From Tragulus kanchil (Eukaryota > Chordata > Mammalia > Artiodactyla > Tragulidae): a stretch of DNA of 64,000 nt. The notes below the pieces were generated by a model, which saw only the letters and a list, made by a program, of their open reading frames with translations, was not told the DNA's origin and made no database searches. The translations under genes and the position numbers were made by a program. Where the stretch lies: NCBI GenBank assembly GCA_022376925.1, contig JAIOJX010000025.1, positions 98,421,608 through 98,485,607 of the forward strand. The letters run 5' to 3'. This document shows positions 1 to 64,000 of this stretch, one piece after another. Each line of letters starts with the position of its first letter. Positions within the stretch are counted from its first letter, which is position 1.

Positions 1-2106
1 AGCATCATCGTCATAATCTATTGCCAACTGTGGACTGTTCCACAAAGCCAGTCTTGTAAAGTCACAGTTAACCCCACTTATCTAATTTTATCTACTGTAA
101 TAAAACACTTGGCCTCTTTCCCTATTTTCTAACAACATCACTGTCTTTGATCTAAAGCCTGGTATTTATATTTATATTTAGCATCTTCTTCTGAAGCTTC
201 CTTTTAAATGTTTATCCAATAATCATGGTTACATCAGGTACCAGTGGCACATACAAATCTTTTTTTTTTTTTTATAAAATTTTTCTTTCTTCTGTTTGAC
301 TCTTTAGAGAAGGAGAAGGAGGAGAGAGGAAATTGTCCTCATTCTTTCCTGGGATTCACAATTTATAAAAGTTTGTTGTTCTTGAAAAAGTCTTTTAAGA
401 TATTCAGTTCCCATAGCTGTTACAGCAGTAAGTGACTTATATTCATCAACAGAAATAACTTGGGTCCAATTGGAAGAACTTGAGGGACTCAAAGTAGCTC
501 AGTTGTTTTCTTTAGCTTTTCCATTTTGTATTTCAATTAATTTTCCCTCTGAAAAACATATAACAAGGAAACAAAAGGGTAAGACTATTTTATTTAAACA
601 GAAGTATCTAGGGAAAGAAAAAACCACAGATGTAAAAGTGAACAGACTATATACTTAATATATAAGTAAAATTTAATATATTTCAACTGGAGCATAGAAA
701 TTTTATCCATAGGCAGGAGAAACAGCCTTATATTAGGAATCACAAAATAAAAGGACATACATAAATTTACATATGCATACATATAACCATTAAAAATAGG
801 CCAAACACAATTTTAGCTTAAGAGAAATAATATTTTTGCTTCAATCATATACATATAAAGATAAAGTAATCATTTAATGTGTGTTAATTAAGTGTTTACT
901 ATGAGCTATGAAATACGAGAGCTTCTAGAAATGCAAACATACATAAAGAGAGCAAGATTGCCATCAGTTAAAAAAGTATTACAGATTTAACAAGGTTGAC
1001 AAGTTTCTGCGTATAGTACAATGTGCTGTTAAGTTCATTGTGATGATTTCCTTTTTCTCACACAAACCTTGCCAGGAAGGATTATCACTTTTGCACAATT
1101 TGTTGACAAAAGTGAAGTATAGAGACAGAGGAATCTTTTAGCATCATCGTCATAATCTATTGCCAACTGTGGACTGTTCCACAAAGCCAGTCTTGTAAAG
1201 TCACAGTTAACCCCACTTATCTAATTTTATCTACTGTAATAAAACACTTGGCCTCTTTCCCTATTTTCTAACAACATCACTGTCTTTGATCTAAAGCCTG
1301 GTATTTATATTTATATTTAGCATCTTCTTCTGAAGCTTCCTTTTAAATGTTTATCCAATAATCATGGTTACATCAGGTACCAGTGGCACATACAAATCTT
1401 TTTATTTTGTTTATAAAAATTTTTCTTTCTTCTGTTTGACTCTTTAGAGAAGGAGAAGGAGGAGAGAGGAAATTGTCCTCATTCTTTCCTGGGATTCACA
1501 ATTTATAAAAGTTTGTTGTTCTTGAAAAAGTCTTTTAAGATATTCAGTTCCCATAGCTGTTACAGCAGTAAGTGACTTATATTCATCAACAGAAATAACT
1601 TGGGTCCAATTGGAAGAACTTGAGGGACTCAAAGTAGCTCAGTTGTTTTCTTTAGCTTTTCCATTTTGTATTTCAATTAATTTTCCCTCTGAAAAACATA
1701 TAACAAGGAAACAAAAGGGTAAGACTATTTTATTTAAACAGAAGTATCTAGGGAAAGAAAAAACCACAGATGTAAAAGTGAACAGACTATATACTTAATA
1801 TATAAGTAAAATTTAATATATTTCAACTGGAGCATAGAAATTTTATCCATAGGCAGGAGAAACAGCCTTATATTAGGAATCACAAAATAAAAGGACATAC
1901 ATAAATTTACATATGCATACATATAACCATTAAAAATAGGCCAAACACAATTTTAGCTTAAGAGAAATAATATTTTTGCTTCAATCATATACATATAAAG
2001 ATAAAGTAATCATTTAATGTGTGTTAATTAAGTGTTTACTATGAGCTATGAAATACGAGAGCTTCTAGAAATGCAAACATACATAAAAGAGAGCAAGATT
2101 GCCATC
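1..2106. repeat. Ladder duplication D1 (start-to-start ~1139 b)
   Basis: Bases 1-965 recur almost unchanged at 1140-2106, in the same orientation. The first copy begins at or before the window edge. The copies differ in a T-rich run near 258-275 versus 1398-1411 and in one extra A near 2087. After both copies the sequence is scrambled, yet the same 19 bases reappear at 981-999 and 2133-2151, so the flanks are partly shared. A 140-base stretch (1000-1139) lies between this point and the second copy and is not repeated. Seen directly; the cause is inferred to be an assembly overlap. Confidence 0.93.
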
Positions 2107-2647
2107 TAAGAATTTAAATATAAGTGGAATATACAGATTTAACAAGGTTGATTTCAATCTATTTCTAAATAAATGATCAGTTGTTTTGAGAAGGGTTTAA
2201 TAACAGAAATAATTTAGCCCTATCTTCTCTACATTCCAAGGGAAAAAATTGGCATTTCATTGTAAGCCTACAAAAATATTTTGAAAATGCATTCTCTAAT
2301 TCTTTAAAATACCTTCTATCTGCAATCTGTATTTGTTACTCCCCACTGGGAATTTATATCAGACTTTAGAAGACATGTGAAAAAATATTTAGGGATAAAT
2401 ATATCAGAAATATTAAAGGATTAAGAAGTTAAGTTAAATATTTTTGCAGAAACAGTATAAGCTAAATCTGCTATATGTCAAGAAAACATAAGTAGTTAAT
2501 ATGAAATTAAGAACAAAGGTCTTACAGTCCTACTAGTCTGGAAACTAAATGATGCAAAATATTAGAAATGTTAGCATTTTAGTAGCATTCATTAGGTCAA
2601 TGGTATTTTATAATGTATAGAGCTATATAAATTTTTGAATTTGAGGC
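1..2647. other. AT-rich non-coding DNA, no recognised element
   Basis: Apart from duplication D1 I recognise no repeat family or gene here. Open frames of about 62 codons occur on both strands and recur in both D1 copies. They have biased hydrophobic or lysine-rich composition and look accidental. A short stretch near 1075-1135 faintly resembles the core of an antisense MIR, too weakly to call. Confidence 0.6.
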
Positions 2648-4851
2648 AGTCACTTCACATGCTGAAAACTGACAAAAGAACTCTCAGAAACGTACCATTT
2701 TAAAATGTATAAGCACTTTCAGTGATGAATGAAAAAGAATATTCACGGTTCTGTATGTTTGAAGAAATCTTTAGATACTTCAATGGATTTTTAGGAAGAA
2801 ATTAGGGAAGAAATTTAGGAAGAAATTAAGAGATGATTCCTGTGATTTTTAAGGTCAGGGAAAATTGAGAATCTGCCCAATTTGATGTCAAGAACTGAAA
2901 GGATTTTTTTTTCTCCCAACATCAGTAGTGACTGCTATAACTATTTTTTTTCCATTTTTTATTGGAATATAGTTGGTTTATAATGTTGTGTTAGTTTCAG
3001 GTATACAGCAAAGTGAATCAGTAGTACGAATACATATGTCCATTCATTTGTAGATTATTTTCCCATATAGGTCATTACAGTGTTGAATAGAGCTATCTGT
3101 GGTATACAGCAGATCCTTATCAGTTACCTACTTTATATATAGTAGTGTATATATGTCAATACCAACCTCCCAGTTTATCCCTCCTCCCTTACCCCGGGGA
3201 ACTATAACTTTGTTTTCTACATCTGTAACTCTTCCTGTTTTGTAAATAAGTTCATTTGTACACATTTTTTAGATTCCACCTATTTTTTTAGATTCCACTT
3301 ATTAGTGATATCGTATGATATTTACCTTTCTCTATTTGACTTACTTCACCACTTCACTCAGGATGACAGTCTCTACATCCATCCATCCATGTTGCTGCTA
3401 ATGGCATTATGTCACTTTTTTGACTGAGTAATACTCCATTGTGTATAGGTACCACATCTTCCTTATCCATTCCTCTGGCAATGAACACTTTGGTTGCTTC
3501 CATGTGTTGGCTATTCTATATAACGCTGCTAAGAATATATAGGTACAGGTATCTTTTATAGTTTTGTCAGCATATATGTCCAGGAGTGAGATGGCTGGGT
3601 CATATGGCAGTTCTAGTTTTAGTTTCTTAAGGACCCTCCATACTGTTCTCTAGTGGATTTTACCGATTTACACTCTCATCAAGAGTGTACGAGCATTCTC
3701 TTTCCTGCCCCTCTCCAGCATTTACTGCTTGTAGATTCTTTTGATGATAGTCACTTCACATGCTGAAAACTGACAAAAGAACTCTCAGAAACGTACCATT
3801 TTAAAATGTATAAGCACTTTCAGTGATGAATGAAAAGAATATTCACGGTTCTGTATGTTTGAAGAAATCTTTAGATACTTCAATGGATTTTTAGGAAGAA
3901 ATTAGGGAAGAAATTTAGGAAGAAATTAAGAGATGATTCCTGTGATTTTTAAGGTCAGGGAAAATTGAGAATCTGCCCAATTTGATGTCAAGAACTGAAA
4001 GGATTTTTTTTTCTCCCAACATCAGTAGTGACTGCTATAACTATTTTTTTTCCATTTTTTATTGGAATATAGTTGGTTTATAATGTTGTGTTAGTTTCAG
4101 GTATACAGCAAAGTGAATCAGTAGTACGAATACATATGTCCATTCATTTGTAGATTATTTTCCCATATAGGTCATTACAGTGTTGAATAGAGCTATCTGT
4201 GGTATACAGCAGATCCTTATCAGTTACCTACTTTATATATAGTAGTGTATATATGTCAATACCAACCTCCCAGTTTATCCCTCCTCCCTTACCCCCGGGT
4301 AACTATAACTTTGTTTTCTACATCTGTAACTCTTCCTGTTTTGTAAATAAGTTCATTTGTACACATTTTTTAGATTCCACCTATTTTTTTAGATTCCACT
4401 TATTAGTGATATCGTATGATATTTACCTTTCTCTATTTGACTTACTTCACCACTTCACTCAGGATGACAGTCTCTACATCCATCCATCCATGTTGCTGCT
4501 AATGGCATTATGTCACTTTTTTGACTGAGTAATACTCCATTGTGTATAGGTACCACATCTTCCTTATCCATTCCTCTGGCAATGAACACTTTGGTTGCTT
4601 CCATGTGTTGGCTATTCTATATAACGCTGCTAAGAATATATAGGTACAGGTATCTTTTATAGTTTTGTCAGCATATATGTCCAGGAGTGAGATGGCTGGG
4701 TCATATGGCAGTTCTAGTTTTAGTTTCTTAAGGCCTCTCCATACTGTTCTCTAGTGGATTTTACCGATTTACACTCTCATCAAGAGTGTACGAGCATTCT
4801 CTTTCCTGCCCCCCTCTCCAGCATTTACTGCTTGTAGATTCTTTTGATGAT
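2648..4851. repeat. Ladder duplication D2 (~1101 b)
   Basis: 2648-3748 is repeated directly at 3749-4851 with no spacer. The junction has a 5-base microhomology (agtca): the second copy runs on into the L1 continuation at 4852 while the first jumps back to 2648. Differences are mostly homopolymer length: runs of A near 2731, of C and G near 3193, and of C near 3708 versus 4809. Confidence 0.95.
2943..3748 (-). mobile_element. L1 LINE 3' end, antisense (first partial copy)
   Basis: After a T run at 2943-2951 the plus strand reads as the reverse complement of a cetartiodactyl L1 3' UTR and the end of ORF2. Landmarks are the 'taccacatcttcc' stretch near 3450 and the 'atggctgggtcatatggc' stretch near 3590. 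The T run is the poly(A) tail in reverse. The copy is cut by the D2 junction at 3748. It is a fossil with no open reading frame. Confidence 0.85.
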
Positions 4852-4930
4852 AGTCATTCTGACCAGTGTGAGGTGATACCTCACTGTAGTTTTGAGTTAC
4901 ATTTTTATAACACTTAGTGATGTTGAGCAA
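4043..4930 (-). mobile_element. L1 LINE 3' end, antisense (most complete copy)
   Basis: This is the same element as at 2943 but uninterrupted, from the reversed poly(A) at 4043-4051 to the 5' truncation near 4930, just after 'tgatgttgagca'. That motif belongs to the C-terminal ORF2 coding region of mammalian L1. About 890 bases remain, so the insertion was heavily 5'-truncated. No target-site duplication was identified. A third partial copy, made by D3, lies at 5614-6010. Confidence 0.87.
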
Positions 4931-5613
4931 ACGCCTTCAATCCTCTTGTTGCAGGTGAACTGAGGGACTGATTATTAAGTCTATAGTAAGGAAGAGTGAG
5001 TGGCATTGCCCACTGCATTACAAAAACTTCTTTTTATGCACCTGAAAATGAATTTCCTTCTAATCTTAGTCATTCTTTCCCTTAAGAATTGTTTCATTTT
5101 ACTTGAAAAGATATTTTGTTTTCTAAAACCAATTACGATTCCTTGTATACACTAGTGGCAAGAAAGTTTAGATGTAAGTAAAACACTACTATGAGGAATG
5201 AAAAATTGGAGCAGGGACGTAGGAAGCCATGTTTGGTTGCCAGAGGAATTTATTTGTCCCATAAATGTGTGGTATTGTATAAACTCTGGAGAATCAGAAA
5301 TTTTACAAACACATGTACAGGGAATACACATAAAATTTTTACAAAAGTAAACCTGTAGTCTAACCACACTTGGCTAGAGTGAGTTCCCATTAAAGGGAAT
5401 AATTGAGCAAAGTCTTCACTATCCACATTACCTTCTATTGGCCCACTTGACTCATTTACATCATCTGCCTGCTTCCCATTAACTATTTGGTTTTGTGCCC
5501 TTTGCTTTTTGGTATATGTTTTCCTCATTTCTACCTCAATTTTATATTATTTTTCTTATTTATTTACTTCCCTTTCATTTTACCTAATTTTATTTTTTTT
5601 ATTTTTCTTATTT
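4931..5613. other. Unique DNA with a coding-like antisense frame
   Basis: No repeat was recognised. On the minus strand, 5528 down to 5250 holds an uninterrupted 92-codon frame. Its first ~55 residues are rich in K, Q, N, D, E and S, unlike typical non-coding translation; the remainder is hydrophobic. An in-frame stop lies shortly upstream of the ATG, and I see no canonical splice donor at the change in composition. I do not recognise the protein. The frame recurs at 6331-6609 through D3. Confidence 0.4.
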
Positions 5614-6010
5614 AATACTCCATTGTGTATAGGTACCACATCTTCCTTATCCATTCCTCTGGCAATGAACACTTTGGTTGCTTCCATGTGTTGGCTATTC
5701 TATATAACGCTGCTAAGAATATATAGGTACAGGTATCTTTTATAGTTTTGTCAGCATATATGTCAGGAGTGAGATGGCTGGGTCATATGGCAGTTCTAGT
5801 TTTAGTTTCTTAAGGCCTCCATACTGTTCTCTAGTGGATTTTACCGATTTACACTCTCATCAAGAGTGTACGAGCATTCTCTTTCCTGCCCCCCTCTCCA
5901 GCATTTACTGCTTGTAGATTCTTTTGATGATAGTCATTCTGACCAGTGTGAGGTGATACCTCACTGTAGTTTTGAGTTACATTTTTATAACACTTAGTGA
6001 TGTTGAGCAA
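5614..6010 (-). mobile_element. L1 LINE 3' fragment, antisense (third copy)
   Basis: This is the part of the 4043-4930 element carried into the second copy of D3. It lacks the poly(A)-proximal half and begins abruptly at the D3 junction, so it is not an independent insertion. Confidence 0.82.
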
Positions 6011-7020
6011 ACGCCTTCAATCCTCTTGTTGCAGGTGAACTGAGGGACTGATTATTAAGTCTATAGTAAGGAAGAGTGAGTGGCATTGCCCACTGCATTA
6101 CAAAAACTTCTTTTTATGCACCTGAAAATGAATTTCCTTCTAATCTTAGTCATTCTTTCCCTTAAGAATTGTTTCATTTTACTTGAAAAGATATTTTGTT
6201 TTCTAAAACCAATTACGATTCCTTGTATACACTAGTGGCAAGAAAGTTTAGATGTAAGTAAAACACTACTATGAGGAATGAAAAATTGGAGCAGGGACGT
6301 AGGAAGCCATGTTTGGTTGCCAGAGGGAATTTATTTGTCCCATAAATGTGTGGTATTGTATAAACTCTGGAGAATCAGAAATTTTACAAACACATGTACA
6401 GGGAATACACATAAAATTTTTACAAAAGTAAACCTGTAGTCTAACCACACTTGGCTAGAGTGAGTTCCCATTAAAGGGAATAATTGAGCAAAGTCTTCAC
6501 TATCCACATTACCTTCTATTGGCCCACTTGACTCATTTACATCATCTGCCTGCTTCCCATTAACTATTTGGTTTTGTGCCCTTTGCTTTTTGGTATATGT
6601 TTTCCTCATTTCTACCTCAATTTTATATTATTTTTCTTATTTATTTACTTCCCTTTCATTTTTACCTAATTTATAATATTTTCCTATGTTTTATTGGTTT
6701 TCAATCCTAGTAAAAGTTGAGGTATCAATAAAAGAAGCAAATGCTGATTAAGTGTGACTTAACATTTTACCCAGTTAAGTATTTCCATATTTCTTTTGCT
6801 TGAAACATTCTATTGCATATTTGTTTTGTTTTTGTTTTTACTTTTTAAGGCTATTTCAAATTCTTTCCAAAATGAGATAAGGGACTCTTATAAAGCCAAC
6901 CTTAACTTTTTAAAAATCAAATTTTTTACCAATGCTGTCTTTAGTCATTTCCACAGGATCCTACAGATGATCCCACTTGGCTGAAACATGGTCACAGAAG
7001 CACAGACAAATACATGAATG
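6011..7020. other. Unique AT-rich DNA
   Basis: No gene or repeat family was recognised. Much of this stretch is the D3 second copy of 4931-5592, followed by sequence shared with 7591-8105 through D4. A 62-codon plus-strand frame at 6796-6984 (again at 7881-8069) is hydrophobic and probably accidental. Confidence 0.5.
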
Positions 7021-7588
7021 TGATGGTTAATTTTACGTGTCAACTTGGATAGGCCATGGGTTGCCCAGATGTTTGGTCAAATATGTCCTGGGTATTTCTA
7101 TGACAGTGTTTTGGACGAGATGACCATTCCAATTGGTAGTTTTTGAGTAGGTTGCCTTCATGGGCCTTCCTAGGGTGCTCAGCACTAAAGAATCCACCTG
7201 CAATGCAGTAACCACAGGAGAAATGGGTTCTGTCTCTGGGTTGTGCCAAGATTCCCTGGAGGAGGGCATGGTAACCCACTCCAGTATTCTTGCTGGGAGA
7301 ATCCCATGGACAGAGGAGTCTGGTGAGTTACAGTCCATAGGGTCACAAAGAGTCAGACATAACTGAAGCAACTTTGTATGCATGCAGATTGCCCTCATAA
7401 TGTCAATGGGTCTTATCCAATCAATTGAAAAACAGAACCCAATATAACAAAAATATTGGACTATCTTAAATAAGAGAGAATTTTCCACCAGACAGTTTTC
7501 AGACTTCATCTGTATTATGGGCTCATCTTTATCCTATAGCAAACTTCCTTTAGACTGAAACTACAGCATCATCTCTCTTGGGTCTCCA
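7021..7588 (+). repeat. Ancient LTR-like interspersed repeat, split by a SINE (first copy)
   Basis: Starts with 'tgatggttaattttacgtg' and matches a common old mammalian repeat that begins with TG and ends 'tctggagaac..actaa'. I cannot name the family with certainty. The element runs 7021-7161, is interrupted by a Bov-tA SINE and resumes at 7389. It is cut at 7588 by the D4 junction; the whole element is at 8106-8834. Confidence 0.6.
7162..7388 (+). mobile_element. Bov-tA-type SINE
   Basis: Ruminant tRNA-derived SINE with a BovB-like 3' part. Landmarks are a tRNA-like head with 'aagaatccacctgcaatgca', then 'cactccagtattcttgc', 'aatcccatggacagagga' and 'gtcacaaagagtcagacat'. It is flanked by 10-base direct repeats with one mismatch (7152-7161 and 7389-7398), which supports insertion into the LTR-like repeat. 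Frames here (for example 7033-7509 minus) are SINE translations, not genes. Confidence 0.88.
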
Positions 7589-8246
7589 CTACATTACCTT
7601 CTATTGGCCCACTTGACTCATTTACATCATCTGCCTGCTTCCCATTAACTATTTGGTTTTGTGCCCTTTGCTTTTTGGTATATGTTTTCCTCATTTCTAC
7701 CTCAATTTTATATTATTTTTCTTATTTATTTACTTCGCTTTCATTTTTACCTAATTTATAATATTTTCCTATGTTTTATTGGTTTTCAATCCTAGTAAAA
7801 GTTGAGGTATCAATAAAAGAAGCAAATGCTGATTAAGTGTGACTTAACATTTTACCCAGTTAAGTATTTCCATATTTCTTTTGCTTGAAACATTCTATTG
7901 CATATTTGTTTTGTTTTTGTTTTTACTTTTTAAGGCTATTTCAAATTCTTTCCAAAATGAGATAAGGGACTCTTATAAAGCCAACCTTAACTTTTTAAAA
8001 ATCAAATTTTTTACCAATGCTGTCTTTAGTCATTTCCACAGGATCCTACAGATGATCCCACTTGGCTGAAACATGGTCACAGAAGCACAGACAAATACAT
8101 GAATGTGATGGTTAATTTTACGTGTCAACTTGGATAGGCCATGGGTTGCCCAGATGTTTGGTCAAATATGTCCTGGGTATTTCTATGACAGTGTTTTGGA
8201 CGAGATGACCATTCCAATTGGTAGTTTTTGAGTAGGTTGCCTTCAT

Positions 8247-8473
8247 GGGCCTTCCTAGGGTGCTCAGCACTAAAGAATCCACCTGCAATGCAGTAACCAC
8301 AGGAGAAATGGGTTCTGTCTCTGGGTTGTGCCAAGATTCCCTGGAGGAGGGCATGGTAACCCACTCCAGTATTCTTGCTGGGAGAATCCCATGGACAGAG
8401 GAGTCTGGTGAGTTACAGTCCATAGGGTCACAAAGAGTCAGACATAACTGAAGCAACTTTGTATGCATGCAGA
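8247..8473 (+). mobile_element. Bov-tA-type SINE (D4 copy)
   Basis: Duplicate of the SINE at 7162 produced by D4, with the same flanking 10-base near-perfect repeats at 8237-8246 and 8474-8483. It is not an independent retroposition. Confidence 0.88.
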
Positions 8474-8756
8474 TTGCCCTCATAATGTCAATGGGTCTTA
8501 TCCAATCAATTGAAAAACAGAACCCAATATAACAAAAATATTGGACTATCTTAAATAAGAGAGAATTTTCCACCAGACAGTTTTCAGACTTCATCTGTAT
8601 TATGGGCTCATCTTTATCCTATAGCAAACTTCCTTTAGACTGAAACTACAGCATCATCTCTCTTGGGTCTCCAGGCTGTAATCCCACCCTTCAGGTTGGA
8701 CTTGCTGACAACCATGGTCACATAAGGCAATTCCTTATAGTCTCTCTTGTTCTATC

Positions 8757-8794
8757 TACACACACACACAGAGAGACACACACACACACACACT
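8757..8794. repeat. (CA)n with (GA) interruption microsatellite
   Basis: Two CA runs flank a short GAGAGA block. The D5 copy at 9889-9928 has a different repeat number, as expected from slippage or sequencing error. Confidence 0.9.
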
Positions 8795-8991
8795 CTATTA
8801 GTTCTGTTTCTCTGGAGAACTTTGACTAAAATAGTGAGTTCAGATTTTCTTATTTAACTGAACTTTCTCATTAGATAACCATCTGACTATCACAAGATTT
8901 CATGTCAACTATGTTTTTTACTTCTTTAAAGTCTGCAGTGGATGCTGCTGGCATTCTTGAGCGCTCAGTGCTTGTTTCATTCTCTTTTTTG

Positions 8992-9256
8992 GGCACTTTT
9001 ATTGGTCTTTCATTTATTTATTTTCATCCATTTTCATCCATCTTTGTTCTGTGGCCTGTGTGGGCCTCCCATTGCAGTGGCCTTTCCTGTAGCAGAACAC
9101 CAGCTCTGGGCGCATGTGCTCCAGAGTGCTACCTCATAATTTGACACTCTGTTCCAGACGCTCTGAGGCAAGTGGGATCTTCCCAGGCCAGGGATTGAAC
9201 TGGTGCCCCTTGCAGTGCAAATCAGACTGTCTACTCACTGGACCACCAGGGAAGCC
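8992..9256 (-). mobile_element. CHR-type tRNA SINE, short form, antisense
   Basis: Reverse complement of the CHR-like SINE. The tRNA head end ('ccaccagggaagcc') is at 9243-9256 and the tail ('cacttttattggtctttca') at 8995. The B-box equivalent reads as 'gggattgaac' in reverse near 9191. Many CpG sites have decayed, which suggests an older copy. The D5 copy is at 10124-10389. Confidence 0.88.
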
Positions 9257-9373
9257 ATCATTCTCTCTTTTTGTAAAGTTGCTATTTATTGAGCCCTTTC
9301 TAAGATTGGGAAATTATAGCAGTGAATTACATAGCTTAACCATCTTGATCATTTCAGACTGTTTCAATAAAAA

Positions 9374-9611
9374 TGTCATAAACTGGGTGGTTTAAACATC
9401 AAATATATCACAATTATAAATATCAAAATTCTAGTGAATAGATAGTGCAAGCTTAAGGTACTAACAGATGAGGTGTTTGACAAGAGCCTTCTTCCTGGTT
9501 CATAGGTGGACATGATTTCCCAGTGTTCTCATGTGGCATACTAATCCCTTTCCTGAGTGTTCTATCTTCATGAGTTAATTATCCACCATGTTCCAGACCC
9601 TAATACCATCA
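9374..9611 (-). mobile_element. MaLR-type LTR, antisense (truncated by D5)
   Basis: Plus-strand landmarks read as a MaLR (MST/MLT1-like) LTR in reverse: 'actgggtggtttaaac' near 9383, 'cttcctggttcatagg' near 9490 and 'ccctaataccatcac' at the cut. The D5 junction removes the remainder; the fuller copy is at 10507-10800. Confidence 0.65.
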
Positions 9612-10123
9612 CATAATGTCAATGGGTCTTATCCAATCAATTGAAAAACAGAACCCAATATAACAAAAATATTGGACTATCTTAAATAAGAGAGAATTTT
9701 CCACCAGACAGTTTTCAGACTTCATCTGTATTATGGGCTCATCTTTATCCTATAGCAAACTTCCTTTAGACTGAAACTACAGCATCATCTCTCTTGGGTC
9801 TCCAGGCTGTAATCCCACCCTTCAGGTTGGACTTGCTGACAACCATGGTCACATAAGGCAATTCCTTATAGTCTCTCTTGTTCTATCTACACACACACAC
9901 AGAGAGACACACACACACACACACACTCTATTAGTTCTGTTTCTCTGGAGAACTTTGACTAAAATAGTGAGTTCAGATTTTCTTATTTAACTGAACTTTC
10001 TCATTAGATAACCATCTGACTATCACAAGATTTCATGTCAACTATGTTTTTTACTTCTTTAAAGTCTGCAGTGGATGCTGCTGGCATTCTTGAGCGCTCA
10101 GTGCTTGTTTCATTCTCTTTTTT

Positions 10124-10389
10124 GGGCACTTTTATTGGTCTTTCATTTATTTATTTTCATCCATTTTCATCCATCTTTGTTCTGTGGCCTGTGTGGGCCT
10201 CCCATTGCAGTGGCCTTTCCTGTAGCAGAACACCAGCTCTGGGCGCATGTGCTCCAGAGTGCTACCTCATAATTTGACACTCTGTTCCAGACGCTCTGAG
10301 GCAAGTGGGATCTTCCCAGGCCAGGGATTGAACTGGTGCCCCTTGCAGTGCAAATCAGACTGTCTACTCACTGGACCACCAGGGAAGCC
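10124..10389 (-). mobile_element. CHR-type tRNA SINE, short form, antisense (D5 copy)
   Basis: Near-identical duplicate of the element at 8992-9256 carried by D5. Confidence 0.87.
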
Positions 10390-10506
10390 ATCATTCTCTC
10401 TTTTTGTAAAGTTGCTATTTATTGAGCCCTTTCTAAGATTGGGAAATTATAGCAGTGAATTACATAGCTTAACCATCTTGATCATTTCAGACTGTTTCAA
10501 TAAAAA

Positions 10507-10800
10507 TGTCATAAACTGGGTGGTTTAAACATCAAATATATCACAATTATAAATATCAAAATTCTAGTGAATAGATAGTGCAAGCTTAAGGTACTAACAG
10601 ATGAGGTGTTTGACAAGAGCCTTCTTCCTGGTTCATAGGTGGACATGATTTCCCAGTGTTCTCATGTGGCATACTAATCCCTTTCCTGAGTGTTCTATCT
10701 TCATGAGTTAATTATCCACCATGTTCCAGACCCTAATACCATCACACTGGGGACTTTGACTTATGAATTGTGAAGGGAACCTAAACTCCAGTCCACAACA
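10507..10800 (-). mobile_element. MaLR-type solo LTR, antisense
   Basis: Fuller version of the LTR at 9374, continuing past 'ataccatcacactgggg' to 'agtccacaaca', the classic MaLR edge in reverse. It is an endogenous-retrovirus-like relic with no internal region and no open frame. Confidence 0.68.
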
Positions 10801-10807
10801 TTAACGC

Positions 10808-10965
10808 TGTTTCATTTAATTCATTCAATAACCCTGGAAGTTAGGTATTATTGTCTTCTTTTTAAAGATGAGTCAACTGAGATTAGAGAAGTTAAGTAAC
10901 TTTCCCAAGGAAGTGCTTCAGTCCAGGCTGATCCCAAGTTGAGTTACTTGAAGAAACATGCTGTT
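10808..10965 (-). mobile_element. MIR SINE, antisense
   Basis: The plus strand reads as reversed MIR core: 'tcatttaattcattcaataa', then 'aggtattattgtct', then 'aagttaagtaactttccca'. This is an ancient tRNA-derived SINE shared across mammals. It is strongly diverged and has no target-site duplication. Confidence 0.75.
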
Positions 10966-11185
10966 TTCCCTTCTTCCACATTTGTAAGTTACCTCTCTGA
11001 AGAAGAAATTTCTTGCCCCAAAAGCAATGGCAAGACCTGATAATTTTAAGACTAGTACTAATGACTGGAAAGTTTCAAAGTGAACTGATCATATGATGAA
11101 ATTCTAGTAGCAAAACAAATTTATGTAAGTAGACTAGGCAAATGGGAAAAAGGAATATTTTGTCTCCTTTCTAAAAGAAAAATAA

Positions 11186-11447
11186 GACTTCCCTGGTGGT
11201 CCAGTAGGTAAAGAGTCTGCTTTGCACTTCAAGGGGCACCAGTTCAATCCCTGGCCTAGGGAGATCCCATCTGCCATGGAGTGGCTGGACTGGTGTGTCC
11301 AATTACAAGCCAACACTCTGGAGTGCACGGACCCAGAGCCAGTACTCTGCGACAAGGGAAGTCACTGCGATGGTAGGCCTACACAGGCCAAAGAATAAAG
11401 ATGGATGAAAACTAACTAAATAAATAAAGGCCAAAATTTAAAAAATA
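11186..11447 (+). mobile_element. CHR-type tRNA SINE, short form
   Basis: Begins 'gacttccctggtggtccag' and carries an A-box-like 'tggtccagtaggta' and a B-box-like 'agttcaatccc'. It ends with the 'aggccaaagaataaagatgg' motif and A/T-rich simple tail sequence. Diverged, CpG-poor older copy. Confidence 0.86.
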
Positions 11448-11530
11448 AAATATATAGCCATTTGACACCCATTAGATAACATACTTTTCTTTTAAATGAC
11501 AATAGCCTCTTATTATTAAAACTAAACGTA

Positions 11531-11859
11531 GGGCTTCCCCTGGTGGTCCAGTGGGTAAGGACACCACCTTGCAGTGCAAGGGGCGCCGGTTCGATCCCTG
11601 GCCTGGGAAGATCCCACGTGCCGCGAAGCGGCTGGACCGATGTGTCCAATTACCGAGCCAGAGCTCTGGATTGCATGCGCCCAGAGCCGGTGCTCTGCGA
11701 CAACAGAGGCCACCGTGATGGGAGGCCCACAGGAGCCAAAGAACAAAGACGGATGAAAATAGAGAAATGAAAGACCAATAGAAGTGGCCCGCCCGCTCCT
11801 CTCCCTCCCCAATCCGACCCACGCCCAAAATAAATAAATAAATCTTAAAAAAAAAAAAA
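11531..11859 (+). mobile_element. CHR-type tRNA SINE, long form, with target-site duplication
   Basis: About 329 bases with well-kept CpGs, an A box 'tggtccagtgggtaagga' and a B box 'ggttcgatccc'. After the 'gaccaatagaagtggccc' block it has a C/T-rich extension of about 50-55 bases (11788-11828), then (AAAT)n and poly(A). A perfect 13-base target-site duplication (aaaactaaacgta) flanks it at 11518-11530 and 11860-11872, so this is a genuine and fairly young insertion. The D6 copy is at 12650-12978. Confidence 0.95.
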
Positions 11860-11872
11860 AAAACTAAACGTA

Positions 11873-12466
11873 ATCTATCATTACTTAGTGTGAATTCTAC
11901 GTGCTTGCTCCTCCCTTTCCTCTTAGTTATTACATTATTTCATTTTAGGTATACATGCATATTTTCTGTTCCTATAAAAACACCCTGCCTCAGGCTTTTG
12001 TACTCATGGTTCTCTCTACCTAGTAGATTTGTTCCTAGCTTATTTCATGTTTGACCCTCCTTCTTCAGGACCCATTTTAAAATCAGAGCAGTTTTCACTA
12101 AAGTATCTAAGGTACCATCTAAGTAGCATCTTTCTCCTCCCATTTAGTTCCACTTCTATTTAACTTCTACTTACTGCACTTTGAAATAATTCTTTTTAGA
12201 AAATGATTTATTTTTATATTTGTTCTGCTTATAATTTTCTTTTGCCTTTTTGCATTTATTCTGTTTTTCTAATAATTATATGATGATTTGGGAGAGAAAG
12301 AGCAGCCAGACACAACTGAGTGACTTAACTGAATTATCATTCACTCTTTTATTTTACAGTCATCTATTAAGACACCTTAGCTAATATGTCTTACATATAA
12401 TCCAGCTCAAGTAGAAGTCCTCTTCCTGGTATGGAAACTCGCCATTACTGTTTTGTTTTATTTCTT
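11873..12466. other. Unique non-coding DNA between SINEs
   Basis: No gene or known repeat was recognised. It is moderately pyrimidine-rich on the plus strand. The same sequence recurs at 12992-13585 through D6. Confidence 0.5.
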
Positions 12467-12523
12467 TTTTATTGGTCCTTCATTTATTTATTTTCATCTG
12501 TCTTTGTTCTTTGGCCTGTCTGT
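12467..12523 (-). mobile_element. CHR-type SINE tail fragment, antisense
   Basis: Only the 3' tail of a CHR-type SINE in reverse ('ttattggtccttcatttat', then 'ctttgttctttggcctgt'), so this is a severely truncated copy. It recurs at 13586-13647. Confidence 0.65.
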
Positions 12524-12649
12524 TTATTTCCTTATAATATCAAGATGGATGAAAACTAACAAAAAACAATTTTTAGCCATTTGACACCCATTAGATAACA
12601 TACTTTTCTTTTAAATGACAATAGCCTCTTATTATTAAAACTAAACGTA

Positions 12650-12978
12650 GGGCTTCCCCTGGTGGTCCAGTGGGTAAGGACACCACCTTGCAGTGCAAGG
12701 GGCGCCGGTTCGATCCCTGGCCTGGGAAGATCCCACGTGCCGCGAAGCGGCTGGACCGATGTGTCCAATTACCGAGCCAGAGCTCTGGATTGCATGCGCC
12801 CAGAGCCGGTGCTCTGCGACAACAGAGGCCACCGTGATGGGAGGCCCACAGGAGCCAAAGAACAAAGACGGATGAAAATAGAGAAATGAAAGACCAATAG
12901 AAGTGGCCCGCCCGCTCCTCTCCCTCCCCAATCCGACCCACGCCCAAAATAAATAAATAAATCTTAAAAAAAAAAAAA
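12650..12978 (+). mobile_element. CHR-type tRNA SINE, long form (D6 copy)
   Basis: Duplicate of 11531-11859 with the same 13-base flank at 12637-12649 and 12979-12991. It is part of D6, not a second insertion. Confidence 0.94.
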
Positions 12979-13585
12979 AAAACTAAACGTAATCTATCAT
13001 TACTTAGTGTGAATTCTACGTGCTTGCTCCTCCCTTTCCTCTTAGTTATTACATTATTTCATTTTAGGTATACATGCATATTTTCTGTTCCTATAAAAAC
13101 ACCCTGCCTCAGGCTTTTGTACTCATGGTTCTCTCTACCTAGTAGATTTGTTCCTAGCTTATTTCATGTTTGACCCCTCCTTCTTCAGGACCCATTTTAA
13201 AATCAGAGCAGTTTTCACTAAAGTATCTAAGGTACCATCTAAGTAGCATCTTTCTCCTCCCATTTAGTTCCACTTCTATTTAACTTCTACTTACTGCACT
13301 TTGAAATAATTCTTTTTAGAAAATGATTTATTTTTATATTTGTTCTGCTTATAATTTTCTTTTGCCTTTTTGCATTTATTCTGTTTTTCTAATAATTATA
13401 TGATGATTTGGGAGAGAAAGAGCAGCCAGACACAACTGAGTGACTTAACTGAATTATCATTCACTCTTTTATTTTTACAGTCATCTATTAAGACACCTTA
13501 GCTAATATGTCTTACATATAATCCAGCTCAAGTAGAAGTCCTCTTCCTGGTATGGAAACTCGCCATTACTGTTTTGTTTTATTTC

Positions 13586-13647
13586 TTTTTTATTGGTCCT
13601 TCATTTATTTATTTTCATCTGTCTTTGTTCTTTGGCCTGTCTGTTTT
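13586..13647 (-). mobile_element. CHR-type SINE tail fragment, antisense (D6 copy)
   Basis: Second copy of the 12467-12523 fragment, lying immediately next to the 3' end of the antisense L1 that starts near 13653. Confidence 0.62.
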
Positions 13648-13652
13648 ATTTC

Positions 13653-16600
13653 CTTTATGAATTGATTAATTTTTTATAGAGTTTTGTTTTTTACTGCCAC
13701 ACATCAACCCAAATCGGAAATAGGTATACCTAAGTACTCTCCCTCTTGAACTTCCCTTCTATCTCCCTCCTCATCCTACCCTTCCAGGTTGTTACGGAGC
13801 CCCTGTTTGAATTCCCTTAGTCTTACAACAGATTCCAATTGGTTATCTATTTTACATATGGTAATATAAGTTTCCATGTTATTCTTTCCATACACCTCAC
13901 CCATTCCTTTCTCCCACCAATGTCCACAGCACTGTTCTCTGTGTCTCTTTCTCCATTGCTGCTCTGCATATACATTTACTAGTGTCATCTTTCTAAATTT
14001 CATATAAATGTGTTAGCATACAATATTTATCATTCTTTTTCTGACTTACTTCACTAGGTATAATAGGTTCTAGATTCACCTACCTCATTAGAACTGAGTC
14101 AAATGCATTCCTTTTTATGGCTGAGTACTATCCCATTCTATATATGTACCACAGCTTCTTTATCCATTCTTTTGTTGATGGACATCTATGATGCTTCCAT
14201 GTTCCAGCTATTGTGAGTAGTACTGCAATGAACAATGGGGCACATGTGTATTTTTCAATTTTGATTTCCTCAAGGTATATGCCTAGTAGTGGGATTACTG
14301 GGTCATATGGTGGTTCTGCTTCTAGTTTTTTAAGGACTCTTCATACCATCTTCCATAGTGAATGCATTAATTCACATTCACACCAACAGTGCAAGAGGGT
14401 TAACTTTGCTTTCCATACTGTTTGGCATTTATTGTCTGTAGACTTTTTGATGATGGCTGTTCTGACTGGTGTGAGGTGATATCTCACTGCAGTTTTGATT
14501 TGCATTTCTCTAATAATGAGCAGTGTTGAGCATCTTTTCATGTGTTTGTTGGCCATCTCTATGTCTTCTTTGGAGAGATGTCTGTTTAGGTTCTTTTCCC
14601 ATTTTTTGATAGAGTATTTTTGTTTTTTTGGTTTTTTGGGTTTTTTTTTTGATGTTGAGTTGTATGAGCTTCTTGTATATTTTGGAAATTAGTTCTTTGT
14701 TAATTGTTTCATTTGCCATTGTTTTCTCCCATTCTGAGGGTTGTCTTTTCACCTTGTGTATAGTTTATTTTGCCGTGTGAAAGCTTTTAAATTTAATTAG
14801 TTCCCGCTTGTCTATTTTTGTTTTTATTTCTATTATTCTAGGAGGTGGATCATAGATCTTGCTTTGATTTATGTCATCGAGTGTTCTGCCTATGTTTTCC
14901 TCTACGAGTTTTATAGTTTCTGGTCTTACATTTAGGTCATTAATCCATTTTGAATGTATCTTTGTGTATGGTGTTCAGAAGTATTCCAACTTCATTCTTT
15001 TACATGTAGCTGTCCAGTTTTCCCAGCACAACATATTGAAGAAGCTGTCTTTCCCCATTGTATGTTCTTTCCTCCTTTGTCAAAAATAAGGTATCCATAA
15101 CTGTGTGGGTTTATCTCTGGACTATCATGTTCCATTGGTCTATATTTCTGTTTTTGTGCCAGTACCATACTGTCTTGATGACTGTCACTTTACAGTATAG
15201 TCTGAAGTCAGGAAGGTTGATTCATCCAACTCCATTCTTCTTTCTCAAGACTGCTTTGGCTATCTAGGGTATTTTGTGTTTCCATATGAATTGTGAGGGT
15301 TTTTATTCTAGTTCTGCAATGAACAATGGGGCACATGTGTATTTTTCAATTTTGATTTCCTCAAGGTATATGCCTAGTAGTGGGATTACTGGGTCATATG
15401 GTGGTTCTGCTTCTAGTTTTTTAAGGACTCTTCATACCATCTTCCATAGTGAATGCATTAATTCACATTCACACCAACAGTGCAAGAGGGTTAACTTTGC
15501 TTTCCATACTGTTTGGCATTTATTGTCTGTAGACTTTTTGATGATGGCTGTTCTGACTGGTGTGAGGTGATATCTCACTGCAGTTTTGATTTGCATTTCT
15601 CTAATAATGAGCAGTGTTGAGCATCTTTTCATGTGTTTGTTGGCCATCTCTATGTCTTCTTTGGAGAGATGTCTGTTTAGGTTCTTTTCCCATTTTTTGA
15701 TAGAGTATTTTTGTTTTTTTGGGTTTTTTGGGTTTTTTTTTTGATGTTGAGTTGTATGAGCTTCTTGTATATTTTGGAAATTAGTTCTTTGTTAATTGTT
15801 TCATTTGCCATTGTTTTCTCCCATTCTGAGGGTTGTCTTTTCACCTTGTGTATAGTTTATTTTGCCGTGTGAAAGCTTTTAAATTTAATTAGTTCCCGCT
15901 TGTCTATTTTTGTTTTTATTTCTATTATTCTAGGAGGTGGATCATAGATCTTGCTTTGATTTATGTCATCGAGTGTTCTGCCTATGTTTTCCTCTACGAG
16001 TTTTATAGTTTCTGGTCTTACATTTAGGTCATTAATCCATTTTGAATGTATCTTTGTGTATGGTGTTCAGAAGTATTCCAACTTCATTCTTTTACATGTA
16101 GCTGTCCAGTTTTCCCAGCACAACATATTGAAGAAGCTGTCTTTCCCCATTGTATGTTCTTTCCTCCTTTGTCAAAAATAAGGTATCCATAACTGTGTGG
16201 GTTTATCTCTGGACTATCATGTTCCATTGGTCTATATTTCTGTTTTTGTGCCAGTACCATACTGTCTTGATGACTGTCACTTTACAGTATAGTCTGAAGT
16301 CAGGAAGGTTGATTCATCCAACTCCATTCTTCTTTCTCAAGACTGCTTTGGCTATCTAGGGTATTTTGTGTTTCCATATGAATTGTGAGGGTTTTTATTC
16401 TAGTTCTGTGAAAAATGTCATTGGTAATTTGATAGGGATCACCTTAAGTCTGTAGATTACATTTGGTAGTATAGTCATTTTAATGATACTGATTTTTCCA
16501 ACCCAGGAACATGGAATATCTCGCCATCTGTTTATGTTGTCTTTGATTTCTTTTGTCACTGTCCTGTAATTTTCTAAGTATGGATTTTTTTGTCTCTTTA

Positions 16601-17401
16601 GGTAGGTTTATTCCTAGATATCTTATTCTTTTTGTTGCAATGGCAAATGAGATTAATTTCCTGATTTCTCTTTCTGATTTTTCATTGTTAGTATATAAGA
16701 ATGCTAGTGGTTTCTGTGTATTGTTTTTGTATCCTGAGACTTCTAAATTTGCTGATTAACTCTAGTAATTTTCTGATAGTATCTTTAAGATACTCTACAT
16801 ATAATATCACGTCATCTGCAAATGGTGAGAGTTTTACTTCTTTTCTAATCTGAATTCCTTGTATTTCTTTTTCTTCTCTTATTGCTGTTGCTAGAACTTC
16901 CAGGACTATGTTGAATAATAGTGGTGAAAGTGGACACCCCTGTCTTGTTCCTGATCTTAGAGGGAATGCTTTCAGTTTTTAACCATTGAGAATAATGTTT
17001 GCTCTGGGTTTCTCATATATGGGTTTCACTATGTTAAGTTAGATTCCTTCTATGCCCATTTTTGAAGAGTTTTTTATCATAAATAGGTACTGAATTTTGT
17101 CAAAGACTTTTTCTACATCTAATGAGATTATCGTATGATTTTTACCTTTCAATTTGTTGATATGGTGTATCACATTGATTGATTTGCAGATTTTGAAGAA
17201 TCCTTGCATGCCTGGAATAAACCCAGTTATATCATGGTGTATGAGTTTTTTGATGTGTTGTTGAATTCTGTTTGCTAGAACTTTGTTGAGGATTTTTGCA
17301 TCTATGTTCATTAGTGATACTGGCCCATAATTTTCTTTCTTCGTATTGTCTTTGCTTGGTTTTGGTATCAGAATGATGGTGGTTGTTTTATTTTTATACA
17401 A
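13653..17401 (-). mobile_element. Ruminant L1 LINE, antisense, 5'-truncated, internally duplicated
   Basis: The plus strand is the reverse complement of a ruminant L1. The 3' UTR lies at 13660-14050 ('actgccacacatcaacccaa', 'ccaggttgttacgg'), followed by the ORF2 C-terminal, cysteine-rich and reverse-transcriptase regions back to about 17401, where the element stops. Corrected for the extra 1.09 kb of D7, about 2.65 kb of L1 remains. Residual ORF2 is visible: the minus-strand frame 17401-17039 (120 codons) contains the start of the RT domain ('[20 protein letters not shown]', '[14 protein letters not shown]', 'GFIPGMQG'). In life this protein nicks target DNA and reverse-transcribes L1 RNA. 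This copy is broken by stops and truncated. Confidence 0.93.
14223..16405. repeat. Ladder duplication D7 (~1091 b) inside L1
   Basis: 14223-15313 recurs at 15314-16405 with a 3-base junction homology (ctg). Both copies lie inside one L1, which makes the duplication obvious: ORF2 sequence runs normally to 15313, jumps back 1.09 kb, then runs through again. The main difference is in T/G runs near 14620-14650 versus 15713-15742. Confidence 0.96.
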
Positions 17402-17917
17402 AACATTTGAGTAGCCATTATTTCTGTAAAATTTTTTAGAAATTTTTGTTTAATTTTAGGTTATGCCATATTCTTTCAATATATTATTTTATTTTTGGCA
17501 TAAATTAAATGGAATCAACAGACTATAATTATACTTCTCTGTTTCTGCAAAGTAAAATACAAACTCCATGAAGGCAGATGATCTGCTTTTAAACATCTGG
17601 ATTAACATCTGTAGGTAATGTGAATGAAGTTATATTTTTTGAATAATGAATGAATTAATTTAGCCCACTGAGTTGTTTTAAAAGGGTCTTTAGAGCTGGA
17701 GTAATTGAATCCAAGATAGCTTTAAATCATATGTAATGACTTTGTTCTGACATGATGTGTACTTGTTCTCTCCCTGAAATATTCTGAAGCCTTCTCTCTC
17801 TGTTACTGCCACTCATTGTTATTTCCTGCACAGGGTTACATGGTCTAATTTTCTGTAGGAATCAATACCAGAGTTGACTAGATCCAACTTTCTAAACTGT
17901 ACTGCTTTGAGCAAGTT
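17402..17917. other. Unique non-coding DNA
   Basis: AT-rich sequence without a recognised element between the L1 5' truncation and a MIR/Bov-tA cluster. It recurs at 18501-19011 through D8, and 17678 onward recurs a third time from 19872 through D9. Confidence 0.5.
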
Positions 17918-18045
17918 ACTTTTATGTGTTTGTGTGCTTGGTGGCTCAGTTGTGTCCGATTCTTTGAGTTCCCAAGGACTGTAGCTTGCCAGGGTCCTCT
18001 GTCTATGGAATTTTCTAGGCCAAAATACTGAAGTAGTTGGGGGAC

Positions 18046-18500
18046 GTTCCTGATCTTAGAGGGAATGCTTTCAGTTTTTAACCATTGAGAATAATGTTTG
18101 CTCTGGGTTTCTCATATATGGGTTTCACTATGTTAAGTTAGATTCCTTCTATGCCCATTTTTGAAGAGTTTTTTATCATAAATAGGTACTGAATTTTGTC
18201 AAAGACTTTTTCTACATCTAATGAGATTATCGTATGATTTTTACCTTTCAATTTGTTGATATGGTGTATCACATTGATTGATTTGCAGATTTTGAAGAAT
18301 CCTTGCATGCCTGGAATAAACCCAGTTATATCATGGTGTATGAGTTTTTTGATGTGTTGTTGAATTCTGTTTGCTAGAACTTTGTTGAGGATTTTTGCAT
18401 CTATGTTCATTAGTGATACTGGCCCATAATTTTCTTTCTTCGTATTGTCTTTGCTTGGTTTTGGTATCAGAATGATGGTGGTTGTTTTATTTTTATACAA
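18046..18500 (-). mobile_element. L1 ORF2 RT-domain fragment, antisense (D8 copy)
   Basis: Exact duplicate of 16947-17401, including the 120-codon RT-domain frame (18500 down to 18138). It starts abruptly at the D8 junction, so it is not an independent L1. Confidence 0.9.
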
Positions 18501-19020
18501 AACATTTGAGTAGCCATTATTTCTGTAAAATTTTTTAGAAATTTTTGTTTAATTTTAGGTTATGCCATATTCTTTCAATATATTATTTTATTTTTGGCAT
18601 AAATTAAATGGAATCAACAGACTATAATTATACTTCTCTGTTTCTGCAAAGTAAAATACAAACTCCATGAAGGCAGATGATCTGCTTTTAAACATCTGGA
18701 TTAACATCTGTAGGTAATGTGAATGAAGTTATATTTTTTGAATAATGAATGAATTAATTTAGCCCACTGAGTTGTTTTAAAAGGGTCTTTAGAGCTGGAG
18801 TAATTGAATCCAAGATAGCTTTAAATCATATGTAATGACTTTGTTCTGACATGATGTGTACTTGTTCTCTCCCTGAAATATTCTGAAGCCTTCTCTCTCT
18901 GTTACTGCCACTCATTGTTATTTCCTGCACAGGGTTACATGGTCTAATTTTCTGTAGGAATCAATACCAGAGTTGACTAGATCCAACTTTCTAAACTGTA
19001 CTGCTTTGAGCAAGTTACTT

Positions 19021-19245
19021 TTATGTGTTTGTGTGCTTGGTGGCTCAGTTGTGTCCGATTCTTTGAGTTCCCAAGGACTGTAGCTTGCCAGGGTCCTCTG
19101 TCTATGGAATTTTCTAGGCCAAAATACTGAAGTAGTTTGCCATTTCCTACGCCAGGGGATCTTTATGACTCAGGGATGGAACTGCTATCTCTTCCATCTC
19201 CAGCAGATGGATTCTTTAGCACTAGTGTTACCTGGAAAACTCACA
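19021..19245 (-). mobile_element. Bov-tA SINE, antisense (first of a pair)
   Basis: Reverse complement of Bov-tA/BovA: 'gtggctcagttgtgtccga'-like head near 19039, 'ggactgtagcttgccaggg' near 19075 and 'gatggattctttagcacta' near 19206. It is bounded by the ten bases caagttactt at 19011-19020 and the variant caagttacgt at 19246-19255. Copies: 20116-20340 (D9) and a truncated one at about 17929-18038 (first copy of D8). Confidence 0.87.
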
Positions 19246-19255
19246 CAAGTTACGT

Positions 19256-19470
19256 AGAAAGTGAAAATGGAGTGTTAGTTGTTCAGTCATGTCCAACTTC
19301 TTATGATCCCATGGAACTTGCCAGGCTTCTCTGTTCATGGGACTCTCCATGGAAGAATACTGGAGAAGATTGTCATTTCCTTCTACAGGGGACCTTCCTG
19401 ACCAAAGGATCATACCTGGCTCTTTCATATTGCAGACAGATTTTTTACTGTCTGTGTTAACAGGGAAGTC
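19256..19470 (-). mobile_element. Bov-tA SINE, antisense (second of a pair)
   Basis: A distinct, differently diverged Bov-tA in the same orientation: 'ttgttcagtcatgtccaac' near 19280, 'ttctctgttcatgggactc' near 19327 and 'aacagggaagtc' at 19459-19470. It is bounded by caagttacgt at 19246-19255 and caagttactt at 19471-19480. The D9 copy is at 20351-20565. Confidence 0.87.
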
Positions 19471-20115
19471 CAAGTTACTTAAGTACTGTCTGAATATCAG
19501 TTACCCTCTATGTAAAACTGAGATAATGAAACTTACTATCCCATGGTTAATGGCAGAAGTTCACCAAGCCCTGTTTTATTTTCTTTCTTGACATCCATCA
19601 AGGCTCATTGCCAAGCTTTTACAGTGAGTCGGGGTAACATTTCTCTGAAATGTTCATGTTACTTTCCAGCCTGACCCTTGAAATTTTAGATTTAGTCCTA
19701 CACAAACACTTTTTCCCTGGTCTTTCAGCCATATGACTGCTGGTGGAGAATTCCAAGAACTCAGTGGCTAGTCAAAGAAAATGAATCTCAATAGCCTCTG
19801 AATGACTATATTTAATCTTGATGTGAGCATGTAGTCAAACTTTGTTTAATTATGTCACTAAGAATTGCCTTTAAAAAGGGTCTTTAGAGCTGGAGTAATT
19901 GAATCCAAGATAGCTTTAAATCATATGTAATGACTTTGTTCTGACATGATGTGTACTTGTTCTCTCCCTGAAATATTCTGAAGCCTTCTCTCTCTGTTAC
20001 TGCCACTCATTGTTATTTCCTGCACAGGGTTACATGGTCTAATTTTCTGTAGGAATCAATACCAGAGTTGACTAGATCCAACTTTCTAAACTGTACTGCT
20101 TTGAGCAAGTTACTT

Positions 20116-20565
20116 TTATGTGTTTGTGTGCTTGGTGGCTCAGTTGTGTCCGATTCTTTGAGTTCCCAAGGACTGTAGCTTGCCAGGGTCCTCTGTCTAT
20201 GGAATTTTCTAGGCCAAAATACTGAAGTAGTTTGCCATTTCCTACGCCAGGGGATCTTTATGACTCAGGGATGGAACTGCTATCTCTTCCATCTCCAGCA
20301 GATGGATTCTTTAGCACTAGTGTTACCTGGAAAACTCACACAAGTTACGTAGAAAGTGAAAATGGAGTGTTAGTTGTTCAGTCATGTCCAACTTCTTATG
20401 ATCCCATGGAACTTGCCAGGCTTCTCTGTTCATGGGACTCTCCATGGAAGAATACTGGAGAAGATTGTCATTTCCTTCTACAGGGGACCTTCCTGACCAA
20501 AGGATCATACCTGGCTCTTTCATATTGCAGACAGATTTTTTACTGTCTGTGTTAACAGGGAAGTC
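20116..20565 (-). mobile_element. Pair of Bov-tA SINEs, antisense (D9 copy)
   Basis: Second copy of the SINE pair at 19021-19470, including the three ten-base target sequences at 20106-20115, 20341-20350 and 20566-20575. Confidence 0.86.
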
Positions 20566-20593
20566 CAAGTTACTTAAGTACTGTCTGAATATC

Positions 20594-22724
20594 AGTTACC
20601 CTCTATGTAAAACTGAGATAATGAAACTTACTATCCCATGGTTAATGGCAGAAGTTCACCAAGCCCTGTTTTATTTTCTTTCTTGACATCCATCAAGGCT
20701 CATTGCCAAGCTTTTACAGTGAGTCGGGGTAACATTTCTCTGAAATGTTCATGTTACTTTCCAGCCTGACCCTTGAAATTTTAGATTTAGTCCTACACAA
20801 ACACTTTTTCCCTGGTCTTTCAGCCATATGACTGCTGGTGGAGAATTCCAAGAACTCAGTGGCTAGTCAAAGAAAATGAATCTCAATAGCCTCTGAATGA
20901 CTATATTTAATCTTGATGTGAGCATGTAGTCAAACTTTGTTTAATTATGTCACTAAGAATTGCCTTTAAAAAATTATGGCATATAACCTAACCTAAGTAG
21001 ACTTATAATTATAAGGGTTCTTATAAGAATTATTTAGGATAAAATTCAGTAACAAGCCTGTCTCATAGAGAATTCTATGAATGTTAGTCACTCTTTTCTT
21101 CCATTATTTTTTACCCTGTTCTCTTGGAAAAATCTACATATCTTTGCCAGCCCAGTTTTATACCTTTTAATCACTGACAAAAACTATCCTCTTTCTTTAT
21201 TGCATTATAAATACTACATATTTTTATCCCAATCTGTAGAACTTATTCTATCAATTAATTTTCCTGATTTCCTTTGAAACTTTTCTTTTCCAGTGGTTCT
21301 TCTCTGGCGATGAATATGTGATAGTTCTGTGCATTCACAAGAGAATCATTTCATCTCTGCTATGCCATTAATCTATGTTCATTTCTCCTATATGTCATAG
21401 AAAAAATTATATGAAAAAAAGTAATAAGTATTTCCTCTACTTTTCAGCTACGTTTTCACTTAAAGTTTTATGTTTGATGTTTCATTGCCTTCATTCTATT
21501 TAAATTATTTTCTCAGAGGTCACTCATTTTTTAATGGCCAAATTAAGTGAGCAGTTTTCCTTGACTTCTCTTTTCATTAAAAATGTTGACCTAAGTCACC
21601 TTGTTTGGCTAGAATTATAGTAATTAACTTTGGTAAGCTGAGCAGTTTTCCTTGACTTCTCTTTTCATTAAAAATGTTGCCTAGTTACCCTCTATGTAAA
21701 ACTGAGATAATGAAACTTACTATCCCATGGTTAATGGCAGAAGTTCACCAAGCCCTGTTTTATTTTCTTTCTTGACATCCATCAAGGCTCATTGCCAAGC
21801 TTTTACAGTGAGTCGGGGTAACATTTCTCTGAAATGTTCATGTTACTTTCCAGCCTGACCCTTGAAATTTTAGATTTAGTCCTACACAAACACTTTTTCC
21901 CTGGTCTTTCAGCCATATGACTGCTGGTGGAGAATTCCAAGAACTCAGTGGCTAGTCAAAGAAAATGAATCTCAATAGCCTCTGAATGACTATATTTAAT
22001 CTTGATGTGAGCATGTAGTCAAACTTTGTTTAATTATGTCACTAAGAATTGCCTTTAAAAAATTATGGCATATAACCTAACCTAAGTAGACTTATAATTA
22101 TAAGGGTTCTTATAAGAATTATTTAGGATAAAATTCAGTAACAAGCCTGTCTCATAGAGAATTCTATGAATGTTAGTCACTCTTTTCTTCCATTATTTTT
22201 TACCCTGTTCTCTTGGAAAAATCTACATATCTTTGCCAGCCCAGTTTTATACCTTTTAATCACTGACAAAACTATCCTCTTCCTTTATTGCATTATAAAT
22301 ACTACATATTTTTATCCCAATCTGTAGAACTTATTCTATCAATTAATTTTCCTGATTTCCTTTGAAACTTTTCTTTTCCAGTGGTTCTTCTCTGGCGATG
22401 AATATGTGATAGTTCTGTGCATTCACAAGAGAATCATTTCATCTCTGCTATGCCATTAATCTATGTTCATTTCTCCTATATGTCATAGAAAAAATTATAT
22501 GAAAAAAAGTAATAAGTATTTCCTCTACTTTTCAGCTACGTTTTCACTTAAAGTTTTATGTTTGATGTTTCATTGCCTTCATTCTATTTAAATTATTTTC
22601 TCAGAGGTCACTCATTTTTTAATGGCCAAATTAAGTGAGCAGTTTTCCTTGACTTCTCTTTTCATTAAAAATGTTGACCTAAGTCACCTTGTTTGGCTAG
22701 AATTATAGTAATTAACTTTGGTAA
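20594..22724. repeat. Ladder duplication D10 (~1089 b)
   Basis: 20594-21636 recurs at 21683-22724. Between them is a 46-base filler (21637-21682), most of which (21640-21679) is an exact 40-base copy of 21549-21588. Differences include an A run near 21178 versus 22266. Confidence 0.95.
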
Positions 22725-22837
22725 CTCGTTTTAGTCTTCCTGCCTATGACAATCATGTTGCCTCGCTACTTGGCCCTTGGACCTCTTTGGAAATTCAGGT
22801 ACATGTAGGATTTCCACAGTTCAAAGCATTGCCTCCC
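20967..22837. other. Unique AT-rich DNA (largely D10)
   Basis: No gene or repeat was recognised outside the D10 duplication and the MIR remnant copied at 21683. Short plus-strand frames here are hydrophobic and look accidental. Confidence 0.5.
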
Positions 22838-23600
22838 ACTTGTATATCTCTATCGCTAATCTGTCTTTTGGAATCCATCTGGATTTTTTTCATGGTGTAC
22901 TAGGCATAATCATCCATAGAAATATCTTTATTGAGACCAAGATTTTCTTTCTCTTAAACTGTTCTGAACATGTCTAAAACTCAACTCCTTATTACCACCT
23001 TGACGATCTCTTCCTTTAAAATATGGTAAGTGGCATTTTCTTAAAACCATTCAAGTTTGAAACTATAAACCATTGCTTATTTATTATTCTTCCTCATTTA
23101 TTGTATTAAATTAATTGAATTATTTCCTCTTCAAAATATCAATGGCACAACCATCTCAGCTATTCAAATCAGAAAGTAATGCCCCATCCTTAGTTGTTTC
23201 CATTCCCTTTTCCCCAGATAGTAAGATTTCACTAGTTTCTACCAATTTCAATTATGAAGCATTGTTCATCTGCTTTTTAAGTTGTCTGTCTTCACTCTCA
23301 GTATCTTGGACTAGCTTCCCATCATCTGTCATCAGTATCCTTCTGAAAAGTTTATCTGTTTTGTTGTTGTTGTTGTTGTTGTTTTACTATAGTCATTCTT
23401 TCAGCTCACTCAGATCCCTGAAACTCACTATTTGTAGACTAACCAGAGTGGCATTTCTAAAGTCAAATCTAATCATCTGCTACTGTCTTTCAAGGACTTC
23501 CCATTGTATTTAGTATAAGTGTAAAGTCCATAGGAAAGCTGGTACAGTTTCCATGTCTGGGGATCCACTTCATCTTTTGTCTTCAATCACACTGATTTTT
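22838..23600 (+). mobile_element. L2 LINE fragment
   Basis: Ancient L2 in sense orientation: 'catgtctaaaactcaactcc' near 22970, 'tccttagttgtttccattcc' near 23188, 'ccagagtggcatttctaaag' near 23443 and 'ttcccattgtatttag' near 23498. It is interrupted by (GTT)n at 23361-23382. The 132-codon frame 23115-23513 is an accident of the pyrimidine-rich L2 sequence. The D11 copy is at 23982-24744. Confidence 0.7.
23361..23382. repeat. (GTT)n microsatellite
   Basis: Seven or more GTT units inside L2, with an identical-looking copy at 24505-24526 through D11. Confidence 0.9.
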
Positions 23601-23613
23601 CAAGCAACAGTAG

Positions 23614-23765
23614 TCATTTATTGGTAGTTTTTCTTCATTTTTGCCGTGGAGTGGGGGTAGCTGTGCTTCAGGACTTGTGGGATCTTACTTCCCTGACTAG
23701 GGGTTAATCCTGGGCCATCACGGTGAAAGTGCCGAGTCCTAACCACTAGATCACCAGGGAATTCC
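23614..23765 (-). mobile_element. CHR-2-type tRNA SINE, antisense
   Basis: Ends 'ctagatcaccagggaattcc', the reversed CHR-2 head, with 'acttgtgggatcttacttcc' in the middle. Six-base target repeats (cagtag) lie at 23608-23613 and 23766-23771. It is inserted in L2. The D11 copy is at 24758-24909. Confidence 0.82.
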
Positions 23766-23981
23766 CAGTAGGCATTAAGTGAGCAGTTTTCCTTGACTTC
23801 TCTTTTCATTAAAAATGTTGACCTAAGTCACCTTGTTTGGCTAGAATTATAGTAATTAACTTTGGTAACTCGTTTTAGTCTTCCTGCCTATGACAATCAT
23901 GTTGCCTCGCTACTTGGCCCTTGGACCTCTTTGGAAATTCAGGTACATGTAGGATTTCCACAGTTCAAAGCATTGCCTCCC

Positions 23982-25060
23982 ACTTGTATATCTCTATCGC
24001 TAATCTGTCTTTTGGAATCCATCTGGATTTTTTTCATGGTGTACTAGGCATAATCATCCATAGAAATATCTTTATTGAGACCAAGATTTTCTTTCTCTTA
24101 AACTGTTCTGAACATGTCTAAAACTCAACTCCTTATTACCACCTTGACGATCTCTTCCTTTAAAATATGGTAAGTGGCATTTTCTTAAAACCATTCAAGT
24201 TTGAAACTATAAACCATTGCTTATTTATTATTCTTCCTCATTTATTGTATTAAATTAATTGAATTATTTCCTCTTCAAAATATCAATGGCACAACCATCT
24301 CAGCTATTCAAATCAGAAAGTAATGCCCCATCCTTAGTTGTTTCCATTCCCTTTTCCCCAGATAGTAAGATTTCACTAGTTTCTACCAATTTCAATTATG
24401 AAGCATTGTTCATCTGCTTTTTAAGTTGTCTGTCTTCACTCTCAGTATCTTGGACTAGCTTCCCATCATCTGTCATCAGTATCCTTCTGAAAAGTTTATC
24501 TGTTTTGTTGTTGTTGTTGTTGTTGTTTTACTATAGTCATTCTTTCAGCTCACTCAGATCCCTGAAACTCACTATTTGTAGACTAACCAGAGTGGCATTT
24601 CTAAAGTCAAATCTAATCATCTGCTACTGTCTTTCAAGGACTTCCCATTGTATTTAGTATAAGTGTAAAGTCCATAGGAAAGCTGGTACAGTTTCCATGT
24701 CTGGGGATCCACTTCATCTTTTGTCTTCAATCACACTGATTTTTCAAGCAACAGTAGTCATTTATTGGTAGTTTTTCTTCATTTTTGCCGTGGAGTGGGG
24801 GTAGCTGTGCTTCAGGACTTGTGGGATCTTACTTCCCTGACTAGGGGTTAATCCTGGGCCATCACGGTGAAAGTGCCGAGTCCTAACCACTAGATCACCA
24901 GGGAATTCCCAGTAGTATTTTCAAACATGCTATAGGGTCATCTGTCTCCAGCTCTTCATGTATGCACTTTTTCTACAGGTAAAACATTCACTGCTCCCAG
25001 CAATTCATCTAGATGACTGCAACCCATCCCCATTTTCACTTAGACAAAAGATCATCAGAA
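23982..25060 (+). mobile_element. L2 LINE fragment (D11 copy and continuation)
   Basis: Second copy of the L2, split by the CHR-2-type SINE at 24758-24909. Beyond D11, L2-like sequence continues ('attttcaaacatgctatagg' at 24916) to about 25060. The continuation shows that the SINE interrupted a longer L2. Confidence 0.65.
24758..24909 (-). mobile_element. CHR-2-type tRNA SINE, antisense (D11 copy)
   Basis: Same element as 23614-23765, with cagtag at 24752-24757 and 24910-24915. Confidence 0.82.
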
Positions 25061-25257
25061 AATGTTTTTGTTCAAGCTGGTAGTTTTTGGAGAGTAGAAG
25101 GGCATACTAGTAACAATTATGCCAGGAAACAGACATAAATAGAAACATTTCTGGGAAAACCAAGATACATGATACGTTAGGCACTATTTACTGGAAAAAT
25201 CTTCTAATTATTGATTCCAAATTAATTTTAAGATTACATTTTCATAATATTCTATTT

Positions 25258-25473
25258 GAGGGCTTATAGGTGGCACTAGTGGTAAAGAACCTGCCAATGC
25301 AGGAGACATAAGAGATGAGGGTTCAATCTCTGGGTCAGTAAGATACCCTGGAGAAGAGAATGGCAACCTACTCTAGTATTCTTGCCTGGAGAATCCCATG
25401 GACAGAAGAGCCTGATGGGCTCCGGTCCATAGGGTTACAAAGAGTCTGACCCAACTGAACTGACTTAGCATGC
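25258..25473 (+). mobile_element. Bov-tA SINE with target-site duplication
   Basis: Begins 'gagggcttataggtggcact' and has 'aagaacctgccaatgcagga', 'ctctagtattcttgcctgga' and 'aatcccatggacagaagagc'. A perfect 12-base target duplication (aatattctattt) lies at 25246-25257 and 25474-25485. Confidence 0.93.
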
Positions 25474-25755
25474 AATATTCTATTTATCTTATAATATCAC
25501 ATATATTCTCTTATAATTTCCTTCATATATATATCCTATCTTCTTTAGATTGCAAGCTCATTAAGGATAGCATCTGGGCTGTGCCTGTCATACTCAGCCA
25601 TATGTCCCACAATCTAGCAGAAAGTCATGCCAGTGCACAGCACATAAGAGTACGGTCAATCATTATGCATTGAATAACTGAGTTGTTACCAGCTTTATAG
25701 AGATAAAATATTACTTTATCTCTCTTTTACTATGTAAACCACTATTTTCACAACT

Positions 25756-26031
25756 TTTTTTTTTTAATTTTGGCCTCTTTTATTGGTCTTTCATTTATTT
25801 ATTTTCATCCATCTTTGTTCTTTGGCCTGTGTGGGCCTCCCACCACAGTGGCCTCTCCCGTTGCAGAGCACAGACTCTGGGCACATGCACTGCAGAGCTC
25901 TGGCTCAGTAGTTGGACACATCAGTCCAGCTGCTCCACAGTATGTGGGATCTTCCCAGGCCAGGGATCGAACCGGTGCCCCTTGCACTTTAAGGCAGACT
26001 CTTTACCCACTGGACCACCAGGGAAGCCCTG
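25756..26031 (-). mobile_element. CHR-type tRNA SINE, short form, antisense
   Basis: A reversed poly(A) at 25755-25766 is followed by 'ttttattggtctttcattta', and the head end 'accaccagggaagccc' closes at 26029. Eight-base flanks (tcacaact) lie at 25748-25755 and 26032-26039. It lacks the C/T-rich extension of the long form. Confidence 0.92.
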
Positions 26032-26039
26032 TCACAACT

Positions 26040-27539
26040 ATTTTGATCTCATAATCTATATTCAGATGCTTCTCAAAAAGGCATGAATGTAATGACAAAT
26101 ATACCTTATTGAAGTTATTCAAGGGTCTCCATTGCTTCATAAATTAGAAACTCATTTTCTAGAAAGCATTTGAAACCTTCTATAAGTCTTAAAGTGTGTA
26201 ATTACTATGTGTTCTAAACAAAATGCATTGCATTCAGTTCTTTAAAAGCCTCCAATGCCTTTGCAACCTCATGCATTTACCAATGTACATTATTCTTTCT
26301 TGCATGCCTCATATTTACTCCTGTCCACATTCTATCCTTGTTAAAGACTGATCTCAGATAATATTACCTCCTAGAGTATTTTATAATTAAGTTAAAAATA
26401 TTATAAATTAAATTCTTTTGAACCACTTTAAAACATCTTTTACCTTGACTGGATTAGCTGATGGAAGTCACAATTGAATCACAAGATTGAAACTCCACTT
26501 CAAGTCTTTTTTGTAATATATTTGCCATTGAGAGTTATTCCTGAGCATCCTTCAACAGTAAAATTCTGATAATAGCAATAGGCACCTTGGTATGATTTCT
26601 GTGAAAATTATGTTACCACGTGAAACCATTTGTACAAAAAATGGAAGATTCTTCAATGCAAGTCAGTATTTTTATCAGTGGCTGAACTCAGCTAGAGAAC
26701 ATTTATAGAACCATAGGTCTCCATAACCTTGCTTAGTTTTGTATTGAGTGACTTATGAATAATGGTAGATTCTAGGACAAGGTTGTATAGATTTATTTTC
26801 TCTTGTTCTCTCTTCCTAAACACAACCAAGTACTCTGTAAATTATAATGGGCAATGATAAATGTTAACCAATGTGTTAAAGAGATTTGAAAAATAGAAAG
26901 ATGCACATTGACTACATACCTCAAACCTTGAGAGATGATAAGGGAATATCCTTGGGTTTTCACTTGGTATGCCATAAACCCCTGTACTGGGTGCCAAAGA
27001 GACTTGCAGTCCATAATCACCAACAGGCACATACAGAACATCCAAGGCAAGCCTGCGCTCTTCACCCAAAAGATCAGAGAATGGGAAGTCTCACTAATGA
27101 GGATCCCCAGCCACCACTCCTCAACCCATGGCAGCTGGGAATTTGATCCCAAGTAGTAGCTAATCCCTGGACTGACAAGTCCCAAGTCCTTAAAATGGAT
27201 GCCAGAGAAGTCAATATGCTAGCAGCAATGATAAAACTCTTTTTCTCCTTACCCTCCTAGTAGTCAGCATAGGGATAACTAAGGCCACTTCTGCTACCTC
27301 CCCACAAGATGGTCACTTAGTGATAGCAAGAAACCAAGGGAAATGCCTTCCATCCCTACAGTCCATATCAGAACAGATAATGCAGAACCCCAGAAGAATA
27401 AAACAAATAAGAATAACACGATAGGGACTCAGAAAGTTAAATGTCATTAAAAGTCCACAAAAGTTCACCAGAACCTTTATGCTAAAGTTAAACAGAAGGA
27501 CTGCAAGATGAAATATAATATCTTCACCTTTGGTTTGAG
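26040..27539. other. Non-coding DNA, possible L2 remnant at the left
   Basis: 26090-26400 has weak L2-like phrases ('caagggtctccattgcttca') but cannot be called firmly. 26880-27190 is richer in GC than its surroundings and open in more than one frame (for example 26886-27146 plus, 27185-26793 minus). Neither translation resembles a protein I know. The rest is featureless. Confidence 0.4.
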
Positions 27540-28062
27540 TTGGTACCTAGTTACTTGTTTCTAAAGAATAGACCACAACAAAGGGCATAGAATGACTTTA
27601 TTCTAAAGAGTAGAAAGCAGCAAAGGAAATGGGATGTCATATTAATGATCAGATTATGTATGTTGCAATTGCTCTCTACCCCATCCCATACATACCATGG
27701 CTTAGATCAATCAATTTGCCATATTGGAGAAGTCAATGTGACAAGAAATTGACTATGAGATCTGGTCAATTACCAACAAAATAACAAGGCCTGAAGTCTA
27801 TCCACAAACAATGAACTGGATTCTGTTAAATGTCATGTAAATAAGTATAGAAGGTGATCATTCTTCAGTTGTGCTTTTGGATAAGACCTCAGCCTTATTT
27901 GACAAATAGATTACAACTTTGAGAAAGAACATGAAACAGAGAAGCCAGTTAAACTGTTACCCAAATCCTGATCAACAGAAGACATAAAAAAAATTGTGTT
28001 GACTAAGATGCTGAATATTGGTAATTAGTGTCAGAGTAATAGATAACTGATACACACATGAA
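27540..28062 (+). mobile_element. Probable old LTR (ERVL/MaLR-like)
   Basis: The 3' edge 'taatagataactgatacac' (28038-28057), preceded by 'gttgactaagatgctgaata', resembles the common 3' end of MaLR-like LTRs. 'tggataagacctcagcctta' near 27880 fits their mid-region. Very diverged, with no internal viral genes. Confidence 0.5.
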
Positions 28063-29161
28063 CTTCACGCACTTTAGGCTCTTGACTATCATTATCCACT
28101 AACATCTCTGTCATTATTTGAGGACAATGAATTCTTTAAAAATTGAGCAAACTATTTCAAAGACGAATCCAAGTTGATGTATGCTCATCCAGCCCCCATC
28201 ACCTGCTTTTATATCAAGTTAAAGAGGTGTGACAATTTTTAATGTATTTTTAAAAGTTACTCCTTTTTTACTGCTGTTACCTGTACTTAAAATCAACGTT
28301 TGTGGTTTAAGTGGTTAGCTAACTGTATCATAAAGGCTTTTGGTATTTTATATTTCCTTCAAAGACTATTTGTAGTATTGATTAAACCTACAAGCATCTG
28401 GGAAGTTATTTTACCTCAATAGTTCAAGCAGGTGCTTCTGTTCAGTGGCAGGACAAAATTTAAAGCAAACCATCTAGAAAAAAACCAGCTCTCCAAGTAG
28501 CTCCTGTATTTAAGCTGGAAACTGTGAAGTAATTGCATGCACAGTACTATAGTCTCTGTCTTGAGATTTTCCTATATTGTTACAAATGCTGTGCACATTA
28601 AATGTGTATTTTAGAATTCCGCCTAATTCACCTGTGTCTCATTGACAGGTTTTCTTTTCAAATGCAAAAGTTTCTCTGTCTACTGAATTCAGGAGTCTAC
28701 TTGAAGTTGATATTGGGATATACTGAGATAATTTGTATACAGGGCCAGAAAACTTCCTATGAAGTATTATTTTCGTTAGTCTGTATAGCAAATATCAAAG
28801 CCTTATTGTCCTAATATGATAAAAATCTATTTCTTGTTTATGTCAAACTCATTGCAGATATTCCTGGATAATGGGAGGCCTTTTTGTGGGTTTTTCTATG
28901 TATCTTACAACCCAACATTCTATAGAGCCACAAAGGCCTCTATTTGATCGTTAGCACCCAGTTACCTGTCAAAGCAAAGCATAAGGATCACAGGAGAAAG
29001 ATTCTTACGGACCCGTTCTGGAAGTGATTTATATAATCCATTATCTGAAAGTCAGTTCAATGGCCCCACCAGTCCAATGGCTAAGGAGGCTGGAAAAGAT
29101 AGTTTACTTTTACGTCCAGGAATGAAAGGAAAATTATAAATATCTAGGAATCTATGTGATA
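28063..29161. other. Non-coding DNA, no recognised element
   Basis: No gene or repeat family was recognised. 28723 onward is the start of D12. Confidence 0.45.
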
Positions 29162-29427
29162 GAAATGAAGCAAAGTGTGCTGAAGCTGAAGCTTCAATAA
29201 TTCAGTCACCTGATGTGAGTGCTGGACTTGTTGGAAAAGACCCTGATGCTCAGAAAAATTGAAGGCAAGAAAAGAAGAAAGGATCAGAGGATGAGATGAT
29301 TCAATAGCATCACTAACTCAATGGACATGAAAAAACTCCAGGAGATATTTAAGGACAGGAAAGCCTAGTATACTGGAGTCCAGGGAGTCACAATGAGTTG
29401 GACACAACTTAGAGACTAAATAACACC
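29162..29427 (+). mobile_element. BovB LINE 3' end
   Basis: Sense-strand BovB tail: 'gctgaagctgaagcttcaat', 'ggaaaagaccctgatgctca', 'gatgagatgattcaatagca' and 'cacaatgagttggacacaac'. BovB is an RTE-clade LINE abundant in ruminants. Its 3' end is shared with Bov-A SINEs, but the length upstream shows this is a LINE piece. The D12 copy is at 30299-30564. Confidence 0.88.
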
Positions 29428-29736
29428 GGTATGAATAGATATAGTGCTGCAAAAATTTAGTACATAATTTACCTTCCAACATTGATCAATAATTTAAAAA
29501 GGAAAAATTTCAAGAATCTTATAGCATCTAAAGTATGTAATATTAACAATGCAACATGTGAATTCCAAATACACATTTTATGATTTTACCTTTCAATAGC
29601 AGTCATTAAGCTTATTTTTTAATTACCTGAAAAGTTCCTTTTCTTTCCTCAAGTCTCTCTTTCTCTATGATAGCTTATCTCCTCTTTCTGTATTATTAAA
29701 GGAAGCTCTCATTTTTTGTAGTGTTAAGATGTAAAT

Positions 29737-29832
29737 GGGGGCTTCCTAGATGGCACTAGTGGTAAAGAACCCACCTGCCAATCCGGGCACAAAAGCAGGT
29801 CTGATCCCTAGGTCAGGAATATCCCTGGGAGG
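29737..29832 (+). mobile_element. Bov-tA SINE, truncated at the D12 junction
   Basis: Starts 'gggggcttcctagatggcac' and stops after 'gtcaggaatatccctggga'. The complete copy is at 30877-31095, so the truncation comes from the ladder, not from retroposition. Confidence 0.85.
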
Positions 29833-30298
29833 TATTTTTTCAGATTAGTCTTGTATAGGCTGAGATAATTTGTATACAGGGCCAGAAAACTTCCTATGAA
29901 GTATTATTTTCGTTAGTCTGTATAGCAAATATCAAAGCCTTATTGTCCTAATATGATAAAAATCTATTTCTTGTTTATGTCAAACTCATTGCAGATATTC
30001 CTGGATAATGGGAGGCCTTTTTGTGGGTTTTTCTATGTATCTTACAACCCAACATTCTATAGAGCCACAAAGGCCTCTATTTGATCGTTAGCACCCAGTT
30101 ACCTGTCAAAGCAAAGCATAAGGATCACAGGAGAAAGATTCTTACGGACCCGTTCTGGAAGTGATTTATATAATCCATTATCTGAAAGTCAGTTCAATGG
30201 CCCCACCAGTCCAATGGCTAAGGAGGCTGGAAAAGATAGTTTACTTTTACGTCCAGGAATGAAAGGAAAATTATAAATATCTAGGAATCTATGTGATA

Positions 30299-30564
30299 GA
30301 AATGAAGCAAAGTGTGCTGAAGCTGAAGCTTCAATAATTCAGTCACCTGATGTGAGTGCTGGACTTGTTGGAAAAGACCCTGATGCTCAGAAAAATTGAA
30401 GGCAAGAAAAGAAGAAAGGATCAGAGGATGAGATGATTCAATAGCATCACTAACTCAATGGACATGAAAAAACTCCAGGAGATATTTAAGGACAGGAAAG
30501 CCTAGTATACTGGAGTCCAGGGAGTCACAATGAGTTGGACACAACTTAGAGACTAAATAACACC
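30299..30564 (+). mobile_element. BovB LINE 3' end (D12 copy)
   Basis: Near-identical duplicate of 29162-29427. Confidence 0.87.
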
Positions 30565-30876
30565 GGTATGAATAGATATAGTGCTGCAAAAATTTAGTAC
30601 ATAATTTACCTTCCAACATTGATCAATAATTTAAAAAGGAAAAATTTCAAGAATCTTATAGCATCTAAAGTATGTAATATTAACAATGCAACATGTGAAT
30701 TCCAAATACACATTTTATGATTTTACCTTTCAATAGCAGTCATTAAGCTTATTTTTTAATTACCTGAAAAGTTCCTTTTCTTTCCTCAAGTCTCTCTTTC
30801 TCTATGATAGCTTATCTCCTCTTTCTGTATTATTAAAGGAAGCTCTCATTTTTTTTGTAGTGTTAAGATGTAAATG

Positions 30877-31095
30877 GGGGCTTCCTAGATGGCACTAGTG
30901 GTAAAGAACCCACCTGCCAATCCGGGACACATAAGAGATGCAGGTCTGATCCCTAGGTCAGGAATATCCCCTGGAGGAGGACATGGCAACTCCAGTATTC
31001 TTGTCTGGAGAATCCTCATGGACAGAGGAGTCTGGTAGGCTATAGTCCACATGGTCACAAAGAGTTGGATATAACTGAATCAACTAAGCACGAAT
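30877..31095 (+). mobile_element. Bov-tA SINE
   Basis: Complete element: a tRNA-like head with 'actagtggtaaagaacccac', then 'aactccagtattcttgtctg', 'tggacagaggagtctggtag' and 'cacaaagagttggatataac', ending near 'ctaagcacgaatgc'. Moderately diverged. No convincing target duplication was found. Confidence 0.88.
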
Positions 31096-31854
31096 GCAAA
31101 CTGTGAATGAGGTCATTCATTCTGCAAAAAGACCTATTTAGATATACCTCCTAGATTAAGTCAGAATTGCGAAAGGTATTTATTTTAACTAAGCAATGCT
31201 TACAGTTCTTCACCATACTAGAAATAGAAGTGAATATGCTGCCTCTTGGGCAGCAAAGCAGTGAAGTGATATCTCAGTGTGCATTAGCTACCAGAAATGA
31301 AGTAAGTCATAAGGGAAATGGAAGGAAACTGAACAAACAGACAAAAATACTAGAAATTGTTGCCAGCTTCAACTAGCAGTATTTAGTGACTCTTTGTATG
31401 AGTCTGTATGTGTCCCTATCCCAATAAAGGTTGCTTACTGCTTTATTGCATTCTAAACTAGGTGATCCTTTGGTCACGACCTTGACAAATCTCTCAGGCT
31501 GTGAGTGTCAGAATGTGCCCCTGATCTGTAATGTTTTATATAGTTCTCCATGATTATTTGTTTCCAGGGAAAGAGGTCATGCTGGGCTTGCAGTTCTAAA
31601 CAAACCAAGTAACCCTGAAACTGTAATTGGCATTGTCTGCTCACAGAAGTACTATTAAAAACAGGTATCTGGGGAAAAACTCTGGTTTACTCTGTTCTAT
31701 TATCACATATCGAGCCTGAAGTTTCATTTCTGTCTTTGTCTTTTTGCAGCTTTTTAATATAATTCTGAAATATTTAATATTTCTAAAATAATCTTGAATG
31801 ACAAATTATGTAGAAGTATCATAAAAGACTAAAAATAACTTGATTTTTAAAAAA
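31096..31854. other. Non-coding DNA, no recognised element
   Basis: Neither a repeat family nor a gene is recognisable. A 69-codon frame at 31167-31376 has no known features. Confidence 0.45.
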
Positions 31855-31865
31855 TCTACAATGAG

Positions 31866-32143
31866 GGCTTCCCTGGTGACCCAGTGGGTAGAGAGCCTGT
31901 CTTGCATTGTTGGGGGCACTGGTTGTATCTCTGGTCTGGGAAGATCCCTCATGCTGGGGAGTGGCTAGACCAATGTGTCCAATTACAAGCCAGCACTCTG
32001 GAGCATATGTGCCTAGAGCTGGTGCTCTGCAAGGAGAGAGGCCACTGCAATGGGAGGCCCACATAGGCTGAAGAATAAAGATGGATGAAAAATAAATAAG
32101 TAAATAAAAGTCAACGAAAAGAGGCCAAAATTTAAAAAATAAT
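31866..32143 (+). mobile_element. CHR-type tRNA SINE, short form, with target-site duplication
   Basis: Begins 'ggcttccctggtgacccagt' and ends with an A/T-rich tail after 'gaggccaaaatttaaa'. A perfect 11-base target duplication (tctacaatgag) lies at 31855-31865 and 32144-32154. The B box is degraded ('ggttgtatctc'), which indicates age. Confidence 0.93.
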
Positions 32144-32154
32144 TCTACAATGAG

Positions 32155-33189
32155 ACATGAAAATTTGTTCTACTTCCCTCTCCCCTACCTTCACCCCACC
32201 GCTACTTCTCTGTGGACTTTAATGGATCTAAGGAAAAATTAAAAAACAAGTATCTTCTTATTGCGTTTAAAGTAATATTAGAGCAAAACTTCAAGTATAA
32301 AATGTACAATAGGTCATATTTATGTGCACATATATATGAATAAAATATCTGGTTGACCTTCTAGCTGCATGATTTAAAGTTAATATTTACATTTAGAGTG
32401 AATGTGAAACAAAATCTTGCCTTAGCTATACTTTGATGATGCATGTCTGCCTGTATGTATGTATATTTTGCCATATACATCTCAAGAGGAGGACATGACT
32501 TAGTGACTAAACCACCACCATACGTCTCTCCAACATTATATAACAATTCACGGGTTTGGCCAGTGAGTTTGTGTAGTTAAGAGACTAGGTGTTGAGTGAA
32601 TTGATCTCTTCCCTTAGTTTTGGGGAGAGAATAACAAAAGATGGTTAATAAGGTACTTTTAAAATATATATGCATCTAAATTTATTTGGTTCCTGAATTA
32701 TTTGACTTGGGGGTAAGTCTGTATATGTCAAATAATATATGCTTTCAATTTTAAATAGCACAAAGTCCATTTAAAGCAGCCCAAATAATACATTTCTACA
32801 AATGATGTTCATAATTAGGTATTTAATAAGATTGATTCAGCAGCCCAATTATGTCAGAGCTTTGGAATGAATTCTCAAGTACATGTTTAGCTTCCCATCA
32901 CAGTTGCAACATGGCTACCTCTGGTTCTGAATACCACATCATCTGATAACACCAAAAGTTTACAGGGAAAATGGCAAATGGTTATATTTTACTAGATAGA
33001 AAAACCTTTCCCAGAAAAGCTTCCATATAGATTTCTCATTTCTCAGGATCATATTAGTTTGGATTGGTTTGTGCACCACACCCTGGATACAAGGACAGCA
33101 ATTTCCTGCCATTTGAAACGTTGATCATAAGCAAGCTCTGCTAGCAAGGAAAAGAGGATAGCTGTTGCACAGGTATTCAAGAGTTACAG
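32155..33189. other. Non-coding DNA, small Bov SINE remnant
   Basis: Mostly unrecognised AT-rich sequence. 'gaggacatgacttagtgact' at about 32491-32510 matches the extreme 3' end of Bov-A-type elements, a remnant of about 40 bases. Nothing else is supported. Confidence 0.45.
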
Positions 33190-33458
33190 CATTGCCTGAT
33201 GCAAAACACCAACTCATTGTAAAAGACCCTGATGCTGAGAAAGGAGCATCAGGAGAAGGAGAAACAAAAGGAGCATCTGCAAAGGGAATAGAAGGCAGTG
33301 GAGGATGAGATGGTTAGATAGCATCACCAATGCTACAGACATGAATCTGAGCAATCTCCAGGAGATAGTAGAGGAAGAGAAACCTATTGTGCTCCTCTGC
33401 CCACGGGTTCACAAAGAGTCAGACAGAATTTGGTGACTGAACAGCAAAACAACAACAA
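33190..33458 (+). mobile_element. BovB LINE 3' end
   Basis: 'aaaagaccctgatgctgaga', 'aggatgagatggttagatag', 'aatctccaggagatagtaga' and 'cacaaagagtcagacagaat' match the BovB tail, which ends in an AAC-rich run. This is a second independent BovB 3' end, more diverged than 29162-29427. Confidence 0.83.
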
Positions 33459-33905
33459 ATGTGTATTTTAAAGTGTAAAGTCAAAGTGGACAATATTATT
33501 CTCCACCTTATTTGGTGTTGTTATTCTAGTATCTAGCAACCTCAAAGGCTCCTGCTTGATATTCATTTCAATTAGATTTTTGGTAGGAATCCTTGCAGGT
33601 ATAATCTTCATATAGGAGTACAGGCTGAAGTTGCACTGGTTGCCATAGCAAAAGGAAGGAAGCATGGTGTACTGTACACTGATTCCAAAAGGCTTTGGCT
33701 GCAAGTGTTTTCTTTACTGCTCCCACAGTATTCGTTCAGTGGAAGTCACATGGCTACACCCAACTGCCAGAGAAGTCTGTATATATAACTTTTACCCGGG
33801 TTGTCTTGTGACAGTCTAAAAGTTTTATCACTAAAGAAGAAAAGGGAAAATGAACTTTGGGGACAATAGGTCATGTCAAACACAAGTAGCTAACTAATGA
33901 GGTGG
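33459..33905. other. Non-coding DNA, no recognised element
   Basis: A 78-codon minus-strand frame (33704-33468) has no recognisable domain. No repeat family was identified. Confidence 0.45.
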
Positions 33906-34392
33906 TGTAGTTAGAATAATGGCCTTTCAAAGATACCCACATTCTAAATCCAGGAACCTATAAATTTCTTCCTTCATGTGACAAAAAGAACAATGCAGAT
34001 GGGATGACATTAAGGATCATGAGATAGGGGATTAGACAAAATGACCCATCTGGGTCAGATGTAATCACAAGAATAATTATAAAAGGGAGTCAAGGAGACG
34101 TACTCAGTGGAAGGAAATAGGATGACAGAAGCAAGAGGTAGGAGGGACACAAAGAAGGGTACAAATGCCAAGTGATATGTATCAGTAGACTTAAAAGCTG
34201 GAATAGAAAAGGAAACTGATTATCTCATCAGAACTTTCAGAAGGAATCAGACCTCCTTGAACTTTGACTTTAACACTAGAAAACCCAGTTTGCATCTCTG
34301 ATCTCCAGAAATTTAAGAGAATACGTTTTCATCATTTTAAGCCCACTAATATGGTGGTTCTTTATTAGAGTAGCAATGGGAAACTAATACAG
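33906..34392 (+). mobile_element. MaLR (MLT1-like) LTR
   Basis: Full-length-looking LTR of about 490 bases: 'ggcctttcaaagatacccac' near 33922, 'gtaatcacaagaataattat' near 34061, 'atctctgatctccagaaatt' near 34294 and the end 'tgggaaactaatacag'. A relic only, with no internal region. Confidence 0.7.
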
Positions 34393-34458
34393 TGCTTATA
34401 AGTATTAAACTACATTATGTATGTAAGATCTAGCAGGATTGAAAAAGTACTGTTTCTT

Positions 34459-34799
34459 TTTTTTTTTTTTTTTTTTTAAAGATTTATTTATTTATTTACT
34501 TTGGGCGAGGGGTCGGGTTGGGGAGGGAGGGGGGTGGGCGGGCCACTTCTATTGGTCTTTCATTTCTCTATTTTCATTTGTCTTCGTTCTTTGGCTCCTG
34601 TGTTCCTCCCATCGCGGTGGTGTCTGTCATTGCAGAGCGCCGGCTCTGGGCACATGCGCTCCAGAGCTCCGGCTCCGTTATTGGACACATCAGTCCAGCT
34701 GCTCTGCGGCACGTGGGATCTTCCCAGGTCAGGGCTTGAACCGGCGCCCCTTGCACTGCAAGGCAGTGTCCTTACCCACTGGACCACCAGGGGAAGCCC
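34459..34799 (-). mobile_element. CHR-type tRNA SINE, long form, antisense, with target-site duplication
   Basis: A reversed poly(A) at 34457-34477 and (AAAT)n are followed by a G/A-rich block (34501-34543), the reverse of the C/T extension. 'cacttctattggtctttcat' comes next, and the tRNA head closes at 34799. A 19-base target repeat with one mismatch lies at 34440-34458 and 34800-34818. CpG-rich and young-looking. Confidence 0.95.
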
Positions 34800-34989
34800 T
34801 GAAAAAGTAATGTTTCTTAAAGGACGAACATACAAGTATATTTTTATCTACTTTATATTCAGTAAAATGGTAGCAATAGGTTTTCTGTAGACCTTCTTTA
34901 TGTGATTGAGAAAGTTTTCCTTTTTCCTGTTATATTAAGAATTTTAATCACAAATTGTTGTTCAATGCTGTCAAATTATATGTGGCATG

Positions 34990-35860
34990 TTGTTTCTCTT
35001 TAGTTGTTTTAAGACTTCAATTTAGTTTTCAGATATTTGATTATGGTATACCTTGTGGTGAATTTCTTTGCATTTCTTTGGATTTAGAATGTACTCAGCT
35101 ACATGTATCTGCAGGCGTATGTCTTTCACCAAATCTGGGAAATTTAGTCATTATTTATTCATTGCTTTTTAGTTCCATGCTCTTTCTCCTCTACTTCTGA
35201 ATGCTGATGATACAAATTTTAAGTCCTTTTCAATTGTTTTGTAGACCACCTTAATCCTTTCAGTCTCTTTTCTCTCTGTTGTTCAGATTAAGTAAATTCC
35301 ATCGAACACCAAATGCACTTGGTCTATCTTCTGTTCTCTCCCCCTACTCTTGATTATTTAGTAGATTTTTTATTTTGATTATGGCATTCTTTAGTCCTAT
35401 AACTTTCATTTGGTTCTTTCACACCTTAATGAAATTTTCTATTCTTTATTTGCTTCAGAAACTTTGTAATATATTGTTGTTGTTGTTGTTACACCTCACA
35501 GCATGTGGGATCTTAGTTTCCTAAACAGAAAATGAATCCATTTCCCCTGCAGTGAAAATTCAGTGACTTGACCATTGAACTGCCAGGGAAGTTCCTGTAA
35601 TTAATTTTTGAAGCATTTTATGACAAGTGCTTCAAAATGTTATCAAATAATTTCAACATCTTAAAATATTTGGCAAAATCTTTCCTTTGGTTGCTACCTG
35701 AATTAAGATCCTCTAACCACAGCTTTTGATTGTATATGTGTGTAACTTTTGACATACGATCTCCAATTTCCTAACCCTGAACCAGACATTTGAACCAAGG
35801 CAGCATGTGTTTCATTTTTGTCAGGTGTCAGTCAAGGGTCTATACCTAAGAGACAGAAGT
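34990..35860 (-). mobile_element. Old L1 (L1M-like) fragment, antisense, SINE-interrupted
   Basis: Plus-strand phrases such as 'caccaaatctgggaaattta', 'attttttattttgattatgg' and 'ctttcatttggttctttcac' match the reverse of old mammalian L1 sequence. It resumes after the SINE with 'aataatttcaacatcttaaa' near 35648. Subfamily not determined. Confidence 0.58.
35471..35595 (-). mobile_element. CHR-2-type tRNA SINE, antisense, with (GTT)n tail
   Basis: (GTT)n at 35474-35490, then 'cacagcatgtgggatcttag' and 'ttgaactgccagggaagttc'. Six-base flanks (tgtaat) lie at 35465-35470 and 35596-35601. Inserted into the old L1. Confidence 0.8.
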
Positions 35861-35944
35861 TAAATCAGCTTCACTTGAACAATATGTATTGAGTTGGAAA
35901 GAAATTATTCCCTTCTTCCTCATTCTCAAAATCAGCAAAAGATA

Positions 35945-36175
35945 TAAAACCAGGAAATCAGGTGGTTCTTACTCATCCTTCAAAAACCAAATCAATTGCT
36001 ATTTCTTTGATATCTTTATCTATTTTCTCAGGACTTTATTTTTAGTTCTAAACAGTCTTTCTTATTTAGAATTTTTGCCTTGCTCCCGCTAAAGTTTCAT
36101 GAGAGTATGAATCCTATCTTATTCAATTTCATATCTCAACACCTAGGACAGTATATTAAAAGTAGCAAATATTGT
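35945..36175 (+). mobile_element. L2 LINE 3' end
   Basis: 'cttactcatccttcaaaaac', 'aagtttcatgagagtatgaa' and 'aacacctaggacagtatatt' follow the L2 3' order: 'tcatccttcaagacc', then 'gtgagctccttgag', then 'agcacctagcacagtg'. Ancient and strongly diverged. Confidence 0.62.
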
Positions 36176-38929
36176 CTATTTCACCAAATTAAAGGAAATT
36201 ATTCTGTAAAATTCTTTTTCTGAATGGTACATTAATATTGTTTTAATGGGCTTGATTCCATTTTAGGTTTTAACATCTGTCCACAAAAACGCATTTCTGA
36301 CATTTCATTGGAAATCAATGAGAAAGTTTCTTTTGAAACAAATATTTTCTGTGCAAGCTGTCTTGAGAAACATGAAGAAAGTAACACAACCCTAATTCTT
36401 TTCTGAAGCATGAGTGACACGTCTCCTGAAATTCACCTTTAGGAATTAGGATTAACTATTTTACTAAGACAAGAGAAATCAGTGTTTTTCTCAGAAAAAT
36501 ACAGCTTCATGTACTACACATGTTCCATCCAAAAATATGACTCCAAGTCATGTGTCATGGGAAATGTATAACACCTTTACATATTAGAAATACCTTTGGC
36601 ATAACCAAAAGTTGAGAGTAGTGAAGCTATTCTGAAATGTCATTGACAGATCTGCAGTGTATATAACTCACTCTTGCACCTGGAGAAGCAAAGAGGAATC
36701 AAGTATTTAGCAAATGCTGTAAAGATCATAAACACTTTAAGTGTTCAATAAAACCTCCAAAGATTCATTAGTTTACATAAAGAAAACTTTGAAATGCAAG
36801 AACAATCTCTCTTCCAAATGAAGTTCCTAATATATGACTCCTGTAAGTGCACTGGGTTTGTTAACAAGCTTCTATATCAATTCACAAGGCTGCAAGCTCT
36901 TCTCAGGACCTTTTGTCTACAATGTTTGTTCAGAAACTTCTATTTGGAAGTTTGGAAGTTTCCTTAAATGCTTTTAAGCCTCTGTTACACACATACCCAT
37001 ACATAAATATCTTTTTATACTTGTGTTAAAATAGAAGTTTATGTTACATTCATAGAACAGTTTTCCTTATTCTGAAATGCTGGATTATCAGGGATATTAA
37101 TTTTTTTAAATTTTAATGTGGCAAATGTGATTGTGTTTGTGTATGTGTGTTTGTGACAAATTCGTTTACTAGGCTGACTGTGAGATTGTATGTCTTTCTT
37201 TTGGAATTCAAGCTTTGTAATCGTGAGTGCCCTCATATTTTTAGGAGTCACCCAACGCATCTTAAATGTGTACCTGTCAAAGTATTACCTAGAGATGTAG
37301 ATAGAGATGACTCAGTGCATTGGAATTTTATGAGGAATTCTTAAAAAGGAGTAAGTGGTCCCAGGCAGGAATCTTTGAGTCAGAACATCAGGATGAATTC
37401 CAAGGTTGGCAACCATTGTACCAATGTCCTTTTCTATCTCTATCAGTGCCTATAAGATTGTCTAAGTTAAAGCTCTCCAAACTAGCAAAAATTTTAAAGT
37501 CAAACTGGATTAAAAAGATAAATGGATGAAATCATTGAAATTACTGAAAACATTAAGACACAGGATGGGATTAGAACATGAAAACATTAAGAACACAGGA
37601 TGGATAGAACACATGTTCCATCCAAAATATGACTCCAAGTCATGTGTCATGGGAAATGTATAACACCTTTACATATTAGAAATACCTTTGGCATAACCAA
37701 AAGTTGAGAGTAGTGAAGCTATTCTGAAATGTCATTGACAGATCTGCAGTGTATATAACTCACTCTTGCACCTGGAGAAGCAAAGAGGAATCAAGTATTT
37801 AGCAAATGCTGTAAAGATCATAAACACTTTAAGTGTTCAATAAAACCTCCAAAGATTCATTAGTTTACATAAAGAAAACTTTGAAATGCAAGAACAATCT
37901 CTCTTCCAAATGAAGTTCCTAATATATGACTCCTGTAAGTGCACTGGGTTTGTTAACAAGCTTCTATATCAATTCACAAGGCTGCAAGCTCTTCTCAGGA
38001 CCTTTTGTCTACAATGTTTGTTCAGAAACTTCTATTTGGAAGTTTGGAAGTTTCCTTAAATGCTTTTAAGCCTCTGTTACACACATACCCATACATAAAT
38101 ATCTTTTTATACTTGTGTTAAAATAGAAGTTTATGTTACATTCATAGAACAGTTTTCCTTATTCTGAAATGCTGGATTATCAGGGATATTAATTTTTTTA
38201 AATTTTAATGTGGCAAATGTGATTGTGTTTGTGTATGTGTGTTTGTGACAAATTCGTTTACTAGGCTGACTGTGAGATTGTATGTCTTTCTTTTGGAATT
38301 CAAGCTTTGTAATCGTGAGTGCCCTCATATTTTTAGGAGTCACCCAACGCATCTTAAATGTGTACCTGTCAAAGTATTACCTAGAGATGTAGATAGAGAT
38401 GACTCAGTGCATTGGAATTTTATGAGGAATTCTTAAAAAGGAGTAAGTGGTCCCAGGCAGGAATCTTTGAGTCAGAACATCAGGATGAATTCCAAGGTTG
38501 GCAACCATTGTACCAATGTCCTTTTCTATCTCTATCAGTGCCTATAAGATTGTCTAAGTTAAAGCTCTCCAAACTAGCAAAAATTTTAAAGTCAAACTGG
38601 ATTAAAAAGATAAATGGATGAAATCATTGAAATTACTGAAAACATTAAGACACAGGATGGGATTAGAACATGAAGAGTTATGATTTTCCATATTCCTGTA
38701 CACTGTGATTGTATTCTCAGACTCTTACACTCACTTATGGAAAAAAAAATTGATATATGCAGAAAATGTAGATGACACATTGTTCAGAAACATAAGTTTT
38801 TCAGTTCCATATTTTCTAGCAGATATTCCAACTTTTGCTGATTTTGACTCAGTGTATTGGTGGCCCAGCTCTGCCCTCTCCCTACGTCTTCATTCTTCTC
38901 CCAGTGGTCTTGCTATTTTTTTTTTTTAA
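36176..38929. other. Unique non-coding DNA (largely D13)
   Basis: No gene or repeat family was recognised. Several 62-73-codon frames recur in both D13 copies without any known domain. Confidence 0.5.
36516..38674. repeat. Ladder duplication D13 (~1093 b)
   Basis: 36516-37582 recurs at 37609-38674. The 26-base filler (37583-37608) is an error-laden copy of the immediately preceding 37549-37577: one A inserted and G/T bases dropped. The copies differ in an A run near 36530 versus 37624. Confidence 0.95.
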
Positions 38930-39300
38930 TGATTGCATGTCCCTTGGGTTATATGACTTGCTTTGATTAATGAGATCTTAGCGTACTTGACTCATGCAAA
39001 GTCTTGACAAAATACTTAAGTCTGTTACTTCCTTCCTGCCTTTTCTGTGCTAGCTAAGAGAACATGTCCCAGCTAGTGTCTGAAGTCATCTGGGGCTAAA
39101 ATACTGACAGGAAAGCAGAACCATCCCAGCCAAAGCTATGCTAAAACAGTCACTGTCGGTGGACTCTAAGATGTTCAGATGATACTGGCAAGATCAGCTG
39201 AGATGAGCCTACCTGATCCATAGCTGATGGAAGATGAACAAATGAGTTCAGCTGTGATCAAAACCTGATTTAAAGCTGATCCTTAAGTTTGTGACCTATT
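38930..39300 (+). other. Possible ancient repeat, family uncertain
   Basis: 'cttgggttatatgacttgct' followed by 'gattaatgagatcttagcgt' resembles a medium-reiterated mammalian repeat. I cannot name it and the resemblance is weak. Confidence 0.3.
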
Positions 39301-39565
39301 ATAAATGCTTATTTTTTAAGGCAGGGTTTTGAAGCAGTTTATTTATCCCATTATTGCAGTAAGAGAATTGATCCCCTTCACGGATCACAGCCTTGTTATA
39401 GTGAAGAGGCTTGCATAACTCAGTGAAGCTATGAGCCATGCCATGCAAGGACACCCAAGACAGATGGGTCATAGTGAAGAGTTCTGACAAAATTTAGTTC
39501 ATGGAGGAGGGAATAGCAAACCACTCCAGTATTCTTGCCTCAAGAACCCCATGAACAGTATGAAA

Positions 39566-39572
<7 letters not shown>

Positions 39573-39603
<31 letters not shown>
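39573..39603. repeat. (TA)n microsatellite inside BovB
   Basis: About 15 TA units following a short A run. They replace the 'aaggcaaaaagat' stretch expected at this point of BovB. Confidence 0.93.
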
Positions 39604-39607
<4 letters not shown>

Positions 39608-39724
39608 CCAAAGACCATCCCTCAGTTTGGAAGGCATTTAGTATCTTACTGGGGAAGAGTAGTGAGCAATAACTTATAGCTCCATAAAGAATGAAGTGAC
39701 TGGGTGAAAGCAAAAATGACTCTC

Positions 39725-40054
39725 TTGGACTTCCCCTGGTGGTCCAGTGGGTAAGGACACCGCCTTGCAGTGCAAGAGGCGCTGGTTCAATCCCTGGCCT
39801 GGGAAAATCCCACGTGCCGCGGAGCGGCTGGACCGATGTGTCCAATTACCGAGCCGGAGCTCTGGAGTGCATGCACCAGAGCCGGTGCTCTGCAACGACA
39901 GACAACACCGCGATGGGAGGCCCACAGGAGCCAAAGAACAAAGACGGATGAAAATGGAGAAATGAAAGACCAACAGAAGTGGCCTGCTCGCTCCCCTCCC
40001 TCCCCAACTCGACCCCCGCCCCCCACAAAAAAACAAATAAATAAATAAATAAAT
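39725..40054 (+). mobile_element. CHR-type tRNA SINE, long form, inside BovB
   Basis: Head 'gacttcccctggtggtccag', B box 'ggttcaatccc', and the C/T-rich extension at 39985-40026 before (AAAT)n. A perfect 12-base target repeat (aaaatgactctc) lies at 39713-39724 and 40055-40066, within BovB sequence that resumes 'actctcagttgtggatgtgt'. Confidence 0.95.
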
Positions 40055-40111
40055 AAAATGACTCTCAGTTGTGGATGTGTCTGGTGATGAAAGGAAAGTC
40101 CAGTGCAATAC

Positions 40112-40212
40112 ATGTGACTGATCTGGAAACATGCATGTCTGTAAACAACAAAACTCTGTAAAAGTTAAAAGTAAAATAAAGGTTTAAAAACAAACAAACA
40201 AACAAACAAAAA
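40112..40212 (+). other. Short A-tailed insert inside BovB, possible retrocopied RNA 3' end
   Basis: BovB is broken after 'aaagtccagtgcaat'. About 100 foreign bases follow, containing AATAAA (40174-40179) about 10-15 bases before an A-rich (CAAA)n stretch (40188-40211). That layout suggests a severely truncated retroposed transcript. I do not recognise the source and see no clear target duplication. Confidence 0.35.
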
Positions 40213-40222
40213 AGAACAATAG

Positions 40223-40534
40223 GGCTTCCCTGGTGGTCCAGTGGGTAATGACACCGCCTTGCAGTGCAAGGGGCGCCGGTTCGATCCCTGACCTGGGAAG
40301 ATCCCACGTGCCACAGAGCGGCTGGACTGATGTGTCCAATTACCCAGCTGGAGCTCTGGGGCGCATGCACCCAGAGCTGGTGCTCTGCGACAACAGAGGC
40401 CACCGCGATGGGAGGCCCACACGGGACAAAGATGGATGAAAATAGATAAATAAAAGACCAATAGAAGCGGCCCACCCGCCCCCCTCCTTCCACCCCGCCC
40501 GGCTCCCTCTCCCCCTCAAAAAAAAAAAAAAAAA
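40223..40534 (+). mobile_element. CHR-type tRNA SINE, long form, inside BovB
   Basis: Head 'ggcttccctggtggtccagt' and a well-kept B box 'ggttcgatccc'. The pyrimidine-rich extension (40467-40516) leads straight into poly(A). Direct repeats of at least 10 bases (agaacaatag) lie at 40213-40222 and 40535-40544, and BovB continues 'tgcataggaacctagaatgt'. Same orientation as the SINE at 39725. Confidence 0.94.
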
Positions 40535-41650
40535 AGAACAATAGTGCATAGGAACCTAGAATGTTAGGTACGTGAATCAAGATAAATTGGATATGGTGAA
40601 ACAGGAGACACCAAGAGTGAACATGGACTGATATCTTAGGAATCAGTGAACTAAAATGGATGGGAATGGGTGAATTTAATATAGATGACCATTATATCTA
40701 CTACTATGGGCAAGAATCCTTTAGAAGAAATAGAGTAGCCCTCACAGTCAAGAATGACAGAATGATCTCAGTTTGTTTCCAAGGCAAACCATTCACCATC
40801 ACAGTAATCCAAGTCTATGCCCTAAGCACTAATGCTGAGAAAGCTGAAGTTGACTGGTTTTATGAAGTCCTGCTAGACTTTTTAGAACTAACACCAGCAT
40901 ATGTCCTTTTCATCATAGGGGGATGGAATGCAAAGTAAGAATTCAAAGATAACTGAAGAATAGACAATTCTTGACCTTGGAGTACAAAATTAAACAGGAC
41001 AAAGGCTAACAGAGTTTTGCTAACAGAACATAATGGTCATATCAAACATCCTTTCCGCTAAAAATCAAGAGATGACTCTACACATTAACATCACCAAATG
41101 GTCAGTGCCAAAATCAGAGTGATAATATTTTTGCAGGCTGAAATGGAGAAGTTCAATAGCGTGAGCAAAATAAAAATAAAAAAGAACTGGTGCTGACTGT
41201 GGCTCAAGTCAAGAACTACTTATTGCCAAATTCAGGCTTAAATTGAGGAAAGTAAGGAAAACCAGTAGGTAATTCAAGTATGATCTCAAACAAATCCCTT
41301 ATGATTGCACAGTGGAGGTGAAGAATAGACTCAAGGAACTAGATCTGGTGGACATAATACCTGAAGAACTATGGACAGAGTTTCATGACATTGTGCAGGA
41401 GGCAGTAACCAAAACTACCCTAAAGAAAAAGAAATGCAAGACAGCAAAGTGATTCTCTGAGGAGGCTTTATGAATTGCTAAGGAAAGAAGAGAAATGAAA
41501 GTCAAGGGAGAAAGGGAAAGATATGCTCAACTGAATACAAACTTTCAGAGAATAGCAAGAAGAAAGCCTAGTTGAATGAGCAATACAAAGAAAGGTAAAA
41601 AACAATAGAATGGATAAAACTAGAAATAAAAATGAAAGGTATGAAGAAAC

Positions 41651-42464
41651 TATGAAAGAACTATCAATCCAATTGTATGAGTATACTAACATACGCAAAA
41701 AATAAGAATAAGACATTTGATTGTGGTAAAGTTGTTCCACATTCACTGTAAATACAGTAGAGGTTCAAAAGCAAAAAAAGAAATGAGAACTGGAATCATC
41801 ATGGCAGGGCGTATGGAGAAGCTGGAGTTGGAAGGATGCCTTGAAACATAAACTGGTCTTGGTATATGAGGGACAAAGATTTATAGGAAGCTTTCCCAAA
41901 TGAAGCGTGAAACTTATTAGACACTATTTCTGTTAAATTGTTGCTTTTCTAAGGTTATTGCACATAGAAAAAATTATTCAGGGTTGCTACAATTTTAAAA
42001 TTAATGTTTAATTTACTAAAGTTACAAACTGAGAGGCTTAGGCTTTTTCTGCTTTTACAAACCATTTAGATTTAATTTACATATTTGTGATGCTATTTAT
42101 ACATCCAGTAAATTTTAAGTATGACTTGTAAAGGAGATTTTACATCTTAGTTAATTAAATCCCCTTAAATATTTTAAACAGCATTTATACATTTAATATA
42201 TTACTTTTCTTTTATACGCAATTCAGTAATCTGAATAACAAAAAAGCCCCCTCAGGAACATAACCAATTCTTATAAACCTAATAAATTACAGACATAAAT
42301 AGATTAAATCTGAAATTACCATAAACATTCCAATATTTTTTGCAAAATCTGGTAGAATTGTTTTGTTTCTTTTAAGTTAAAATTTTAAGTCAATTATTTA
42401 GGTATACTTTTTTTTTTTTAGAAATTCTGGAGGTTTATTTTTACATTTATTTAGTTAGTTATTT
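41651..42464. other. Non-coding DNA, no recognised element
   Basis: 41651-41760 may still be degraded BovB. Beyond that I see only AT-rich sequence and no gene. Confidence 0.45.
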
Positions 42465-42704
42465 TTGCCACTTCTATTGGTCTTTTATCATCCATCTTTG
42501 TTCTTTTGGCCTATGTGGGCCTCCCATCGCAGTGGCCTCTCTCACTGCTGAACACCGGCTCCAGGCGCATGCGCCCTAGAGTACTGGCTAGATAATTGGA
42601 CACATTGGTCCAGCCACTCTGCAGCGGTTCCCAGGCCAGGGATTGAACCGGCGCCCCTTGCACTGCAAGGCGGTGTCTTTACCCACTGGACCACCAGGGA
42701 AGCC
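42465..42704 (-). mobile_element. CHR-type tRNA SINE, short form, antisense
   Basis: 'ccacttctattggtctttta' leads in, and the head 'ccaccagggaagccg' closes at 42705. About ten bases are missing after 'actctgcagcgg'. It may extend left through A/T-rich sequence to the T run at 42411. D14 starts inside this element. Confidence 0.88.
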
Positions 42705-42814
42705 GCATTTATTTATTTTTAATTAGAGAATAATTGCTTTTAAATATTTGGAGCTCAAACTTGATATATAGGTATACATTTTTATACTAGAATTAAATAG
42801 TTTATCTGGTAGAT

Positions 42815-42995
42815 CTGCAATTTTCAACTGGGAGTATTATTGCTGCCCTGCCGGGGGACATTTGGTATGAGCAGGTGCTTTGATTGTCATGATGTCTGGG
42901 GACTATTACAGGCATTTCATGTGTGGCCATCAGGGACACTGAACCATCTACATAACTGAGAGCCAAAAGCATGCCCCTTGTGTGCATTAGATAAT
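42815..42995 (+). mobile_element. MER20-like hAT DNA transposon fossil
   Basis: The order of motifs fits MER20: 'attttcaactggga', 'gggggacatttgg', 'gattgtcatgatgtctgggg', 'aggcatttcatgtgtggcca' and 'gaaccatctac'. A non-autonomous DNA transposon relic. The D14 copy is at 43921-44101. Confidence 0.62.
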
Positions 42996-42999
42996 GTTG

Positions 43000-43330
43000 T
43001 AGTCTGGGTTCTTACAGAAACTGATTCTGACAGACAGCTGAAATTCAAGTAGCTTATTTGGAAGTGAAGAGGTAAGTCAGAAGTGACAAGGAGAGGAAAT
43101 AAAGCAACAAAGGGTGCTTTATCAATCTAGCTACTACAGAGGGTAACTTGAGCATAACTCAACCTAGGAAATTCTGAGAGTTAACATACAACACAGACAG
43201 GTCTGCAGGGCATCTTACCCTCACGAGGAGAGAGCTGGATTATAACACACCAGCTCCACTGTTGTTGATTGAGGGCTGCTCCAGGAAGTGATAAGTCTCC
43301 AGCACTTCAAGCAAAACAAAGAGGATCCAC
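43000..43330. other. Probable ancient interspersed repeat, family uncertain
   Basis: 'tgtagtctgggttcttacag', then 'agcttatttggaagtgaaga', and later 'gggctgctccaggaagtg' recall a medium-reiterated mammalian repeat that I cannot name. The D14 copy is at 44106-44436. Confidence 0.38.
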
Positions 43331-43691
43331 CAGAGAAGTCTCCTAAGGGCAAAAACAAAAGCCAGATACTTTGTGCTTATTTCTGTTTATTTGTTTGGCT
43401 CTTCGAATTGCAGCACATTGAATAGAAATCAACTGAGTTTAAATATAGGGATTTGATAAATTGACTCTTTAACTTTCCTTTGATCTTTGATTGGAGATGA
43501 ATCAAGGGAAGAAAGATTGCTAATCCAGGCTTTGAGGCATCAGAGAATCTGATCATCTAGAGTTTGATTTTCATTTGCTTCTCGGAGGTAAACAGTGGTT
43601 ACTTTGAACAAGTGAACCCTGGAAAAATGTAAAAAACCTTGAAAGAAAAAGGCAAGACTGCTCTCAGCCCCAAAGTTTACTTTGAACAAGT

Positions 43692-43810
43692 GCGCCTAGA
43701 GTACTGGCGGGCCATTGGTCCAGCCACTCTGCAGCGGTTCCCAGGCCAGGATTGAACCGCGCCTTGCACTGCAAGGCGGTGTCTTTACCCACTGGACCAC
43801 CAGGGAAGCC
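43692..43810 (-). mobile_element. CHR-type SINE fragment, antisense (noisy D14 copy)
   Basis: Truncated, indel-ridden version of 42571-42704 at the start of the second copy. Small deletions cluster within 120 bases of the junction and are absent further in. Confidence 0.85.
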
Positions 43811-44717
43811 GCATTTATTTATTTTTAATTAGAGAATAATTGCTTTTAAATATTTGGAGCTCAAACTTGATATATAGGTATACATTTTTATACTAGAATT
43901 AAATAGTTTATCTGGTAGATCTGCAATTTTCAACTGGGAGTATTATTGCTGCCCTGCCGGGGGACATTTGGTATGAGCAGGTGCTTTGATTGTCATGATG
44001 TCTGGGGACTATTACAGGCATTTCATGTGTGGCCATCAGGGACACTGAACCATCTACATAACTGAGAGCCAAAAGCATGCCCCTTGTGTGCATTAGATAA
44101 TGTTGTAGTCTGGGTTCTTACAGAAACTGATTCTGACAGACAGCTGAAATTCAAGTAGCTTATTTGGAAGTGAAGAGGTAAGTCAGAAGTGACAAGGAGA
44201 GGAAATAAAGCAACAAAGGGTGCTTTATCAATCTAGCTACTACAGAGGGTAACTTGAGCATAACTCAACCTAGGAAATTCTGAGAGTTAACATACAACAC
44301 AGACAGGTCTGCAGGGCATCTTACCCTCACGAGGAGAGAGCTGGATTATAACACACCAGCTCCACTGTTGTTGATTGAGGGCTGCTCCAGGAAGTGATAA
44401 GTCTCCAGCACTTCAAGCAAAACAAAGAGGATCCACCAGAGAAGTCTCCTAAGGGCAAAAACAAAAGCCAGATACTTTGTGCTTATTTCTGTTTATTTGT
44501 TTGGCTCTTCGAATTGCAGCACATTGAATAGAAATCAACTGAGTTTAAATATAGGGATTTGATAAATTGACTCTTTAACTTTCCTTTGATCTTTGATTGG
44601 AGATGAATCAAGGGAAGAAAGATTGCTAATCCAGGCTTTGAGGCATCAGAGAATCTGATCATCTAGAGTTTGATTTTCATTTGCTTCTCGGAGGTAAACA
44701 GTGGTTACTTTGAACAA

Positions 44718-46860
44718 GTGAACCCTGGAAAAATGTAAAAAACCTTGAAAGAAAAAGGCAATACTGCTCTCAGCCCCCAAATAGTCATTTCTGCACAATG
44801 GCACTTGCTATGCTGTATGTGCTGGTGGTTGGGAATACATGTCACACTGCCCAGTCTCCCACAGCCCTTTGAAAAGGCTCTGGGACCTTGAAACTCATGG
44901 AAAGGTGCCTAAGAGGAAAAAATGGGACTGAGTAGAGATTACAAATGTAAAGCAACATATATTTATTTATTAAGGTCTAAGCCCAAGGAAGTAATTCACA
45001 GGGGTCTATGAACTGCCTAAAATTGTATGTCAACTTTTGCGAATGTGGGCATTTTTCTGGAGAGAGAGAGTCCATAACTTTCATTAGCCTTTCTAAGGAG
45101 ACCGTGCCCTTCACACAAGAATAAGAAACATTTATTTAAAAGAAAAGAAATCTGATAGTGGCGGAGGAAGCAATAGAAAGGTAAGAAAAGTAAGTACTAC
45201 CCACAATTATCAATTTTGTCATGACTCTCATAAGAACATCAGTTTTATGATAAAGCACTAAGACTTAGAGGAATAAGGAGATTTACAGCTCCAAGGACAC
45301 CGCAGGCAAATGGTGCCGCTGGCCATCCAACATGGACGCTTTTCTGACTCCAAAACATATGCCGTCCTCATTATGCTGACCTGTTATCTCCAGAGGGTCC
45401 TGGATTTAGCATCTGTTTTCCAAATATTCCTCACAGTCTAAGGAAATAAGGAACTGATTTCACAGAAATGGAAATGGTCGAAAAGAAAGTTGATAAAGTG
45501 TATTTTAATATGTTCATGCCCTTCAGGCCCCACAGACCTCAGGCCCCAGGGCCATGATAACTCTGAGCCTGTACCTGGAAAGGTGGATGTTGACCTTTGC
45601 CTCCTCATTCCACAGACAAAGGGTTAAGCATTATATTCATTCCCTGGGTAGCTAAAACTCACTTAACACCAACTAGAATGACTGTATAGATAAGCATGAA
45701 CCATAGAAGAGGAAAAACATCTAACCTCTACTGGGATGTGTAAGAGGTTAAGCTCAGAGGAAACTCTGGAGGAGCTGACACTTAGACTAAGCAGTGAACC
45801 ATGGAAAATGTAAAAAACCTTGAAAGAAAAAGGCAATACTGCTCTCAGCCCCCAAATAGTCATTTCTGCACAATGGCACTTGCTATGCTGTATGTGCTGG
45901 TGGTTGGGAATACATGTCACACTGCCCAGTCTCCCACAGCCCTTTGAAAAGGCTCTGGGACCTTGAAACTCATGGAAAGGTGCCTAAGAGGAAAAAATGG
46001 GACTGAGTAGAGATTACAAATGTAAAGCAACATATATTTATTTATTAAGGTCTAAGCCCAAGGAAGTAATTCACAGGGGTCTATGAACTGCCTAAAATTG
46101 TATGTCAACTTTTGCGAATGTGGGCATTTTTCTGGAGAGAGAGAGTCCATAACTTTCATTAGCCTTTCTAAGGAGACCGTGCCCTTCACACAAGAATAAG
46201 AAACATTTATTTAAAAGAAAAGAAATCTGATAGTGGCGGAGGAAGCAATAGAAAGGTAAGAAAAGTAAGTACTACCCACAATTATCAATTTTGTCATGAC
46301 TCTCATAAGAACATCAGTTTTATGATAAAGCACTAAGACTTAGAGGAATAAGGAGATTTACAGCTCCAAGGACACCATGAGCAAATGGTGCCGCTGGCCA
46401 TCCAACATGGACGCTTTTCTGACTCCAAAACATATGCCGTCCTCATTATGCTGACCTGTTATCTCCAGAGGGTCCTGGATTTAGCATCTGTTTTCCAAAT
46501 ATTCCTCACAGTCTAAGGAAATAAGGAACTGATTTCACAGAAATGGAAATGGTCGAAAAGAAAGTTGATAAAGTGTATTTTAATATGTTCATGCCCTTCA
46601 GGCCCCACAGACCTCAGGCCCCAGGGCCATGATAACTCTGAGCCTGTACCTGGAAAGGTGGATGTTGACCTTTGCCTCCTCATTCCACAGACAAAGGGTT
46701 AAGCATTATATTCATTCCCTGGGTAGCTAAAACTCACTTAACACCAACTAGAATGACTGTATAGATAAGCATGAACCATAGAAGAGGAAAAACATCTAAC
46801 CTCTACTGGGATGTGTAAGAGGTTAAGCTCAGAGGAAACTCTGGAGGAGCTGACACTTAG
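44718..46860. repeat. Ladder duplication D15 (~1076 b)
   Basis: 44718-45785 recurs at 45794-46860 with an 8-base filler. The copies differ near 45298 versus 46374 (a few substituted bases). D15 begins near the end of D14, so 'aaaaccttgaaagaaaaagg' occurs three times (about 43632, 44739 and 45814). Confidence 0.94.
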
Positions 46861-46994
46861 CCAGGAACTGAAGGACAAGTAGAATTTATCAAGACAAGAG
46901 GTAACATGAAAGTTTTCTCAAAAGAAGAGATTTTTGTTAACAATATAGTGTTGGAAATAATGGCAAACCAGTGCGCGCTTGTGTACAGAGGGGT
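44782..46994. other. Unique DNA within D15
   Basis: No repeat family or gene was recognised. A somewhat GC-richer patch near 45518-45610 (copy near 46593-46685) has no open frame of interest. Confidence 0.5.
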
Positions 46995-47006
46995 CTAAAG
47001 AAGACA

Positions 47007-47226
47007 TGCGTACATGTTCAGTCACTCAATTATATCCGACTCTGTGACCCCATGGACTGTAGCCCGCCAGGCTCCTCTGTTCATGGCATTTTCCAAGCAA
47101 AAATACCATAGAGAGTTGTCATTTCCTCCTCCATGGAATCTTCCTGACTCAGGAATCAAATCTTCATCTCCTGAGCCTCCTGCACTGGCAGGTAGATTCT
47201 TTACCACTGAGCCACTGGGAAAGCCC
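47007..47226 (-). mobile_element. Bov-tA SINE, antisense, with target-site duplication
   Basis: 'ggactgtagcccgccaggct' near 47054, 'cctgactcaggaatcaaat' near 47141 and 'gagccactgggaaagcccc' at the head end. A 12-base target repeat with one mismatch (ctaaagaagaca / ctaaaggagaca) lies at 46995-47006 and 47227-47238. This is among the better-preserved Bov-tA copies in the window. Confidence 0.92.
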
Positions 47227-47238
47227 CTAAAGGAGACA

Positions 47239-48116
47239 GGAACTTAGCAAAAATTCCTTACCCCTCACAGACTTGCACATAATCATTAACTACAGGATAT
47301 ACAGAAGTAGCATGAGTATATATTACATGTGATTATGTCCAAATTGTTTTTCTCAATAGCGTACCTTTGTTTCATCAACAAACATATCCAAATATAATCA
47401 AGGCAAAAAGAAGCAAAAAGTTAGAAGGAGACAGATTTCAAAGTGCACAACAAGAAGGACTGGTCTAATGTGACAGTTATCAAAATAAAAGAAAAACTTG
47501 AAGGAAGAAAGGAAAGAAAAGCAGACAGCAAGGGGAGGAAAGGGAACAAAGGAGAGGACAGTGTTTGGAAAAGCAGTGGGTTCCTGTAACTGCTTCCTCT
47601 CCCATCATTTTGTTTATGATTTTATAATTTCGGGTCAAAGAGATGCAACTATATTTGCTCCTTAGGCACCTTTGCTTGCAAAAAAGACAGAGATTCACAT
47701 CAAGAAATTGTGTGTCCATTTCTGGATAATAGGATTACAGGTAATTTTTATTCTCAAATTTCTAGCTTAATAGATGTTTTGTTTCTTCCTTTATAGTCAG
47801 AAAATGCCATAATTAATTCAAAACCTTTCTGCCTCCTGGTCAAACATTTAAAAATGTATTGATAGAGAATATATATATTCAAATGTGAGGCATTACTCTT
47901 TTCATATAAATTATACTATAATTAAACTATCCTTCATTTATTGTTTTTGATACATACCAGTTATATAGAATTGGTCCTGTATATATCTGTTGACCATTGA
48001 TTTTTGCATTATAGGCTTTCTTATATTAAAATTACCTACATCCATTTTGGTAACTATTTTAAACAGAAGAACCCCATATGATAAAACCAAAACACAACAT
48101 AAAAATGACTATTAAG
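47239..48116. other. Non-coding DNA, no recognised element
   Basis: AT-rich. A minus-strand frame at 47719-47480 translates a purine-rich stretch and looks accidental. Confidence 0.45.
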
Positions 48117-48432
48117 GGGTTTCCCTGGTGGTCCAGTGGGTAAGGACACCGCCTTGCAGTGCAAGGGGCGCCACTTCAGTCCCTGGCCTGGGAAGATCCC
48201 ACGTGCTGCGGAGCAGCTGGACCAATGTGTCCAATTACCGAGTCGGAGCTCTGGAGCGTGTGCGCCCAGAGCCGGTGCTCTGCAACAACAGAGGCCACTG
48301 CGATGGGAGGCCCACACAGGCCAAATAACAAAGATGGATGAAAATAGATAAATGAAAGACCAATAGAAGTGGCCCGCCTGCCCCCCTCCCTCCCAACCTG
48401 ACCGCCTGCTACCCCAGCCCCCGCCAAGAAAA
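48117..48432 (+). mobile_element. CHR-type tRNA SINE, long form
   Basis: Head 'ggggtttccctggtggtcca', body through 'gaccaatagaagtggcccg', then a C-rich extension (48375-48424) and a short A-rich end. CpGs are well kept. Only imperfect flanking repeats ('gactatt...ttaag'). Confidence 0.9.
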
Positions 48433-48479
48433 AGGACTATTTCTTAAGAAAGGTAAAAAGTAAGTGGTAATTTGGAAAA

Positions 48480-49400
48480 ACAATTTCTAATATTAAAAAG
48501 AAATGGGATTGGTTTCTAGAATATATTAAAGCCTTATACAGATTCTTTCAAAATAGAAATGTAGGCAAAAGTTATAAATAGTAATGTAAAAATACAGTAA
48601 TAAAAAGCAGCAGTTTCTTTTCACAAGTAAGCATAGAAAAGCAAATGAAGGCAATGAGACAGCACATTTTTGGCTCTCAGATTGGCAATATTTTAAATAG
48701 TCCCATTATACAGAGAACTGCATAATATATCCTGCAGTTTTTTTGAGGTATTTTTGACAATATCTTTTAAATTGTTTAACTATACATTCTATAATATGCA
48801 ACAGTTTCGCCTATTAGTTTTTCCCTTATAGAATTACCTGCATAAATGTCCAAAGAGGACTTCAATCATAATTATTTTCAAAGATTTAAATGGAAATAAC
48901 ATATCATTCAACATACTAATGCTTATATATGTATAGTGTATTAATGAGACAAAGGCTATGCAGCAGCTTAAAAAGATAGTTTTACTACTCTAAAAACTTT
49001 ACGTTCAAATATAGCACATAGAAAATGATCTAGATGAACACACATTAAAATAAAGTTAAGGGGCTTCCCTGGTGGTCCAGTGGGTAAGGACACTGCCTTA
49101 CAGTGCAAGGGGTGCCAATTTGATCTCTGGCCTGGGAAGATCCAACATACCGTGGAGCAGCTGGACCGATTGTCCAACTACTGAGCTGGAGTGCCCAGAA
49201 CTGGTGTTCTGCAGCCAGAGAGGCCACTGCAATGAGAGGCCCACACAGGCCAAAGAACAAAGATGGATGAAAATGGATAAATGAAAGACCAACAGACATG
49301 GCCAAAAAAAAAAAAAAAAAGCAATAAAGTTATGATTTCTCCAGGGGGTGGTACAGGACTAGAGAAAGAAAGTACAGTGGTCAGAAAAAGCATGTTTAGT
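48480..49400 (+). mobile_element. Old L1 (L1M-like) fragment, SINE-interrupted
   Basis: Sense ORF2 3' end and 3' UTR phrases in the right order: 'aaaagcaaatgaaggcaatg', 'cagattggcaatattttaaa', 'ttataga attacctgc' and 'atgcagcagcttaaaaagat'. After the SINE comes 'tttctccagggggtggtac'. Strongly diverged, with no open frame. The D16 copy is at 49749-50545. Confidence 0.65.
49059..49322 (+). mobile_element. CHR-type tRNA SINE, short form, with target-site duplication
   Basis: Complete short form ending '...catggcc' plus poly(A) (49304-49320). A perfect 10-base target repeat (aataaagtta) lies at 49049-49058 and 49323-49332, inside the old L1. The D16 copy is at 50203-50464. Confidence 0.94.
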
Positions 49401-50202
49401 TACATTATGTGATTTATTTAACCTTATATTGAGATGAGATCTTATTTTTAAATTTAACCAAATTTTTAAATCAAAGGAAAAATGAGACAATTTTATATTG
49501 CCTCAAAAATTTTTGCATGAAAAAGGGAATAGAGACATCAATTAGTTCAAACTTCTAAATTTAAAGACCTAGATCCTGATGTCAGAAGATTTGAAATTAC
49601 TCAGAAAAGGAGATATTTCTCATGCCCTAAGCTATAACTCAAGACTCCTGACTCTCATCCAGTGTTCTTCCATGCCCCTCAAGTGCATGGCAAGTATCCT
49701 TTTTTTTTTAATACATCAGTGAGAGTGTGCACCCCTCTTATTGTAATAAAAGCAGCAGTTTCTTTTCACAAGTAAGCATAGAAAAGCAAATGAAGGCAAT
49801 GAGACAGCACATTTTTGGCTCTCAGATTGGCAATATTTTAAATAGTCCCATTATACAGAGAACTGCATAATATATCCTGCAGTTTTTTTGAGGTATTTTT
49901 GACAATATCTTTTAAATTGTTTAACTATACATTCTATAATATGCAACAGTTTGCCTATTAGTTTTTCCCTTATAGAATTACCTGCATAAATGTCCAAAGA
50001 GGACTTCAATCATAATTATTTTCAAAGATTTAAATGGAAATAACATATCATTCAACATACTAATGCTTATATATGTATAGTGTATTAATGAGACAAAGGC
50101 TATGCAGCAGCTTAAAAAGATAGTTTTACTACTCTAAAAACTTTACGTTCAAATATAGCACATAGAAAATGATCTAGATGAACACACATTAAAATAAAGT
50201 TA

Positions 50203-50464
50203 AGGGGCTTCCCTGGTGGTCCAGTGGGTAAGGACACTGCCTTACAGTGCAAGGGGTGCCAATTTGATCTCTGGCCTGGGAAGATCCAACATACCGTGGA
50301 GCAGCTGGACCGATTGTCCAACTACTGAGCTGGAGTGCCCAGAACTGGTGTTCTGCAGCCAGAGAGGCCACTGCAATGAGAGGCCCACACAGGCCAAAGA
50401 ACAAAGATGGATGAAAATGGATAAATGAAAGACCAACAGACATGGCCAAAAAAAAAAAAAAAGC
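50203..50464 (+). mobile_element. CHR-type tRNA SINE, short form (D16 copy)
   Basis: Duplicate of 49059-49322 with the same 10-base flanks (50193-50202, 50465-50474) and a shorter A run. Confidence 0.93.
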
Positions 50465-50545
50465 AATAAAGTTATGATTTCTCCAGGGGGTGGTACAGGA
50501 CTAGAGAAAGAAAGTACAGTGGTCAGAAAAAGCATGTTTAGTTAC

Positions 50546-52360
50546 ATTATGTGATTTATTTAACCTTATATTGAGATGAGATCTTATTTTTAAATTTAAC
50601 CAAATTTTTAAATCAAAGGAAAAATGAGACAATTTTATATTGCCTCAAAAATTTTTGCATGAAAAAGGGAATAGAGACATCAATTAGTTCAAACTTCTAA
50701 ATTTAAAGACCTAGATCCTGATGTCAGAAGATTTGAAATTACTCAGAAAAGGAGATATTTCTCATGCCCTAAGCTATAACTCAAGACTCCTGACTCTCAT
50801 CCAGTGTTCTTCCATGCCCCTCAAGTGCATGGCAAGTATTCTTTAATTCTGAGTACAGTATCAGTAATGTTTGTGTTTTAGATGATGACAATGCTGAGAG
50901 TAGTAAGTTTTCACTAAGTGTAAGCAGATGTGTGCACCCCCTCTTATAGGAAGCAAAATTGAGTAGACATTAATTATAGCCACATTCCTTCCCCAGATTA
51001 ATCATAATGAGCTGGTAGAAATGCTTCTACATGTATAGCATGAAAATAGTCGATTGCAGAGTTTATGGTCTTAATTATTTAGTATTAAAGGCCTCATTTT
51101 GAGGTGCACAGCAACATTCAATTAGAAAAAAATAGAGTAAATGCATTTGTTTAAACAGGAATTTACAAGGCATTATAGTTGCAGGCATAACAAACACTCC
51201 CAAGATCACTTCAAGAAGTAGAATTTAGCAATAAGAACCCTGCCCAAATGGTAGCAGTAGACCTGGGTTTTGTGAATGCAGATGGTACTGCAGCTTCTGA
51301 ATGATTCAATAAAAAAAAATTTATTTACAGATAATTCAACATTGCAAAGTCCAGTGGGATCAGCTGCTTTCTCCCCATATCCTTTCAGCAGAGAATTTTC
51401 TGCTGTCCATATTTTCTAAAAGAAGAACTTTTGATGTTCACCATCAATATCAAGTAACAACCAGGGACCATTTCACTGTGGGAGAAAAAAAACAGTTTTT
51501 GGCCCCATGTCCAAATTCCACTCCATTGTTCATTTACCAAAACTAAAATTATAATAAAAACAAGATTATGGACTTTATATAGGCCTATAAAATAACTCTG
51601 GAAAATTACAGATCCAGAAAAAAATAATCAAAAACCTCAATATCAGCTGTAAAACTTTCTAAAAATGCAACAAATAATGTAATACAGAACAGAGATGGAA
51701 TTTGGCTCTGAATTGAGTTGCCCACCTGCAAGTTATTTTTAGGCATCCCCAAGATGGAAAGGAAAACATAAAAAATAAAAAAGAAACTTTTCCGCAAGTC
51801 CCCATAAAAAGAGTGCTCTGTGGTTGAATCTTCACTCAGATTCCAAACCAAGTATTGTCCCGTTATGCACAGACTATGAATAAACTAAGGATAGAGGAAA
51901 ATCAACAAAAGATAAAAGGAAAAGATAAACATGCGCGTGTATAAAAAGGAAGAAATGAAACTAGCTAATTAAAGTTGTTGTGGTTTTTTTTTCTCCCATT
52001 CATGCTCAAAGGTAATTCTCACTAAGTAAATAACTCATGAGACAGGTTAGTTGAGGAGAAGCTTTAAAAGTCTACTTTCTCTCTCTTTCTGGTTTCCAGA
52101 AAGCACCAAGATTGGGCAATAGAAAGTTATTTTTGGGATTGGGTGAAAGAAATAGAGAACAAACTGCAATGAGGAATGCCCCTTGTCTCTTCAAATGCAT
52201 TTTCTCTGCACATTGAAAATCTGTTAATAATGAAGGTCAATCAGATCACAGAGTGAGTGATTATCAACTTAAAACCATTCTGTTATTCAAAAAATGATGA
52301 ATCGTAAAATTTTCCAGGTATAGCAAAGTACATCCTTGAGAACAACATCCTTGGGCCTTT
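50546..52360. other. Non-coding DNA, no recognised element
   Basis: No gene or repeat family was recognised. This is one of the longer stretches outside the ladder (from 50948). The 81-codon minus frame at 51851-51606 has no known domain. Confidence 0.5.
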
Positions 52361-52623
52361 GGGCCTAATTTTTTTTAATTCTATAAATTCTAAAACTTAC
52401 ATTTTAGATTACAAGAATCACCAGTTTCAACACAATACTATCCAAAAAACAGATTTTATGGCCAAATAGAGTTAAGTATATTTAGAGAAGTGTAGGCCTA
52501 TTTTTTTTTCAGTAAATTCTAAAACTTGCATTTCAGGTTACAGGAATCACCAATTTCAACACAATGCCATCCAAAAGACAGATGTTATGGCCAAATGGAG
52601 TTAAGTATATTTAGAGAAGTACA
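52361..52623. repeat. Old ~130-base tandem duplication, diverged
   Basis: Unit 1 (52361-52493) and unit 2 (52495-52623) share order and length but differ by many substitutions (for example 'aaaacttacattttagatta' versus 'aaaacttgcatttcaggtta'). This is what a real, aged tandem duplication looks like, in contrast to the ladder copies. Confidence 0.9.
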
Positions 52624-52631
52624 GACCAGGT

Positions 52632-52850
52632 TTGGGCTTCCCTGTTAATTTAGCTTGTAAAGGAATCCGCTTCAGCGTGGAAGACCTGGCTTTGATCCCT
52701 GGGTTGAGAAGATCACCTAGAGGAGAGCATGGCAACCCACTCCAGTATTCTTGCTTGAAAAATTCTGCAAACAGAGGGGCCTAGTGGGCTATGGTCCACG
52801 GGGCCTCAAAAGAATCAGGCATGACTTACTGACTAAACATCACCACCACC
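52632..52850 (+). mobile_element. Bov-tA SINE
   Basis: 'gggcttccctgttaatttag' head, 'gctttgatccctgggttgag' B-box region, 'cactccagtattcttgcttg', and an end at 'ctgactaaacatcaccacca'. Moderately diverged. The flanks are only weakly similar. Confidence 0.88.
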
Positions 52851-52997
52851 AAGTTTAGGTATAATGCCGAGGTTTCAAGTTAATGCCATGATGACATTGA
52901 GAGACTGGGGTTTTTCTTCTTCAGTCAATCTTCTATCACTACCATTACCATGAAAATCTTCTTGAAAAGTAATTCACAACATTCATTTTTTACATAT

Positions 52998-53400
52998 AAT
53001 GGACACTTCACCAGTTCATCTCAGCAGCATTCGACACAGCTGGAAACTTCCTCCTCTCCGTGGTCTTATTCTCCCCCTATTTCTTTCAGCAAATACAGGT
53101 CTCTTATCTTTCACTCTACATTTTGTATATGGATGTGCACCAGGGTTCCGTTCTGGGCCTCTTTTCTTCCTTGTCTTCACTTCTTTCCATTTAATCACAT
53201 ACATTCTGTCTTTGCATATCATCTCTAGCCTAGATCCAATTTAGCAATCCCCCCAGCTTCATTCTCGTAGATATCACTGTCTCTCTGACATCTCTACCAA
53301 AATATATGAAAACCATTTCAAACTTATTAAGGTCCAAAAACAAACTGTTAAATTTTCTCTTCAAACCTGTTCTTTCTCCTATTTTTCCTACCTTGTTTCA
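52998..53400 (+). mobile_element. L2 LINE fragment (RT 3' region)
   Basis: Sense L2 landmarks: 'tcatctcagcagcattcgac', 'tgcaccagggttccgttctg', 'gtagatatcactgtctctct' and 'catttcaaacttattaaggt'. An ancient LINE relic; the 92-codon frame here is not a gene. The D17 copy from 54281 carries only the right part. Confidence 0.68.
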
Positions 53401-53404
53401 AGTT

Positions 53405-53665
53405 GTTTTTTCTTAATTGATGTATAGTTGATTTACAGTATTATGTTTCAGATGTGTGACATAGTGATTCAATATTTTCACAGAGTATATTACTCTAATC
53501 TATAAAAGTTTATATAAAGTTATTATAAAAATGGTCATATTCCTTATGTTGTACAATATAATTCTTATAGCTTATTTATTTTATACATAGTGGTTTGTGC
53601 CTCTTAATCTCCTACCTATTTTGTCCCTCCCTCTTTCCTTTCCCTACTGGTAACCACAATGTAGC
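53405..53665 (-). mobile_element. L1 3' UTR fragment, antisense
   Basis: 'gatgtatagttgatttacag', 'gatgtgtgacatagtgattc' and 'ctactggtaaccacaatgta' follow the reversed 3' UTR of old cetartiodactyl L1. The D17 copy is at 54535-54795. Confidence 0.65.
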
Positions 53666-53878
53666 AAAAGGTCCAATGGGTAAGATAAATATTATTAATT
53701 ATAATGTGTTAGCATAAGTGATTAAAAAAAAAGCACAAAAGAAAATAGGAACACAGTCTAAAGTTACCACTTGGGAAGAAAATAATTAAAAGGGGATGTT
53801 TCTGAACTATTGTTTTCAAAGATGGTATGGCACCAGGATTTGCCTTCATGCCCTTTTTTATCTGCCTATACTTTTGAG

Positions 53879-53997
53879 GGTAATTCCCTGGCAGTCCAGG
53901 GATTAGGACTCTGTACTTTCGCTATGAGGGCCGAGGTTCCAGCCCTGTTGGAAGAAATCAGTCCCCACTAGTCGTGCAGTGTGGCCAGATAAAAAGG
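53879..53997 (+). mobile_element. CHR-2-type tRNA SINE
   Basis: 'taattccctggcagtccagg' head, 'gaggttccagccctgttgg' B-box region and 'gtgcagtgtggccagataaa' end. About 120 bases and diverged. The D17 copy is at 55009-55127. Confidence 0.8.
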
Positions 53998-55008
53998 TTT
54001 TCTTAAATAGTACTTTTCCCACATTCGCTTTTAATTAGAGACTTTAAAATTTGCTTTAAAATCTCATTCTCTGCACCACACTTCCACAGAAACAAGCAGG
54101 TCCCTGGTGAGCACAAGGGGACCAGGCAGTGAGGTTAGAGAAATGGAGACCAACTATAAGCCCTACAACATCAGGTAGGGGTGCAGCATCATCCATAGAA
54201 ATCAACTGGTAGAATTAATTAAGAGCATTGTTTTTGCATAGGAGTGTCTTGAGTGAACAAAAATTGGGTAGAAGTAAAGGTTCTGGGCCTCTTTTCTTCC
54301 TTGTCTTCACTTCTTTCCATTTAATCACATACATTCTGTCTTTGCATATCATCTCTAGCCTAGATCCAATTTAGCAATCCCCCCAGCTTCATTCTCGTAG
54401 ATATCACTGTCTCTCTGACATCTCTACCAAAATATATGAAAACCATTTCAAACTTATTAAGGTCCAAAAACAAACTGTTAAATTTTCTCTTCAAACCTGT
54501 TCTTTCTCCTATTTTTCCTACCTTGTTTCAAGTTGTTTTTTCTTAATTGATGTATAGTTGATTTACAGTATTATGTTTCAGATGTGTGACATAGTGATTC
54601 AATATTTTCACAGAGTATATTACTCTAATCTATAAAAGTTTATATAAAGTTATTATAAAAATGGTCATATTCCTTATGTTGTACAATATAATTCTTATAG
54701 CTTATTTATTTTATACATAGTGGTTTGTGCCTCTTAATCTCCTACCTATTTTGTCCCTCCCTCTTTCCTTTCCCTACTGGTAACCACAATGTAGCAAAAG
54801 GTCCAATGGGTAAGATAAATATTATTAATTATAATGTGTTAGCATAAGTGATTAAAAAAAAAGCACAAAAGAAAATAGGAACACAGTCTAAAGTTACCAC
54901 TTGGGAAGAAAATAATTAAAAGGGGATGTTTCTGAACTATTGTTTTCAAAGATGGTATGGCACCAGGATTTGCCTTCATGCCCTTTTTTATCTGCCTATA
55001 CTTTTGAG

Positions 55009-55127
55009 GGTAATTCCCTGGCAGTCCAGGGATTAGGACTCTGTACTTTCGCTATGAGGGCCGAGGTTCCAGCCCTGTTGGAAGAAATCAGTCCCCACTA
55101 GTCGTGCAGTGTGGCCAGATAAAAAGG
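55009..55127 (+). mobile_element. CHR-2-type tRNA SINE (D17 copy)
   Basis: Duplicate of 53879-53997 carried by D17. Confidence 0.8.
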
Positions 55128-55647
55128 TTTTCTTAAATAGTACTTTTCCCACATTCGCTTTTAATTAGAGACTTTAAAATTTGCTTTAAAATCTCATTCT
55201 CTGCACCACACTTCCACAGAAACAAGCAGGTCCCTGGTGAGCACAAGGGGACCAGGCAGTGAGGTTAGAGAAATGGAGACCAACTATAAGCCCTACAACA
55301 TCAGGTAGGGGTGCAGCATCATCCATAGAAATCAACTGGTAGAATTAATTAAGAGCATTGTTTTTGCATAGGAGTGTGTTGAGTGAACAGTTTAGAAGGA
55401 AGAACTTTGGGGTAAGAAGCAAACATCCAACAAATGCCAACAACTTTTGACCATTACCATCACTGCCTGGCAAACCCCTTTGCTTCCTTTAAGAACTAGT
55501 CCAAAGGTCCTCTCCTTTCTGAAGCATTTGCATTTAATCAGTCAACTTCCTCTCCTGAGCACCTAAAGGCTTCCATGATGACATGACTAGTTATGACTAG
55601 TTATCATGGTATGCACTACAGTGGATGGAGCTATTTAGTTAGCACAT

Positions 55648-56014
55648 TGTATCAGTCAACTCAGGCTGCCATATTGAAATGCCATATGCTAGGTGACTTA
55701 AACCTCAGAAATTCATTTTCTGACAGTTCAATTCTGGAGGCTAGAAGTTCAAGATCAAGGTGTCATCTAGGCTGGTTTCTGGTGAGGATCTCTTCTTAGC
55801 ATGCAGCCTTCTAGCTGTGTGGACATGGTGGACAGAGAGAGCTTTGAAGTCTCTTCCTCTTCTTCTAAGGACACCAGTTCTATCAGCTTAGGGCCTCACA
55901 CTTGTGACATCATTTAACCTTCAATGCTGACTCAGAGGCCCTATCTCCAAATACAGTCACATGAATACTGAGGAGACATGAATACTGAGGAGACACAGCA
56001 TTTAGTCTATAACA
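55648..56014 (-). mobile_element. MaLR-type LTR, antisense
   Basis: Reversed LTR landmarks: 'gtatcagtcaactcaggctg', 'aattctggaggctagaagtt', 'ctctagctgtgtgg'-like text near 55811, 'ccctatctccaaatacagtc' and the end 'tagtctataaca'. It contains a 17-base tandem doublet (catgaatactgaggaga) at 55963-55996. No viral genes. The D18 copy is at 56820-57186. Confidence 0.75.
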
Positions 56015-56108
56015 TACGTGTCTCATGAAGACTATGCCTCGGTCATAGTTTAATCCCAGCACTTTTCTCTGAGCCTAGCACATTGAAAAAGATAATTTTT
56101 CAATGAAA

Positions 56109-56131
56109 GGATGGATGGATGAATGGATGGA
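56109..56131. repeat. (GGAT)n microsatellite
   Basis: Five to six GGAT/GAAT units, repeated at 57281-57303 through D18. Confidence 0.88.
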
Positions 56132-56819
56132 GAAATCCTAAAAGAGCTGAATACTACTTAGGGATGCAAATTTTACCAGTACTTTTACAAAAAATACTCC
56201 CTAAGTGCTAGTCTATAGAAATTTTATTATTTTATTTTCAGACTGAACAGGTAGCTTATTAACTACTCAACATACTTTAAAGGCTTTTCTACAAAAATTC
56301 AGATTATTTTTAAACTTTTCCCACATTCGCTTTTAATTAGAGACTTTAAAATTTGCTTTAAAATCTCATTCTCTGCACCACACTTCCACAGAAACAAGCA
56401 GGTCCCTGGTGAGCACAAGGGGACCAGGCAGTGAGGTTAGAGAAATGGAGACCAACTATAAGCCCTACAACATCAGGTAGGGGTGCAGCATCATCCATAG
56501 AAATCAACTGGTAGAATTAATTAAGAGCATTGTTTTTGCATAGGAGTGTGTTGAGTGAACAGTTTAGAAGGAAGAACTTTGGGGTAAGAAGCAAACATCC
56601 AACAAATGCCAACAACTTTTGACCATTACCATCACTGCCTGGCAAACCCCTTTGCTTCCTTTAAGAACTAGTCCAAAGGTCCTCTCCTTTCTGAAGCATT
56701 TGCATTTAATCAGTCAACTTCCTCTCCTGAGCACCTAAAGGCTTCCATGATGACATGACTAGTTATGACTAGTTATCATGGTATGCACTACAGTGGATGG
56801 AGCTATTTAGTTAGCACAT

Positions 56820-57186
56820 TGTATCAGTCAACTCAGGCTGCCATATTGAAATGCCATATGCTAGGTGACTTAAACCTCAGAAATTCATTTTCTGACAGTT
56901 CAATTCTGGAGGCTAGAAGTTCAAGATCAAGGTGTCATCTAGGCTGGTTTCTGGTGAGGATCTCTTCTTAGCATGCAGCCTTCTAGCTGTGTGGACATGG
57001 TGGACAGAGAGAGCTTTGAAGTCTCTTCCTCTTCTTCTAAGGACACCAGTTCTATCAGCTTAGGGCCTCACACTTGTGACATCATTTAACCTTCAATGCT
57101 GACTCAGAGGCCCTATCTCCAAATACAGTCACATGAATACTGAGGAGACATGAATACTGAGGAGACACAGCATTTAGTCTATAACA
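56820..57186 (-). mobile_element. MaLR-type LTR, antisense (D18 copy)
   Basis: Near-identical duplicate of 55648-56014, including the 17-base doublet. Confidence 0.75.
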
Positions 57187-57567
57187 TACGTGTCTCATGA
57201 AGACTATGCCTCGGTCATAGTTTAATCCCAGCACTTTTCTCTGAGCCTAGCACATTGAAAAAGATAATTTTTCAATGAAAGGATGGATGGATGAATGGAT
57301 GGAGAAATCCTAAAAGAGCTGAATACTACTTAGGGATGCAAATTTTACCAGTACTTTTTACAAAAAAATACTCCCTAAGTGCTAGTCTATAGAAATTTTA
57401 TTATTTTATTTTCAGACTGAACAGGTAGCTTATTAACTACTCAACATACTTTAAAGGCTTTTCTACAAAAATTCAGATTATTTGTTACTTCTAGCCTTCT
57501 TCATTTAGTTGAATTTGAACTTTATATTTCAAAAGTTTGTTACTATTTTACCACAAGTACATTAATT

Positions 57568-58260
57568 CTACAATTCCTTTCATAATAGCAACAAAAAATG
57601 AATAAAATATTTAGATAGCAAAGAAGAGTAAGAATGTTGTGAAAATGACAAAATGTTATTAAGTGAAATTAAAAAGATCTAAAGCATCCCAAGTTCATTT
57701 ATTCAAAAATTCAGTATTGTTAAGATGAAAACTATTCTCAATTTGTCCATAGATTCAACATAAACTGTATCAAAATTCCAGCAGGCTTTTGCATAAATTG
57801 AAAATTCATCCAAAAGTGTATAAGGGATTTCAAGGAATGAACACAGTTGAAATAATTTTGAAAAGAAATTAATAAAAACTAGAAGACCTTAACTTTTGAA
57901 TTTTAAATTCATTATAAAGCTACAATGGTACTTGCAGAGGATGAGCATGTATATCTATGAAACAGAATTGAGAGTCTAGAAATAATAGCCTTGCATTTAT
58001 AGTTAATTGATTTTGTCAAAGATACCAAAGCGATTAAATATAGAAAAAGATAACTTTATTAAAAGATGACAATGGGACAGTTATACATCTACAATAGTGT
58101 GAACTTTGACTCTTACACTATAGGCAAAAATTACACAAAATTTTGGGAAAAAAATCAAAATTTATTTTACTCAAATATAAGCACTAAAATAATAAAACTT
58201 TTGAAAGATAGCATATGAAAATATATTCTGGACCCTGGTTAAGCAACTATTTCTTAGATA
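57568..58260 (+). mobile_element. Ancient L1 (L1M-like) ORF2 fragment
   Basis: Sense ORF2 phrases in order: 'attcctttcataatagcaac', 'gtattgttaagatgaaaact', 'atcaaaattccagcaggctt', 'aagctacaatggtacttgca' and 'atttcttagatatgacatc'. Many stops. The D19 copy is at 58694-59386. Confidence 0.78.
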
Positions 58261-58611
58261 TGACATCAGCAGTACACTCTATTTGGCCTGCAGGATAAGG
58301 ACCCCTCAAGGACATCTATAATCCTAGCTCCTAGAACCTGTACATATACTTAAAAGGAAACACTGCAAAAGGTGACTAAGTTTGCCTATGGAATCAAAGT
58401 TTATAGTTACCCTTAAAATCAGTTATTCTTAAAACAGAGATATTCTTCTTGGCTCTCTAGGAAAGTCCAATAGAGCCACAAGGGTTTAAAAGTAGAAGAG
58501 GAAGGAAGATGGAGGAGTCCGAGTTAGATCACAGCAATGTGATGTAAGGACTAGACCCACTATTTGGGCTTTGAAGGGTGAAGAATAGAATCACAAGCAA
58601 GGAAATGGAGG
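58261..58611 (+). mobile_element. MaLR (MLT1-like) LTR, truncated at D19
   Basis: First part of the LTR whose full copy is at 59387-59910; cut at the ladder junction. Confidence 0.62.
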
Positions 58612-58693
58612 TACTTCTAGCCTTCTTCATTTAGTTGAATTTGAACTTTATATTTCAAAAGTTTGTTACTATTTTACCACAAGTACATTAATT

Positions 58694-59386
58694 CTACAAT
58701 TCCTTTCATAATAGCAACAAAAAATGAATAAAATATTTAGATAGCAAAGAAGAGTAAGAATGTTGTGAAAATGACAAAATGTTATTAAGTGAAATTAAAA
58801 AGATCTAAAGCATCCCAAGTTCATTTATTCAAAAATTCAGTATTGTTAAGATGAAAACTATTCTCAATTTGTCCATAGATTCAACATAAACTGTATCAAA
58901 ATTCCAGCAGGCTTTTGCATAAATTGAAAATTCATCCAAAAGTGTATAAGGGATTTCAAGGAATGAACACAGTTGAAATAATTTTGAAAAGAAATTAATA
59001 AAAACTAGAAGACCTTAACTTTTGAATTTTAAATTCATTATAAAGCTACAATGGTACTTGCAGAGGATGAGCATGTATATCTATGAAACAGAATTGAGAG
59101 TCTAGAAATAATAGCCTTGCATTTATAGTTAATTGATTTTGTCAAAGATACCAAAGCGATTAAATATAGAAAAAGATAACTTTATTAAAAGATGACAATG
59201 GGACAGTTATACATCTACAATAGTGTGAACTTTGACTCTTACACTATAGGCAAAAATTACACAAAATTTTGGGAAAAAAATCAAAATTTATTTTACTCAA
59301 ATATAAGCACTAAAATAATAAAACTTTTGAAAGATAGCATATGAAAATATATTCTGGACCCTGGTTAAGCAACTATTTCTTAGATA
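58694..59386 (+). mobile_element. Ancient L1 ORF2 fragment (D19 copy)
   Basis: Near-identical duplicate of 57568-58260. Confidence 0.77.
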
Positions 59387-59910
59387 TGACATCAGCAGTA
59401 CACTCTATTTGGCCTGCAGGATAAGGACCCCTCAAGGACATCTATAATCCTAGCTCCTAGAACCTGTACATATACTTAAAAGGAAACACTGCAAAAGGTG
59501 ACTAAGTTTGCCTATGGAATCAAAGTTTATAGTTACCCTTAAAATCAGTTATTCTTAAAACAGAGATATTCTTCTTGGCTCTCTAGGAAAGTCCAATAGA
59601 GCCACAAGGGTTTAAAAGTAGAAGAGGAAGGAAGATGGAGGAGTCCGAGTTAGATCACAGCAATGTGATGTAAGGACTAGACCCACTATTTGGGCTTTGA
59701 AGGGTGAAGAATAGAATCACAAGCAAGGAAATGGAGGCACTCTCTAAACGGTAAAAAGGGCACGTAATATATTTTGGCCTAGAACTTTCAGAAAGGAATA
59801 CAGCCCTGCCAACACCTTGATTTTAGCTCAGTGAGACTCCTTTCAGAATTCTGAATTATCAAACTTCATTTTGTGGTAACTTGTTATGGAATTCATGGAA
59901 ATCTAGTACA
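59387..59910 (+). mobile_element. MaLR (MLT1-like) LTR inserted in ancient L1
   Basis: About 520 bases ending 'ttcatggaaatctagtaca' after 'acagccctgccaacacctt' and 'gattttagctcagtgagact', the standard MLT1 3' part. L1 sequence lies on both sides. A relic without internal genes. Confidence 0.73.
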
Positions 59911-60453
59911 GGAGAAAATCATCAAGATTTTGGATAAAGCAAAGATTTCTATGATACCAAAAGCACAGCACACTAAATTTTAAAAATGATAAATCTGACT
60001 TTGTCAAAATTCACTGCTTCTGTGCTTCAAAAGACATTATTAATAAAATGAAAATATAAACAACAGAATAGATGTGTAAAACATGTATTTGTAAGACGTG
60101 TATTTGATAGAACTCATACTTTTAGCATACAGAGAATATTTATAGTTCAATAATGAAAAAATTTAAAAATCAGCCAAAGTAGATGAAAGACTTGAATATT
60201 CATTTGAATAAGAAAGATCTACAAGTATTTAACAAATATAAGGAAAGATACCCAGCATCATTAGTCATTAGGAAATGCAAATCCAAACCACAATTAGAAA
60301 CCATTTCACATTCCTTAGAACTGCTATTAAAAATTGGCATACAATAACAAATGAATGAGAGAAAGGAAACCCATCATACATTGTTAATGAGAATTTAAAA
60401 TGAAGTAGCCACTTTAAAAAAAACAATTTGAGAATGTCTTAAAAATTAACCAT
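59911..60453 (+). mobile_element. Ancient L1 ORF2 fragment, right of the LTR
   Basis: 'ctatgataccaaaagcacag', 'ctgtgcttcaaaagacatta', 'gcatcattagtcattaggaa' and 'acccatcatacattgttaat' are ORF2 C-terminal landmarks in sense order. Interrupted at 60453 by a SINE; continues at 60720. Confidence 0.82.
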
Positions 60454-60719
60454 GGGCTTCCCTGGTGGTCCAGTGGGTAAGGACACCGCCTTGCAGTGCA
60501 AGGGGCGCTGTTTCGATCCCTAGCCTGAGAAGAACCCATGTGCCACGGAGCGGCTGGACCTATGTGTCCAACTACCAAGCCGGAGCTCTGGAGAACATGC
60601 GCCCAGAGCCAGTGCTCTGCGACGAGAGAGGCCACTGCAATAGGAGGCCCACACAGGCCAAAAGAACAAAGATAGAAATAAATGAAAGATCAATAGAAGT
60701 GGCCAAAAAAAAAAAAAAA
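60454..60719 (+). mobile_element. CHR-type tRNA SINE, short form, inside L1
   Basis: 'gggcttccctggtggtccag' head, B box 'gtttcgatccc', and an end 'aatagaagtggcc' then poly(A) at 60705-60719. No clear target repeat. Its 3' part is copied at 61712-61807 by D20. Confidence 0.93.
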
Positions 60720-61425
60720 TAGCCAGATATTTCCCACAGTGGCAAGTGACCTAGGAATTCCACTCTTAGATATCAATCCAAAAATATATATATATATATC
60801 CACACAAAGACCTGCACACAAACGTTCTTTGCAGGCTTATACATATGAGAGACAAAAGTTAGAAACAGCCTAAATAGCCCTCAGTTGATGAATACCTATG
60901 CAAAGTAGTATATCCATATGACAGAATATGACTCTTTAATAATATTCATTATTATTATTATTTATTACTATTAATAATGATTACTATTATTAATGTGGTT
61001 TTTTTTTACAGAGTTTTATTGTTTACTGCCACACATCAACCTAATACTACTTTTAGTACTATTCAGTAATAAAAAGAAACAAACTACTGTTGCATAGTAT
61101 ATCATCAACAAACCTCAGAAACACCATGCTGAGTGAAAGAAGCCAGAAACAAGAGAACATATATTAAATTATTAGTTATATGTGAATGTCTGTAAAAGGC
61201 AAATCTATAGAAACATACAATAGATGAACGGTTGCCTGATGTGCTGGGGTGGAGAGGGGGACAGAGTTTAACAGCTGGTGGACTTGAGGGTCTCAGTGAG
61301 GTAACAGGAATGTTCCAAATCTGATTTACTGTGATGCTTACATAACTTGAAAATTTACTGAAAAATGGAGCCTTATACTCGCAGTGGGTAAACATGCCTC
61401 AATAACAATGTATATAAAAATGTGT
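60720..61425 (+). mobile_element. Ancient L1 3' end (ORF2 end and 3' UTR)
   Basis: 'cctaggaattccactcttag', 'tgatgaatacctatgcaaag', 'agtgaaagaagccagaaaca' and 'atgcttacataacttgaaaa' follow L1 order to the 3' UTR. It contains (TA)n near 60785, (TTA)n near 60944 and a tiny antisense L1 insertion at 60999-61042. The D20 copy is at 61808-62513. Confidence 0.82.
60999..61042 (-). mobile_element. Minimal L1 3'-end insertion, antisense
   Basis: T run followed by 'gagttttattgtttactgcc' and 'acacatcaac'. This matches the 3' extremity of the ruminant L1 at 13665-13705 and then stops. Only about 35 bases of L1 beyond poly(A) were inserted, which breaks the older L1. The D20 copy is at 62087-62130. Confidence 0.72.
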
Positions 61426-61807
61426 TTTTTCTGCCAAAATTTCCCCAGTTCTAAATCTATGATTCTTCATCTATCCTTGATTTAATACATTATCCCAAAA
61501 GAATAGATCAGAAGTCAAGGAAAACTGGCTCCCATCTGAGGAAGAGGTATTTAGAAACACTTCTGCTCCAGAAAGTGAGATATAGCTATGAAGTTATCCC
61601 TTTAGAATTCAGTTTATACAATTTGCTAACTATAAAATGTTGACAATTCCCAACTTTTACATTTTCACTGATTTTAGAATTAATTTTTATAATGAACCTT
61701 TAATTTTGATAACGAGGACCACTGCAATAAGGAGGCCCACACAGGCCAAAAGAACAAAGATAGAAATAAATGAAAGATCAATAGAAGTGGCCAAAAAAAA
61801 AAAAAAA

Positions 61808-62513
61808 TAGCCAGATATTTCCCACAGTGGCAAGTGACCTAGGAATTCCACTCTTAGATATCAATCCAAAAATATATATATATATATCCACACAAAGACC
61901 TGCACACAAACGTTCTTTGCAGGCTTATACATATGAGAGACAAAAGTTAGAAACAGCCTAAATAGCCCTCAGTTGATGAATACCTATGCAAAGTAGTATA
62001 TCCATATGACAGAATATGACTCTTTAATAATATTCATTATTATTATTATTTATTACTATTAATAATGATTACTATTATTAATGTGGTTTTTTTTTACAGA
62101 GTTTTATTGTTTACTGCCACACATCAACCTAATACTACTTTTAGTACTATTCAGTAATAAAAAGAAACAAACTACTGTTGCATAGTATATCATCAACAAA
62201 CCTCAGAAACACCATGCTGAGTGAAAGAAGCCAGAAACAAGAGAACATATATTAAATTATTAGTTATATGTGAATGTCTGTAAAAGGCAAATCTATAGAA
62301 ACATACAATAGATGAACGGTTGCCTGATGTGCTGGGGTGGAGAGGGGGACAGAGTTTAACAGCTGGTGGACTTGAGGGTCTCAGTGAGGTAACAGGAATG
62401 TTCCAAATCTGATTTACTGTGATGCTTACATAACTTGAAAATTTACTGAAAAATGGAGCCTTATACTCGCAGTGGGTAAACATGCCTCAATAACAATGTA
62501 TATAAAAATGTGT
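61808..62513 (+). mobile_element. Ancient L1 3' end (D20 copy)
   Basis: Near-identical duplicate of 60720-61425, including the minimal L1 insertion. Confidence 0.82.
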
Positions 62514-64000
62514 TTTTTCTGCCAAAATTTCCCCAGTTCTAAATCTATGATTCTTCATCTATCCTTGATTTAATACATTATCCCAAAAGAATAGATCAGA
62601 AGTCAAGGAAAACTGGCTCCCATCTGAGGAAGAGGTATTTAGAAACACTTCTGCTCCAGAAAGTGAGATATAGCTATGAAGTTATCCCTTTAGAATTCAG
62701 TTTATACAATTTGCTAACTATAAAATGTTGACAATTCCCAACTTTTACATTTTCACTGATTTTAGAATTAATTTTTATAATGAACCTTTAATTTTGAAAT
62801 TGAACTAAATGTGAAATAGTACATGAGCTTATCATCTAAGGGAAACTAAAATAAGAAATAGGCTGTGGCTGGGAACTTCATCTTGATGTCTATTTTATCA
62901 TCCATTCACTGTAAGGTAATTTATCAGCAGCAAGGATGAAGAAAAAGGTACAATTTAGAATATGAATTTAGTAAACTAATCTTTGAAAATGCTTCATTTA
63001 CCGTTTATTGAATTATAGCCAGTCTCCTCAACAAAAGGCCCTGCAGTTAGAATTTACAATGAAAAGTGAAGATAGTAAAACATGTAATTCCCTAACATTT
63101 CATTCACTGAACCATTAAACAAGAGACGTGTTTGCAAAATCAAAACCTGAATGTATTTTTATTAGTATTTTCAACGAAAGAACTTTTGGCACACATCCCA
63201 GACTCTACATTCAGAACAGAAATTAAAGCAATTAAAGTCTCATTGAGAAATACTGATAATAATATAACATAAACAGTGAGTTCCCCATTCTAGCTCTCCT
63301 AGATAAGCTACCATTATAGAAGAGACTAGAGCAAGGAGAAATTCCAGATCATATTTTTTGGTTACTATTAGCAACATTTGCAAAGAGATAAGCCAAAGTA
63401 GGAGATAAGTGAAGAATCAAGGGTTAAGGAAAGAATGGAATCTTAAGGCCTTCTTATACAAACTGATTTATAGATGACATAATGGCCATAAGAGAAATAT
63501 TAATGATGTTAAATCTGTCATGGAAAAACTGAATGTAAAATATATTAAAATGAATTCAGAAAGATTGAGATTTTGAAATATCCATAGATAATAAGATTTA
63601 GTAAATAATTCACTAGAAGAACACGCATATGAAAAACAAATAACAACAACACATCATTCTACCATCTTTCGAGAAAAAACTGGTTGAAATTATTATTCTA
63701 TTTTGATTCTTTAAAATTTCAAATGATTAACAGTAACTTCTCTAAAAAACCATTAAGAATTCAGGTATATGTTATACTTTATTGTAACCTTATTTTCCAT
63801 AGGACTTTTCAAGTGTTTTAACTTCTATAAGTTTTTAATTGTTTCAAAACTCAATGTGAAATAGTACATGAGCTTATCATCTAAGGGAAACTAAAATAAG
63901 AAATAGGCTGTGGCTGGGAACTTCATCTTGATGTCTATTTTATCATCCATTCACTGTAAGGTAATTTATCAGCAGCAAGGATGAAGAAAAAGGTACAATT
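62514..64000. other. Unique AT-rich non-coding DNA
   Basis: No gene or repeat family was recognised. Its start, 62514-62797, is the end of D20 and its final bases are the start of the D21 second copy. Confidence 0.5.
62808..64000. repeat. Ladder duplication D21 (~1045 b, continues past the window)
   Basis: The sequence from 62808 begins again at 63853 ('aatgtgaaatagtacatgag') and remains identical to the last base of the window. Only 148 bases of the second copy are visible. Confidence 0.93.

Follow-up and report, generated by a model that had tools for sequence, protein, structure and literature searches.

The question raised by this locus is whether a long series of direct, near-identical repeats, each of about 1.1 kb, is carried in the genome of Tragulus kanchil or was generated when the sequence was put together. 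The window, i.e., the whole 64,000-bp stretch of DNA analyzed here (G000:C8:98421608-98485607), belongs to an assembly of 3,167,203,957 bases in 32 contigs, 16 of which are longer than 70 Mb while the remaining 16 are 10.7 Mb or shorter. The original prediction had described the structure and left open whether it was real or an artefact. The structure was upheld in this study, and an artefact is now strongly favored because of the spread of the ladder over the assembly, its single step length, the clustering of differences at the ends of the copies, and the outcome of a comparison of regions present in three copies. In the animal, each duplicated stretch should exist once.

Duplication ladder in the window

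The 21 places at which the sequence had been noticed to jump back were recovered as 21 junctions between direct, near-identical repeats by self-BLAST of the window, both alone and with 30 kb of flanking sequence on each side. With the flanks included, the step of these repeats was 1045-1172 bp, in agreement with the predicted length of about 1.05-1.17 kb, and the identity of the copies was 98.3-100%. Second copies made up 22,212 bp of the 64,000 bp, compared with a predicted amount of about 23 kb. The first pair begins 148 bp to the left of the window start, and the last runs to 64913, 913 bp beyond the window end. The junctions are listed below in window coordinates.

1..2151, + strand: junction 1, copy 1 -148..999, copy 2 996..2151, step 1144 bp, 98.3% identity
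2648..4859, + strand: junction 2, copy 1 2648..3757, copy 2 3749..4859, step 1101 bp
4530..6682, + strand: junction 3, copy 1 4530..5599, copy 2 5613..6682, step 1083 bp
6506..8673, + strand: junction 4, copy 1 6506..7588, copy 2 7591..8673, step 1085 bp
8481..10746, + strand: junction 5, copy 1 8481..9613, copy 2 9612..10746, step 1131 bp
11439..13655, + strand: junction 6, copy 1 11439..12533, copy 2 12557..13655, step 1118 bp
14218..16408, + strand: junction 7, copy 1 14218..15316, copy 2 15309..16408, step 1091 bp
16947..19137, + strand: junction 8, copy 1 16947..18038, copy 2 18046..19137, step 1099 bp, 100% identity
18775..20972, + strand: junction 9, copy 1 18775..19877, copy 2 19870..20972, step 1095 bp
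20594..22724, + strand: junction 10, copy 1 20594..21636, copy 2 21683..22724, step 1089 bp
22630..24915, + strand: junction 11, copy 1 22630..23771, copy 2 23774..24915, step 1144 bp, 100% identity
28723..30977, + strand: junction 12, copy 1 28723..29832, copy 2 29860..30977, step 1137 bp
36516..38674, + strand: junction 13, copy 1 36516..37582, copy 2 37609..38674, step 1093 bp
42603..44781, + strand: junction 14, copy 1 42603..43674, copy 2 43713..44781, step 1110 bp
44717..46860, + strand: junction 15, copy 1 44717..45785, copy 2 45793..46860, step 1076 bp
48597..50844, + strand: junction 16, copy 1 48597..49702, copy 2 49743..50844, step 1146 bp
53150..55389, + strand: junction 17, copy 1 53150..54259, copy 2 54280..55389, step 1130 bp
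55142..57487, + strand: junction 18, copy 1 55142..56312, copy 2 56314..57487, step 1172 bp
57486..59746, + strand: junction 19, copy 1 57486..58619, copy 2 58612..59746, step 1126 bp
60628..62797, + strand: junction 20, copy 1 60628..61709, copy 2 61714..62797, step 1086 bp
62803..64000, + strand: junction 21, copy 1 62803..63869, copy 2 63848..64913, step 1045 bp, cut by the window end

The 46-bp insert at junction 10 and the 26-bp insert at junction 13 were both similar to the tail of copy 1. A 132-bp filler at junction 1 was rejected as an effect of the window edge, being gone once the flank was added.

The window and both flanks together (124 kb) contained 36 junctions, the ladder continuing into either flank. 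With cut-offs of 150 bp and 95% identity, 43 pairs were found in these 124 kb; all were direct (36 at one step and seven at about two steps, the latter where two junctions lie close to each other) and none was inverted; the ladder therefore goes past what chance would give. The copies are adjacent and follow each other in chain order, as untrimmed overlaps between consecutive pieces would leave them. The duplicated stretches are mutually unrelated, some bearing SINE copies and one a reverse-transcriptase fragment (PF00078), which bears out the earlier view that no single sequence family lies behind the repeats. N bases were absent from the window and from the sampled stretches L001-L019, L039-L041, and L047.

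Extent of the ladder across the assembly

As would be the case with untrimmed overlaps, the ladder is restricted to neither a locus nor a family. It was present in all eight distant stretches, which lie on six chromosome-scale contigs (two each on C8 and C1, one each on C2, C5, C15, and C23), with 20 junctions in 75 kb and two to four per stretch, counting also the pairs that a stretch end truncates. Ten other large contigs were sampled by 500-base pieces alone, which are too short for the ladder to be tested. As to the smaller contigs, one junction was found in 8 kb of C10, and the ladder was absent from 8 kb of C9 and 5 kb of C20. A 212-bp pair with 97.6% identity at a distance of 1,385 bp in C20 sits among the 72 rows of pairs listed but was not counted as ladder. 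Contigs C14, C16, and C25 have exactly 200,000, 242,000, and 225,000 bases and look like pieces excised in scaffolding correction.

In L013-L019, seven stretches of 10 kb each, second copies accounted for 27% of the sequence, and in the whole 249 kb of chromosomal sequence examined, the window and its neighbors included, for 31.5%. The 16 large contigs agree with the 2n = 32 of chevrotains (Tragulus). The size of a Tragulus javanicus scaffold assembly is given as 2.59 Gb (PMC11628655), and the 3.17 Gb of the present assembly departs from it in the direction expected under false duplication. Trimming of the sampled redundancy would leave about 2.2-2.3 Gb, which is less than the 2.59 Gb of T. 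javanicus; the redundancy seen in the sample may therefore not extend to the whole assembly, or the two species may differ.

Step length and the proposed origin

Measured on the 65 pairs with a span above 1,000 bp, the step was 1045-1314 bp with a median of 1116 bp and a coefficient of variation (CV) of 3.8%. The sampled sequence has the structure of a chain, with a nearly fixed overlap, pieces of variable length, and low-quality heads and tails, and this was present on six contigs. Judged from the sequence itself, the ladder is almost certainly an artefact of the whole assembly, produced by the concatenation of overlapping consensus pieces without trimming. Consensus pieces would have been chained so that neighbors shared about 1.1 kb, and would have been written end to end with the shared part left in. 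The joining step would have missed this shared part, possibly because the overlap parameter was set wrongly or because the piece ends were of poor quality, and scaffolding would then carry the untrimmed overlaps into the chromosomes.

It is also conceivable, but unlikely, that the junctions are old draft gaps which were filled from long reads or a local assembly, a flank of ~1 kb remaining untrimmed. Gap filling would also give noisy piece ends without N, and wrong filling between false duplicates is described by Ko et al. (2022, PMC9516828). However, an original gap would be required every ~3.5 kb, and a fixed untrimmed flank would result in an exact step and not in one ranging from 1045 to 1314 bp.

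Differences between the copies

If untrimmed overlaps are the cause, the head of one piece and the tail of another are being compared in each pair. The 65 pairs, aligned over 72,433 columns, differed by 107 mismatches and by 164 indel events, of which 85 fell in homopolymers. From the first to the last tenth of the overlap the events numbered 99, 12, 6, 10, 24, 22, 13, 5, 8, and 72; the two outer tenths held 171 of the 271 differences (binomial p about 1e-53), or 170 of 247 when one unusual pair was left out. In this pair (L017:1409-2454 and 2502-3548), 21 mismatches are packed in about 230 bp in the middle of the copy, unlike in the other 64 pairs, and the 23 events that it supplies to the 100 inner ones largely explain the bump in mid-overlap. 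Its mismatch block presumably resembles L1 sequence, and mis-polishing from another L1 copy is a possible cause.

Where two junctions lie close, the tail of one piece, the interior of the next, and the head of a third form a three-copy region. At the 51 sites of 17 such regions, the odd one out was the head 29 times, the tail 17 times, and the interior three times, and all three copies differed at two sites; a head or a tail was thus the deviating copy at 46 sites. This agrees with untrimmed overlaps, in that the errors lie at heads and tails and the interior copy is correct, with one marked exception among the 65 pairs.

These differences make it very unlikely that the ladder is a heterotype false duplication, in which two haplotypes are assembled as neighboring, overlapping contigs, as in the duplicated overlapping contigs of Kelley and Salzberg (2010). 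Most false duplication is traced to this source by Ko et al. (PMC9516828) and by Kelley and Salzberg (PMC2864568), and the interior mismatches of the L017 pair would fit it. However, overlaps between haplotypes should vary in length, whereas the overlap here is nearly fixed, and substitutions should be spread through the copies, whereas six of the 65 pairs were identical throughout and, in the inner 80% of the copies, 28 pairs were free of differences and 54 had no more than two; the L017 pair was an exception.

Piece length and junction sequences

Distances from junction to junction were 1,756-8,602 bp with a median of 2,753 bp (53 distances, excluding pairs truncated where a stretch begins). 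Two values, 545 bp for a spacing and 1,641 bp for a piece length, were discarded, since the pair behind them was truncated at a piece end. Contigs chunked into fixed-size overlapping windows for parallel polishing and rejoined without trimming would yield a constant overlap throughout the genome, but equal chunks would then be expected, and with pieces of such unequal length this explanation is very unlikely.

The inserts at the junctions often resembled the ends of nearby pieces. This was the case in 16 of 21 inserts of at least 17 bp (at a p of 0.02 or lower in one or more of four contexts), and in single tests similarity to piece ends was found in 19 of 84, vs. four of 84 at random places. 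This wider test was designed after the result of a narrower one was known, in which two contexts were used and a source was found for seven of 23 inserts of at least 12 bp and none for the other 16. Neither test took in inserts close to where a fetched piece ended.

The ladder could, in principle, consist of real tandem duplications left by a replication or repair process that duplicated 1.1-kb stretches in situ across the genome of this lineage, but this is extremely improbable. It would be consistent with copies that are direct, adjacent, and near-identical, and with the overlap of 1-22 bp, free of inserted bases, that the aligned copies show at 24 of 64 junctions. At nine of the 64 the overlap was 8 bp or more, the microhomology null covering exact matches only; however, none of the 64 had an overlap of at least 6 bp that was exact on both sides, so that these overlaps do not resemble clean repair scars. 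Independent events would vary in size, show other spacings, and spread their differences evenly, and mutations after duplication would neither crowd the ends of the copies nor spare the interior copy, which was the odd one out at only three of 51 sites. We know of no process that yields a step with a CV of 3.8% every few kilobases on all tested chromosomes, as was observed here. A living ruminant lineage with very many real 1.1-kb duplications made in place by a genome-wide, length-measuring replication process is hardly credible.

Possible source program

The verdict of an artefact through untrimmed overlaps is independent of which program made the assembly. We infer that layout units of the wtdbg/wtdbg2 type are most likely behind the pieces. 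In wtdbg/wtdbg2, a single point is common to neighboring layout units, an overlap of up to 256 bp is allowed between points, and a normal run should strip the shared stretch. The present pieces are like such units in forming a chain of unequal members that share about 1 kb, with noisy ends and indel-rich differences. They are unlike them in that the shared stretch was kept, no 256-bp grid was seen, and about 1.1 kb is shared. Quantization of the piece spacing by 256 bp was not detected among 45 spacings below 3 kb, some of which come from pairs cut by a piece end (R was 0.24, and the null reached 0.35 at its 95% level); a grid blurred by read indels could be masked. Four spacings (609, 724, 729, and 735 bp) were shorter than the 768 bp expected if points overlap by 256 bp or less. 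Sequences of 1,024 bp are taken as graph points by wtdbg2, according to PMC7506008, and the median step of 1116 bp (1045-1314 bp) lies nearer to 1.1 kb than to this length. The part available of PMC7247394 contains nothing on the overlap.

Relation to known false duplications

This kind of error is already known. The ladder is like homotype false duplication, or under-collapsed sequence, which according to Ko et al. (2022, PMC9516828) consists of near-identical copies blamed on read errors and not on haplotypes, and which inflates the counts of genes and repeats. False duplications are located by Ko et al. mostly next to gaps. The ladder is also like the duplicated overlapping contigs described by Kelley and Salzberg (2010, PMC2864568), in which the terminal overlap of two neighbors is retained in both. 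However, the latter cases were attributed to haplotypes and concerned separate contigs, whereas here the sequence is free of gaps and the overlap nearly fixed; set beside those of Ko et al., the present duplications reach 27-32% of the sampled sequence at a nearly fixed step and without N. Compared with these two papers, the amount and the regularity look unusual.

If the overlaps were left untrimmed by the assembly, 27-32% of the sampled chromosomal sequence would be a false second copy. Gene models, exon counts, and repeat landscapes derived from this assembly would then be wrong until it is trimmed, and so would statements on segmental duplication, copy number, and genome size. The combination of a nearly fixed step, repeats between direct neighbors only, end-clustered differences, and a correct interior copy may serve as a signature in the screening of long-read assemblies.

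Repeats and coding fragments in the window

The warning that annotation would count elements twice was justified. A reverse transcriptase match (PF00078, E 4.7e-15) at 17042-17449 on the minus strand, presumably an L1 remnant, has its second copy at 18138-18548, and the 136-aa frame of 17042-17449 is listed again there. Pfam, applied to 10 frames out of the 35 that measured at least 100 aa from stop to stop, gave no other match. Neither Rfam at gathering scores nor ARAGORN gave a match in the window.

Members of a ~330-bp tRNA-type SINE family are present at 11515-11870, 39727-40058, 40222-40535, 48091-48403, 60441-60730, and other positions, and are about 79-89% alike in self-BLAST of the window. 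We take the SINEs of the window to be of ruminant type, and the elements at 25257, 30875, and 7248 to be Bov-tA-like; by impression rather than formal count, the tRNA-type SINEs seem to outnumber the Bov-tA-like elements, which might suggest a chevrotain more than a ruminant of the cow type. Outside the ladder, a tandem pair of 130 bp with 87.7% identity lies at 52362-52620 and may be a real local duplication.
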